Source: a virus
Direction: 5' to 3' (one strand)
Length of the DNA stretch: 47,257 nucleotides
IMG/VR virus record: IMGVR_UViG_3300021139_000027
Coordinates: 1 to 47,257 of that record
Both the position numbers and the translations under genes were made by a program. The notes below the pieces were generated by a model. It was not told the origin of the DNA and searched no databases. It was given only the letters and a program-made list of their open reading frames with translations. Positions 1 to 47,257 of this stretch are shown here, piece by piece. Position 1 is the stretch's first letter, and every line of letters begins with the position of its first letter.

Positions 1-12
1 AAAAATTATAGT

Positions 13-780
13 ATGAGCTTGACAGCAGAACAAATTCAACAAAATCGTGATATTTTCTTCAAGAATATAGAAGATCATATCGCGTCTCCGCGTAAAAAAA
101 TCTTAACGGAGTTTTACGAATCTATCGAAGATCATTTAATTCTAGCACCTGCCTCTACTCGTGATAGTTATCATAACTGTCTACCTGGAGGTTATATTGA
201 TCACGTTAATAGAGTAGTAAAGGCTAGTTTAGAATTAGCTGAGGTATGGAGTGGTTACTCGGAGTTAAATTTTACTCAAGAAGAATTAATCTTTTCGGCT
301 ATTAATCATGACTTAGGTAAATTAGGTCTAGATGGTAAACCTGGAGTTATTCCAAACGATAACGACTGGCAGATAAAGAATCAAGGTACATTGTATAAAA
401 TCAATACAGAGCTACCCTTCTCTACTGTTCCAGATCGTTCTCTTTTTATTTTACAGTCTATCGGTCTAGTAATATCTCAGAATGAATACTTAGGTATTAA
501 ATTACACGATGGATTATATGATGAAAGTAATAAAGCATATCTAATCTCTTACCAGCCTGAAGCTAGACTTAGAACTTCTCTACCTTTAATTTTACACCAA
601 GCAGATATGTTAGCGGCTAGAGTAGAATGGGAATCAGTTTGGATACCTAAATTATCTTCTCCAACTACATCAAAACCAGCACCTGCACGTAAGTTTACTT
701 CAGTAGATGCTAAAAAAGAAACAATGGCTAAGATTGGAAAAGCAAATCCAGGTCTAGCAAGTATTTTAAAAAATATATAA
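13..780 (+). CDS. HD-domain phosphohydrolase
   Basis: A 255-aa protein with the metal-binding pattern of the HD superfamily: His64 in YIDHV, the His99-Asp100 pair in INHDLGKLG, and a later HQADMLAAR segment that supplies the last Asp. HD proteins hydrolyse phosphomonoesters or phosphodiesters, often nucleotides; the substrate here cannot be read from sequence. The C-terminal 45 residues are a basic, Pro/Lys-rich tail. HD proteins are common in T4-like marine phages. The gene is followed 3 nt later by a small membrane protein and then a sigma-like gene, so it probably belongs to a middle or late operon. The fold is secure; the role is unknown. Confidence 0.8.
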   Translation: MSLTAEQIQQNRDIFFKNIEDHIASPRKKILTEFYESIEDHLILAPASTRDSYHNCLPGGYIDHVNRVVKASLELAEVWSGYSELNFTQEELIFSAINHDLGKLGLDGKPGVIPNDNDWQIKNQGTLYKINTELPFSTVPDRSLFILQSIGLVISQNEYLGIKLHDGLYDESNKAYLISYQPEARLRTSLPLILHQADMLAARVEWESVWIPKLSSPTTSKPAPARKFTSVDAKKETMAKIGKANPGLASILKNI

Positions 781-783
781 CCT

Positions 784-1062
784 ATGTTAGCAATAATAAT
801 AAATTTAAACATCTGGGTATTAACTATACTTGGATACGTCGTATATAACCTCTATAAAAAGAATGTTAAGTTAGAGGAGATGGTTCAACAGCGTGATCAA
901 ACCTTAACCGCTATTGGCAGTACTGTGAGTGAATCTGATAGAGTTCTAAAAGAACTTGATAAAGTAGGTGCATTCCAGAGTGATGACGAAGTAGGATTTT
1001 TCTTTAAAGCATTAAAGCAAATCCAAGAAGTGTTAAATCAATTTTATAAAGGTAAAGATTAG
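784..1062 (+). CDS. Small membrane protein with coiled-coil tail
   Basis: A 92-aa protein with one hydrophobic segment at about residues 2-22, followed by Lys-rich residues and a charged, helical C-terminal region, giving a likely N-out/C-in or anchored topology. No family was recognised. It sits 3 nt after the HD hydrolase and 1 nt before the sigma-like gene, so all three are probably cotranscribed. A holin or spanin role was considered, but there is only one membrane segment and no lysis gene next to it. Confidence 0.6.
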   Translation: MLAIIINLNIWVLTILGYVVYNLYKKNVKLEEMVQQRDQTLTAIGSTVSESDRVLKELDKVGAFQSDDEVGFFFKALKQIQEVLNQFYKGKD

Positions 1063-1063
1063 A

Positions 1064-1828
1064 ATGAGTATAGATATATTTGCACCCGAAGAGACTGTAG
1101 AACTAACACAATCCGGAAAACTAAGAAAGCGAAAACCAAAACAATCTAATATCTATTTCACCCAGGATACAGAAGATGCAATTTTAAGATATCTTGCAAC
1201 AGAAGATACTGTAGAAAGGAATCATATTTACGATACCTACATTAATTACGCATTTCATAAGTTAGCCGAAAATATAATCCACACCTTTAAGTTTTACTAT
1301 ACAGAAGTTGAAACAATAGAAGAATTAAAACATGAAGTTGTTTGTGTTTTATTAGAGAAATTAAAACTCTATAAACAAGAGAAAGGTAAAGCCTATTCTT
1401 ATTTTGGTACAATCGTTAAGAGATATCTTATAAATTACAACAAAAACAACTATAAAAAGTTAAAAGATAGAGCTACTTTAGAAGAGGTTGATGTCGATAA
1501 GACTATTGTAGGTGAGTTAGTAAGTAATGTTAACTATGAAATAGAAGAAGTAAGTTTTATCAATCTTTATGTTAAACATGTAGATGATAAACTATTTGAT
1601 TTATTTCCAAAACCTAAAGAAGCTCGGATAGCAGATGCTATCTTAGAGCTTTTTAAGAAAAGAGAAAATCTAGATATCCTAAACAAGAAAGCTTTATACA
1701 TCTATATCCGTGAAATTACCGAAGCTCCAACACCTACTATAACAAAAGTTATTAAGAAACTTAAAACAGTCTATAAAAAGCTCTATGGACGCTATCTTGA
1801 TCATGGATATGCTGTAAAAATTTACTAA
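1064..1828 (+). CDS. Sigma-like factor, putative gp55-type late sigma
   Basis: A 254-aa basic protein. Residues about 60-140 look like sigma-70 region 2: a helical core containing YINYAFHKLAENII, then ELKHEVVCVLLEKL, then an aromatic/basic segment around YSYFGTIVKRYLINY that could contact the -10 element. The C-terminus (about 200-254) is Lys-rich with a possible helix-turn-helix. T4 gp55 is a minimal sigma for late promoters and is similarly small. If this is the equivalent, it is the natural candidate to recognise the CTATTTAT motifs in this window. The assignment rests on local pattern only; a general sigma-like protein is the alternative. Confidence 0.55.
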   Translation: MSIDIFAPEETVELTQSGKLRKRKPKQSNIYFTQDTEDAILRYLATEDTVERNHIYDTYINYAFHKLAENIIHTFKFYYTEVETIEELKHEVVCVLLEKLKLYKQEKGKAYSYFGTIVKRYLINYNKNNYKKLKDRATLEEVDVDKTIVGELVSNVNYEIEEVSFINLYVKHVDDKLFDLFPKPKEARIADAILELFKKRENLDILNKKALYIYIREITEAPTPTITKVIKKLKTVYKKLYGRYLDHGYAVKIY

Positions 1829-1834
1829 AGAACT

Positions 1835-1844
1835 CTATTTATAA
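1835..1844 (+). promoter_or_regulatory. Putative phage promoter motif CTATTTATAA
   Basis: The motif lies in the 32-nt gap after the sigma-like gene. It ends 16 nt before the start of the gene at 1861, which opens the baseplate operon. It is followed by TTAAAG, exactly as at 29390. Confidence 0.55.
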
Positions 1845-1860
1845 TTAAAGAAACATTATT

Positions 1861-2223
1861 ATGGATTTTGATAAAGAGTTATTTAAAGGTAAAACATTCT
1901 CATCTTTACTAAAAGATATTTACGATAACAGTCGTAGTAAAGAGAAATCACTAAAGGAATTAATCGGACAGTTAACTGACATGATTGATGAACCTGGTGA
2001 TGCAACTCTTATTGTACCTCTACTACAGGGGTATATGGAAGTAGCAGTTAAGAATGATGAAGCATTAATTAAGATGGCCGGTATAGTTCAAAAAGCAATG
2101 TCGGTAGCTGCTAAAGTAGAAGCAGAAGGTGAATTACTATCAGAAAAAGACAAAGAATTATTATTTGCAGAAATAAAAAGTATAAATGTACCTGCTCTTC
2201 CAGAAGCTAAAAAATTCGCATAA
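1861..2223 (+). CDS. Conserved-looking hypothetical protein heading the baseplate operon
   Basis: A 120-aa acidic, mostly helical protein with no recognised family. It has no signal peptide or membrane segment. Its stop overlaps the start of the gp5-like gene by one base (TAATG), and a promoter motif precedes it. Position suggests a small baseplate or hub-assembly protein, such as a chaperone, but nothing in the sequence proves this. Confidence 0.55.
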   Translation: MDFDKELFKGKTFSSLLKDIYDNSRSKEKSLKELIGQLTDMIDEPGDATLIVPLLQGYMEVAVKNDEALIKMAGIVQKAMSVAAKVEAEGELLSEKDKELLFAEIKSINVPALPEAKKFA

Positions 2224-3113
2224 TGCAATTAGGACTTAACTATAATTACTATACCTCTAAAATACCTTTGAATAAAGGTGGTGGAATAGTATTAGCTAGA
2301 GTTAATAAAATTATTTTAGGTCCAGTAGACGGAGATGGGAAACCAGACCCGGATTTTGAAGCAAATGGAGGATGGGCATCAGTTGGTTCTATATTCTACA
2401 CTGTACTTTATACAGAACAGTCCGTAGATACTCAAGGAAGTAGCCGTGTAACAGCAAAACCTTTATCTGGTAACTTTAAACAATATCCACTTATTAATGA
2501 AATCGTAGAGATAGTTGAAGGTCCGTCCACAGATTTAAACGATGATGCTTCAGCAAAGCAATACTACTATCGACCACCTTATAACTTATGGGGAACTGTT
2601 CATCAGAATGCTTTCCCAAATTTATCTAGTTATGGAAGTGTAGTTAAATCAAAACAAGCACCTTACAGTTATCCTTTAGGTACAACTTTCCAAGAAAAGA
2701 GTGGTATTAAGAATATACAACCTTTTGAAGGTGATATAATAGTAGAAGGTAGATGGGGACAATCAATAAGATTTGGAAGTACAGTTAAAGGTAAAGGTGC
2801 ATTAAATCCATGGAGCAGTCAAGGTCAAGAAGGAAGCCCAATAACTATAATTAGAAACGGACAAGCTACATCGACCATACCTCAAGCCTGGGTTAATGGG
2901 ATAGAAGATATTAGTAACGATGATGCCTCTGTATATCTTTGTTCAGGACAGTCTATCTATATTCAAGATCTAACTAATTTTAAACTAACCTCTTATACAG
3001 GTAGAACACAGTTACAAGAAAATCAAGTTAAAACTAAGAATGCAGCACCTGTTTCAACAGATTCAACTTCACCAAGTCAACAATCTAAAAAAGAATTAGC
3101 AGCTAATAAATAA
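2223..3113 (+). CDS. 5: gp5-like baseplate hub protein (OB-fold type)
   Basis: A 296-aa protein resembling the N-terminal OB-fold part of T4 gp5, the baseplate hub that carries the membrane-puncturing spike. Telltale stretches are the beta-rich region around GDIIVEGRWGQSIRFGSTV and the segment with SPITIIRNG and SVYLCSGQ, a pattern known from gp5 relatives in distant T4-like phages. The T4 lysozyme domain is absent. The Ser/Gln/Lys-rich C-terminal tail is probably disordered. The next gene, joined by TAATG, looks like the beta-helical spike that T4 gp5 carries at its own C-terminus. Confidence 0.7.
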   Translation: MQLGLNYNYYTSKIPLNKGGGIVLARVNKIILGPVDGDGKPDPDFEANGGWASVGSIFYTVLYTEQSVDTQGSSRVTAKPLSGNFKQYPLINEIVEIVEGPSTDLNDDASAKQYYYRPPYNLWGTVHQNAFPNLSSYGSVVKSKQAPYSYPLGTTFQEKSGIKNIQPFEGDIIVEGRWGQSIRFGSTVKGKGALNPWSSQGQEGSPITIIRNGQATSTIPQAWVNGIEDISNDDASVYLCSGQSIYIQDLTNFKLTSYTGRTQLQENQVKTKNAAPVSTDSTSPSQQSKKELAANK

Positions 3114-3568
3114 TGGCAACATCTAAGAATTACATACCTGAACTTCAACAATATACTGATAATCAGATTATACTATCTTCTGGGAGAGTTCTACTTCATG
3201 CTAAGACAGATAGTATTTTACTGTTTGGTAAAAAATCTATTGGATTATCAAGCTTAGGTACAGTTAATTTCGATGTAGCAAATCGTGTTATCGTAAACTC
3301 ACCTAAGATAGAATTAGGTTTAGAGGCTGAATTAACAGGAGAACCTGTCATGAAAGGTACATCAACAACTCAGTTTTTAGTGAGAATGTTAAATATTCTA
3401 ACACCGTTAGGAACTGCTCTTGCTAGTATGTCTGAATCAGAATTAGAAACTGCTATACCGTTATTAGTAAAGGTTGGAACAGTTATAAAATCTGAGTTCC
3501 CACAATTGGTAGCACTAGCAAATGCAAGCGGTTCTGCTTTAATATCACAAGTAACCTATACTAAATAA
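3113..3568 (+). CDS. Spike-like protein, possibly the detached gp5 C-terminal beta-helix
   Basis: A 151-aa protein. Residues about 15-75 are short alternating beta strands with Gly turns (QIILSSGRVLLHAKTD, SILLFGKKSIGL, RVIVNSPKIELG), as in triple-stranded beta-helical spikes. The C-terminal half is helical and hydrophobic. It is coupled by TAATG to the gp5-like gene before it and to the large structural gene after it. It could form the needle under the hub, separately encoded here. A different beta-structured baseplate protein is the alternative. Confidence 0.5.
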   Translation: MATSKNYIPELQQYTDNQIILSSGRVLLHAKTDSILLFGKKSIGLSSLGTVNFDVANRVIVNSPKIELGLEAELTGEPVMKGTSTTQFLVRMLNILTPLGTALASMSESELETAIPLLVKVGTVIKSEFPQLVALANASGSALISQVTYTK

Positions 3569-5340
3569 TGGCACAAGGATTAGAGAATTTAATCACATCT
3601 ATATCAGGACAGTTAGCTACTATTGAGAAAGCAGTAGATGATGTGTACTACGGTAATCCTTTAAATAAATCTGCGGGTATAAAACTACCTGGTTCAAATA
3701 CAAAAATTAACGGAGTATTACCTCTAGTTCAGGAAATAAGTGGATATGACTTATGTAATATTATTGCTACAGTACTAGCTCAACCTATAAGTCCAACCTC
3801 ACCTATTAAAAAACAGCTCGATAATATTAAAAAGCAGTCTAATAAACTACTTAACCAAATAGGGACTACAACGGCAGCACAAGCTTCAACATCAGGAAGT
3901 GCAGCAGTAAATGAGTTTGCTAAAAGTATAGCTGAATTATCTGATTCAATCACACCGGATTTAATAGCAGTTGCTCCGCAATTAGCAAGTACTCAAAATT
4001 TTCTAGATGACGTATCAGGTTTTTTAACTAATCCTAACGGATCTATAAACACACTAAGTAAAATTAACCAGTTACAAACCTCTTTACAGACTATAAGTAA
4101 CCTTAACACTCCGTTAGAAGTACTAAGTCTTGCACAGCAAGCTACTGGAATTAATATCGCAGCACAAATTCAAAGCTTACAGAAAACTATAAATCCAGCT
4201 CAGATTTTACCAACTCTACAGAGTATATCCATACTTCTAGGAAGTATTAATCAAATGGGATTAAAGTTATTAAAGTATGTTAATATGATACAAGCAATCG
4301 TACAGATTGCCTCTACTACAGTAACAGTTGTTAATGTTATCATAAAGGTATTAAAATCAATTCCAATACCGAATATGTATACAGTAACATCCCTGAACCA
4401 ATCATTAGCAGATGCTCTAAATTATGTACAAACTAGTATTTTAAAACCAGCACAAAAAAATATTAAGCAATTACAAATACTCCTTGATCTAATCTACACA
4501 ACTATAGTAAGTTTTACAGGTAAAATAACTCAATTACAAGCTGTAATAGCACCGTTAATCTTTAACTTACAAACTTGTGTTGCTACAGCCGATTCACCTC
4601 AATTAGCTAATTTAGATAATATTAACAATAGTTTAACTGATATGGTTAGTAAGTTAAATGACTTTACTAAATACTATGCAGCAGCACAAAGTGATCCAAA
4701 TCAGACAACTTTTCACGGGTACGTATTAAAAATAGTTGAGGAACAGACTATAGATCATCCTTTACAATTTAAAAGAAGACATGCAGTAGCATTAGATCCA
4801 AGAGGGGTACAAGTAGCTCAAACTGAATTAACTTATTCAACTGATAACCAAGTAATCTTTCAAGAACTAGAATTAATTATAGGTAATAATTACTACCCTT
4901 CTACAACTACAGAAACAGAAGCAAGTATATATAACTCTATTGGTGTAGACCCAACAACCCTTGATCCAACATCACAAAAAGTAAGTTCAGCAGCTAAAGG
5001 ATTTGTGAATTCACTACCTGGCGGTAAATCATTCATTAAAGATGTTGAAACCGCTACAGCATCCGATAGAACACCTGATGCAATAGTATTAAAAGCAGCA
5101 GCACAAGCTGGTGATTACAAACCAACAGCACAAACACAATTACCGATACAACCTTCAGAACCAGCTATATCAGTTGGAGGATCAGCACCGTCCGGAGTTT
5201 TATCTCCTGAAAGTCAAGCTAAATGGGAATCAATCGCTACTAATCCTAGTACTCCACTTATCTTACGTCAAAGAGCACAAACAATCCTAAATCAGAGTAG
5301 AGCAGCACAAGGAGATCAGCAAATATCGGGAATAAAGTAA
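3568..5340 (+). CDS. Large helical virion protein of the hub/baseplate region
   Basis: A 590-aa protein, mostly helical and rich in Gln, Ser, Thr, Ile and Leu. It has a hydrophobic stretch at about residues 222-265, which could be a membrane-active or tape-measure-like segment. A more compact beta-containing region around FHGYVLKIVEEQ and QELELIIGNNYY follows at about 388-450. The Pro/Ser/Ala-rich tail is probably disordered. No family was recognised. Placement between spike-like and gp25 genes makes a tail-hub or tape-measure role plausible but unproven. Confidence 0.6.
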   Translation: MAQGLENLITSISGQLATIEKAVDDVYYGNPLNKSAGIKLPGSNTKINGVLPLVQEISGYDLCNIIATVLAQPISPTSPIKKQLDNIKKQSNKLLNQIGTTTAAQASTSGSAAVNEFAKSIAELSDSITPDLIAVAPQLASTQNFLDDVSGFLTNPNGSINTLSKINQLQTSLQTISNLNTPLEVLSLAQQATGINIAAQIQSLQKTINPAQILPTLQSISILLGSINQMGLKLLKYVNMIQAIVQIASTTVTVVNVIIKVLKSIPIPNMYTVTSLNQSLADALNYVQTSILKPAQKNIKQLQILLDLIYTTIVSFTGKITQLQAVIAPLIFNLQTCVATADSPQLANLDNINNSLTDMVSKLNDFTKYYAAAQSDPNQTTFHGYVLKIVEEQTIDHPLQFKRRHAVALDPRGVQVAQTELTYSTDNQVIFQELELIIGNNYYPSTTTETEASIYNSIGVDPTTLDPTSQKVSSAAKGFVNSLPGGKSFIKDVETATASDRTPDAIVLKAAAQAGDYKPTAQTQLPIQPSEPAISVGGSAPSGVLSPESQAKWESIATNPSTPLILRQRAQTILNQSRAAQGDQQISGIK

Positions 5341-5360
5341 GTAGAATTTTACATTTAAAA

Positions 5361-5370
5361 ATATTTATAT
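5361..5370 (+). promoter_or_regulatory. Variant promoter-like motif ATATTTATAT
   Basis: This AT-rich variant lies in the 33-nt gap after the 590-aa gene and ends 3 nt before the next ATG. The leading C of the consensus is missing, so confidence is low. Confidence 0.3.
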
Positions 5371-5373
5371 TAT

Positions 5374-5856
5374 ATGACAAAGTTAGATTTATTAAGGAAG
5401 TTAATAAGAGAAGAGGTAAGACAGGTTATACGTGAAGAAATAAAGCCTGTGTTAGCAGAAATCAGAAGCGGAAAAGGAGAATTAATTACTCCGAGAAAAA
5501 CTTTTCGTGAAGATTTAAAAGAATCTATAACACAGCGTCCTGTTAGAAAACCAGCTACACCAATGCCAAAAGTTACCACGTCTGATCCAATTCAGCAGCT
5601 ATTACAAGAAACTGCATATGGAATGGAACAGACTGACTATAGAACTCTTGTAAACGCAGATGCAAGCATGGCACAGGGTTTTCCTCAAATGTTTTCTGCC
5701 CCTGAACCTTATGTATCAGAACCAGTAGTAGTCGATTCAGTACAGGAAATGCTCGCTCAAACAAGGCCAGTAACAGATATTAACCAAGTATCTATAGATG
5801 CAGTACCTGATTTTTCTGAAATGATGAGCGTATTAAAAAGTAAAGGTCAAATATAA
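5374..5856 (+). CDS. Hypothetical protein with charged amphipathic N-terminus
   Basis: A 160-aa protein that begins with a highly charged helix (KLIREEVRQVIREEIKP), resembling the L/I-x-E-containing leaders seen in the 19.7-33 kb island and in head proteins. The rest is Pro/Thr/Val-rich and probably flexible. It overlaps the gp25 start by one base (TAATG). No family was recognised. It could be a small virion protein or, given its N-terminus, a prohead-protease substrate. Confidence 0.55.
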   Translation: MTKLDLLRKLIREEVRQVIREEIKPVLAEIRSGKGELITPRKTFREDLKESITQRPVRKPATPMPKVTTSDPIQQLLQETAYGMEQTDYRTLVNADASMAQGFPQMFSAPEPYVSEPVVVDSVQEMLAQTRPVTDINQVSIDAVPDFSEMMSVLKSKGQI

Positions 5857-6275
5857 TGGCATATGCAGCACGTACAATAAGTCCGCTTGATTTAAGACCA
5901 AGCACTGCGATAGGGGTATCAATCCCTTTCTCAGCACCTAATGTATTTACGTCTGTTTACACGACAGCCGATCAGTTAAAGTATAATATAATAAATTACC
6001 TACTAACAGGTAGAAACGAGAGAGTTTTTAGACCAACATTTGGAGCAGGATTAAGAGAACAGCTTTTTGAGCAAATAACTGATACTTCTATCGCAATGGT
6101 AGAATCAAATATACAAGCAGGTGTAGAAGCTAACTTTCCAAACGTTATAACTACTTCTGTACAGGTGATACCTTTGTACGATCAAAACACAATTAACATC
6201 TTGTTTAAGTATAGTATAGCAAATACTAACCAAGTTGATCAAATATTTTTAACAGTCGATAATGGCCAACAATAG
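5856..6275 (+). CDS. 25: Baseplate wedge subunit gp25 (GPW/gp25 family)
   Basis: A 139-aa protein of the length and pattern of the GPW/gp25 family, the wedge component that primes sheath assembly and resembles the fold of sheath initiators. Typical features are the YNIINYLLTGRNERVFRP region followed by FGAGLREQLFEQ near residues 46-72, and a beta-rich C-terminus. The gene overlaps gp6 by 14 nt, reproducing the gp25-gp6 adjacency common in contractile-tail phages. Confident assignment. Confidence 0.9.
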   Translation: MAYAARTISPLDLRPSTAIGVSIPFSAPNVFTSVYTTADQLKYNIINYLLTGRNERVFRPTFGAGLREQLFEQITDTSIAMVESNIQAGVEANFPNVITTSVQVIPLYDQNTINILFKYSIANTNQVDQIFLTVDNGQQ

Positions 6276-8157
6276 TTCAACAGTAACAAAGGATATAAAG
6301 TACCTTAACAAAGACTTCTCTGATTTTAGAGCAGCTCTAATCGAATACGCTAAGGCTTATTTTCCAACAACCTATAATGATTTTTCTACTGCATCACCAG
6401 GTTCTATGTTTCTAGAAATGGCTGCATATGTAGGAGATGTATTATCTTTCTATCTTGATAACCAATATCAAGAGACTTTTGTACAGTACGCAAAACAAGC
6501 CAATAATCTATACACTCTTGCTTACATGCTCGGATATAGACCAAAAGTAACATCGGCTGCAACAGTTGATCTAGATGTATACCAATTAGTACCTGCATCA
6601 GGTTCAACAGGTAATTACGTACCTGATTTTAGATATGCATTGCAGGTTGATCAAGGTATGCAAGTAACTTCGAATACAAATACAAGTGCTGCTTTTTATA
6701 TACCTGAAAATATAGATTTCTCAATATCTTCTTCTACTTCACCGACTAGTATTTCTGTGTATAATGTAGACGGAAGTGGAAATCCTCAATATTTTCTATT
6801 ACAAAAATCTGCAAAAGCATTATCAGGGACTATAAAGACATTTACCTATACATTCGGTACAGCTCAAACATTTGAAACGATTCTACTTCAAGATACAAAT
6901 ATCATTGAAATACTTAGTGTAAATGATAGTAACGGTAATAAATGGTATGAAGTCCCTTATTTAGCTCAAGATACAATAATGAAAGCGGTACAGAACGTGC
7001 CGAATATAAATCCTGATTATGCTGCAGATGCAGGTACAGTTCCTTATATTTTAGAATTAATGACAGTACCTCGTAGATTTGTAACTAGATTTAAAACAGA
7101 TAATACACTAGAGATTCAATTTGGATCAGGTATAAATTCAGTAGCTAACGAAGTAGTTGTACCGAATATGGGTAATGTAGGAATTGGAACATTAGATAGA
7201 TTAAGTAAAATCAACACTATCTATGACCCTGCAAACTTTACTACAACATCAACTTATGGTTTAGCACCAAGTAATACAACTCTAACGTTTACCTATCTTG
7301 TAGGAGGTGGAGCACAAGCTAACGTACCAAGTAACACATTAAATACGGTAGTTAATTTTACTTCAAACTTTAATGGCGGTATCGTAGATACTACTATCGG
7401 AAGTACAGTACGTGGATCTCTTGCAGTAAACAACCCAGCACCAGCAGCTGGAGGAGGAGATGGTGATACAGTAGAACAATTAAGATTAAACATACTAGCT
7501 CAGTATCCATCTCAAATGAGAGCTGTAACGCAGCAAGACTATCTAAGCTTTGCTTATAGTATGCCACCTAAATTTGGTCAAGTTGCAAAAGCATTTGTAA
7601 CTAAAGATAATCTGACATTTAGACAAGATACAGGAGGTGATAGTAGTATGCAAGATCCGTATGCATGTTCATTATACATTCTATCATATGATTCAAATAA
7701 ACATTTACAAGAACCACCTGCAGCATTACAGCAAAATCTAAAAAGCTATCTATCAGAGTATAGAATGTTAACAGATGCTGTAAATATTAAAAATGCTTAC
7801 ATAGTTAATATAGGTGTAGATTTTAGTATTATCTTAAGACCGCAGTATAACAGTAGAGATGTACTAACTCAGTGTATTCAATCACTACAATCATATTTTG
7901 CTATAGATGGCTGGCAGATTAACCAACCAATCATTCTATCAGAACTTTATACATTAATAGATCAAATCCCAGGTGTACAAACAGTTCAAAATGTAACTAT
8001 AACGAATAAGTCTGCAACAGACGGTACATATTCCCTATATACGTATGATATATCATCAGCGACTCTAAAAGGAGTTATCTATCCGTCTTTAGATCCATCT
8101 ATCTTTGAAGTAAAGTATCCTGATATAGATATTACAGGAAAAGTTGTTACCTATTAA
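6262..8157 (+). CDS. 6: Baseplate wedge subunit gp6 (J-like)
   Basis: A 631-aa protein, close to T4 gp6 in length. The N-terminus carries the family pattern: KDIKYLNKDFSDFRAAL, SPGSMFLEMAAYVGDVLSFY and a Tyr/Gln-rich helix ending in AYMLGYRPK. Further on, EQLRLNILAQYPSQMRAVT and the C-terminal beta-rich part match the J-like/gp6 core. gp6 forms the ring that joins the wedges around the hub. It is directly linked to gp25 by overlap and followed by distal structural genes. Confidence 0.9.
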   Translation: MANNSSTVTKDIKYLNKDFSDFRAALIEYAKAYFPTTYNDFSTASPGSMFLEMAAYVGDVLSFYLDNQYQETFVQYAKQANNLYTLAYMLGYRPKVTSAATVDLDVYQLVPASGSTGNYVPDFRYALQVDQGMQVTSNTNTSAAFYIPENIDFSISSSTSPTSISVYNVDGSGNPQYFLLQKSAKALSGTIKTFTYTFGTAQTFETILLQDTNIIEILSVNDSNGNKWYEVPYLAQDTIMKAVQNVPNINPDYAADAGTVPYILELMTVPRRFVTRFKTDNTLEIQFGSGINSVANEVVVPNMGNVGIGTLDRLSKINTIYDPANFTTTSTYGLAPSNTTLTFTYLVGGGAQANVPSNTLNTVVNFTSNFNGGIVDTTIGSTVRGSLAVNNPAPAAGGGDGDTVEQLRLNILAQYPSQMRAVTQQDYLSFAYSMPPKFGQVAKAFVTKDNLTFRQDTGGDSSMQDPYACSLYILSYDSNKHLQEPPAALQQNLKSYLSEYRMLTDAVNIKNAYIVNIGVDFSIILRPQYNSRDVLTQCIQSLQSYFAIDGWQINQPIILSELYTLIDQIPGVQTVQNVTITNKSATDGTYSLYTYDISSATLKGVIYPSLDPSIFEVKYPDIDITGKVVTY

Positions 8158-8180
8158 TATTATCCTTAAATTAGAATACA

Positions 8181-9281
8181 ATGTCCGTATATAAAATATT
8201 TCCACAACAAGACGCAACTATATACTCGTCTAATCCATCAGCAAACGCTGGTATTGATGAGATACTAGAGATATCGTCTGTTAATAGTAATCCAAATCTC
8301 GGTATTATAAGTGGACTGGATGATATAAGAAGAACATTAATTAAGTTTAGTGATGCCGATATTAGTACGATTGCAGGATTTGCAACTGGGTCTTTTAAGG
8401 TAGGTTTAAAACTATATTTAGCATACGCTTCTACGTTACCTCAAACATATACTATTCTCTGTAACCCTGTAGGACAGGCATGGACAATGGGAACCGGTAA
8501 GATTAATGATGTACCTAATCCTAAGAATGGAGTATGTTGGACATCTGTAGGAGCGTATAGCCAATCTGCTAACTGGAGTAACACATACGGTACTTCTAGC
8601 TACCTCTATACAGTAGGTGGTGGAGTATGGAATCCAGCTTATTCAGCATCTCAAAGTTTTAGTTATATAGATAATAAAGATGTAAACATAGATGTAACTA
8701 CAATGGTAAGTGCATCGATGGTAGGTACAATTCCTAACTATGGACTACTATTACGTATAACAGGTTCAATTGAATTAAATCCAAGTTCTTCAATAGAGAC
8801 TCAATTCTTCTCAATGGATACACATACCGTATATCCACCTTGTCTAGAAATGAAATGGGATGATTCTGTGTACAATACAGGTAGTAACACTAACGGTACT
8901 ATTATAGCAGAAGACTTTGTATTAATACCTCAAAATAATACAGATAAACTAAAAGTAGGTAACGTATATAGAATGAAATTCGTTACTAGAGATAGATACC
9001 CGGCAAGAACTTTCGCAACTGGTTCAGATTACTTAAACTGGAGGTATCTACCGCAACAAAGCTACTGGTCTATAGTTGACTATAAAACATCTGATGTAAT
9101 TGTTGATTTCGATACAAACTATACAAAGCTTAGTGCCGATACAAATTCTAATTATTTTACACTATATACAAACGGATTACAACCTGAAAGATCTTATAGA
9201 ATTTTAATTAAAACAATTGTACCGTCTACAGGTGAACAGGTAATAGTTGATAACGGTGTGATTTTTAAAGTAACAAGGTAG
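8181..9281 (+). CDS. Virion structural protein (DNRLRE-like beta sandwich)
   Basis: A 366-aa beta-rich protein with many Ser, Thr, Asn and Tyr residues, no Lys-rich regions and no enzyme motif. The N-terminus (KIFPQQDATIYSS, then RRTLIKFS) resembles DNRLRE-type stalk domains, in which repeated structural proteins display beta sandwiches. It follows gp6 after 23 nt and precedes two more structural genes by 1 nt. Position and composition suggest a baseplate periphery or fibre component. Confidence 0.6.
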   Translation: MSVYKIFPQQDATIYSSNPSANAGIDEILEISSVNSNPNLGIISGLDDIRRTLIKFSDADISTIAGFATGSFKVGLKLYLAYASTLPQTYTILCNPVGQAWTMGTGKINDVPNPKNGVCWTSVGAYSQSANWSNTYGTSSYLYTVGGGVWNPAYSASQSFSYIDNKDVNIDVTTMVSASMVGTIPNYGLLLRITGSIELNPSSSIETQFFSMDTHTVYPPCLEMKWDDSVYNTGSNTNGTIIAEDFVLIPQNNTDKLKVGNVYRMKFVTRDRYPARTFATGSDYLNWRYLPQQSYWSIVDYKTSDVIVDFDTNYTKLSADTNSNYFTLYTNGLQPERSYRILIKTIVPSTGEQVIVDNGVIFKVTR

Positions 9282-9282
9282 T

Positions 9283-9621
9283 ATGACAGAACAAGTAAAT
9301 TTAACAAAACAAATCTACGGTACAGCAGCCTATACTAGAGTAATAGATACTACGTTTACAGAGCTAGTAGCACCACCTGCTCCTGATCAACCAACTGTAA
9401 CAGTAGATGATTTTTTTAACTATTACGCACAGTTGTTTTTTCAAATTCCGGTAACAGGAGATACAAATTCACACCAGTACCTGGTAAAACAAAGTGGGGA
9501 GTATATAGGCGGACAGGTAATAACAGATAATGAACAGGCACTTATCGATGAAATTAATAGCCTAAGACAACAGCTCCTAGTAGCTAATCAAACTATCGTA
9601 GACATAAGCTCAATAACATAA
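9283..9621 (+). CDS. Small virion protein with C-terminal coiled coil
   Basis: A 112-aa protein: an N-terminal Thr/Pro-rich beta region, then a helix (QALIDEINSLRQQLLVAN) with heptad-like hydrophobics that could trimerise. It is encoded 1 nt after the preceding structural gene and joined to the 1783-aa gene by TAATG. This suggests it is a small adaptor or attachment component made in step with the giant protein. No family recognised. Confidence 0.55.
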   Translation: MTEQVNLTKQIYGTAAYTRVIDTTFTELVAPPAPDQPTVTVDDFFNYYAQLFFQIPVTGDTNSHQYLVKQSGEYIGGQVITDNEQALIDEINSLRQQLLVANQTIVDISSIT

Positions 9622-12600
9622 TGGAAATAGTAAACATAGACCTCTTATCATCACAAGCAGAATATCAACAGTACAAACCTGCTGATACTTCTCTAATTAA
9701 TACCGCCATAATTACACCTCCATTTGGTGCACCAACAGATTATGTAGAATACTTTATATATGATCTTAATGGAAATTTACTAGTATCCGAATACTACGAT
9801 AACAATTACACTCCTGTTAATCCGGATCCGGCAACTGGTAATTATACAGCATTACAAATAGATCCACAAGCAGACGTAGCATCGCACGGGTATGATAGAG
9901 GTTCGGTTGATATAACTTATAACTTCTTTAGAACCCTATTTCAAAGCAGTTATACAAATCAGTTTTGGATTAAACAAATCTCTGGTACAAGAACAGAGTT
10001 AAAAGTTTGCCGTCAAGACTTATCTAACCAGCAGTTACAGCAAGCATTTACAGATTTTGAAAATCAAGCAGCATCTCGTGCATACTATTCAGATTTCTAT
10101 CTAAACTTTGGTAATAACGAAGTTTTAATTGGAGTTAACGTAGCTTATGCTTTAGATGGAGATCAAGGATGTTTACTTCTTAAACTGTATGAACCTTTAC
10201 CGGCCGATATAGATCTTAAGAGTACATTTTGGATTGTTGAGCAGTTAGGAGATTCAGTTAAGTATCAAGTTACTGTTGAGGTACCTGCTTCTGCACCACC
10301 ACCATTAAACTCTTTAAAAGGTCCAAATTTTAACTTAAATATATCTCGAAGAGTTGGACAATCTACTCCTACTTATAATCTAAGTACTCTACTAGCATCA
10401 TCTAGTCTAGCGCCGTCTTCATCGCTTTATCAGCAAATGCAAAGCATATTACAGGATACGTCTATTGATATAAATGTTGACTATTCTGATTTTAGTAACT
10501 TTATACATTTCTCATCTGCACAAGAACGTATCTATAACTTTGCCTACAAGTTAAAACTTATTGAAAGTTACAATCAATCTATTGCAAATGCCGGGACAGT
10601 GTTAAATGGAGGTACTATAACATCTGGAAGTATACTTACCTATCAACAGCAAATTAATAATATTATAACAAACTTTGATGGCTACGAGTATTACCTGTAT
10701 TACGAAAATACACCGCAGGCATGGCCTAAATCAAATAGTTTACCACCGTATCAGCTATACTCTATAACATCTTCTCAGGCTTTAACTTGGCTTGGTAATC
10801 CAGATGTAACACCCCCTGATGGACAGTATAGTGCACTAAATGCAGCATCTACCTATGATCTTAATAACAAAGACTGGTTAATCAATACAATTCCAGAATA
10901 TCTTAAACAGGATGATAGTAATATTCCGTATCAGACTTTCCTAAATATGATAGGACAGCACTTTGATAACATCTGGATTTATTATAAGGATGTTACAGAG
11001 AGGTATGATGCTGAGAGTGATTTAACTAAAGGTGTATCTAAAGAGATAGTAAAATCTGCATTAGAATCTTTCGGCATACATTTATATACGAATACAAACA
11101 TATCAGATAACCTTTACTACTCAACCCTAGGTATTAACCCAGACGGTTCTTTAACACCGCCAACCGGTTCTTATTTTAATGGAAGTATATACATAACCTA
11201 TAACTCATCAGGTCCTTATGTATTTTTAGATTATACAAATCCTAATTTATACACTCTGAACTTTGATGAAAAACCAACTATACCAGGTGCAGATATAACT
11301 CTTGAATATCAAAAAAGAATCTATCATAACCTACCTTACCTTCTAAAGACTAGAGGTACAACAAGAGGTCTAAGAGCATTAATAAACTGTTTCGGTGTAC
11401 CAAGTACACTATTAAGAATTAATGAATTCGGAGGATCTGACAAGTTACAATCCACACCTGATGTAATTCAAAAGAGATATGGCCTAGCCTACCATAATAC
11501 AGGTAGCGTAAACCTAGCTCTACCATGGGCACCCCAAGTTTCAAATAATGCCCTACCGGATACAATCGAATTTAGGTTTAAGACTACAGGGATACCTGAT
11601 TCAAATCATATTTCACAATCTTTATTTGAAGTTAATAGGGGTAATAATACCTACTTTGGATTACAATTAACGTATGATTCTGCTTCTGCTATACCATCAA
11701 GCTCTTTACAGAATAATGGTAATCTAACTTTCTATCTAAATAGCTCAGGTTCAGCAGGAGTATATAAGAAGACTACACCGATTACATTACCATTCTTTGA
11801 TAAAACACAGTGGTGGTCTGTTTCTATAGGTAAAGGAGTAGGTCAAGCAGGTAATAATCTACATCAGTATTACATTCTAACTGTAGCAGGTACCGCTTAT
11901 AATCAAGAAGGTGATAGTAATATAACATACACAGCAGGTGAAACTTTAGACATAAACGGACCTACAACAGCAAGTTACAATGGTAGTTGGAATGCATATA
12001 ATACAGGTTCACAAGCTAATTTATTCAGTACATACTTAGGTGGACCAGTTAATCTAACTAGTAGCTTATGTCCAAACGGAATAGCTTTTCAAGGTTACTA
12101 TCAAGAATTTAGGTATTGGGGACAGCCGTTAGGTACTGATGCATTTTTACAACACGTAACAAGCCCAAGTTCGATAGTAGGGAATACACCTACTTCTTCT
12201 TATACAGACTTGACATTTAGACTACCTTTAGGTAATAACAATGTAATACCGTCTTACGGAACAAGTAGCTTACAGCTTAATTCACCTGATGGTGATTTAT
12301 ATGAAATTGGATTTACAGCTATTAATCAAAGTGCTGTTTTAACTTCAAATCATCCTGCCGCTAATACTGTAAAATCTTTTAAGAGCGGTAGTAGTTCATT
12401 TAGTTATGGATTATTTGGAAGCGGAAGTCGTGAATCAGAGAGTAATGCTTCATTTGAATCTTTAGTAATGACAGACCTAATAGCAGGTCCATCAGTAGGA
12501 GTAGGTCAAAAAGTAAATAATAAAATTTTTATACCTACACAAGATGATTTAACCGAAAGTTTATTATCACCATTTGTAAGTATCCAAAGATATAACCCGG

Positions 12601-14972
12601 ACATAAGTAGAAATTCTGCCGATATTGAAGTTGGATTCTCACCAAGTGACTTAGTAGATGCCGATATTACAAACCAGTTAGGTTACTTTAATATTGATGA
12701 TTACATTGGAAATCCAGCAGATGCATATCTATCTAACTATCCCGATTTAGATACTCTAAGAAATACATACTTCCAGAAGTATATTAGTAAGTTTGACTTA
12801 CCAGATTTCATTAATCTAATTAGGTTCTTTGATAATTCTTTATTCAAGATGATAAAGGATTTCGTACCTGCAAGAGCAGACTTATCTACAGGTATTATCG
12901 TGAAACCACATATCTTAGAGAGATGTAAATGTAAGAGAAATGAACCAACTGTTACCATAAGTAATAATACAAGTTCAATAGATTTAGTAGATACTTCAGG
13001 TTCAAACCCAGAAGGGTCTTACCTAAATACAAGATATACACAATCAGTACCGGTTTCTTTCTATGTAGCACCAGGTTATGAATTCCAGACTATTCAACCT
13101 AGTATAATAGGTAATATAACTTCACCGCAATTGAAGTTAAAAGAACCGTTTACAGGTGAATTTGGAGGTTTAGATATCAACTTAACCAATCACGGACAAT
13201 TTAGTCAATTAGAAAGATCTAGTATAACAGCACCGTGGACTTCATCTATTAATACCGGACAGTCAATCTTTACTACTTATAACTTAGGTGGCCTATATAA
13301 CAATGCAGTATACGGAGTAACATCTAGTAAGTTTTTAAAGACAGACTACTCATCTAACTTAGTTGTACCTGTTAATAATACTACTATTACAAACTATTTT
13401 GCATCAAGTAGTTCATTTAAAGGTTATATACCTTTTGCAACTATTACAGATTCAAACTATAGTTCAAAAGCATTTACAGGTATTAGATACACAGGTACTA
13501 AAACTATAAGCGCTACATATAATACCTACACAGTAGGCGATAGTAGCTACGGTAAAACAGCAGCAATTGATATTATTAAACAGAGATATGCTTATTTATC
13601 TACTATCTATACAGCATCAGCCTACATGCCCGGTAGATCTAATGCACAGTTAAAATATCTAATTGACAATAACGTTAACACTGTAACTCTAACAAAAGCA
13701 AATAAAAGTGTATTTGATATACAAAATTTATATAAATCAGGTGAGTCAGTAGACTTAGATTTATTTGAATATGATGAAGGTAATCCATACTCACAGCTTC
13801 TAGCGACCAATCAAACTATACCTATTTATGAAGGTGGATTTAGGTACTTACCTATGTTACATAATTTAGGAACTGACACAGCTACAACCCAGAGTTTTAG
13901 TTTAAATAGTCCGATTGAAGTAAAAGTACCTTTAGGTTCATCTTTAGATCCAAATAAATTTAATATAGATCTTAATGGTTATTATAATGGCCCGCAAAAT
14001 ACAGTATGGAATTGGGAACTTACAGCAAACTATACAGGAATATCTCCATTAACTTCAGATGTTACTGTTAATTTTAATTATTCTGCTGTTTTATATGTAA
14101 ATGCATGTAATAATAATTACGAGCAAGATTTTCCTACATTTAATCAAAGTTTAGTAATTCCAGCAAATAATTCTACAAGTGAACCTTATATTTATACGTA
14201 CGATTCTACTCATGGAAATTATGAGTACGGTGGTCCTTATTATGGAGGAGATGTAGTAGGACCCTGTTATGATGAAAATGGTCATCAGATAGGTAATGTT
14301 AATGATCCATTATATACACAAGACGTACACATATATAATTTAACTTTATCAGGTCAAAATTCAAATACAGGCAACTTTACTACATACTTAACAACTCATG
14401 TTACTAGTAGTTATTCTTACCTGTATTACAATACAGCATCTAACCAGGCAGTATTAAATCCCGCTATATCACAGTATTATACCCTTAATCCTGTTATGGA
14501 TTCTACACAAGATCCTAAATGGGCAGGTTCAGGATTAGAAAAAGTAGTACTACCTATTAACATAAATGTCGGAGATAAACTAGCTTGTTACAATCCAACT
14601 TCGCTAGGATGGGACGAAAGATTTGAGTATACAGTTAAAAATGTATCGTTTTATAATGGAATACCGTCAAACCCTAACACCACCGGCTCAAGAATAATAC
14701 TAGATTTTGATAGACCTATTGATGGGGGTGTTATATCTGCATCTTTAGGTGCAGGTGTTGTAACAGAATCAGTAACACATGCTAACTATATTATTCCACA
14801 ATATGTCCTATTTAAACACGTACCTGATGAAACTAACATTATATTAAGATATAATCCAAAAGATCCTACGTTAGTAGAGCAAGGTCTAATATACCCTCAA
14901 TATATTGATCCTACAATTAGAAAGAATGCAGGTAACGTATTACAGCAATTAAAAGGTAACAATTTAATTTAA
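9621..14972 (+). CDS. Giant virion protein with LamG-like region (baseplate/fibre)
   Basis: A 1783-aa protein, the largest product in the window. The N-terminal 600 residues are mixed helix/strand and include LPYLLKTRGTTRGLRALINC near 590, a motif of large structural proteins in distant T4-like phages. Residues about 650-850 resemble a laminin-G/concanavalin-like jelly roll (PDTIEFRFKTTG, YFGLQLTYDS, QYYILTVAG). The rest is Ser/Thr/Tyr/Asn-rich beta structure with a helical block near 1050 (YISKFDLPDFINLIRFFD). It may combine the roles of a large wedge protein (gp7-like) and a glycan-binding fibre. The precise role is uncertain. Confidence 0.65.
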   Translation: MEIVNIDLLSSQAEYQQYKPADTSLINTAIITPPFGAPTDYVEYFIYDLNGNLLVSEYYDNNYTPVNPDPATGNYTALQIDPQADVASHGYDRGSVDITYNFFRTLFQSSYTNQFWIKQISGTRTELKVCRQDLSNQQLQQAFTDFENQAASRAYYSDFYLNFGNNEVLIGVNVAYALDGDQGCLLLKLYEPLPADIDLKSTFWIVEQLGDSVKYQVTVEVPASAPPPLNSLKGPNFNLNISRRVGQSTPTYNLSTLLASSSLAPSSSLYQQMQSILQDTSIDINVDYSDFSNFIHFSSAQERIYNFAYKLKLIESYNQSIANAGTVLNGGTITSGSILTYQQQINNIITNFDGYEYYLYYENTPQAWPKSNSLPPYQLYSITSSQALTWLGNPDVTPPDGQYSALNAASTYDLNNKDWLINTIPEYLKQDDSNIPYQTFLNMIGQHFDNIWIYYKDVTERYDAESDLTKGVSKEIVKSALESFGIHLYTNTNISDNLYYSTLGINPDGSLTPPTGSYFNGSIYITYNSSGPYVFLDYTNPNLYTLNFDEKPTIPGADITLEYQKRIYHNLPYLLKTRGTTRGLRALINCFGVPSTLLRINEFGGSDKLQSTPDVIQKRYGLAYHNTGSVNLALPWAPQVSNNALPDTIEFRFKTTGIPDSNHISQSLFEVNRGNNTYFGLQLTYDSASAIPSSSLQNNGNLTFYLNSSGSAGVYKKTTPITLPFFDKTQWWSVSIGKGVGQAGNNLHQYYILTVAGTAYNQEGDSNITYTAGETLDINGPTTASYNGSWNAYNTGSQANLFSTYLGGPVNLTSSLCPNGIAFQGYYQEFRYWGQPLGTDAFLQHVTSPSSIVGNTPTSSYTDLTFRLPLGNNNVIPSYGTSSLQLNSPDGDLYEIGFTAINQSAVLTSNHPAANTVKSFKSGSSSFSYGLFGSGSRESESNASFESLVMTDLIAGPSVGVGQKVNNKIFIPTQDDLTESLLSPFVSIQRYNPDISRNSADIEVGFSPSDLVDADITNQLGYFNIDDYIGNPADAYLSNYPDLDTLRNTYFQKYISKFDLPDFINLIRFFDNSLFKMIKDFVPARADLSTGIIVKPHILERCKCKRNEPTVTISNNTSSIDLVDTSGSNPEGSYLNTRYTQSVPVSFYVAPGYEFQTIQPSIIGNITSPQLKLKEPFTGEFGGLDINLTNHGQFSQLERSSITAPWTSSINTGQSIFTTYNLGGLYNNAVYGVTSSKFLKTDYSSNLVVPVNNTTITNYFASSSSFKGYIPFATITDSNYSSKAFTGIRYTGTKTISATYNTYTVGDSSYGKTAAIDIIKQRYAYLSTIYTASAYMPGRSNAQLKYLIDNNVNTVTLTKANKSVFDIQNLYKSGESVDLDLFEYDEGNPYSQLLATNQTIPIYEGGFRYLPMLHNLGTDTATTQSFSLNSPIEVKVPLGSSLDPNKFNIDLNGYYNGPQNTVWNWELTANYTGISPLTSDVTVNFNYSAVLYVNACNNNYEQDFPTFNQSLVIPANNSTSEPYIYTYDSTHGNYEYGGPYYGGDVVGPCYDENGHQIGNVNDPLYTQDVHIYNLTLSGQNSNTGNFTTYLTTHVTSSYSYLYYNTASNQAVLNPAISQYYTLNPVMDSTQDPKWAGSGLEKVVLPININVGDKLACYNPTSLGWDERFEYTVKNVSFYNGIPSNPNTTGSRIILDFDRPIDGGVISASLGAGVVTESVTHANYIIPQYVLFKHVPDETNIILRYNPKDPTLVEQGLIYPQYIDPTIRKNAGNVLQQLKGNNLI

Positions 14973-14987
14973 AAACCAAATTTTTAT

Positions 14988-14997
14988 ATATTTATTA
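14988..14997 (+). promoter_or_regulatory. Variant promoter-like motif ATATTTATTA
   Basis: The motif lies in the 56-nt gap after the giant gene and ends 31 nt before the ATG at 15029. It lacks the leading C. The leader between is A/C-rich with no Shine-Dalgarno. Confidence 0.35.
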
Positions 14998-15028
14998 ACA
15001 TAACACTAACAACTAAAATTATACCGAG

Positions 15029-15685
15029 ATGGGTTATCTAAATGGCGTTACCGTAACGGTTGACGCAATCCTAACAAAGAAAGGAAGAGAATTATTAGCA
15101 AGAAATGATGGCTCTTTTCAAATCACACAATTTGCACTATCTGATGATGAAATAGATTATACTCTGTATAACCCAAATCACCCATCTGGATCTGCATTTT
15201 ACGGTGAAGCGATTCAAGCAATGCCAGTACTAGAAGCATTTCCAAATGATAATGAAATCATGAAATACAAGTTAATAACACTTCCAAGAGGAACTTCTGC
15301 AATTCCGGCACTAAATGTAGGTTACCAAACCATAACCTTGAAGCAAGGTGCATCTATTTCGATAACACCTCAAACTTTAAATTACCTGGGTGCTACATCT
15401 ACATTTGAACAAGACGGGTATATCGCTACTATTGGTGATGTTAGAGTTACATCTAACTTTACAGGTGTTGGTATCAATACAGCTGAAGCTACCCAATTAA
15501 ACGGAACTGTGACTGTAGGTACAAATGTGAGTAAGACTGTTATAGGTACTACAATTAATATTACTGCAACTACAGTTAATACTTTATTTGGAACTAATAC
15601 ACAACTACAAACTAATCTTGTTATAGAAGGTAGAGATAGTGGTGCAAGAGTAACAATTCCTGTAACTATTACAAAACAATCTTAA
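15029..15685 (+). CDS. Virion structural protein
   Basis: A 218-aa protein. The N-terminal 110 residues contain VTVDAILTKKGRELLA and ITQFALSDDEIDYTLYNP, a block I associate with structural proteins of distant T4-like phages. The C-terminal half is Thr/Val/Gly-rich beta structure. A promoter-like motif precedes it, so it may start a short operon with the two following paralogous structural genes. Exact location in the virion is unknown. Confidence 0.6.
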   Translation: MGYLNGVTVTVDAILTKKGRELLARNDGSFQITQFALSDDEIDYTLYNPNHPSGSAFYGEAIQAMPVLEAFPNDNEIMKYKLITLPRGTSAIPALNVGYQTITLKQGASISITPQTLNYLGATSTFEQDGYIATIGDVRVTSNFTGVGINTAEATQLNGTVTVGTNVSKTVIGTTINITATTVNTLFGTNTQLQTNLVIEGRDSGARVTIPVTITKQS

Positions 15686-15707
15686 TAATAAATTTTAATA
15701 ATACAAT

Positions 15708-16727
15708 ATGAGCTTTGTTCAATTAGCTTCAACAGATATAGTAGTAAGTGCAGATACAATCACAGCACCGGCTTGGTCAACAGGTAATTCAGTTTTATCG
15801 GGTGTAACCTATACATCAGGATCTGGAGGTACAACAACTTATTTACTAGCATCCGGTTCAAATAGTACAGCTACCGAGTTTTCTATGACGTACGGTAACA
15901 TAAATGGGTATGGTTCAGTTTTATACAATACGTTAGTACCTGGATTATCTCCAACAAGAACTGTATATGGTCAGTATAGAAATCTAGTGTACGGTACTGA
16001 AACTCAAAACTTTAATTTCGGAGGTTTAAACACATCTTCAGTAGATATACACGTAATTAATGTAAATAGAAATGCTTATAAACAGCAGCTATATGCACCA
16101 ACTTTTAACCTGACACTTAAAAGCGGTAGTGCAACAGTTCAACTTACAAATGATAGTACGACTACATCTACAGTAACGTATCTAGATTGCGGTAGAGCAT
16201 TTAATATAGTGAGCGGTAGTAATGGTGCAGGTGTTATAAACAGTGTTTCAACAGCAGCAGGTCAACCAGCAGGTTGGACAGTAAGCGGTTCATACGGTCT
16301 ATTCCTACCGGATGTAGGTTTAATCGTATTAAACTCAAGAGCATTAGCAATGCCAGCTGTTTCAGGAGGTATCTTATTATCTATTGGACAGAGTAGTAAT
16401 GCTGATAATAACAACTCAGCAGCACTTGGAAATGCAATAGCATCCGGTAATTACTTCCAACTTAATAGTGAAGAAACAGTATCATCTGATTATATATTTG
16501 TAAGAGCGGGTAATGCACAGTTTAATTATACCACAAACCCATCTGCAATATCAGGAAGTACAGGTACACTAACCTTCCCTACAATGATTAATAACCCGCA
16601 GACTTTCCCAACAACAGTTGGTCTATATAACGCTAATAACGAATTAGTTGCTGTTGCTAAATTATCACAACCTTTTGTAAAAGACTTTACAAAAGAAGCA
16701 TTGTTCCGCGTCAAGTTAAATTTTTAA
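15708..16727 (+). CDS. Virion structural protein, paralogue A
   Basis: A 339-aa beta-rich protein dominated by Ser, Thr, Gly and Asn. Its last 75 residues (TTNPSAISGSTGTL, then TTVGLYNANNELVAVAKL) recur in the next gene product, showing that the two share a C-terminal domain. The middle carries HVINVNRNAYKQQLY, seen in tail-periphery proteins. It probably forms part of the tail or a decoration. No enzyme motif. Confidence 0.6.
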   Translation: MSFVQLASTDIVVSADTITAPAWSTGNSVLSGVTYTSGSGGTTTYLLASGSNSTATEFSMTYGNINGYGSVLYNTLVPGLSPTRTVYGQYRNLVYGTETQNFNFGGLNTSSVDIHVINVNRNAYKQQLYAPTFNLTLKSGSATVQLTNDSTTTSTVTYLDCGRAFNIVSGSNGAGVINSVSTAAGQPAGWTVSGSYGLFLPDVGLIVLNSRALAMPAVSGGILLSIGQSSNADNNNSAALGNAIASGNYFQLNSEETVSSDYIFVRAGNAQFNYTTNPSAISGSTGTLTFPTMINNPQTFPTTVGLYNANNELVAVAKLSQPFVKDFTKEALFRVKLNF

Positions 16728-16768
16728 AGAGTGTTATTAAATTGGTAGTAACCTAGTAAAACTATAGA

Positions 16769-17677
16769 ATGAGTTCTGTTTATAAGACATTAAACATATC
16801 AGATCTAACTGTATTCCCGTACAAGACTAGTAAGGCATTCAGTTTCCTTAGTGGAACTACTACCTATACTAATTCAGGAATAAACATAACGATCGGATAT
16901 AACCCCACAATACTACCAGCTTCTGGATCTGTAAATTATCAACGTGCTCTAAATTATAGATCAGCACGGCACTTGTACTACTCGCATAATCTACCTGGAT
17001 TACAACCTTCTACACCTTTATCTCAACAGTCGTATGATCAGTTAGTAGCAGATCAAAATGTAGATAGTACAGTTAACCCGGTACTAGTATATGATAACTA
17101 TTTACAGACTACAGCTTGCTCAGGTTCAGCTGAATACGATAATAGAAATACTTTTCCATCTAGTAGCGGTAATAGCTTAGTAACAGTAGTTTCAATACCA
17201 CAAATACTATTTGGAGAACAAATACAGCCTAATAGTTTATATATAACAGATACAACTGGTGATTTCAACAGTTCTAAAGATGACGGTAATGGTAATTTAG
17301 TAGATGCAGCCACTGAACAGATTTGTGTAGGTAATATTATATATTCACACGGTATTGCCGTAGTCACAAATCAAAGTTATAACCCTAACGGTAATACACC
17401 GCTCATAAGTTTTAACTCTGAAACTACTGTTTACCAGTCTCAAGTTAGATGTCATATTAATGAGAATGAATTTAATCTGACTACAAATCCATCTGCGACT
17501 TCCGGTTCTTTTGGAGTACTAAATAGTAACGTATCTGGATCTAGTTTTCAACCCTATGTTACAACCATTGGACTCTATAATGGAGCTAATGAATTAATTG
17601 CAGTTGGTAAACTAGGCCAACCCTTCCCAATGCCCGCTAACACTGATGTTACATTCGTAGTTAGATGGGATTCATAA
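16769..17677 (+). CDS. Virion structural protein, paralogue B
   Basis: A 302-aa protein with the same C-terminal domain as its upstream neighbour (TTNPSATSGSFGVL, then TTIGLYNGANELIAVGKL), while the N-terminal two thirds share only general pattern. Near residue 60, NYRSARHLYYSHNLPG may mark another conserved block. It is separated from paralogue A by 41 nt without a good promoter motif. It is the last structural gene before the DNA-metabolism genes. Confidence 0.6.
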   Translation: MSSVYKTLNISDLTVFPYKTSKAFSFLSGTTTYTNSGINITIGYNPTILPASGSVNYQRALNYRSARHLYYSHNLPGLQPSTPLSQQSYDQLVADQNVDSTVNPVLVYDNYLQTTACSGSAEYDNRNTFPSSSGNSLVTVVSIPQILFGEQIQPNSLYITDTTGDFNSSKDDGNGNLVDAATEQICVGNIIYSHGIAVVTNQSYNPNGNTPLISFNSETTVYQSQVRCHINENEFNLTTNPSATSGSFGVLNSNVSGSSFQPYVTTIGLYNGANELIAVGKLGQPFPMPANTDVTFVVRWDS

Positions 17678-17691
17678 ACCTAAAATTATTT

Positions 17692-18105
17692 ATGGCAAAA
17701 AAAGTTAATGTAAGAAGAAGAGCTATACAGCAAGGCTATCGTTCTGGTTTAGAACATGTTGTAGCTAATCAATTAGATTCTTCTAAAATAGAATATCAAT
17801 ACGAAAATCCAGCTAATAAGATTAAATATACTGTACCTGCTAAAGATCACACTTACCTACCTGACTTTGTACTACCTAACGGTATTATCATAGAAACAAA
17901 AGGTAGATTTGTATTAGCAGATAGAAAAAAGCACGAGCTAATTAAATCGCAAAGACCTGAATTAGACATAAGATTTGTCTTTAGTAACTCTAATACTAAA
18001 ATAGCCAAGAACTCTAAGACAACATATGGGAGCTGGTGTGAGAAGCTGGGTATCCCTTATGCTGATAAGCAGATACCGAAGGAGTGGTTAGAGGAGAAAC
18101 TTTAA
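17692..18105 (+). CDS. Endonuclease I, Holliday-junction resolvase (T7 gp3 type)
   Basis: A 137-aa protein very close in pattern to T7 endonuclease I. The catalytic set lines up as Glu21, Asp58 (YLPDFVLPNG) and Glu68-x-Lys70 (IIETKGRF). The C-terminal blocks ELDIRFVFS, YGSWCEKLGI and ADKQIPKEWLEE also match. It cleaves branched DNA, such as replication and recombination intermediates before packaging. I chose the ATG at 17692 because the family alignment begins there; the ATG at 17665 would overlap the previous gene. A T7-type resolvase is notable because T4 itself uses the unrelated gp49. Confidence 0.9.
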   Translation: MAKKVNVRRRAIQQGYRSGLEHVVANQLDSSKIEYQYENPANKIKYTVPAKDHTYLPDFVLPNGIIIETKGRFVLADRKKHELIKSQRPELDIRFVFSNSNTKIAKNSKTTYGSWCEKLGIPYADKQIPKEWLEEKL

Positions 18106-18144
18106 GTTTGCAGTCTAGTAAGAAGTTCGTATATTTAGTATACT

Positions 18145-19086
18145 ATGTATAACACTAGACTTTTACTCGGAATAGTTGAGACTGTATTAGGCAAAGGTAA
18201 ACACACCTCAAAACACAATTATGCTTTCAATTGCCCATTCTGTCATCATCATAAACCCAAGCTTGAAGTAGACCTACAAGTAACACCTGACGGTAAAACG
18301 CCATGGAATTGTTGGGTGTGTGGCCAGAAGGGCAGATCACTTGTAAACCTATTCAAAAAGCTTGATGTCCCAAGAGAGACGCTATTAGAATTAAAGCCCT
18401 TTATCAAGTATATACCGCAAGAAAAGAATGGGGAGATTCAAGAGAAACTGATAATAAAGCTTCCTAAGGAGTATAAATCGATTCTACAAAAAAGTAGCTC
18501 GATCACCTATCGTCAAGCTCTAGCCTATGCTAGAAAAAGAGGTTTAACAGATGAAGATTTTATTAAATATGGAGTTGGGTATTGTGAAACAGGTCGATAT
18601 GCTAATTCTCTAATAGTTCAATCTTTTGATAAGGATGGAAAATTGAATTATTTTATCGGAAGATCTTTTGAAAAAGACCCTGCAAGGAAATATAACGCAC
18701 CTGTTTGTAATAAAAATGAAATAGTTGGGTTAGAATACTACATAAACTGGAAATGTCCTGTTATACTGTGTGAAGGTATTTTTGATGCAATTACTATAAA
18801 AAGAAATGCAGTACCTTTATTTGGTAAAACATTACCAACATCTCTACAGGTTCAATTAGCTAGTGCAGACGTTAAAACCGTGTACATTGTTCTAGATAAT
18901 GATGCTCTAAAAGACGCAATAAAACACGCCCAGCAGTTAATGGACTCAGGAAAAGAAGTATATCTAGTTGAACTAAACGGAAAAGATCCATCGGATATAG
19001 GTTTTCAAGAAATGACTCGATTGTTACATCAATCAAGTGCATTAAGTTATGCTAAACTATTACATAAAAAATTAGAATTATGCTAG
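18145..19086 (+). CDS. 61: DnaG-type DNA primase (gp61-like)
   Basis: A 313-aa primase. The N-terminal zinc finger has Cys30-x-x-Cys33 and Cys56-x-x-Cys59 (NCPFCHHH, NCWVCGQKG) for template recognition. The TOPRIM catalytic core has Glu210 in ILCEGIFDA and the Asp251-x-Asp253 pair in IVLDNDA. It makes RNA primers for lagging-strand synthesis with a gp41-type helicase, which is not in this window. Its end overlaps the exonuclease gene by 7 nt. The short length matches phage gp61 rather than bacterial DnaG. Confidence 0.88.
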   Translation: MYNTRLLLGIVETVLGKGKHTSKHNYAFNCPFCHHHKPKLEVDLQVTPDGKTPWNCWVCGQKGRSLVNLFKKLDVPRETLLELKPFIKYIPQEKNGEIQEKLIIKLPKEYKSILQKSSSITYRQALAYARKRGLTDEDFIKYGVGYCETGRYANSLIVQSFDKDGKLNYFIGRSFEKDPARKYNAPVCNKNEIVGLEYYINWKCPVILCEGIFDAITIKRNAVPLFGKTLPTSLQVQLASADVKTVYIVLDNDALKDAIKHAQQLMDSGKEVYLVELNGKDPSDIGFQEMTRLLHQSSALSYAKLLHKKLELC

Positions 19087-19736
19087 TGGCAGAACAACGA
19101 TCACCTGAATGGTTTACTGTTAGAAAAGGTAAGATTACCAGTTCAGAGATTTGGAAGATAATGGGATCAAAGAAAGAAGGATTAGGTGATGTAGCAAAAA
19201 GCTACTTACTAGAAAGAGTTTCTGAAAAATTAGGCGGGTTTTCACAACCTATCATTGGCCCGGCTCTAGATTGGGGTACAGATTTAGAAGATACTGCAAG
19301 AGATATCTATGCAGCAGCAACTGGTCTAGAAGTTAAACCCTGTTCTTTTTACGAAGTATCGGATTCCTATGGAGGAACACCTGATTCTTTGGTTGGAGAT
19401 GATGGGGTGTTAGAGATTAAATGTCCTTACACGTCAGCAAACCACTTTAAATATGGACTAATAACCTCAGATGCTGAATTTAGAAAGACATCAGCTGCAT
19501 ATTACTACCAATGTATCTCGCATATGGCCGTAACAGGTAGGAAATGGTGTGACTTTATTAGCTTTGACCCAAGAGTGGGTACAGATTATATGTTATTTAT
19601 TTACAGATTAGGTAGAGATGAAGATGAAGTCAAGAATATGTTAGAGAGAGTTGAATTAGCAAGTAAATACATGCAAGATCTAGTTGCAAAACTACCAAAA
19701 TCCATTGTATCTCAAGAATTGTTATTAATTGATTAA
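19080..19736 (+). CDS. YqaJ/lambda-type exonuclease (viral recombinase family)
   Basis: A 218-aa PD-(D/E)xK nuclease. Motifs in order: RSPEWFTVRKGKITSS, GTDLEDTARD with Glu70, then GGTPDS with Asp102 and VLEIKCP with Glu112 and Lys114, and a YYYQC helix that closes the active site. This family degrades one strand of double-stranded DNA for single-strand annealing. No annealing partner is adjacent. Overlap with the primase gene suggests coexpression of replication and recombination genes. Confidence 0.88.
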   Translation: MLVAEQRSPEWFTVRKGKITSSEIWKIMGSKKEGLGDVAKSYLLERVSEKLGGFSQPIIGPALDWGTDLEDTARDIYAAATGLEVKPCSFYEVSDSYGGTPDSLVGDDGVLEIKCPYTSANHFKYGLITSDAEFRKTSAAYYYQCISHMAVTGRKWCDFISFDPRVGTDYMLFIYRLGRDEDEVKNMLERVELASKYMQDLVAKLPKSIVSQELLLID

Positions 19737-19743
19737 AGGTTAA

Positions 19744-19753
19744 CTATTTATAA
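19744..19753 (+). promoter_or_regulatory. Putative phage promoter motif CTATTTATAA
   Basis: The motif ends only 4 nt before the ATG of the tagged kinase at 19758. If it is a -10-like element, the transcript would begin at or near the start codon, implying a leaderless mRNA. Confidence 0.5.
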
Positions 19754-19757
19754 GAGT

Positions 19758-20519
19758 ATGGTAAAGTTGATAAATTTATTACGAGAAACTAAACAAGGTC
19801 CAAAAGCAATATTTTTAGCTGGACCTGCAGGTGCCGGTAAATCTTTCATTAGTAAGCAGGTAATTCCAAGTGGTAAATTCAATGTTATTAACAGTGACGA
19901 TACTTACGAAGAATTATTAAAAGCATCTGGTTTAGGTATGAAGCAAAAAGACTTTGGACCTGAAGAATTATCACAAGCAGCTAAGTTACAAGCCCAGGCA
20001 CAAAAAGCTACAAAAGAGAAATATAGTCAAGCTCTAGAAAATCGTCACGATATTATTATAGATGGAACTGGTGCAGCATCTGGTCCGTTACTTAAAAAGA
20101 AAGCAGAGCTAGAAGAACTTGGTTATACCACATTTATGGTAATGATTTATGTATCACCTATGACATCTTTAGAGAGAAATGCAGATAGAGATAGATCTTT
20201 AATGCCTGCTATTGTACTAAGGACTTGGAGAGATGTTAACAAGAACATTCAGACATATGAACAAGCTTTTGGAGATAACTTTATACTGTTAAATAACGAC
20301 CCTGCAGGAGCAGATAAGTCTTTTGATCCGGCAATTGTAAAACGTCGATTCTTTGATACATCAACTGGTAAAGGTAAAGAGAAGACTCCTGAAGAGATGA
20401 TGAAGAGAGCACAAGAGGCAGCAGACTTAAATCAGAGTATAACATATATATTAAAATCAGAACCCGAAGCAATTGATATCGGGCAAGCAAAAGCAAAAAT
20501 ACAAGCATTCATAGGATGA
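19758..20519 (+). CDS. P-loop kinase (zeta-toxin/AAA-like) with N-terminal capsid-targeting-like tag
   Basis: A 253-aa protein. Residues 1-10 (MVKLINLLRE) form the shared tag with a predicted prohead-protease cut after Glu10. The enzyme follows at once: Walker A GPAGAGKS at 22-29, NSDD near 45-48, IIIDGTGA near 97-104 and an Arg-rich lid with ERNADRDRS. The arrangement matches zeta-toxin-like or polynucleotide-kinase-like small-molecule kinases. The substrate is unknown. It overlaps the next tagged gene by 4 nt. If packaged, it would act in the host from the moment of DNA entry. Confidence 0.8.
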   Translation: MVKLINLLRETKQGPKAIFLAGPAGAGKSFISKQVIPSGKFNVINSDDTYEELLKASGLGMKQKDFGPEELSQAAKLQAQAQKATKEKYSQALENRHDIIIDGTGAASGPLLKKKAELEELGYTTFMVMIYVSPMTSLERNADRDRSLMPAIVLRTWRDVNKNIQTYEQAFGDNFILLNNDPAGADKSFDPAIVKRRFFDTSTGKGKEKTPEEMMKRAQEAADLNQSITYILKSEPEAIDIGQAKAKIQAFIG

Positions 20520-22228
20520 TAGATATAACAAAACTTGGAACATTAATTGCAGAAGAGATAACAAACGAACCTGGTGTATGTTTTTACCCAGGTGGATTTA
20601 AACCTCCACACAAAGGACACTTTGAAGTAGCTAGAGATATATCTTCACGTAGCTATATTACGCATCTTTATATTATTATATCACCAAAAGAAAGAGACGG
20701 TATAACTGCCGAGCAGAGTTTAAAGGTATGGCAGACTTATTTAGCAGCACAACCACTACCAAAAGTCTCTGTAAGTATCTCTAAAACACAAACACCTGTT
20801 AAAGATGTATACGACTATCTTGCCGATCATCCTACTGAAAAACCGGTGTATATTGTAGGAGGTAGAGACGAAGTAGATGACCAGGGGTACTTTAAATCAC
20901 TTCAAAAAGCATTTGGAGAAAGAGTTGTACCAATTCCTGTGGAAGAAAAATTTGGTAGAATATCAGCTAGTTACGTTAGAGGTTTACTAAGAGCAGGTGA
21001 TGTAGATAGTTTTGAAGAAACTATACCTGAATCGGCTAAGAATAAGGGATATGCCGAGCCTATCTTTAAATTACTAGCTACTACAATTAAGCAACCTGTT
21101 ATTAAGGAAGGTGAAGAACCACATGAAGATGAAGCAATGTCTATCATTAACAAGTATATTCAATGGTGCGGGCAGATGTTAGAGATTGAAGAACTCCCAC
21201 ATATTGAATTTGTGTATGATACAAGTTTTACTTCTCAAAATCATAGCTTTGGTGGGTATACACCTGAAGATCATTCTATACTAATTTCAATAGCAAATAG
21301 GAATCTAGCAGATGTATTAAGAACTTTAGGACATGAACTAGTTCACCACCGTCAAAACGAAACAGTTGGTATAAATCCTGAAGATGGTAAAACAGGTACA
21401 GATGTAGAAAATGAAGCTAATGCGGTAGCTGGAATGCTGATGAGAACATTTGGTAAACAAGACCCACGCATCTACAATATTTTTATACCTGAAACATCAA
21501 CTACATTGCAGGAGGATACTAGATCAGTAGCTAGCAAGCTATTAACAGTATTACATGAGATGCGATTAACAGTAGCAAATGCGGCAGAAGTACACGGTGA
21601 CTTGTATCACGGGTATTTTAAGGTAGGAGATATAGAGTATAATTATAAAATTACTAAATTTGAAAATAATCCTTACAGTAGCGATTCTTTTTATTCTATA
21701 GAATTTACTGAGGTAGGTAATCCCGCTACTGATGTATCAATTCCAACTAAAAAAGCAGGCGGTAAAAACTATATTAAAATTCTTAGTACGATATATAAAG
21801 TACTTATTAATTTTACAGAAACAATGCAACCGGAGTATATTGGTATTTCTGCTCTTGATAAAAGTGGATATCTAAACATATATAACGATTTAACAAAATC
21901 TAATCCAATTCCGGGTTATTCTAGAAAAACAGTGGGGTTAGATTTTAAAACTAAAAGCGGTGATACGGGTAGGTTTATAGTATTAAAAAGGAATCAGGAT
22001 AAGGCACAGCTAACAGAATCTAAAGAGCATTACGTACCTTATATGTATTCTGCTCAAGGCTTTGGTTGCCATGTTTGTAAGTTTTACTACAAAGAGAAAG
22101 GTACGCATATGTGTAGTAATCCTGACTATAAAGCTTATAAAGGTACTAACGAATTATTAGATAACGAAGGTAATAATATTAAGGACCCGTCAAAATGGTG
22201 TTCTAACTGGTTTAAACCTAAAGGATAG
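20516..22228 (+). CDS. Tagged fusion: nucleotidyltransferase, zinc metallopeptidase, Cys-rich C-terminus
   Basis: A 570-aa multidomain protein. The tag is residues 1-13 (ending LIAE). Residues 18-190 form a cytidylyltransferase-like domain with HKGH at 32-35 and ISASYVR at 149-155. Residues about 205-325 contain a gluzincin-like peptidase: HELVH at 273-277 with Glu300 in NEANAVA as likely third ligand. Residues about 335-495 are an unrecognised domain. Residues 505-570 hold Cys518, Cys521, Cys533 and Cys562, a probable zinc site. L/I-x-E sequences lie between the domains at Glu198, Glu333 and Glu501, so the protein may be cut into separate enzymes by gp21. Confidence 0.75.
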   Translation: MIDITKLGTLIAEEITNEPGVCFYPGGFKPPHKGHFEVARDISSRSYITHLYIIISPKERDGITAEQSLKVWQTYLAAQPLPKVSVSISKTQTPVKDVYDYLADHPTEKPVYIVGGRDEVDDQGYFKSLQKAFGERVVPIPVEEKFGRISASYVRGLLRAGDVDSFEETIPESAKNKGYAEPIFKLLATTIKQPVIKEGEEPHEDEAMSIINKYIQWCGQMLEIEELPHIEFVYDTSFTSQNHSFGGYTPEDHSILISIANRNLADVLRTLGHELVHHRQNETVGINPEDGKTGTDVENEANAVAGMLMRTFGKQDPRIYNIFIPETSTTLQEDTRSVASKLLTVLHEMRLTVANAAEVHGDLYHGYFKVGDIEYNYKITKFENNPYSSDSFYSIEFTEVGNPATDVSIPTKKAGGKNYIKILSTIYKVLINFTETMQPEYIGISALDKSGYLNIYNDLTKSNPIPGYSRKTVGLDFKTKSGDTGRFIVLKRNQDKAQLTESKEHYVPYMYSAQGFGCHVCKFYYKEKGTHMCSNPDYKAYKGTNELLDNEGNNIKDPSKWCSNWFKPKG

Positions 22229-22863
22229 TGAAATTAATTAGTACAGGTAATACTTTTGATTCAACTCCGTATTGGACTAATCCTATTAAGAGATATAAAA
22301 CACCACAACTAACCTGTGTGGATTTATTTGATACTAATGGCTACGATTTAACTGATTTAGAACAGGATTACGCAGAAGTAAATACTCCAGCTGAAGATCA
22401 TAGATATAAGAGAGCCATAAAACGAACTTGGTTTACAACCAAAAGACCAATTGTAGAAGGAGTACACATAAATCATGCACTGCTATTTGAAAGAAAAGGA
22501 TACAGCGGTACAGCTTTAGAACAGTTAAAGGATTGGAGTAATGAGATGCCAATTGTAAGCAAACTAATAAAGATACGTTCAAAGTGGGGAATAGACCTAG
22601 CAATAGATTATGTTGATAGAGACGGTAATGCATTTGAGGTATTTCATTATGAATGGGATGATTTCGACTACGAAGCTGTGATGAGAGCTAAGACTAAAAT
22701 CGAAGAATTAGCATTATCAACAGATTGGGATGCAGCAGCTAAAGAACTATTAGAAAGAAGAAGTGAATGGGCTTCTTTACCTTTCTTTGAACAGAGTGAT
22801 TGGAAATGCAAATTCTTTAATATAGAACCTGAAAAGTTTAAAATAATAATTTGGAATGATTAA
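22228..22863 (+). CDS. Hypothetical protein, GTG start
   Basis: A 211-aa acidic protein rich in Trp and Asp/Glu. The GTG at 22228 overlaps the previous stop (TAGTG), which supports this start. There is no tag: the N-terminus reads MKLISTGNTF without an L/I-x-E site at position 10. No catalytic motif is apparent; conserved-looking blocks include KRTWFTTKRPIVEGVHINH and FEVFHYEWDDFDYE. Its end overlaps the next tagged gene by 8 nt. Function unknown. Confidence 0.65.
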   Translation: MKLISTGNTFDSTPYWTNPIKRYKTPQLTCVDLFDTNGYDLTDLEQDYAEVNTPAEDHRYKRAIKRTWFTTKRPIVEGVHINHALLFERKGYSGTALEQLKDWSNEMPIVSKLIKIRSKWGIDLAIDYVDRDGNAFEVFHYEWDDFDYEAVMRAKTKIEELALSTDWDAAAKELLERRSEWASLPFFEQSDWKCKFFNIEPEKFKIIIWND

Positions 22864-23365
22864 ATTAATGAGTTTACTGAAAGAAGTAGAAGAAGCACCT
22901 AAAAAACTTTACTGTGATTTAGATGGTGTCTTGGTTGATTTCGAGAAAGGTTATAAAAATTTAACTGGAAAGAAAGCTCCCGGTGTTAATTCCGGGTATA
23001 ATGCTAAAGAGTTTTGGGAGCCAATCACAAAAGCAGGTGTGCCTTTCTGGTCAAACCTAGATTGGATGCCTGACGGTAAGGAATTATGGGATCACATTAA
23101 GAAATTCCATCCAAGCATCTTATCGGCACCGTCAAGAGATGAATCATCAAGAATAGGTAAGAAGGTATGGATGAAAAAACATCTACCCGGTGTGGAGTTA
23201 CACCTAAAAGCAGCAGAACAAAAGCAAGATCTAGCCAAAGAAGGTGATATCTTAATCGATGATAGGATAGATAATTGTAGAAGATGGCAACTAGCAGGAG
23301 GAACAGCAATACATCACACATCAGCTGCCAGTACAATCCAGAAATTAAAAGATTTAGGTTATTAA
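22856..23365 (+). CDS. HAD-family 5'-nucleotidase-like phosphatase with tag
   Basis: A 169-aa protein. Tag MIKLMSLLKE (1-10) with predicted cleavage after Glu10. The HAD core follows: nucleophile and acid Asp21 and Asp23 in CDLDGVLVDF, motif II Ser/Thr near SAPSR (90-94), Lys near 103-108, and Asp135-Asp136 in ILIDDRIDN. This resembles 5'(3')-deoxyribonucleotidases, which dephosphorylate nucleotides. The ATG lies inside the end of the upstream gene, whose stop TAA is formed by the first codons of the tag (ATGATTAA). Confidence 0.82.
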   Translation: MIKLMSLLKEVEEAPKKLYCDLDGVLVDFEKGYKNLTGKKAPGVNSGYNAKEFWEPITKAGVPFWSNLDWMPDGKELWDHIKKFHPSILSAPSRDESSRIGKKVWMKKHLPGVELHLKAAEQKQDLAKEGDILIDDRIDNCRRWQLAGGTAIHHTSAASTIQKLKDLGY

Positions 23366-23384
23366 TTAATAGAAATAAACCGTT

Positions 23385-23960
23385 ATGCAAAGAGAAACTG
23401 TACTCAAGAAAGAGTTTAGTCAAAAAGATGTACAAAGAGCTAGAAACCTATTAACCGGTAATGCTTCGGCAGCTACTTCCTTACAGGCCGGATACGAAAA
23501 ATCTAGACAAGACTATAAAGAAGGTGATGTTTGGGAAGAACAAGGTAGAACTTGGACAATTAAAAATGGGTTAAAGCAAACTGTTACTAAGTTTGATTCT
23601 CTAAAAAAGTTACTAGTACTACCTCTAGCATGTCCAAACTGTGGTAAAGCATTAAAACTTACTGAACTGAATAAAAAAATGTATGCCATTCACCAAACCT
23701 GCTTTGATTGCGTTATTGAAAACGAAGCAAAATTAAAGCGTGAAGGTAAGTTCGAAGCATACCAAAAAGCTATTCTAAACGGTAATAAAAATGCCGTACT
23801 AGAAGATCTAGAAAGAGCTCTAGATGGGTGGTTATCGGAAACTACTTCCTTTGTATCCGAAGATGGAGTAGTAGAGGAGTGGAGTAAAGTCAAACTTAAA
23901 TCAGAAGACTTTGATGGAGTTAGAGAAGAAATAAAAAAGGCCAAGGAACAAGAGATCTAA
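23385..23960 (+). CDS. Hypothetical zinc-ribbon protein
   Basis: A 191-aa protein with a four-Cys zinc site: Cys83-x-x-Cys86 (ACPNCGKAL) and Cys106-x-x-Cys109 (TCFDCV). A basic helical N-terminus and a GDVWEEQGRTWTIKNG block (47-62) precede it. The acidic helical C-terminus follows. The pattern feels conserved among tailed phages but I cannot name a function. No tag is present. It could bind nucleic acid or RNA polymerase, as many phage zinc ribbons do. Confidence 0.6.
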   Translation: MQRETVLKKEFSQKDVQRARNLLTGNASAATSLQAGYEKSRQDYKEGDVWEEQGRTWTIKNGLKQTVTKFDSLKKLLVLPLACPNCGKALKLTELNKKMYAIHQTCFDCVIENEAKLKREGKFEAYQKAILNGNKNAVLEDLERALDGWLSETTSFVSEDGVVEEWSKVKLKSEDFDGVREEIKKAKEQEI

Positions 23961-23961
23961 A

Positions 23962-23971
23962 CTATTTATTA
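23962..23971 (+). promoter_or_regulatory. Putative phage promoter motif CTATTTATTA
   Basis: The motif ends 20 nt before the ATG at 23992. It is followed by TTATCAAAATAGATA, a 15-nt leader block repeated at 32522 upstream of another gene. Confidence 0.5.
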
Positions 23972-23991
23972 TCAAAATAGATAGATATTTT

Positions 23992-24633
23992 ATGCCAGCA
24001 ACTTCTCAAGCACAGCAACACACTGCAGCAATCGCATTAGCAGCAAAAGAAAAACATAACACTAAAGGTCTAAAAGGTCCTGCCAAAGCAATGTCACATA
24101 TGGCAAAGGGTGAACTAGAAAAATATGCTCACACCAAGCTAAAAGGCCTACCTAAACACGTACAGAAAGAATCAGTACTAGGTACTCATCCGGTTGATAC
24201 TATCGAATTTTGGGTTGTACAGAAACCAACCTCACATGAATCTTCTATCCAAGATATCGTTACCTCATGTGACCCATTCCAATTTGCAGATATGTGTAGA
24301 TCCGGTCTAGCTCCTGAAGCTGTACATGGATTTTATACAGAAGAAGAAGATGCTGAAAAAGCGGGTAAACAGTTATTAACTGATATGTATCATACTGCTA
24401 AATCTCTAGAAGAGAAGAAAGAAGAAGTAACAACTAAACTTCAAAAAACTATTGATAAGCTTCAAAAGAAAGCTGAAGAGCATATGAGAATGGTTAAGAA
24501 AGAACCAGACCAGGCCGATCATCACCACGAAGAAGCAGAAAAGATAATGGCACGTATCAAAGAATTACGTGGTAAACATAAGATGGTAGAAACAGCTAAA
24601 AAACAATTAAAACCTCTAGAAGAAGATAAATAA
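23992..24633 (+). CDS. DUF3008-like protein with long coiled coil
   Basis: A 213-aa protein. Residues 1-60 (MPATSQAQQHTAAIALAAK, GPAKAMSHMAKGELEKYA) resemble the small DUF3008 module widely seen in bacteria and phages. Residues about 65-125 are a mixed region, and 135-213 form a strongly charged coiled coil with a His-rich HHHEEAEK segment. The MAKGEL block recurs in the 30253 protein. It has its own promoter motif. Function unknown; it may be a structural or head-internal protein. Confidence 0.6.
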   Translation: MPATSQAQQHTAAIALAAKEKHNTKGLKGPAKAMSHMAKGELEKYAHTKLKGLPKHVQKESVLGTHPVDTIEFWVVQKPTSHESSIQDIVTSCDPFQFADMCRSGLAPEAVHGFYTEEEDAEKAGKQLLTDMYHTAKSLEEKKEEVTTKLQKTIDKLQKKAEEHMRMVKKEPDQADHHHEEAEKIMARIKELRGKHKMVETAKKQLKPLEEDK

Positions 24634-24635
24634 TT

Positions 24636-24998
24636 ATGGAACAATTTGCACAATTTATCTCAATGCTATTTGCATCGAGAACACAAGCTCACATTTTACA
24701 CCTTCAAACAGATTCTTTTGCAGCACATAAAGCTTTACAGGAATACTACGAAGAGATTGTAGAAATCGCCGATGGCCTAGTAGAATCATATCAAGGTAGA
24801 TATGGTATTTTAAGAGATTACAGCGGTCAGGCTACATTCAAAGAGGATAATCAACCTCTAGCATATTTTGAAGCACTGGATAAATATGTGGAAACAACAA
24901 GACAGGTGATCCCTCAAGATTCTTACATTCAAAATGAAGTAGATACTTTAGTGGCTTTAATTGAAAGTACTAAGTATAAGCTTAAATTCTTACACTAA
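24636..24998 (+). CDS. Ferritin/Dps-like helical protein
   Basis: A 120-aa, almost wholly helical protein. The first half (ASRTQAHILHLQTDSFAAH, then LQEYYEEIVEIADGLVESY) follows the His-rich helix-A/helix-B pattern of Dps and related small phage proteins. The complete set of ferroxidase residues cannot be confirmed by eye. It follows the DUF3008-like gene after 2 nt and is followed 1 nt later by a Cys-containing protein. A four-helix protein that binds metal or DNA is plausible; enzymatic activity is unproven. Confidence 0.5.
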   Translation: MEQFAQFISMLFASRTQAHILHLQTDSFAAHKALQEYYEEIVEIADGLVESYQGRYGILRDYSGQATFKEDNQPLAYFEALDKYVETTRQVIPQDSYIQNEVDTLVALIESTKYKLKFLH

Positions 24999-24999
24999 T

Positions 25000-25320
25000 A
25001 TGTTACTAGAAACTGATTCATATTGTCCATCTTGTCTAGCTGAATATCTTATTGAACATGAAGATAAGTTAGTAGAAGCCGAATACAGAGGCCGTAAAGT
25101 GACTCTAGGTAAACCATTTTTAACACCTGGTGGACCTAAGAAGAGATCTGTTTATGTTAAGAATGCAAAAGGTAATGTCGTAAAGGTAAACTTTGGTGAT
25201 CCAAAAATGAGAATCAAAAAGTTTATACCTGCAAGACGTAGATCCTATAGAGCAAGACACCATTGTCAAAACCCAGGACCACGAGATCGTGCAAATTATT
25301 GGAGCTGTAAATTTTGGTAA
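25000..25320 (+). CDS. Small conserved phage protein, Cys and Arg rich
   Basis: A 106-aa protein. The N-terminus (MLLETDSYCPSCLAEY) contains a CPSC pair. Residues about 40-106 form a basic block with KRSVYVKNAKGNVVKVNFGD, RRRSYRARHHC and ANYWSCKFW, a combination I associate with a domain found in many myoviruses and sometimes fused to other head proteins. L-V-E at about residue 28 could be a prohead-protease site. The ATG at 25000 is preferred over the upstream TTG at 24961, which would overlap the previous gene by 38 nt. Confidence 0.65.
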   Translation: MLLETDSYCPSCLAEYLIEHEDKLVEAEYRGRKVTLGKPFLTPGGPKKRSVYVKNAKGNVVKVNFGDPKMRIKKFIPARRRSYRARHHCQNPGPRDRANYWSCKFW

Positions 25321-25321
25321 A

Positions 25322-25954
25322 ATGTATTACGTGTATTTATTAGTAGATCCTCAAGATAACCAGCCGTTCTATTGCGGAAAAGGTAAAGGAAGTAGATGGA
25401 AATCACATTTAGGGTACTGGAGTGGTAACGGAAAAAATAGCAGGTGTGAGAATAAAATAAAAAGCCTAAGAGCGAAAGGAATTGAACCGGAAGTGAGATT
25501 CTTAGTTGAAAATATAGAAGAAGAGGAAGTAGCCTATAAGATAGAAGAGAGCTATATTAGAGAGCATTTTGATAGTTTAGTAAATCTTAAAATAGAAGCT
25601 AAGCCACCAAGTAGGAAAGGAAAACCGAGCTGGAATAAAGGAATTAATATGCCAAAAGAGTTTAGTGATAGGCAGAGTGAAAGATTGAAAGAGGAGTATA
25701 GAGCCGGTAAGAGATGTAATTGGAGTGATAGGTTATCAGAAGAAGAGAAGCATGCTTTTTACTCTAAAATGGCATTATGTAAAAAAAATTTTACAAGTAA
25801 AAGAAAAACTAAGGTATACTGTGAGCAGCTAGATAAACTATTTGAAAGCCAGACTGAAGCAGCAATTCAATTAGGATTAAAACAGGGGGATATTTCAAAT
25901 GTGCTTGCTGGGAGACAAACGACAACAAAAGGTTACACTTTTAAATACATGTAG
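25322..25954 (+). CDS. GIY-YIG homing endonuclease with NUMOD-type C-terminus
   Basis: A 210-aa protein. The GIY-YIG nuclease domain covers residues 1-90: YVYLL and FYCGKGKG are the two core strands, Arg25 is the likely catalytic Arg and a Glu near 78-80 the metal ligand. A Lys/Trp linker (PSWNKGI) and a C-terminal NUMOD-like DNA-binding segment (AAIQLGLKQGDISNVLAGR) follow. Such genes are selfish mobile elements that insert near conserved genes. I chose the ATG at 25322, directly after the previous stop, because the domain begins there. Confidence 0.88.
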   Translation: MYYVYLLVDPQDNQPFYCGKGKGSRWKSHLGYWSGNGKNSRCENKIKSLRAKGIEPEVRFLVENIEEEEVAYKIEESYIREHFDSLVNLKIEAKPPSRKGKPSWNKGINMPKEFSDRQSERLKEEYRAGKRCNWSDRLSEEEKHAFYSKMALCKKNFTSKRKTKVYCEQLDKLFESQTEAAIQLGLKQGDISNVLAGRQTTTKGYTFKYM

Positions 25955-25976
25955 AGCTTGGTAAAATAATACTACA

Positions 25977-26417
25977 ATGAACGTATATAACTTTTTTAAA
26001 TTCTTAGAGAAAACAGATAATAGGAAAACACCTTTTTTAGTAAAATTAGCATTAGCACCTGAAGATTTAACACCGGAAGAGCTACATATTAAGAGAAGTT
26101 TAATATTATCTCCTTTATCGGATTTTTATTTTGAAGAACCAATATCGCTACCCGATAATATGACTATTGAGGGGAACTTTATTTTAGACGAAGTGAGGAT
26201 AGATGGTAGGATATTACCGAACGGATTAGTAGTAAAAGGAAATCTAGAAATAGATTTTTGTGATATTACAGAACTTCCTTCAGATATGATAGTAGGTGAA
26301 GATGTTCATATAGATTCAGAAGATTTAGTTCAAACCTATAAAACTCCGGCAGCAGTAAAAAGAGCCTGTCCAGGTATAAAAGGTAAAGTTTACATGCCTG
26401 AACTTGATTATAGGTAA
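25977..26417 (+). CDS. Hypothetical protein with LRR-like beta repeats
   Basis: A 146-aa protein. Residues 55-125 contain about four degenerate repeats of the form L-P-(D/N)-x-(M/L)-x-(I/V)-x-G-(N/D)-(F/L)-x-(L/I), for example LPDNMTIEGNFIL and LPNGLVVKGNLEI. These would stack as a short right-handed solenoid. Such repeats usually mediate binding. There is no tag. It lies after the homing endonuclease gene with a 22-nt gap, so it may have been separated from its original neighbour. Confidence 0.55.
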   Translation: MNVYNFFKFLEKTDNRKTPFLVKLALAPEDLTPEELHIKRSLILSPLSDFYFEEPISLPDNMTIEGNFILDEVRIDGRILPNGLVVKGNLEIDFCDITELPSDMIVGEDVHIDSEDLVQTYKTPAAVKRACPGIKGKVYMPELDYR

Positions 26418-26432
26418 TACAGATAGAGAGTA

Positions 26433-26807
26433 ATGATTAAACTTACTAATATACTAAGAGAAATTCTTGAAGAGAAAGAAGACCGATGCTTAAGAATTGC
26501 CCGTCGTAGATACGATAAGCCTTCCGCTTATAGATCTGGTGCAATTGTGAGATGTAGGAAAGGTGAGATTTGGAAAGACTTAAAAGAAGAAGAAGAATCT
26601 CTACATAAATGGTTTTCAAGAAAAGGTGGTGAAGGACATAGAGGCTGGGTAGATTGTAATACCTGTCATGAAGTAGACGGTAAAAAGAAATGTAAACCAT
26701 GTGGAAGACAGGATGGTGAGACTAGAGCAAAGTATCCTTCCTGCCGACCAACACCATCACAGTGTAGTAGATCAGGTAAAGGTAAAACTTGGGGCAAAAC
26801 AAAATGA
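26433..26807 (+). CDS. Tagged Cys-rich protein, DUF5872-like
   Basis: A 124-aa protein. Tag MIKLTNILRE with a possible second cut in the following ILEE. Residues 18-50 (CLRIARRRY, PSAYRSGAIVRCRKG) and 57-115 (LHKWFSRKGG, GWVDCNTC, CKPCGR, CRPTPSQC) are two modules that often occur together in phage proteins and that I recall as DUF5872. They are separated by an L-x-E site (DLKE). Several Cys pairs suggest zinc. Strongly basic, consistent with DNA binding inside the head. Confidence 0.65.
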   Translation: MIKLTNILREILEEKEDRCLRIARRRYDKPSAYRSGAIVRCRKGEIWKDLKEEEESLHKWFSRKGGEGHRGWVDCNTCHEVDGKKKCKPCGRQDGETRAKYPSCRPTPSQCSRSGKGKTWGKTK

Positions 26808-26992
26808 TAAAGCTAATTGATATACTTACTGAAGTAAAAGAAGGAATTGATGACCCAGTTCAACCTGGTATACTAAAGAATAGATTAGGTAAACTTTCTT
26901 GTACAAGAGTAAGATCTGCAAAAGCTAAACTAAAAAATAAAGGTACTCATTACGCAAAAGCATTACAGAGATATTTAAACTACCACTGTTAA
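26804..26992 (+). CDS. Small tagged basic protein
   Basis: A 62-aa protein: tag MIKLIDILTE (1-10), a short acidic spacer, then a basic helical domain (PGILKNRLGKLSCTRVRSAK, then YAKALQRYLNYHC). The ATG at 26804 overlaps the previous stop as ATGA and gives the exact tag, so I reject the earlier start at 26789. After removal of the tag the product would be a 52-residue basic peptide, similar in size and charge to small internal head proteins. Confidence 0.65.
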   Translation: MIKLIDILTEVKEGIDDPVQPGILKNRLGKLSCTRVRSAKAKLKNKGTHYAKALQRYLNYHC

Positions 26993-26996
26993 AACT

Positions 26997-27344
26997 ATGA
27001 TAAAACTAACTGAATTAATATTAGAAGATAAGACCGTACCGGAAAAAGCTTTTGAAGAATTTGCCGATAAAAGATTTGGTGGGGCAGAAAAGATAGCCGA
27101 TAACGCTAAAGAAAAAGGTGGACCTTCTATGTTAACCTACCACCATTTTCATGCTAAACTACCTTACTACGAGAAAGCTGCAGAAGGTAAATTTAAGGTA
27201 GAAGAAGCAGAAAAGGAATACCAAAAACTAGTAGAAGAGCTTTACAAAAAAACCAAGAAAGAAATGAAAATAGAACAAGTAGCTTTCCAGAAATTAGTTG
27301 GACGTATTGAAGTTCTAGGTGAATTACTTATAAAACATAAATAA
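26997..27344 (+). CDS. Small tagged helical protein
   Basis: A 115-aa, Lys/Glu-rich, helical protein beginning MIKLTELILE with predicted cleavage after Glu10. Conserved-looking blocks are PSMLTYHHFHAKLPYYEKA and the C-terminal helix with AFQKLVGRIEVLGELL. No enzyme motif was found. It lies 4 nt after one tagged gene and 1 nt before another. Function unknown; capsid-internal cargo by inference from the tag. Confidence 0.62.
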   Translation: MIKLTELILEDKTVPEKAFEEFADKRFGGAEKIADNAKEKGGPSMLTYHHFHAKLPYYEKAAEGKFKVEEAEKEYQKLVEELYKKTKKEMKIEQVAFQKLVGRIEVLGELLIKHK

Positions 27345-27345
27345 G

Positions 27346-28239
27346 ATGATAAAGCTAATAGATTTACTAAAAGAATGTGTTATCGCTGCAGTACATGTAG
27401 ACGGTGATACTGTATTAGCCAAAAATAGAGATAGAGGTTACACTGCTAAAATACGTATTGTTCATGAATTAATGGACGGTGTTGAAGTAGTATATTGGTT
27501 AGATGAAGATACAGACTGGTGTGAAGGTATGAATGAACATGGTATTGGCATTGTAAATTCAAGTCTACTAGTAGGTAAAGATGAAAAAGAAAGCGATAAG
27601 ATAGAAAAGAAGCAAAAGGGTAATCACGATGCTACTGAGAAGAAAATTACATCCACTGACGGTCTTAAGATTAGACATGCATTAAAACAAAACTCTATTA
27701 GAGATGCAATTGAATCAGTAGTATCTTATGTAGGTAAAGATAAGAAAGACGTAGGTGTAAAAGGACACGTAATGGTAGCTACACCAAAAGTTAGTTACAA
27801 TGTTGAATCTACAAGTAAGAATACACCTATTATAACTAAGTTAGATAGAGAAGAGAAAACTCACACAAGATCAAATCATGGTATATCTCATGAAGATGCA
27901 GGTTATACTCAAGGTGTTAAAAGAAGATCATCACTATCAAGAAGAGATTTAGCTGCAAGAAACCTAGATGAAGTAGAAGATTGGAATGAAGTGTTAGATG
28001 CAATGGCTAAACAAACTGAATCTGATCCTTTTATGAATCCATTCAGACATGATAATATTTACAAAATGCGTACTATAGGTCAAATCATGATGAATTTAAA
28101 CAAACTTAAATTCGTATACAGAGGTACATCAGCACACTCTGAATTTAAAGGATACGACAATAGATTACCAGACGATTATGAACCAAAGATAGAAGTAATA
28201 ATTTTAGACTCCGTTAAACCAAGAGATTCAGATGATTAA
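27346..28239 (+). CDS. Tagged Ntn-type (N-terminal Cys) hydrolase
   Basis: A 297-aa protein. The tag MIKLIDLLKE is followed immediately by Cys11 in CVIAAVHVDGD, then AKNRDRG (25-31) and EGMNEHGIGIVNSS (60-73). This is the pattern of Cys Ntn hydrolases such as choloylglycine hydrolase and C45-type acyltransferases, whose nucleophile must be residue 1. Cutting after Glu10 would expose that Cys. The C-terminal region (about 225-290) is a separate alpha/beta part. The substrate is unknown; an amide or acyl group is expected. It overlaps the next tagged gene by 8 nt. Confidence 0.68.
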   Translation: MIKLIDLLKECVIAAVHVDGDTVLAKNRDRGYTAKIRIVHELMDGVEVVYWLDEDTDWCEGMNEHGIGIVNSSLLVGKDEKESDKIEKKQKGNHDATEKKITSTDGLKIRHALKQNSIRDAIESVVSYVGKDKKDVGVKGHVMVATPKVSYNVESTSKNTPIITKLDREEKTHTRSNHGISHEDAGYTQGVKRRSSLSRRDLAARNLDEVEDWNEVLDAMAKQTESDPFMNPFRHDNIYKMRTIGQIMMNLNKLKFVYRGTSAHSEFKGYDNRLPDDYEPKIEVIILDSVKPRDSDD

Positions 28240-28957
28240 ACTAAAACAAGTACTAACAGAAGTACTGATCGAACAAGATATAACAGGTAAGTATCCTGAG
28301 CTAAATGAGAATAAAGCTTTAAAAGCAGGTGCGATGGCATTTATGTCGGCATGTCTAATAGGTCATTCGTACGGACAGTGCTCTCAACAGTTACAAGCAG
28401 CAATGCAAAATCCGAATGACCCTAAAAATGCTAAGGTATTAGCCGGATCTCAAGTTGATCTAGATAAAAAAATTAGCGGAGCTAATTATCAGATGATGTC
28501 ACCTGAGGATAGAGCGTTAATGAAAAAACAGTCAAAAGAAGATGCTGAAGCTGCTAGACAATCTGCTAAACAAGAAAACCGTGATTTTAACGATAAGTTT
28601 AATCCTAAATTAAATTTACAAGGTGAAAAACTAAGTAAAGAAGAAAGACAGGCATTTACATCTAACTTTAATAGTTTTATTAGTAGAAATCCTCAATTTA
28701 AAATAGACCCAAGTAGATATACAGTAGAAGAAAGATATGCCTTTTTAACAAAAGTTGCTCAAGAACAATCTACTATTAGAAGAATAAATGTATTATTCGG
28801 TAGACCAAATCCATATGAGAATACTAGAATGTCTCTAGATGACCTATACAAGTACATACAGGACCCTAAGTTAAATGGATTTGATAGCTTCACTGAAACT
28901 TATAGAAAAGGTTTTCCTGGGGTAAAATTCCCTGATAATCCACATAAATTTGATTAA
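28232..28957 (+). CDS. Tagged hypothetical protein
   Basis: A 241-aa protein. Tag MIKLKQVLTE, followed by VLIE, a second possible cut. Residues about 28-50 are hydrophobic and small (LKAGAMAFMSACLIG) and could be membrane-active once the tag is gone. The remainder is a charged, Gln/Lys/Asp-rich helical region with no known motif. It shares the ATGATTAA overlap with its upstream neighbour. Function unknown. Confidence 0.6.
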   Translation: MIKLKQVLTEVLIEQDITGKYPELNENKALKAGAMAFMSACLIGHSYGQCSQQLQAAMQNPNDPKNAKVLAGSQVDLDKKISGANYQMMSPEDRALMKKQSKEDAEAARQSAKQENRDFNDKFNPKLNLQGEKLSKEERQAFTSNFNSFISRNPQFKIDPSRYTVEERYAFLTKVAQEQSTIRRINVLFGRPNPYENTRMSLDDLYKYIQDPKLNGFDSFTETYRKGFPGVKFPDNPHKFD

Positions 28958-29389
28958 GTGATTAAACTATTAGACATACTAAAAGAATCGGCTGAACCTA
29001 ATATTTTCTATTTCGCATATGGTTCTAATATGGAGCATAAAAGAATGAAACATAGATGTCCAGATGCTGTAAAATATTCCGATGGAGTATTATTTGGATG
29101 GAAAAGAGAGGTGAATGAAAAAGGTGTAGATACAATAGTAAGAGGTGAGAGTAGCGATGATCATGTAGAGGGTGTAGTTTGGTTGATATCTAAATCTGAT
29201 GTAGAAACTCTTGATAAGAGAGAAGGTGTTAAGATAGGCGACTACATTAAACGTCATCTTGAAGTAGACACACCAGGTGAAGATAAAATCTGCTTAGTAT
29301 ACATTACCACAAACAGTAAACCAGGTACAGCAAAAGCTAACTATAAAAGAATAGTTAAAAAAGGAGAGGAAGAGAACAAAATTCGGTAG
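28958..29389 (+). CDS. Tagged gamma-glutamylcyclotransferase-like protein
   Basis: A 143-aa protein with a GTG start placed directly after the previous stop; this start gives the exact tag MIKLLDILKE. The GGCT fold follows: the substrate-loop signature FAYGSNM at 19-25, the VEGVVWLIS strand at about 70-78 and catalytic Glu89 in LDKREGV. The family releases 5-oxoproline from gamma-glutamyl compounds, and some members act on glutathione. Delivered at infection it might alter host thiol pools, but that is speculation. Confidence 0.8.
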   Translation: MIKLLDILKESAEPNIFYFAYGSNMEHKRMKHRCPDAVKYSDGVLFGWKREVNEKGVDTIVRGESSDDHVEGVVWLISKSDVETLDKREGVKIGDYIKRHLEVDTPGEDKICLVYITTNSKPGTAKANYKRIVKKGEEENKIR

Positions 29390-29399
29390 CTATTTATAA
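29390..29399 (+). promoter_or_regulatory. Putative phage promoter motif CTATTTATAA
   Basis: The motif starts one base after the GGCT stop codon and ends 12 nt before the ATG at 29412. The following TTAAAG matches the site at 1835. Confidence 0.55.
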
Positions 29400-29411
29400 T
29401 TAAAGGAATAC

Positions 29412-29747
29412 ATGATAAAGCTGGTAGAACTATTTAATGAAGAAGCATCTGCTACAACCTATCAATTGATCGGTAAATTAACTGTTAATACAACTAAACG
29501 TACTCTAGGTGATATACTAGCCGATATAAGAGCTATTGAAAGAGTAACAATTGTAAGAGGTGAAGGACAACCTAACGATGTCCCAACCAATAATCCGTCT
29601 TACACTGAAGAATTAAAAGTAAAGATTGATCCGTTTCCATTTACCTCCTTTGGTAAACAGCAAGCAGAAGAAATTATAAGTCTAATTAAACACGTAAATG
29701 GTGTAACCACTTTTATACCTTCACAATCAGTACGTAAGATAAAGTAA
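29412..29747 (+). CDS. Small tagged protein, ferredoxin-like fold possible
   Basis: A 111-aa protein. Tag MIKLVELFNE (1-10). The remainder alternates strand and helix (TLGDILADIRAIERVTIVRG, then ELKVKIDPFPF, then EIISLIKHVNGVTTFI) like a ferredoxin-like or ACT-type domain. No catalytic residues stand out, so it may bind a ligand or partner. A promoter motif lies just upstream and another just downstream, making it a single-gene unit. Confidence 0.6.
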   Translation: MIKLVELFNEEASATTYQLIGKLTVNTTKRTLGDILADIRAIERVTIVRGEGQPNDVPTNNPSYTEELKVKIDPFPFTSFGKQQAEEIISLIKHVNGVTTFIPSQSVRKIK

Positions 29748-29750
29748 CAG

Positions 29751-29760
29751 CTATTTATAT
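29751..29760 (+). promoter_or_regulatory. Putative phage promoter motif CTATTTATAT
   Basis: The motif ends 7 nt before the lysozyme ATG at 29768, with an A-rich leader (AAAAACA). It would give the lysozyme gene its own start site. Confidence 0.55.
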
Positions 29761-29767
29761 AAAAACA

Positions 29768-30241
29768 ATGATAACAATAAACGATAACTGCATTAACCTA
29801 ATTAAATCATTTGAAGGTTTTTCAGCAAAAGCATACCATGATTCAATTGATCCTAAAGGAGTTGACACTATTGGATATGGAACAATTCAATATCCCCCAA
29901 CATATATGGGAGGTAAGAAAGTACAGGTAGGTGATCCTGATATTACTGAATCACAGGCAGTTGAATTTCTAAAATGGGAAGTAGAATTAAAGACTAAATT
30001 CGTAGATGCCCTTATTATAGATACTTTAACACCTAATCAATTTGGTGCTCTAGTATCATTTGCTTATAACCTAGGTGAAGGAGCTCTAAAAGGTTCTACC
30101 TTAAGAAAGAAAGTTAATGCTAATCCTAGTGATCCTACAATTAAAGATGAATTTTTAAAGTGGGATATGGCTTCTGGACAACATATTAAAGGATTACAAA
30201 GACGTAGAAAAGCAGAATCCGATTTATATTTTACAAAATAA
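29768..30241 (+). CDS. Endolysin, GH24 T4-type lysozyme
   Basis: A 157-aa muramidase of glycoside hydrolase family 24. The catalytic set matches T4 lysozyme E11/D20/T26: Glu16 in KSFEGF, Asp25 in YHDS and Thr34 in DTIGYGT. The helical lobe has LTPNQFGALVSFAYNLG and the C-terminus has HIKGLQRRRKAE. It cuts peptidoglycan at lysis. There is no signal peptide, so a holin elsewhere is needed; none is obvious. It has no capsid tag although tagged genes flank it. Confidence 0.93.
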   Translation: MITINDNCINLIKSFEGFSAKAYHDSIDPKGVDTIGYGTIQYPPTYMGGKKVQVGDPDITESQAVEFLKWEVELKTKFVDALIIDTLTPNQFGALVSFAYNLGEGALKGSTLRKKVNANPSDPTIKDEFLKWDMASGQHIKGLQRRRKAESDLYFTK

Positions 30242-30252
30242 AAAATATAGCA

Positions 30253-30447
30253 ATGACACTTAAACAATACTTAAGAGAATGTGGTGAATGTGAAAGACAA
30301 TCTACAGATTGGACTCAAGGCCATAACCATGCCGGTAAAATGGCTAAAGGTGAGTTAAAAGACCTAATCATGAATGCCGTAGAGGTATATAAAATGTTAG
30401 GACCAAATGACGAAATTCCGGGTTGGATCGCATCATATATTACCTAG
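30253..30447 (+). CDS. Conserved small protein, prematurely ended by an amber codon
   Basis: A 64-aa product (to the TAG at 30445). It starts MTLKQYLRECGECE with an L-R-E site at 7-9, then GKMAKGELKDLI, a block shared with the 23992 protein, and a C-terminal NDEIPGWIASYIT. In relatives that I recall, this module continues through a helix of the form ASDYIHSV. Here the reading frame does continue past the TAG with exactly such a sequence. The product may be truncated or extended by readthrough. Confidence 0.6.
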   Translation: MTLKQYLRECGECERQSTDWTQGHNHAGKMAKGELKDLIMNAVEVYKMLGPNDEIPGWIASYIT

Positions 30448-30582
30448 TCTTCAGACTATATACATTCAGTAAAAGAATCGTTAGCAGAAGAAGCAACAGA
30501 GATGGATAATGACTGGGAAGAAGATAACTACGAAGAAGAGCCAGTACCGACTGAATATATTACAGAAAGAAAAAGAAAGTAA
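30445..30582 (+). other. In-frame continuation after TAG (readthrough extension or recent nonsense mutation)
   Basis: After TAG at 30445-30447 the same frame stays open for 44 codons to TAA at 30580, reading SSDYIHSVKESLAEEATEMD and then an acidic tail. The TAA overlaps the next ATG as TAATG, the junction used throughout this genome. This suggests the intact gene ran from 30253 to 30582. TAG is used as an ordinary stop elsewhere in the window (for example 1062, 9281, 22228, 29389 and 36222), so genome-wide recoding is unlikely. Confidence 0.65.
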
Positions 30583-31133
30583 TGCAAACAAAGCAAGTAT
30601 TAAAATATCTTATCGAACAAGAAGTTCGTAAGTACTTAAGAGAAGGTGAAGATACAACAACACCGGGACCATTAAAACCTGCTAGATCTTTTGAAGAAGA
30701 TCCTGTACAGTTTATATTAAGTAAGTACCCTTCTCTAAGAGAGACTCTTGCTATGTTATTAACTAATGATTACCCTGATTATATTACAGGTGTGTATGTA
30801 ATTGCACCTAAACCTACAACATTCAAAATTGTTTTACATAATGGTCAATTTTTCTATTTAAGATATTTAGGCAGATCTTATGAAGCTAAAATTGAAGCTA
30901 AAAGATACTACCTACTAACTCTAGGAGAAAGACAAAGAGCTACTCTAGCAATTGCACACCTATTAGAATTAGGTGCACCTACTAACATAGAAGGACCAGA
31001 GAAAGAAGTAGCACATAATGAAACACCTGCGGAAGTTGGAGGAGGTTCACCTTCATCACCAAGTGGACAACCGGAACCACCTCAACCTGAAACACCACCA
31101 AGTCAAGCAGAAGAAGAAAAGACTGAATCTTAA
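30582..31133 (+). CDS. Hypothetical protein with charged leader and Pro-rich tail
   Basis: A 183-aa protein. The leader MQTKQVLKYLIEQE followed by KYLREGED has two L/I-x-E sites, a divergent version of the tag. Residues about 40-135 form a compact helix/strand domain with FKIVLHNGQFFYLRY and GRSYEAKIEAKRYYLL. The last 45 residues are Pro/Glu/Ser-rich and disordered. It is linked by TAATG on both sides. Function unknown. Confidence 0.6.
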   Translation: MQTKQVLKYLIEQEVRKYLREGEDTTTPGPLKPARSFEEDPVQFILSKYPSLRETLAMLLTNDYPDYITGVYVIAPKPTTFKIVLHNGQFFYLRYLGRSYEAKIEAKRYYLLTLGERQRATLAIAHLLELGAPTNIEGPEKEVAHNETPAEVGGGSPSSPSGQPEPPQPETPPSQAEEEKTES

Positions 31134-32488
31134 TGATAAAACCAATAGATATATTAAGAGAGGTTTCTTCTCTAAATTCAACAACTCTACTCAAACCCAT
31201 ACCCGGGTACGTGGATAGAGGTGAAGTTCTATTGAAAAAAATAGAAGGAGAAGAACCTATCGCCTTAGTTAACGGTGACGAAATTGTAGTTAATCCTGAG
31301 ACTAGTTTAACTTTTATTGATCTTTTAAGAGGTAAGAAGTATAAGGAGTTAACTAATGTTAAGTTCTATGATATAGCTGGACTAGGACATAAACTTAGTG
31401 AACTAGCTAAGACTCAAGAATTTGGAAGTAGTAAAGGTATTGGCGGTGGTGCTGCACAGACTGCTTTACAGGAATCAGCACAGTGTTTAGTCCTAGCACT
31501 TCGTTACCATAAAGGTAGTGATTTAACAGAATCAGATCTAGAAGAAGAAGAAAGTCTAAAAGACGTAGCAAGTGACATAGAGGTATCTGAACCTATTGAT
31601 AAAGTTATTGAGTTCATTGAGAATAGTACATCATGGCAATCCACAATGGTTAATACTGCTAATGTAGTTGCAGGGAAGTATCATAAGAGTTATAAATTTT
31701 ACAGAGGAAAGGGTATCGTTGATAAAATAGATCGTGCAGCTAAAAAAGCTTTATCACAAGCAAAAGTAGGACTAAACATTAATAAATGGAATCCATCTGA
31801 TATTTGGATGGCTACCGAAGATGTTAATGAAGAAGACTTTCCTGAAGATATAGATGAGTTAAATGATTTACTTTTAGAGCTTTTTAGAGAAGAAAGACTG
31901 ATCGGATTATCACTTAAGAAGTGTGTGTCAAGCTGTAAATCAGAGGTTAATAACCTATCTAGAGAAGCAAACGAAAAGAAAAAAATTACCTATGAAGGTA
32001 TAAAAGATAAGAACGAAAACATCTTTAAAGCAAAAGATATCTACCTTATTACAACCAAAGGAACAGTTCAATTTAGAAACTTTCAGAACATAACCGGATG
32101 GATGGGTGAGATAAAAGGTGAAGGAGCAGCAGGCGGTAAGATAGGGTTTGAAGCAATAAATGCTATGTTAACCTCGATTACGAATACACCACTATCCTCA
32201 CAGCAAGAGGTATTAACTCAATGCGGGAAACCAAGTAAAGAGTTTATTAATCACTTCTATAAACACTACCAGGCTACAGATCTAGACCCTAAGGTTAGCT
32301 TAGAAGAATTTACAAAACAGTTTATGGAAGCCGGATTAGGAAGTAGAACAAGTAACTATTTTAACATGGAACTATTAGGTCAACTAGATAACCTAGACAA
32401 AGAAGACCAGGATAGTTTTGCAAGAGATTTATTTAACTACGCTAGCTCTAACACAGAATATTCTTCTGTATTTGTAAAAATATCATAA
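31133..32488 (+). CDS. Large tagged protein, possible nuclease-like
   Basis: A 451-aa protein. Tag MIKPIDILRE. The body has GIGGGAAQTALQESAQCLV (about 101-119) with a conserved-looking Glu, and later LNINKWNPSDIWMA (about 217-230); an E...K-W-x-P-x-D-I-W combination occurs in some phage PD-(D/E)xK-like proteins, but I cannot confirm a nuclease. The C-terminal third (YLITTKGTVQFRNF, GEIKGEGAAGGKIGF) is probably a further conserved region. It is the largest single-domain tagged candidate. Confidence 0.62.
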   Translation: MIKPIDILREVSSLNSTTLLKPIPGYVDRGEVLLKKIEGEEPIALVNGDEIVVNPETSLTFIDLLRGKKYKELTNVKFYDIAGLGHKLSELAKTQEFGSSKGIGGGAAQTALQESAQCLVLALRYHKGSDLTESDLEEEESLKDVASDIEVSEPIDKVIEFIENSTSWQSTMVNTANVVAGKYHKSYKFYRGKGIVDKIDRAAKKALSQAKVGLNINKWNPSDIWMATEDVNEEDFPEDIDELNDLLLELFREERLIGLSLKKCVSSCKSEVNNLSREANEKKKITYEGIKDKNENIFKAKDIYLITTKGTVQFRNFQNITGWMGEIKGEGAAGGKIGFEAINAMLTSITNTPLSSQQEVLTQCGKPSKEFINHFYKHYQATDLDPKVSLEEFTKQFMEAGLGSRTSNYFNMELLGQLDNLDKEDQDSFARDLFNYASSNTEYSSVFVKIS

Positions 32489-32541
32489 TAAAGTTGCTAA
32501 TCTGAAAATACTTTCATACCTTTATCAAAATAGATATAGAT

Positions 32542-32790
32542 ATGGAAGAAGCATTTAAAACAATCAAGACACCGGATGGTGTAGTCCTACACACTTATAC
32601 AGCCCCTGGTAAGAAGCCAGTCCCGCATTCCTTAGATGGCCCTGCCATTAAGTACCCCAAAGATTCTAAACGTAAAGACGAGTATTTTATATTCGGTGTA
32701 GCTTATTCGAAAGATAAGTGGACTGAATTAAAAGATGATAGTAAGGTAACTTTTATACCAATTGATCCAAGGTTAGAAGGCGGTAATTAA
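32542..32790 (+). CDS. Small hypothetical protein
   Basis: An 82-aa protein with a block HSLDGPAIKYPKDSKRKDEY followed by FIFGVAYSKDKW, which looks conserved among tailed phages. No enzyme motif or tag. It is preceded by a 53-nt gap containing the 15-nt leader repeat TTATCAAAATAGATA, also found before 23992. Function unknown. Confidence 0.6.
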   Translation: MEEAFKTIKTPDGVVLHTYTAPGKKPVPHSLDGPAIKYPKDSKRKDEYFIFGVAYSKDKWTELKDDSKVTFIPIDPRLEGGN

Positions 32791-32799
32791 TTTCTGTGC

Positions 32800-32809
32800 C
32801 TATTTATTA
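32800..32809 (+). promoter_or_regulatory. Putative phage promoter motif CTATTTATTA
   Basis: The motif is preceded by CTGTGC and ends 15 nt before the ATG at 32825, with an AT-rich leader. Confidence 0.52.
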
Positions 32810-32824
32810 TAAATTAATTAAACA

Positions 32825-33712
32825 ATGGCAAAACAAGAGTTAATAAAAGAGGCATTCAAGTTGCAGCAATTAGCTGGTATTAAATCTCTTTATGAGTTTG
32901 AAAGTGATCATATGAAAGAAGCTATGGAAGATGACGACGTAGCAGATAGCTGGGATAAACCAGAAGACGATGGTGAAGATTTCGAAAAAGAACCTTCAAT
33001 GAAGGATATCAAGACAGTAGAAAAGAAAGCAGGTGGTAAACAAGCTAAACTAGCTAGACTTATCCAGCAAAAAGATGTTATCTTAGCTAAGTTTAAATCA
33101 GGGGAAATCTCAATAGGTGAGTACAAAGAAGAAATCGGTAACATACCTCAACAAATTAAAAATCTACAAGCCGATATCGAAAAATCAATGGGTATGGGTG
33201 GAAGTGAAGAAGAGATGGGAGACGAAGAAGCTTTGTATGAATCTAGACTAAGAGGTGCTATTCGTCTTGAAGTAAAAAAAATCTTAAGAGAGAATCGTTT
33301 AGATGAATTATCACCTGAATTAAAGCAAAGAGCTGCCGATAAAATGGGAGACCAAGCACTTGCATTACGTAACTCTACTGACGATGTTCTTAAATTTAAA
33401 AGAAGATCTGCTCAATATACAACAGCAAGTCAACATGTTGATCCAACTGTAAAAGCAGCAGGAGATAAACTAGCTATGCAGTTAGGTAACGGGTATAAAT
33501 GTAAAGTAACTAAAGAATCAACAGATAATCGAGCCCTTATTACATTTGATGGACCTAGTGGTATGATAGAAATACTAGTTACTCCAACCGGTTACCACTT
33601 TAGAGCAGGTTCACATCCGGAAGATGTAGAAAAAATAGCAAGACCATTAGAAAGATTTATTGCACAAGTTCGTAAAGCTGAAATAGTAACAAAAGGATCA
33701 AACGAACTATAA
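32825..33712 (+). CDS. Head-core-like protein with QQLAG motif
   Basis: A 295-aa acidic protein. It begins MAKQELIKE, then AFKLQQLAGIKSLYE (10-24). The QQLAG motif also occurs at the extreme C-terminus of the gp22-like scaffold. Residues 50-130 are charged helices; KKILRENRLDEL near 152-163 includes an I-L-R-E site; residues about 185-285 form a compact domain (YKCKVTKESTDNRALITF, IEILVTPTGYHFRAG). It is plausibly a core component or cargo cut by gp21 to release its C-terminal domain. Function unknown. Confidence 0.58.
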   Translation: MAKQELIKEAFKLQQLAGIKSLYEFESDHMKEAMEDDDVADSWDKPEDDGEDFEKEPSMKDIKTVEKKAGGKQAKLARLIQQKDVILAKFKSGEISIGEYKEEIGNIPQQIKNLQADIEKSMGMGGSEEEMGDEEALYESRLRGAIRLEVKKILRENRLDELSPELKQRAADKMGDQALALRNSTDDVLKFKRRSAQYTTASQHVDPTVKAAGDKLAMQLGNGYKCKVTKESTDNRALITFDGPSGMIEILVTPTGYHFRAGSHPEDVEKIARPLERFIAQVRKAEIVTKGSNEL

Positions 33713-33729
33713 GAAATAATTTTTTAAAT

Positions 33730-34062
33730 ATGTTAAAATCAGCACTAGTTGCAATCGCAATAATATTGACAGTAGGTGTAACAGTTTGGATTACAACATC
33801 TAGACTAACACCTCCTGTTACTATTCAACAGCAAATCGATTCTATAAATAAAATAGACGATTCCCTAAAACATGGACAGGTTGTATTAGATTCTGCTATC
33901 AATGAACATGAAGATAGAATCAGTGGTATTGAAGATAGTATAGCCACAGTTAGAACTATTACAATTACCATAAATAAAAACTATCACGATACTATTACGT
34001 ATATTGATAAGTTTGGTGTACAGCAATTAGATTCCTTTTTTAAAACAAGATACGCATATTAA
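33730..34062 (+). CDS. Putative inner-membrane spanin (Rz-like)
   Basis: A 110-aa protein with one N-terminal membrane helix (about 5-23, SALVAIAIILTVGVTVWITT), followed by a soluble Asp/Ile/Ser-rich coiled-coil-like region (INKIDDSLKHGQ, DSAINEHEDRISGIEDSI). This is the N-in, C-out layout of i-spanins. It is immediately followed by a secreted protein, as expected for a spanin pair, and both precede a strong terminator. The sequence itself is not diagnostic. Confidence 0.5.
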   Translation: MLKSALVAIAIILTVGVTVWITTSRLTPPVTIQQQIDSINKIDDSLKHGQVVLDSAINEHEDRISGIEDSIATVRTITITINKNYHDTITYIDKFGVQQLDSFFKTRYAY

Positions 34063-34063
34063 A

Positions 34064-34492
34064 ATGAAAAAGTTATTAATAGTTACACTTCTACTTATTA
34101 CAGTAGGCTTAAACGCACAAACTCGTTGTGTAGATCTTGACGGTATAAGTATCCCATGCAAAGAAGATACAATTAGAATACCTTTCCATGCTGCAAAGCA
34201 GATAGCCAAAGACTTACTAATAGGTGATAGTGCAAAAGCAATTTTATATCAAGTAAAACAGGAGTTAAATTTAACTACACAAATAAGTCTACACAAGGAT
34301 ACTATCATCTCTGATTATAAGAGTAAGGATAGCCTTTATGAAGATCGTCTTAGAGAAAAAGATGTTAAGTTTACTATTATGGAAACCCATGCTAATCAAC
34401 TTGAACACCAAAATACTATTTTAAAACGTGTTATTAAGGGTACTATAGTAGGCGCAGGAATCCTTGTACTACTAGTATCTATATTAAAATAA
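34064..34492 (+). CDS. Secreted protein with C-terminal membrane anchor, putative spanin partner
   Basis: A 142-aa protein with a signal peptide at 1-19 (KKLLIVTLLLITVGLNA, cut before Gln), a Bacteroidota-style N-A-Q end. There is no lipobox, so it is not a typical outer-membrane o-spanin. The central part is helical and charged, and residues 123-141 form a C-terminal membrane helix (GTIVGAGILVLLVSILK). Together with the preceding gene this could form a two-component lysis or envelope complex; the topology is unusual. Confidence 0.5.
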   Translation: MKKLLIVTLLLITVGLNAQTRCVDLDGISIPCKEDTIRIPFHAAKQIAKDLLIGDSAKAILYQVKQELNLTTQISLHKDTIISDYKSKDSLYEDRLREKDVKFTIMETHANQLEHQNTILKRVIKGTIVGAGILVLLVSILK

Positions 34493-34551
34493 TTAGTGTT
34501 ACCTTTCGGACCACTAAGTCTGAACATTTATTAGACCAAATGTGCAAACAG

Positions 34552-34579
34552 CCCAATCCTTTTTAGGTTTGGGTTTTTT
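34552..34579 (+). terminator. Intrinsic terminator
   Basis: Stem CCCAATCC/GGTTTGGG with one T-T mismatch and a six-base loop, followed by six T. It lies 60 nt after the secreted-protein gene and closes that unit before TerL. The rest of the 143-nt gap (34493-34635) holds only AT-rich motifs. Confidence 0.8.
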
Positions 34580-34614
34580 ATTTATATAAATATACAGTTT
34601 GATTACTTTTTGAT

Positions 34615-34624
34615 ATATTTATAT
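34615..34624 (+). promoter_or_regulatory. Variant promoter-like motif ATATTTATAT
   Basis: The motif ends 11 nt before the TerL ATG. A second copy-like sequence, TTATTTATAT, lies at 34578-34587 right at the terminator T-run. Either could start the packaging operon. Confidence 0.4.
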
Positions 34625-34635
34625 AAAAGAGATTA

Positions 34636-36222
34636 ATGTCCGAAGCAAATATAAAAGATATAATTAGACAGGAATTCGTTAAGTGTGCCACCGATCCGGT
34701 GTACTTTATGAAGAAGTATTACATGATCCAACATCCACAACGTGGTCGTATCCAATTCAACTTATACCAATTCCAAGAACAAGTCCTACGTCTATTTCAA
34801 AGCAAAGAATATCTTATAATTAACAAATCAAGACAGTTAGGTATATCAACTCTATCTTCTGCTTATGCATTATGGTTGATGTTGTTTCAAAAAGATAAGA
34901 ACATCCTTGTAATAGCAACCAAGCAAGAAACGGCCAAGAACATGGTAACCAAGATTAGGTTTGCCTATGACCAATTACCTTCGTGGTTAAAAGTAAAAGC
35001 AGTCGAAGACAATAGATTAAGTCTAAGACTAGCAAATGGATCACAAGTAAAAGCAGTAGCAGCATCCCCAGATGCAGGTCGTTCTGAAGCAGTATCGTTA
35101 CTGTTACTTGATGAGGCAGCCTTTATTGATAACATTGACACAATCTTCACTGCCGCCCAACAAACCTTAGCAACCGGAGGTCAATGTTTTGCTATCTCAA
35201 CACCGAACGGTACAGGTAACTGGTTTCATAAGACTTATACTAATGCACAAATCAAAGAAAACAAATTTGTACCCATAGCTTTACCCTGGACTGTTCACCC
35301 TGAAAGAAATCAAACTTGGAGAGATGAACAGGATAAAACTTTAGGAGTAAGAGAGGCAGCACAGGAATGTGATACTAATTTTTCTACCTCAGGTGCTACA
35401 GTGATTGAACCAGAAATTCTCAGTTGGTACGAAACCACCTCACTTAGAGAACCTATTCAAAGAACAGGAATTGACGGCAATATTTGGATATGGGAGATGC
35501 CAGACTATAGTAGAACTTACGTACTAGTAGCCGACGTGGCTAGAGGGGATGGACGAGATTATTCTACTTTTCATGTTATGGATATCGAAGATGCTAAGCA
35601 AGTAGCCGAATATAAAGGTCAACTAGATACAAGAGATTTCGGTAATTTAATTGTAGGAGTAGCTGCTCAATATAATGATGCTTTACTTGTAATAGAAAAT
35701 ACAGGAATAGGGTGGGATGTAGTCCAGACGGCAGTTCATAGAGAGTATCGTAATTTATATTACTCTCCAAAATCTGATGCAGCTATGACAGATATTGAGG
35801 TTTATATCTCAAAATTTGATAAAGGAGATGGAATGGTACCTGGATTCTCTACTACGTTAAAAACTAGACCTTTAGTAGTAGCTAAGATGAAATCTTATAT
35901 TCAAGAAAAAGTTTGCACTATACAATCAAAAAGGTTACTAGAAGAACTACGAACATTTATATGGAAGAATAGCAAAGCACAAGCCCAAGACGGTTACAAT
36001 GACGACCTTGTAATGGCATTTGCAATTGGACTCTTCCTAAGAGATACTTCATTAAGATTCCAGCAAGTAGGACAAGACCTATCTAGAGCTACTCTAGGTG
36101 GAATGGCTAAATCTAACTACGGGTATCAAATATATCAACCTTCAACTTTTAACGGACAGAATCCATACACAATGCCTTCCCCTAACGGTCAACAAGAAGA
36201 TATCTCTTGGGTACTGGGATAG
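34636..36222 (+). CDS. 17: Terminase large subunit gp17 (ATPase-nuclease)
   Basis: A 528-aa packaging motor. ATPase domain: Walker A-like KSRQLGIST at 64-72, Walker B LLLLDEAAF at 155-163, and the coupling motif around AISTPNGTGN. Nuclease domain: Asp300 in VADVARGDGRD, Glu354 in IENTGIGW and a late Asp pair in GYNDDLVMAFA. The Walker A lacks the usual Lys before S/T (T4 has SRQLGKT), with Lys64 at the start instead, a variant seen in some phage terminases. It binds the portal and pumps DNA into the prohead. The small subunit was not found. Confidence 0.95.
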   Translation: MSEANIKDIIRQEFVKCATDPVYFMKKYYMIQHPQRGRIQFNLYQFQEQVLRLFQSKEYLIINKSRQLGISTLSSAYALWLMLFQKDKNILVIATKQETAKNMVTKIRFAYDQLPSWLKVKAVEDNRLSLRLANGSQVKAVAASPDAGRSEAVSLLLLDEAAFIDNIDTIFTAAQQTLATGGQCFAISTPNGTGNWFHKTYTNAQIKENKFVPIALPWTVHPERNQTWRDEQDKTLGVREAAQECDTNFSTSGATVIEPEILSWYETTSLREPIQRTGIDGNIWIWEMPDYSRTYVLVADVARGDGRDYSTFHVMDIEDAKQVAEYKGQLDTRDFGNLIVGVAAQYNDALLVIENTGIGWDVVQTAVHREYRNLYYSPKSDAAMTDIEVYISKFDKGDGMVPGFSTTLKTRPLVVAKMKSYIQEKVCTIQSKRLLEELRTFIWKNSKAQAQDGYNDDLVMAFAIGLFLRDTSLRFQQVGQDLSRATLGGMAKSNYGYQIYQPSTFNGQNPYTMPSPNGQQEDISWVLG

Positions 36223-36227
36223 GCACA

Positions 36228-36237
36228 CTATTTATAT
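36228..36237 (+). promoter_or_regulatory. Putative phage promoter motif CTATTTATAT
   Basis: The motif ends 14 nt before the portal ATG, in the 29-nt gap after TerL, with an A-rich leader (AGAAAAACAACATA). Confidence 0.55.
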
Positions 36238-36251
36238 AGAAAAACAACATA

Positions 36252-38186
36252 ATGGCAGATAACAATTTATTCGGTAGATTAAAGAGACTTTTTTCAACTG
36301 ACGTCGTAATTAGAAACGTAGGTGGAAATCAAGTAAAAGTAATAGACACAGACAGTATCCAGACCAATGGGGTACTTCAAACAAATGCTCTAGTTGACAG
36401 GTTTAACAGAGTATACACAACTTCTAACTCTTACGCTTATAACCTTAACACCGCACAGAATTACCAATCCATGCGTATTCAGCTATATGCTGATTACGAA
36501 GCTATGGATACAGATGCAATTGTAGCATCAGCACTCGATATCTTAGCAGATGAGTGTACCCTAAAGAATGAATCTGGAGAAGTACTTCAGATCAGATCAG
36601 CAGATGAAAACGTACAAAAGATCCTTTATAATCTATTCTACGATGTATTAAACATTGAGTTTAATTTATGGGCATGGATTAGGAATATGTGTAAGTTTGG
36701 TGATTTCTACCTAAAATTAGAGATAGCCGAAACAGTAGGTGTATTTAACGTAATACCATTCTCATCCTATACCATACTTAGAGAAGAAGGTGTTGATCTA
36801 AGAAATCCAACTTATGTAAGATTCAAATATGACCCTACTGCAGTAGCAGGAGGAGGTAGTGGATATGTAGGTTCTTATGCAAATTTGATAGGCCAAGCCG
36901 ATTCAATGTATTTTGAGAACTACGAAATGGCACACTTTAGACTTATAGGTGATGTTAACTACCTACCTTACGGTAGATCTTACTTAGAACCAGGTAGAAA
37001 GATCTTCAAACAGATGGTTTTAATGGAAGATGCAATGATGATACACCGTATCGTACGTGCCCCGGATAAGAGAGCTTACTTTGTTAACGTAGGTGCTATA
37101 CCACCAAATGAGGTTGAGACCTATATGCAAAGAATGATCTCTAAGATGAAGAAAATACCTTATATCGATCCTCAAACCGGTCAATATAACCTTAAATACA
37201 ACATGCAAAACTTACTAGAAGATTATTTCATTCCAGTAAGAGGTAACGATACTGCAACTCGTATTGAAACTGTACCCGGTCTACAGTATAACGGTATAGA
37301 TGACGTTGGATATCTAAGAGATAAGCTGTTTGCTGCATTAAAAATACCTAAAGCTTTCATGGGTTACGAAAAAGATTTAACAGGTAAAGCTACTTTAGCG
37401 GCAGAAGATATTCGTTTTGCACGTACTGTTGAACGTATTCAACGTATTATATTATCAGAATTAACTAAAATAGCTCTAGTACATTTATACACACAAGGAT
37501 ACACTGATGAATCAATTGCAAACTTTGATCTATCCTTAACAACTCCATCTATCATTTATGACCAAGAAAGAATTGCTCTAATGAAAGAAAAGGTTGACCT
37601 AGCTAGTCAAATGATGGAAACAAGTATCTTCCCAACTGACTGGATTTACGATAAAATCTTCCAATTAAGTGATGATCAATTAGATGACGTTAAGGCTCAA
37701 ATACTAGAAGACAAGAAAAGGAAATTTAGATACGACCAAATTGAAGCAGAAGGAAATGATCCTCTTGAATCTGGTCAAGCTTACGGTACTCCACATCAAA
37801 TCGCAAGTATGTATGGTGGAAATGCTAACTATACTGCAGCAGCTAACGTACCGGTTGGTTATAACGAAAAGAATCCACATGAGCCAGTTAGAGTTCCAGG
37901 TAGACCTGAAGAGAAGAATTCATTCATCAACACACCAAATGATCCATTAGGTAGAGATAGGATGGGTACATACGATTTAAAAGCCAAACCAGCTAGTGGT
38001 GAAGATGGAAACCTTAGAACTAAGTATCAAGGTGGATCAGCTCTTGCATTAGAGAACGCTCACACCAAAGCAATCTACAGCGGACTTAAATCAACATTAG
38101 GTAGATTAGGTGTAACTCGTAGGATTAACCTCTTTGAAGATTCAGATCTTTTAGATGAAGATAAAATTATAAAGGATATTGACTAA
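36252..38186 (+). CDS. 20: Portal protein gp20
   Basis: A 644-aa protein of T4-portal type. Diagnostic parts are NYQSMRIQLYADYEAMDTD (about 73-91) followed by IVASALDILADECTLKNE, the wing region WIRNMCKFGDFYLKLE, and the stem block with RIVRAPDKRAYFVNVG and YLRDKLFAALKIPKAF. It forms the dodecameric vertex through which DNA enters and on which the head core nucleates. Directly downstream of TerL and followed by prohead genes, as in T4 relatives. Confidence 0.95.
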   Translation: MADNNLFGRLKRLFSTDVVIRNVGGNQVKVIDTDSIQTNGVLQTNALVDRFNRVYTTSNSYAYNLNTAQNYQSMRIQLYADYEAMDTDAIVASALDILADECTLKNESGEVLQIRSADENVQKILYNLFYDVLNIEFNLWAWIRNMCKFGDFYLKLEIAETVGVFNVIPFSSYTILREEGVDLRNPTYVRFKYDPTAVAGGGSGYVGSYANLIGQADSMYFENYEMAHFRLIGDVNYLPYGRSYLEPGRKIFKQMVLMEDAMMIHRIVRAPDKRAYFVNVGAIPPNEVETYMQRMISKMKKIPYIDPQTGQYNLKYNMQNLLEDYFIPVRGNDTATRIETVPGLQYNGIDDVGYLRDKLFAALKIPKAFMGYEKDLTGKATLAAEDIRFARTVERIQRIILSELTKIALVHLYTQGYTDESIANFDLSLTTPSIIYDQERIALMKEKVDLASQMMETSIFPTDWIYDKIFQLSDDQLDDVKAQILEDKKRKFRYDQIEAEGNDPLESGQAYGTPHQIASMYGGNANYTAAANVPVGYNEKNPHEPVRVPGRPEEKNSFINTPNDPLGRDRMGTYDLKAKPASGEDGNLRTKYQGGSALALENAHTKAIYSGLKSTLGRLGVTRRINLFEDSDLLDEDKIIKDID

Positions 38187-38192
38187 TCGTGA

Positions 38193-38202
38193 CTATTTAT
38201 AA
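38193..38202 (+). promoter_or_regulatory. Putative phage promoter motif CTATTTATAA within a perfect palindrome
   Basis: The motif forms the left part of the 14-nt palindrome CTATTTATAAATAG (38193-38206), so the same site also reads TATAAATAG on the minus strand, the T4-type late octamer. It ends 22 nt before the next ATG. Confidence 0.5.
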
Positions 38203-38224
38203 ATAGTATCATACTAAACCTAAT

Positions 38225-39085
38225 ATGGGGACTATAAGAAAGCATTCTAAGTATAAGAATCCAGGTATTTTATTTGAACTACTTGTTAGACAGATCACTG
38301 CAGATATGATCGCTAATCAGGATTCAAAAGCTGTTGGAATTATAAAGAAATTCTTTACTGGCACCGAGCTTTTAAAGGAGTACAACCTGTACAACACTGT
38401 AATTAAAGCATCAAAACTAAGTGAAACTAAGGCTGAAAGCCTAGTAAATATCGTAGTAGAAGAGAGTAAGAAGCTAGATAACGATATACTAGATAGAGAG
38501 AAGTACAAATTAATTAAAGAGATAAAGAAGTACTACGATGTTGAGAATTTCTTTAAAGCTAAGATAGAAAACTATAAATTATCGGCAGCTGTCTATACTC
38601 TGTTTGAATCTGCAAGATCTAAAGTATTAACAGACACAAAACAGCTTATCGAAAGTAAAACAACTATCTTAGAACACATTACCAAAGGTATAATTAAAGA
38701 AGAAAAAGCCGAGAAGAAAGTTGCAAATCAATTTTTACAAGAAGATCAGGATATTAGAATTTTAGCCTATAAGTTAATTGTAGAAAAATATAACGAAACT
38801 TATAAGGATTTATCTGCAGATCAGAAAGATATCTTAAAAGAGTATATCGGCAGCGTATCTCATACTACTCAACTAAAAGATTACTTAAATAAAAAATTAG
38901 TAGAGGTTAAATCTAGACTAAATAAACTACTTCCGGCTGTAGAAGATAAGGTATTAGCTATTAAGCTGAAAGAAGTTATTTCTCTTGCCAAGCCTATCCT
39001 AGAGCGTCAATCAGTAAAAGATGAGCATGTAGTATCTTTGATGCAGTATTACGAATTAGAGAAAGAAATTAAACTAAGAAAGTAA
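38225..39085 (+). CDS. Conserved head-region protein downstream of portal
   Basis: A 286-aa, Lys/Glu-rich, nearly all-helical protein. It opens with KYKNPGILFELLVRQITADM, a block I associate with a gene commonly found between portal and prohead protease in distant T4-like phages. Residues 165-286 contain NQFLQEDQDIRILAYKLIV and a long helical end. No enzyme motif. Its place suggests a core or portal-assembly factor. Confidence 0.65.
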   Translation: MGTIRKHSKYKNPGILFELLVRQITADMIANQDSKAVGIIKKFFTGTELLKEYNLYNTVIKASKLSETKAESLVNIVVEESKKLDNDILDREKYKLIKEIKKYYDVENFFKAKIENYKLSAAVYTLFESARSKVLTDTKQLIESKTTILEHITKGIIKEEKAEKKVANQFLQEDQDIRILAYKLIVEKYNETYKDLSADQKDILKEYIGSVSHTTQLKDYLNKKLVEVKSRLNKLLPAVEDKVLAIKLKEVISLAKPILERQSVKDEHVVSLMQYYELEKEIKLRK

Positions 39086-39086
39086 A

Positions 39087-39608
39087 ATGGCTACTAAAAA
39101 AGACCTTAAAGACGTAATTGACGAAATGTCTAGTACAGGTGGCGGTGCTACTATGACTGCAGGCACTGGAGAGCAATATGCTCCAAAGGTTAGAGTTAAG
39201 AAAGAACAAAAAGATGTAGAACCTAAATTAGCAGCCGGTAAAGTTAAAGATAACTACGCTGTATCCCATTTTGGTTTCACTCCAGCACCTCACATACCAA
39301 ACCGTAAATCTAAAGCAATCGACTACAAACAGATTTTTGAAAAAGAAGAACCTATCACAGAGAATTATTCAAAATTCCGTAATGAAACAGGTAAACGTAG
39401 TGCACCAGAGCAGCTACATAAAGCAGTTAGATCTGTTAAGAAAAAAATAGAAGAACTAAATAAGCTTTTAGATTACACTCAACAGTTAAGATCTGAAATA
39501 ACTGAATCTACCGAAGACTTTAAGTATATGAAACATACTGAAAGAGCTCTAGAACAGATTACAGAGATGGTTAAACATACATATATAAAAACTAAAAAAC
39601 TAAAATAA
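39087..39608 (+). CDS. Conserved head-region protein
   Basis: A 173-aa protein. It includes GGGATMTAGTGEQYAPK and later ITENYSKFRNETG, then helical C-terminal coiled coil (KAVRSVKKKIEELNKLLDY). The combination recurs next to the portal-downstream gene in related phages, to my memory. It starts 1 nt after the previous gene, indicating coupled expression. Probably a prohead core or scaffold accessory protein; function unproven. Confidence 0.62.
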   Translation: MATKKDLKDVIDEMSSTGGGATMTAGTGEQYAPKVRVKKEQKDVEPKLAAGKVKDNYAVSHFGFTPAPHIPNRKSKAIDYKQIFEKEEPITENYSKFRNETGKRSAPEQLHKAVRSVKKKIEELNKLLDYTQQLRSEITESTEDFKYMKHTERALEQITEMVKHTYIKTKKLK

Positions 39609-39610
39609 GT

Positions 39611-39739
39611 ATGGCAGCTAAAACAGGTACAACTTCAAGCAATAAACTAACCTTCGGGAAAAGAAAAGAAGGAACAGCTAAAAAATCCTTTAATAAACAT
39701 ACACCTAGACCTAAAGCATATCGTGGCCAGGGTAGATAA
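39611..39739 (+). CDS. Very small basic head-region protein
   Basis: A 42-aa protein with ATG at 39611 and TAA at 39737-39739. It is strongly basic, with KLTFGKRKEGTAKKSFNKH and ending PRPKAYRGQGR. The ORF fills the gap between two head genes, starts 2 nt after the previous stop and keeps the same strand, and its composition resembles small conserved phage proteins. It could bind DNA or the acidic core. No homologue can be confirmed here. Confidence 0.6.
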   Translation: MAAKTGTTSSNKLTFGKRKEGTAKKSFNKHTPRPKAYRGQGR

Positions 39740-39742
39740 TAA

Positions 39743-39752
39743 CTATTTATTA
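39743..39752 (+). promoter_or_regulatory. Putative phage promoter motif CTATTTATTA
   Basis: The motif ends only 2 nt before the ATG at 39755. If functional as a -10-like element, transcription would start in or just after the start codon, implying a leaderless transcript or a later start codon such as Met12. Confidence 0.45.
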
Positions 39753-39754
39753 AT

Positions 39755-41416
39755 ATGAAAAACATAGTACAACAATACCGTGATCTAATGGAAGGTAAGA
39801 TGTCTCAAGCTAACTTTATGACTAATGTTAGAAGAGAATTTCCTGATTGGATTTCACCTGTTAATAGCTTCCAAGATACAGTTAGTATTTTAAAGAGTAA
39901 AAGAGTTCTAAACGAAGCTTATTGGATGGATAAACCTGCTGATGAGACGAAGTATCAAATTAAGAAAGATAGCGCAGGTAATATCGTACAGGCTACTAAC
40001 GATGAAAACATTAGATTTAGTAAAAACGATAAAGCTACTACAAGAGATACTAAAGAACAGATTAAGATATCTGGTTTTAAAGAACAGCAAGGTAAGGTAA
40101 TGGCTATCTATCATGACGGTACTACTGTTGAAGCTATTGATATAGATGGTTTAGAACCAGTTCACGAATTTAGACCGGGTGTTGACTTAGGTAAATCTAC
40201 TTCAGAATGGATGCGTAACATAAAAGAAACGAAAGAAGATGATGAAGAATTTGGTGAAGAGTTAACAGGTAAGAAAGCTTTCTACCTTGTAGATAAAAGT
40301 GGTGAGATACTAGATAGTACAATGGCAGCTAATGAAGATGAAGCCAATCAGTACTTCGAAGATGAATATGAAGGTATTGGTGATACATTAACTGTTATAC
40401 ATACTGATGCACCAGAAGATCTAAGAGGTGAAATGTACGAAGAAGGTCTTCTATCAGAAGCAAAAAAGAAGAAAGCATCTGCTGGACTAACTAAGAAAGA
40501 AAAGTCTACTGTAGTTAAAAAAGCTAAAGCAGGTAAAGATATAGGTAAGAAAGGTAAGGGATTTGAGAAAGTAGAGAAAGTAGCCGAAAAGAAATACGGT
40601 TCTAAGAAAGCTGGTGAAAAAGTAGCAGCAGCTGCAATGTGGAAAGGACAAGCTAAGAAAAAAGCAGCACTAAAAGAAGCAGCTGAACCAACAGAAGGTA
40701 GATGGAAAGAAGCAACGGGGGAGAAAGAATACTCAATCTTTGATCAAATTGATAGAGTTAATCCATATGAATTCAATAAAGGATTAAAAATAGAGATGGG
40801 TATGCAATATAAACCCGTACCTAACACCTTTACTCCTGAATTCAATCCAGAATCTCTTGTAAAAGCAACTAAGAAGGTATTAAACAACCTAGAAAAAGAT
40901 CCTGCTTATTACAGCAATACAATCTCTGCTGAATTCGAAAAGAAATCAGGATTACTACAACATCCTAAAGAACTAAAAGTAGGACCTGATGGTAGAGCAC
41001 CAATACCTGGATATAAAGATGCTAAAGCTAACACCGATATCTCTTTATCTAAAAAAGAAAAAGCAAAGAATAAAAATGCTGACGGTGTAAAAGTAATGAA
41101 ACCAAGCGGTAAGTCGATGGGCGGTCTTAAGACTATGAAAGCTAGCGATAAACTACCTAAGGGTGTTGAGCTAATGAAAGAGTACGTTGACTTAGATCCA
41201 GATGTTACAGCACAAGCAGATATACAAGGTGGTTTAAATGAAAAAAAGAAGTTAACACTCAAGAAGTTAAGAGAGTATATAGCAAAGAGTATTAAAGAGG
41301 ATCTATACACAAACACTAAGACAGGTCAAACTCAATCTTTTGATCAAAACAATCCTAGCGATAAAAGAACAATGTTAGATCCAAAATTTAATCAGACATT
41401 TAAAAAAGCCGAGTAA
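39755..41416 (+). CDS. Prohead core polyprotein-like protein
   Basis: A 553-aa highly charged protein with many L/I-x-E sites: LME (11-13), VLNE (Glu54), LLSE (Glu235), ALKE (Glu308), GLNE (Glu496) and SIKE (Glu515). Residues 236-308 are a Lys/Ala-rich segment (GKKGKGFEKVEKVAEKKYG, KAGEKVAAAAMWKG) that would be released as a basic peptide. Residues 325-420 contain NPYEFNKGLKIEMGM and a conserved-looking helical region. It sits immediately before gp21, where T4 keeps its core proteins. Likely an internal head protein processed by gp21. Confidence 0.62.
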   Translation: MKNIVQQYRDLMEGKMSQANFMTNVRREFPDWISPVNSFQDTVSILKSKRVLNEAYWMDKPADETKYQIKKDSAGNIVQATNDENIRFSKNDKATTRDTKEQIKISGFKEQQGKVMAIYHDGTTVEAIDIDGLEPVHEFRPGVDLGKSTSEWMRNIKETKEDDEEFGEELTGKKAFYLVDKSGEILDSTMAANEDEANQYFEDEYEGIGDTLTVIHTDAPEDLRGEMYEEGLLSEAKKKKASAGLTKKEKSTVVKKAKAGKDIGKKGKGFEKVEKVAEKKYGSKKAGEKVAAAAMWKGQAKKKAALKEAAEPTEGRWKEATGEKEYSIFDQIDRVNPYEFNKGLKIEMGMQYKPVPNTFTPEFNPESLVKATKKVLNNLEKDPAYYSNTISAEFEKKSGLLQHPKELKVGPDGRAPIPGYKDAKANTDISLSKKEKAKNKNADGVKVMKPSGKSMGGLKTMKASDKLPKGVELMKEYVDLDPDVTAQADIQGGLNEKKKLTLKKLREYIAKSIKEDLYTNTKTGQTQSFDQNNPSDKRTMLDPKFNQTFKKAE

Positions 41417-41418
41417 TA

Positions 41419-42042
41419 ATGAGCAAACAAGTCTTAATAGAATACTTATCTTTCCAGCCTCAACCTCAACAGCTACATGAAGCTAGGCTAAATCCAACAG
41501 GTAATCTCCGTGTATCGGGTAAGATTCAATCTGAAGGTAAGCCTAATGCAAACAAAAGAGTGTACGGACCTTCTTTAAGAAGAGAGGTAGCTAAGTATGT
41601 TGCAGGACCAGTTGCTGAAAAAAGAGCTCTAGGTGAATTAGATCATCCTGAAACTGCTATTATAAATCTTAAGAATGTATGTCACAATATAACAAGATTA
41701 TGGTGGGAAGGTGATGATTTATATGGTGAATTTGAAATCTTAGCAACACCATCCGGTAATATCTTAAGAGAGTTATTCTTAAATAATATCAGTGTTGGTG
41801 TATCTTCAAGAGCACTAGGTTCAGTTACACCTCTAGGTGAAGGTTTAGTACAGGTAGAAGATGATTTAGAACTAGTATGTTGGGATTTCGTATCAACACC
41901 ATCAACCTACGGTGCATATGTAAGACCGGTAGGAGGTTTAAATGAAGGATATCAAGCACAGTCTATAAAAAAATACGACAGAGCACACCAAATAGTAGGA
42001 GATCTACTATGTACAATGACAGGTGTCTGCTGTATAAAATAA
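41419..42042 (+). CDS. 21: Prohead core protease gp21
   Basis: A 207-aa serine protease of the T4 gp21 family. Catalytic His76 is in GELDHPE and the Ser nucleophile in VGVSSRALG (129-130), with an Asp in VCWDFVSTP as likely third member. It degrades the scaffold and trims capsid and internal proteins after L/I-x-E before DNA packaging. Its own N-terminus (MSKQVLIE) and C-terminal GLNEGY carry such sites, fitting autoprocessing. It lies 2 nt after the core polyprotein, and a terminator follows. Confidence 0.93.
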   Translation: MSKQVLIEYLSFQPQPQQLHEARLNPTGNLRVSGKIQSEGKPNANKRVYGPSLRREVAKYVAGPVAEKRALGELDHPETAIINLKNVCHNITRLWWEGDDLYGEFEILATPSGNILRELFLNNISVGVSSRALGSVTPLGEGLVQVEDDLELVCWDFVSTPSTYGAYVRPVGGLNEGYQAQSIKKYDRAHQIVGDLLCTMTGVCCIK

Positions 42043-42067
42043 TACTTCCAAAAATATTTTTTAAATT

Positions 42068-42091
42068 AGCTCGTAAAAACGAGCTTTTTTT
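42068..42091 (+). terminator. Intrinsic terminator after gp21
   Basis: A perfect 6-bp stem AGCTCG/CGAGCT with loop TAAAAA, followed by seven T. It separates the packaging/protease operon from the scaffold-capsid unit. Confidence 0.88.
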
Positions 42092-42101
42092 ATGTTCGTG
42101 C

Positions 42102-42111
42102 CTATTTATGA
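42102..42111 (+). promoter_or_regulatory. Putative phage promoter motif CTATTTATGA
   Basis: The motif follows CGTGC and lies 11 nt after the terminator. It ends 107 nt before the gp22 ATG, so this transcript would have the longest leader in the window. Confidence 0.5.
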
Positions 42112-42218
42112 TTATATACATCGTCTCAATACGGTGTTAAGAATTAACAATTCACTTATACTGCTTCCTCAATCCCCTAATAAGCAGTCGAAATCAAACA
42201 ACAAAAAACAAACTCAAA
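42112..42218 (+). promoter_or_regulatory. Structured 5' leader of the scaffold-capsid unit
   Basis: A 107-nt non-coding leader. It contains GTTAA-GAA-TTAAC (42136-42148) and a 7-bp hairpin ACTGCTT/AAGCAGT (42160-42166 with 42182-42188) enclosing 15 nt. The last 25 nt before the ATG are A-rich with no Shine-Dalgarno. It may stabilise the mRNA or control translation of the two most abundant head proteins. Function is inferred from structure only. Confidence 0.4.
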
Positions 42219-43469
42219 ATGGCAAACAAAGACCTATTTGAACAAGCAATTGCTGATGCTAAAAAACTAAGAGAAATTTCTCTACAGCAAGCAAAACAAA
42301 AAATGGAAGAAACTTTTGCACCAAAGATTCAAGAAATGTTCCGTCTGAAATTATCAGAAATGGAAGATCTTGATGAAGCTGGTCTAGAAGAAGAAGGTTA
42401 TGAAATGGACGAAAGTGGAAATGAAACTTTCAATGTTAAACGTCCTGAATACATGCAAGGTGATCAAGTAGACACAGGCCTGGAAGATCCAAATCCATTA
42501 GATGAAATGTCATTAGACGAAATTCTAGCTGAATTAGAGTTAGAAGAAGGTGATGACATGGAAGAAAATTACGGTATGGAAGAAGAAGGTGAAGATCTTT
42601 ACGAATCTAACCACGTTAAAGCTGATGGCTATAACGGTCCGTTAAAAGACAAGAAAGAAGCACATTCAGACAGAGCAAGAGGTGCTGATCATGCTTACAG
42701 CGGTAAAGGAGCAAGTTCTATTAAAGAAGCTGGTAAGAAAAAAGGTGCAGAAGTAGAAAAAGCTGAAGAAAAAGAAGAAAAAGGAAGTGACGAAGTTGCT
42801 GAATTATCTATTGAAGAATTCAAAGATTTAATCCGTGATGTAGTAGCTGACGTAATGGGTAAAGAAGCTGGTGCTGAAGAAGAAGAAGCTGAAGACCTAG
42901 AAGGCGGTGAAGAAATGGGCGGTGAAGATCTAGAAGGCGGAAAAGGTGTAGAAGGTGAAGAAGAAGAAACTATCTCTCTTGATGAAATTTTAGCTGACAT
43001 GGATGAAAATTACCAAAATGCACCTAAAGATAAATTCGGACCAAAAGACGGATTTGTTAAGAAAGCTAAATTCCAAGTTAGAGAAGATGAATCTGAAGAG
43101 CTAGAAGAAGCTATTTCAACTATCCAAACTCTTAAATCTCAATTAAGCGAAATCAATCTTCTTAATGCAAAGTTACTTTATGTTAATAAGTTGTATAAGG
43201 CTAAAAACCTTAACGAAGGACAAAAAGTAAAAGTTCTAGTTGCTTTTGATAGAGCGACTACAATTAAAGAAGCTAAAAACATTTACGCAACATTACAAGA
43301 TTCTATTCAATCAACTCCTACTACTGCAAAAAGTAAAGGATACATTAAAGAATCTTTAGGCTTTGCTTCAAAACCAATTGGTAGCGCTCCAGCTAAGCCA
43401 ATTGTAGAAGCTGATGCTTACGTTTACCGTATGCAACAGTTAGCTGGATTAAAACAACCAAACATTTAA
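42219..43469 (+). CDS. 22: Prohead core scaffold gp22
   Basis: A 416-aa, very acidic protein dominated by Glu-rich tracts, as expected for the major scaffold that fills the prohead and is then destroyed by gp21. It begins MANKDLFE with an L-F-E site and has many more L-x-E sequences. Residues 295-375 are more ordered and helical (INLLNAKLLYVNKLYK, NLNEGQKVKVLVAFDRA), a block found in gp22 proteins. It ends with YRMQQLAGLKQPNI, related to the 32825 protein. Adjacent to gp23. Confidence 0.88.
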   Translation: MANKDLFEQAIADAKKLREISLQQAKQKMEETFAPKIQEMFRLKLSEMEDLDEAGLEEEGYEMDESGNETFNVKRPEYMQGDQVDTGLEDPNPLDEMSLDEILAELELEEGDDMEENYGMEEEGEDLYESNHVKADGYNGPLKDKKEAHSDRARGADHAYSGKGASSIKEAGKKKGAEVEKAEEKEEKGSDEVAELSIEEFKDLIRDVVADVMGKEAGAEEEEAEDLEGGEEMGGEDLEGGKGVEGEEEETISLDEILADMDENYQNAPKDKFGPKDGFVKKAKFQVREDESEELEEAISTIQTLKSQLSEINLLNAKLLYVNKLYKAKNLNEGQKVKVLVAFDRATTIKEAKNIYATLQDSIQSTPTTAKSKGYIKESLGFASKPIGSAPAKPIVEADAYVYRMQQLAGLKQPNI

Positions 43470-43499
43470 AAAAAAAATTAAAAACAAAAACTAAACAAA

Positions 43500-45203
43500 A
43501 TGGCAACAACAATTAATTCACTGTTAGAATCGGCTAATCCGTATAACACAGTGCAATCAGATGCCGAAAGACTTAGTAAAAAGTGGGCAAAATCAGGCTT
43601 ACTAGAGGGTCTTACCGGACAAAACAAAAAAAATATGGCTATGATGCTTGAGAATCAAGCAAAACAACTAGTAGTAGAAACTTCACTAACAGGTGGTGGT
43701 ACAACTTCTGGTGCTAGCTTTAACACAGGTACTGGTGAACAATGGGCAGGTGTAGCTTTACCATTAGTTCGTAAGATCTTTGGTCAAGTAGCTTCTAAAG
43801 AGTTCGTTTCAGTTCAACCAATGAACTTACCTGCAGGTCTAGTATTCTATCTAGATTTCCAATATGGTACAAACGGTGTTAACCCATTCTCTACTGGTTC
43901 TGCTTCTGGATCTGTATTCGGTCAGCAATCAGTACAGGGTGATTCAGGATTTGGTAACGCTGCAGCTGGTGGAGTATATGGTGCTGGTAGATTCGGTTAT
44001 TCAATCAACCAATTCTCTGCTTCATTTAGCTCTACTACTAGTGGATCTGGTGTATTCGGTGTAACTGCATCTTTCTCAGATATTAACTACAGCTCTAACT
44101 ATTCTGCTTCTCAAGCAGCTGGTCAAATTTACAAGTATTCAGTAACTGCTTCAACATTAGCTAACTTTGATGCTAACGCAGTACGTTCATTTACATTCAC
44201 TTCTGCTTCTGCAATCACAGTTGCAAACAACTTACAAGAATTCACAACTACTAACGGTCAAGTTGTTAACTTCTTTGTATCTACTTCTGCTGCTATAGCT
44301 GCTACTGCAAGTGGATCTGGTAACTGGACAGGATACTACTCTAAGACAACTGGATTTGCAACACGTGGTGATTTTGAAGATCCTCAAGGTGCTACTTCAG
44401 CTTACTCTACTCCAAATGCTCTTTCTGCAACTTCAATTTCTATCCCAGAAATTAACGTTCAAATGAGATCTGAAGCTATCGCTGCTAAGACTCGTAAGTT
44501 AAAAGCACAATGGACTCCAGAATTTGCACAAGACTTAAATGCTTATCATTCAATTGATGCTGAAGCTGAATTAACTTCTATGTTATCTGAGTACATTTCT
44601 CTAGAAATTGACCTAGAAATCCTAGACATGTTAATTGAAAACGTTCCAACATCTAACACTGCTGCTTGGTCTGCTAAGATTGGTACCGCAATTGATACTA
44701 ACACAGGTCTTGTTACTTCAAATACAAATGGTGTATTCTACACTCAAATGACTTGGTTCCAAACTTTAGGTATTAAATTACAAAAAATATCTAACTTAAT
44801 TCACCAAAGAACTTTAAGAGGTGGTGCTAACTTTATGGTAGTTTCTCCAACAGTAGCTACAATCCTTGAATCAATTCCTGGATTTGCAGCTGATACTGAC
44901 GGTGCAGCAGATACAATGAAATATGCATTCGGTGTTCAAAAAGTAGGTCAACTTAACAGCCGTTACAAGGTTTATAAGAACCCTTATATGCTTGAAAACA
45001 CAATCCTAATGGGCTTCCGTGGTAACCAATTCCTTGAATGTGGTGCTGTTTACGCTCCTTACATTCCGTTAATCATGACTCCTTTAGTGTATGATCCTAA
45101 CACATTTACTCCCCGTAAAGGTATTATGACAAGATATGCTAAGAAGATGATCCGTCCTGAATACTACGGTAAAGTATGGGTAGGTGATCTAAACGTAATC
45201 TAA
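43500..45203 (+). CDS. 23: Major capsid protein gp23
   Basis: A 567-aa T4-type major capsid protein. The N-terminal propeptide likely ends at Glu60 (QLVVE, then TSLTGGG), equivalent to the gp21 cut after Glu65 of T4 gp23. The shell core shows FVSVQPMNLPAGLVFYLDFQYG, KTRKLKAQWTPEFAQDL and the end IRPEYYGKVWVGDL. Residues about 125-285 are a Ser/Gly/Ala-rich insertion, possibly an enlarged surface domain. The leader before the ATG is A-rich (ACTAAACAAA). Assignment is certain. Confidence 0.97.
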   Translation: MATTINSLLESANPYNTVQSDAERLSKKWAKSGLLEGLTGQNKKNMAMMLENQAKQLVVETSLTGGGTTSGASFNTGTGEQWAGVALPLVRKIFGQVASKEFVSVQPMNLPAGLVFYLDFQYGTNGVNPFSTGSASGSVFGQQSVQGDSGFGNAAAGGVYGAGRFGYSINQFSASFSSTTSGSGVFGVTASFSDINYSSNYSASQAAGQIYKYSVTASTLANFDANAVRSFTFTSASAITVANNLQEFTTTNGQVVNFFVSTSAAIAATASGSGNWTGYYSKTTGFATRGDFEDPQGATSAYSTPNALSATSISIPEINVQMRSEAIAAKTRKLKAQWTPEFAQDLNAYHSIDAEAELTSMLSEYISLEIDLEILDMLIENVPTSNTAAWSAKIGTAIDTNTGLVTSNTNGVFYTQMTWFQTLGIKLQKISNLIHQRTLRGGANFMVVSPTVATILESIPGFAADTDGAADTMKYAFGVQKVGQLNSRYKVYKNPYMLENTILMGFRGNQFLECGAVYAPYIPLIMTPLVYDPNTFTPRKGIMTRYAKKMIRPEYYGKVWVGDLNVI

Positions 45204-45232
45204 TACGTAGGTAGTAAATAAAAATAGAAAAG

Positions 45233-45257
45233 CCAGCAATAAAATGCTGGTTTTTTT
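45233..45257 (+). terminator. Intrinsic terminator after gp23
   Basis: Perfect 6-bp stem CCAGCA/TGCTGG with loop ATAAAA followed by seven T, starting 30 nt after the gp23 stop. It ends the scaffold-capsid unit. Confidence 0.9.
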
Positions 45258-45278
45258 ATGTTCTTCACTGTCATGGTA

Positions 45279-45288
45279 CTATTTATAA
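45279..45288 (+). promoter_or_regulatory. Putative phage promoter motif CTATTTATAA
   Basis: The motif lies 22 nt after the terminator T-run and ends 10 nt before the HNH gene ATG. Confidence 0.52.
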
Positions 45289-45298
45289 TAAAGGAACT

Positions 45299-45853
45299 AT
45301 GATAGAGGTAAAGACACATTCATGTACAAGTTGCGGTAAAGAGCTTACGTACGAAAATAAAGTAAGTTGGATGAATGCTAGAACAAAGTTAAATAAAACA
45401 GGTGTATTGAGATGTCAACCCTGTGCTGGAAAAGAGGGTAGAGCAGCAAGTACTAAGCAGATTACAGGTAGACCTAAAGGAAGTAAAAACAGCTACAAAG
45501 TAAAAAGAGGTAGATCAGTCGTAGATAATATCGGATGGCATCGTTTTGAGACTAGAATGCTACAGATAGCTAGACGAAACGGGTATGAAACCTACGAAGA
45601 ATATAGAGCTAGTTTAGATGCATGGGAAGCTTATAAAATAGACGTATGGAGAATCACAAATCAGCAACCACTACATCTCTTAGAAAACTATGATAAGAGG
45701 GGTATTAATGGGGAAGACGGTGCATACACGTTAGATCATATTTACAGTATTCGAAAAGGATTTAATGATAAAATACCCCCAGAAGATATTGGCCAGTTTT
45801 CAAACCTACAAATGTTACCATGGTTAGATAATATTACTAAAGGGTGGAAGTAA
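45299..45853 (+). CDS. HNH endonuclease
   Basis: A 184-aa protein. An N-terminal zinc ribbon (Cys9, Cys12, Cys39, Cys42) is followed by a basic linker (GRPKGSKN) and the HNH site: Asp146-His147 in TLDHIYSIRKGF, Asn169 in FSNLQMLP and Asn178 in LDNITKGWK. Such free-standing HNH proteins in phages are usually homing endonucleases. Its place between gp23 and PhoH, with its own promoter motif, fits an inserted mobile gene. Confidence 0.88.
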   Translation: MIEVKTHSCTSCGKELTYENKVSWMNARTKLNKTGVLRCQPCAGKEGRAASTKQITGRPKGSKNSYKVKRGRSVVDNIGWHRFETRMLQIARRNGYETYEEYRASLDAWEAYKIDVWRITNQQPLHLLENYDKRGINGEDGAYTLDHIYSIRKGFNDKIPPEDIGQFSNLQMLPWLDNITKGWK

Positions 45854-45889
45854 GGTGAAACAATCCTAGTCATATACCAAGGATTCAAT

Positions 45890-45899
45890 CTATTTATTA
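45890..45899 (+). promoter_or_regulatory. Putative phage promoter motif CTATTTATTA
   Basis: The motif is followed by TTAAAC and ends 17 nt before the PhoH ATG. Confidence 0.52.
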
Positions 45900-45916
45900 T
45901 TAAACAATATAAGTAT

Positions 45917-47257
45917 ATGACCGAGCAACAGCAACAAAAGAGGAAACCAAAGAATCCTATTAAGTTTCAAATACAGTTAAAAGACGAGCAAAAAGAAGCA
46001 AAAGCTCTAATAGTTGAGAATGATATTACAGTTTTGACAGGTCAGGCAGGCTCAGGTAAAGCGCAACCTTTAGATTCTTTGGTCTATACGCCGACTGGAC
46101 CTGTCAAAATGGGAGATGTAAAAGTAGGAGATAAGGTACTAGGATTATCAGGAACCACAGAAGTAATAGGAGTATATCCTCAAGGTGTAGAAGATATCTA
46201 TAATATAGAGCTCTCAGACGGCTCTACCGTTCGTGCAAGCTTAGGTCATTTGTGGCAGGTACAAGCAAAGCGCTTCAGTTTTAACGAAACTGATAACTGG
46301 TGCGTAAAAACAACAGGAGAACTCTTAGAAGATTTAGATAAAGGTATTGAATATAGAATACCGCGTATTACGGAAGCTTCTTTTGAAGAACAAGAGCTTC
46401 CTTTAGATCCTTATTTACTAGGTATCTTACTAGCAGAAGGGCACCTAACAGAGAGTAGTGTTAGTTTTAGCACAAACGAATCTACTGTTCTTTCTAATAT
46501 AAGTGATATTTTAGAAAAAACAGAGTGTACCTACACTCATATAGGTAATTACGACTATAGAATAAAGAAAAAACAGAGAGATAATAAACCTAACTCGATA
46601 GTATTAGCTTGTAGAGAATTAGGGGTAACAGGTAAGATATCCTATGATAAATTTATACCATCAATTTATAAGTATTCATCAATCGAGACAAGAACAAAAT
46701 TAATACAAGGACTAGTAGATGGAGATGGTTATGTAAATACAAAAGGGACTCTCGTGTACGGTACCAGTAGTGAAGTACTCGCAAAAGATATTACCGAGAT
46801 ATTTCAGAGTTTAGGCGGTAGAGTTACAATGTTAGATTATTTTCCTAAGTACGACTATCTCGGGGAGAAAAAAACTTCTATACATAAACACTATCAGCTA
46901 AGTATAACAGTAGAAAATCCTGCTAGATTTACAACAATACCTTTTAAGAGAGACAGACTCTTAAGTAGAATACATAAGATAAAGTACCTTAGTAGAGTTA
47001 TAAAAAAAATTACTAAAGTATCCTCACAGGAAACACAGTGTATTAAAGTGGCAGCAGAAGACAGTCTCTACATAACAGATAACTTTACTGTTACCCATAA
47101 TACTCTTGTAGCTTGTCAAGCAGCACTTGATGCTCTATTTAATAGAGAGGTTGAGAAGATAATAGTAGCTAGACCAGTTGTAACAGCAAAAGAAGAGATT
47201 GGTTTTTTACCTGGTGGATTAAAAGATAAATTAGACCCATTTGTAGCACCGGTATTC
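45917..47257 (+). CDS. phoH: PhoH-family ATPase interrupted by an intein (gene continues beyond window)
   Basis: The frame is open from ATG 45917 to the window end. The N-extein (48 aa) ends in TGQAGSGK, a Walker A lacking its final Thr; the C-extein starts with that Thr (TLVACQAALDAL) and continues with VEKIIVARPVV and GFLPGGLKDKLDPFVAPVF, the typical PhoH sequence. Splicing would restore GQAGSGKT. PhoH proteins are P-loop ATPases of uncertain role, common in marine phages. The 3' part of the gene lies outside the window. Confidence 0.9.
   Translation, partial: MTEQQQQKRKPKNPIKFQIQLKDEQKEAKALIVENDITVLTGQAGSGKAQPLDSLVYTPTGPVKMGDVKVGDKVLGLSGTTEVIGVYPQGVEDIYNIELSDGSTVRASLGHLWQVQAKRFSFNETDNWCVKTTGELLEDLDKGIEYRIPRITEASFEEQELPLDPYLLGILLAEGHLTESSVSFSTNESTVLSNISDILEKTECTYTHIGNYDYRIKKKQRDNKPNSIVLACRELGVTGKISYDKFIPSIYKYSSIETRTKLIQGLVDGDGYVNTKGTLVYGTSSEVLAKDITEIFQSLGGRVTMLDYFPKYDYLGEKKTSIHKHYQLSITVENPARFTTIPFKRDRLLSRIHKIKYLSRVIKKITKVSSQETQCIKVAAEDSLYITDNFTVTHNTLVACQAALDALFNREVEKIIVARPVVTAKEEIGFLPGGLKDKLDPFVAPVF
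46061..47101 (+). mobile_element. Class 3-like intein with LAGLIDADG endonuclease in PhoH P-loop
   Basis: 347 residues from Ala1 (AQPLDSLVYTPTG) to the terminal VTHN, with Thr as the +1 residue. Block B has SLGHLW with His63 and Trp65; block F has Cys327 in TQCIKVAAEDSLY; Thr345 precedes His346-Asn347. Missing Cys1 together with this Trp-Cys-Thr set is the hallmark of class 3 inteins, which use the internal Cys as first nucleophile. LLGILLAEG (119-127) and LIQGLVDGDG (214-223) are the two LAGLIDADG motifs of the homing endonuclease. Confidence 0.87.

Follow-up and report, generated by a model that had tools for sequence, protein, structure and literature searches.

Ten of the 53 genes in the window, by which we mean the whole 47,257-nucleotide stretch of DNA analysed, from a virus of aquatic bacteria, begin with the same decapeptide, MIKLxxILxE, which is very probably a capsid-targeting sequence of the T4 internal protein type, serving as a common address for a set of enzymes. 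The ten tagged proteins are probably loaded into the head, freed of the tag by cleavage and injected with the DNA into the next cell. A first-pass annotation had listed ten start sites and decapeptides with Glu at residue 10; all ten are present as described, all on the plus strand, and residue 10 is Glu in each (the start codon of gene 28958 is GTG, read as Met). The tags and tagged genes are:

19758..19787, plus strand: tag MVKLINLLRE; gene 19758-20519, a P-loop kinase (Zeta-toxin/AAA_33-like)
22856..22885, plus strand: tag MIKLMSLLKE; gene 22856-23365, a 5'(3')-deoxyribonucleotidase of the HAD fold
26433..26462, plus strand: tag MIKLTNILRE; gene 26433-26807, a small basic DUF5872-like protein
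26804..26833, plus strand: tag MIKLIDILTE; gene 26804-26992, a 62-aa basic protein
26997..27026, plus strand: tag MIKLTELILE; gene 26997-27344, a 115-aa protein
27346..27375, plus strand: tag MIKLIDLLKE; the next residue is Cys11, candidate nucleophile of the Ntn hydrolase
27346..28239, plus strand: C45/AAT-like N-terminal-nucleophile (Ntn) hydrolase, a predicted proenzyme (profile and AF2 model)
28232..28261, plus strand: tag MIKLKQVLTE; gene 28232-28957, a 241-aa protein with a second [LI]-x-E at E14
28958..28987, plus strand: tag (V/M)IKLLDILKE, GTG start; gene 28958-29389, a gamma-glutamyl cyclotransferase (GGCT)
29412..29441, plus strand: tag MIKLVELFNE; gene 29412-29747, a 111-aa protein
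31133..31162, plus strand: tag MIKPIDILRE, Pro at residue 4; gene 31133-32488, phrog_1462 (E 1e-54)

The pattern M-[IV]-K-[LP]-x-x-[LIVF]-[LFI]-x-E would be expected 2e-4 times at 53 gene starts, the probability of ten or more being about 1e-44, and it occurs 0 times elsewhere in the protein of the window (about 14,780 residues). After residue 10 the bodies are unrelated, as had been proposed: the ten have no BLASTP match with one another (best E 0.12). Recognisable similarity begins at residue 12 in the kinase (domain PF06414, E 1.6e-12), at residue 13 in the nucleotidase (family match phrog_2643, E 7e-29) and at residue 18 in the cyclotransferase (domain PF13772, E 1e-12; PF06094, E 2e-9). 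Submitted to PADLOC, the tagged proteins returned no defence family and one weak AriA match (E 0.006).

Mutagenesis of the T4 IPIII leader has shown that residues 4 and 7 serve in targeting and residues 8 and 10 in processing (PMC9026906). Residues 4, 7, 8 and 10 of the window tag stand in register with this sequence, and nine of the ten tags have hydrophobic residues at 4, 7 and 8 together with Glu10, the exception being 31133 with its Pro at 4. Similar starts in the T4 record read MKTYQEFIAE (IPII/III), MAKINELLRE (gp24) and MELITELFDE (Alt). The tagged locus is adjoined by genes for gp20, gp21 and gp23:

36252..38186, plus strand: portal, gp20-type (phrog_213, E 5e-60)
41419..42042, plus strand: prohead protease, gp21-type, starting MSKQVLIE (phrog_207, E 6e-43)
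42219..43469, plus strand: scaffold, acidic (102 D/E of 416 residues) and gp22-like in position and composition, with 20 [LI]-x-E sites
43500..45203, plus strand: major capsid protein, gp23-type (phrog_138, E 2e-67)

The gp21 homologue claimed at 41419 is thus borne out by its phrog_207 match, and it is 33% identical to T4 gp21. For the scaffold no family match was found. The gp23 protein has a V-x-E site, LVVE/TSL, aligned with the T4 gp23 site FLTE/AEI (a slash marks the cleavage site, here and below). The register, the gp21-type set of head genes and the aligned gp23 site together support the reading of the tags as T4-internal-protein leaders that the first-pass annotation had put forward.

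That annotation had also pointed to weaker versions of the tag at 20516, 30253, 30582 and 32825. Each of these does have an [LI]-x-E near its start, but the strict register is kept by none of them. They are listed here with one further gene of the locus:

20516..22228, plus strand: cytidylyltransferase/NMNAT-like protein, 570 aa (phrog_3041, E 2e-7), weak leader MIDITKLGTLIAE/E (E13)
23992..24633, plus strand: DUF3008 protein without a strict tag (PF11450, E 3e-11)
30253..30447, plus strand: 64-aa protein, leader MTLKQYLRE/C (E9)
30582..31133, plus strand: 183-aa protein, leader MQTKQVLKYLIE/QEVRKYLRE/GED (sites E12 and E21)
32825..33712, plus strand: 295-aa protein, leader MAKQELIKE/AF (E9), then KLQQLAGI

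The KLQQLAGI motif behind the 32825 leader resembles the C-terminus of the scaffold.

The tag is widespread. In IMG/VR, a degenerate DNA pattern for it gave at least 151 matches on at least 120 stretches, nearly all at ORF starts, and the reversed pattern found 9 stretches in the entire collection. Cargo clusters in IMG/VR include ADP-ribosyltransferase, NUDIX, exonuclease and metallopeptidase families. Relatives of the DUF5872-like protein (26433) bear similar tags in contigs L100, L105, L153 and L165, and the body of the 26997 protein stands behind similar tags in many contigs and behind MRLLELLRE in Flavobacterium phage immuto. As far as fragmentary contigs permit, we also looked for tags in contigs lacking gp21, which the first-pass annotation had named as evidence against its reading. 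The protease was found in 33 of 60 tag contigs and in 6 of 42 random contigs of at least 19 kb (p=2e-5); most of the 27 tag contigs showing no gp21 are fragments. One of 44 kb (L101) has scaffold and gp23 genes and no gp21 at the usual place. Of the 11 tag contigs that are 100 kb or longer, 9 encode gp21 and the other two are also without gp23. Counts of the tag register in gp21 neighbourhoods are dominated by homologous structural genes and serve as background only.

Could the shared 5' ends be a relic of recombination or duplication, a promoter with its first codons, in which the peptide has no function? The tags are clustered in one locus and their identity is sharply bounded at 30 bases, as such a relic would have it: pairwise nucleotide identity averages about 0.7 within the tag and 0.27-0.33 in both flanks. 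The upstream bases, where a promoter would lie, are not shared (0.31-0.33), and codons differ in 113 of 228 same-residue pairs, bearing out the synonymous variation noted earlier, so that the conserved thing is the peptide and not the DNA. Relatives keep the tag amino acids through synonymous changes, as in a cyclotransferase relative (L008, 63% identical) with the same tag residues and three such changes, and in the IMG/VR sample tags precede at least 90 unrelated body clusters. We consider a relic extremely unlikely. A pattern search of IMG/VR with the GGCT itself gave only three relatives, too few to compare tagged with untagged forms.

The Ntn hydrolase at 27346 offers a view of the tag as a cleavage site. 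Against NCBIfam NF040521 (C45_proenzyme) the protein scores E 5e-9 and 35.9 bits, with a curated cut-off of 85; it is C45-like, not filed as a member, and its activity is a prediction from sequence. Its AF2 model, compared with the PDB by Foldseek, matches 2x1c/2x1d, 3hbc and penicillin V acylases; the matched enzymes are AAT, choloylglycine hydrolase and penicillin V acylase (E 2.5e-7 to 1e-3), and on this model the protein has an Ntn-hydrolase fold. Searches of PDB sequences by phmmer and profile gave chance matches only, and relatives sought in cellular genomes as an outgroup, to see what stands before the Cys in bacteria, were not found. E10 and C11 are invariant in seven homologues. Among phage relatives in IMG/VR, 91 loci have the candidate nucleophile Cys, behind 53 distinct leaders, and all 53, which share ancestry and do not count as independent events, have [LIVM]-x-E directly before the Cys, with E at -1 and L/I/V/M at -3. 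The remaining leader positions are variable (entropy 2.6-3.6 bits), as is leader length, from 5 to more than 60 residues; in one relative, MIKLRHLLHDLSE/C, Glu10 of the tag is gone and the site has moved up to the Cys. A candidate Cys nucleophile directly after [LIVM]-x-E in every relative read points to removal of the leader there, and this constraint is biochemical, independent of sequence similarity. Cleavage after Glu10 would create the N-terminal nucleophile, and the head protease would thereby activate a packaged proenzyme. Two isolate phages, MA9V-1 and MA9V-2, both encode the Ntn enzyme and gp21, and MA9V-1 reads FLNE/C. The virion data for MA9V-1 are a gel without protein identities.

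C45 proenzymes are autoproteolytic, as the family name of NF040521 recalls, and the hydrolase might free its own Cys in the same way, so that its leader would say nothing about gp21. Autoproteolysis leaves unexplained an obligate [LIVM]-x-E in leaders that otherwise share little. Moreover, position 89 of NF040521 aligns with residue 10 of the 27346 protein, so that the long autoproteolytic propeptide of the profile (roughly 90 residues) is absent and replaced by the short tag, and the phages carry a protease of [LIVM]-x-E specificity. Self-cleavage is in our judgement quite unlikely.

Published virion proteomes of cyanophages bear on packaging. In S-CREM2, five of six proteins tagged in the T4 register were detected in the virion by mass spectrometry (p=2.4e-4 among non-structural ORFs; PMC10665884): a kinase, a SAM hydrolase, a cytidylyltransferase and two unknown proteins. 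With the register slid (Glu at 8-13), five of ten are virion-detected and the association is weaker, so the fixed register matters. In S-SCSM1 one of three strict-tag genes, for an NMNAT that begins MKSFLQFLKE, is flagged as a virion protein (PMC9602691). The 20516 protein belongs to families common to S-CREM2 gp154 and S-SCSM1 gp91, both virion-detected, and S-SCSM1 gp93, a DUF3008 relative (PF11450, E 3.5e-7), is flagged as a virion protein. The cyanophage authors caution that enzymes made in large amounts may be carried along with virions during purification.

A short amphipathic N-terminus is a generic targeting device and the docking partner of the tag is only proposed, so the decapeptide might direct proteins to another structure (tail, baseplate, membrane or replication compartment), its [LI]-x-E being incidental. 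The tag register equals that of the T4 capsid-targeting sequence, the [LIVM]-x-E before the Ntn Cys in 53 of 53 leaders points to a cut there, and tagged S-CREM2 proteins occur in virions according to the data cited; together these make another destination very unlikely. Alternatively, the tagged proteins could be packaged structural or core parts, acting in head size or DNA compaction, instead of injected effectors. Some are small and basic like the T4 IPs, and T4 IPIII affects head assembly (PMC9026906). Several are nevertheless clear enzymes by sequence or fold (nucleotidase, cyclotransferase, kinase and Ntn hydrolase), and the tagged bodies turn over between related phages, which makes a purely structural role unlikely.

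For the window phage we therefore favour delivery of enzymes by the head, and from the sequence we infer scaffold docking, packaging, cutting, activation and injection as its steps. Residues 1-8 would make up a small amphipathic segment that binds the scaffold core through its hydrophobic positions 4 and 7, and closure of the gp23 shell would trap the docked enzyme inside. Cleavage behind Glu10 of the [LI]-x-E by the gp21-type protease would follow, leaving the mature enzyme in the head to be ejected with the DNA and to act at once in the new host. In the 27346 protein this cut would expose Cys11, so that the enzyme would be inactive in the producing cell and active only inside the maturing head. 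The safety logic may be that an enzyme which could damage the cell that makes it becomes active only in the capsid. Across a large group of aquatic myoviruses, this is likely to be a general delivery system, with a short exchangeable tag, dozens of unrelated enzymes, a protease that is both remover of the tag and activation switch, and at least one proenzyme cargo (C45-like).

The rule can be read from genomes: hydrophobic residues at 4, 7 and 8 with Glu10, or an N-terminal nucleophile preceded by [LI]-x-E. It would recast many phage genes now called 'hypothetical' or 'auxiliary metabolic' as predicted injected effectors, which would be at work ahead of all phage gene expression, and it suggests a reason why kinases and NMNATs recur in cyanophage virions.

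The kind of system is already known from T4, and what is new is its scale, the diversity of the enzymes and the proenzyme logic. T4 IPI, IPII, IPIII and Alt (Mullaney and Black 1996; PMC9026906) likewise have a 10-residue N-terminal leader on unrelated bodies, and the two systems share hydrophobic 4, 7 and 8, Glu 10, a gp21-type protease and gp23 co-processing. T4 has a few tags, whereas the window has at least ten strict ones in one partial genome; its flavour, MIKLxDILxE, differs from that of T4, its bodies, unlike the T4 internal proteins, are mostly metabolic-type enzymes, and for one cargo the cut would serve as activation. In phage P1, DarB, an anti-restriction protein that is injected, likewise enters the head by means of an N-terminal signal, which is also effective on a foreign protein, but the Dar proteins, unlike the window tags, share no consensus and the signal is longer than nine residues (PMC9024508). 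The head protease of phiKZ/SPN3US likewise cuts after Glu in packaged, ejected proteins, the motif there being A-x-E or S-x-E with mostly long propeptides, unlike the window tag (PMC5694885). C45/AAT hydrolases (isopenicillin N acyltransferase, penicillin V acylase, bile salt hydrolase) have the same fold and the same N-terminal Cys position as the 27346 protein, but their leader is a long autoproteolytic propeptide where 27346 has a capsid tag with [LI]-x-E at its end; among the papers searched, none mentions both an Ntn hydrolase and a prohead protease. Closest in cargo, S-CREM2 (PMC10665884) and S-SCSM1 (PMC9602691) have the same kinds of enzyme (NMNAT/cytidylyltransferase and kinase) in their virions, with T4-register leaders (MKNFSSFLTE, MKRFDAFLTE, MKSFLQFLKE) of the flavour M-K-x-F-x-x-F-L-x-E as against MIKL in the window; the parts of the two reports drawn on here leave co-purification possible and propose no packaging signal.

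The virus record identifies the window, a 47-kb fragment, as coming from a T4-superfamily myovirus. Compared by gp21, the T4-type prohead protease, Flavobacterium phage immuto and Microcystis phage Mel-JY01 are its nearest named relatives. The tagged genes sit in a locus of about 14 kb, with a primase/exonuclease pair on one side and, on the other, the terminase that opens the head-gene order:

34636, terminase
36252, portal, followed by three core-like genes
41419, gp21 protease, 3' of these three genes
42219, acidic scaffold, between gp21 and gp23
43500, gp23 (major capsid protein), last of the head genes listed

An untagged GIY-YIG/NUMOD homing endonuclease (25289-25954) also lies within the tagged-gene locus, and at 45917-47257 a PhoH-like ATPase gene, its Walker A motif (GSGK/T) split by an intein with a LAGLIDADG homing endonuclease, runs off the contig end.

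The decapeptide tags that the first-pass annotation had described are present at all ten starts (19758, 22856, 26433, 26804, 26997, 27346, 28232, 28958, the start codon of which is GTG, 29412 and 31133), where residue frequencies predict 0.0002 matches at 53 gene starts, and a scan of all window proteins found the pattern nowhere else. The bodies behind the tags are indeed unrelated from gene to gene and the codons do differ at synonymous sites, in half of the same-residue pairs; nucleotide identity is about 0.7 across the 30 tag bases and at chance level both 5' and 3' of them. In T4 IPIII, mutagenesis found ten residues to be enough, with residues 4 and 7 serving targeting and 8 and 10 processing (PMC9026906). 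Nine of the ten window tags are hydrophobic at 4, 7 and 8 with Glu at 10, the exception having Pro at residue 4, and the T4 record's own sequences follow the same frame (IPII and IPIII, MKTYQEFIAE; gp24, MAKINELLRE; Alt, MELITELFDE). As the gp23 site of the window (LVVE/TSL, the slash marking the predicted cut) aligns with that of T4 (FLTE/AEI), as do those of immuto (IVSE), Mel-JY01 (LISE) and cyanophage S-CREM2 (LLTE), [LIV]-x-E has very likely remained the cleavage rule in this lineage.

The C45/AAT-like Ntn hydrolase at 27346 begins MIKLIDLLKE/CVIAAVHVDGDTVLAKNRDRG. The NCBIfam C45 proenzyme profile matches it (E 5e-9, under the curated cut-off) with profile position 89 aligned to residue 10, and the tag therefore stands in place of the usual long propeptide; three of seven homologues match Pfam AAT. 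The AlphaFold2 model has low confidence at residues 1-9 and scores about 86 from position 11 onward. In the PDB it best matches isopenicillin N acyltransferase, choloylglycine hydrolase and penicillin V acylase, which use an N-terminal Cys; an enzyme of this kind needs its leader cut off exactly before the Cys. We collected 431 relatives from IMG/VR without using the leader and read leaders at 91 loci. All 53 distinct leaders (for example MIKLRNLLHELNE/C, MIKLRHLLHDLSE/C, MIKLLNLVKKPLEE/C and MKLLE/C) have Glu at -1; position -3 is Leu or Ile in 51 of them and Met and Val in the remaining two, and other positions are variable. Where the site is shifted towards the Cys, the tag keeps its targeting half and has sometimes lost its own Glu10. 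We know of no reason besides head-protease cleavage for [L/I/V/M]-x-E directly before Cys. Isolates MA9V-1 (leader ending FLNE/C) and MA9V-2 both encode such an enzyme and gp21, and gp21 occurs in 12 of the 16 contigs of at least 100 kb that carry the enzyme.

In some large phages (L358, L386, L409, L420) a C45-like domain lies behind a longer in-frame N-terminal part, the junction again being [LIV]-x-E/C; these proteins are possibly polyproteins cut by the head protease. In MA9V-1 (OR050627.1), the gp21-type protease is annotated inside a 4,044-bp gene (126501-130544), the open frame of which, 1349 aa, is far above the usual gp21 length.

Searching IMG/VR with the tag written as a degenerate DNA pattern gave at least 151 matches, nearly all of those listed being at ORF starts, against nine stretches for the reversed pattern across the whole collection. 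Near the listed matches are at least 200 complete tagged ORFs in at least 90 clusters by body, with Pfam families including ART-PolyVal, NUDIX, RNase T, phosphoribosyltransferase, lysozyme, LysM and MPTase-PolyVal. From the matches listed, 33 of 60 contigs with a tag also carry gp21, compared with 6 of 42 random contigs no shorter than 19 kb (p=2e-5); it is likewise present in 9 of 11 tag contigs of at least 100 kb; the other two also lack gp23, so their head module is probably missing. The only possible exception among the tag contigs examined is a 44-kb contig (L101) with scaffold and gp23, in which gp21 was not found at its usual place. Because most records are fragments, these counts fall short of proving that tag genomes always encode gp21.

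Of the 219 ORFs of S-CREM2, 52 appear in its published virion table (PMC10665884 Table 3). Scored against this table, five of the six ORFs that match a strict T4-register pattern are in the virion:

SAM hydrolase, MKDFDSFLEE
ORF13, MKDLHSFLTE
APH/ChoK-like kinase, MKRFDAFLTE
ORF136, MQTFSMFFSE
cytidylyltransferase, MKNFSSFLTE

Among non-structural ORFs, tag and listing are associated (Fisher p=2.4e-4). The authors of that paper left real packaging of such enzymes undecided; the common leader argues in favour of it. In the S-SCSM1 data considered (PMC9602691), the virion NMNAT begins MKSFLQFLKE and two further strict matches carry no virion-protein flag. Relatives of the window cytidylyltransferase (20516) and DUF3008 protein (23992) are both detected in virions in these published data.

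A second motif, [RK]-[MLW]-[QK]-x-LAG-[ILV], recurs at the C-terminal end of scaffold proteins (RMQQLAGL, RWQKLAGI, RMKKLAGI, RFRKLAGI) and close to the start of some proteins encoded in the locus (KLQQLAGI, RRMQKLAGIITES), and is perhaps a second core-binding tag. In the same locus of immuto, two other leaders, MKKSQLRxIIxEEL and DLKKFLVENKLTxNSRLLxE, recur on unrelated genes and likely represent additional classes of capsid tag. The positions are:

window 42219-43469 (C-terminus) and 32825-33712 (N-terminus), LAG-type motif
immuto 11675, L003 (a database-matched locus) 23870 and L101 8274, LAG-type motif
immuto 2294-4354, 13188, 17631-18931 and 23355, further repeated leaders

Judged from sequence, the best account of the tag is a T4-type capsid-targeting sequence, a common address for predicted injected enzymes: it would direct unrelated enzymes to the head for injection, gp21 would take it off, and in the Ntn hydrolase this cut would switch the enzyme on. 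The cargo range in the window (deoxyribonucleotidase, kinase, NMNAT-like, gamma-glutamyl cyclotransferase, acyl-amide hydrolase-like), with ADP-ribosyltransferase and NUDIX among that of other tag-bearing phages, suggests a role in early host take-over or counter-defence, by likeness to T4 Alt and IPI. The kind of system is already known from T4, and P1 DarB and the giant phages offer functional parallels. In the literature searched (most subscription journals lie outside it) we found no precedent for its scale here, for so diverse a set of enzymes, for its presence in a large uncultured group or for the predicted proenzyme activated by a head protease.
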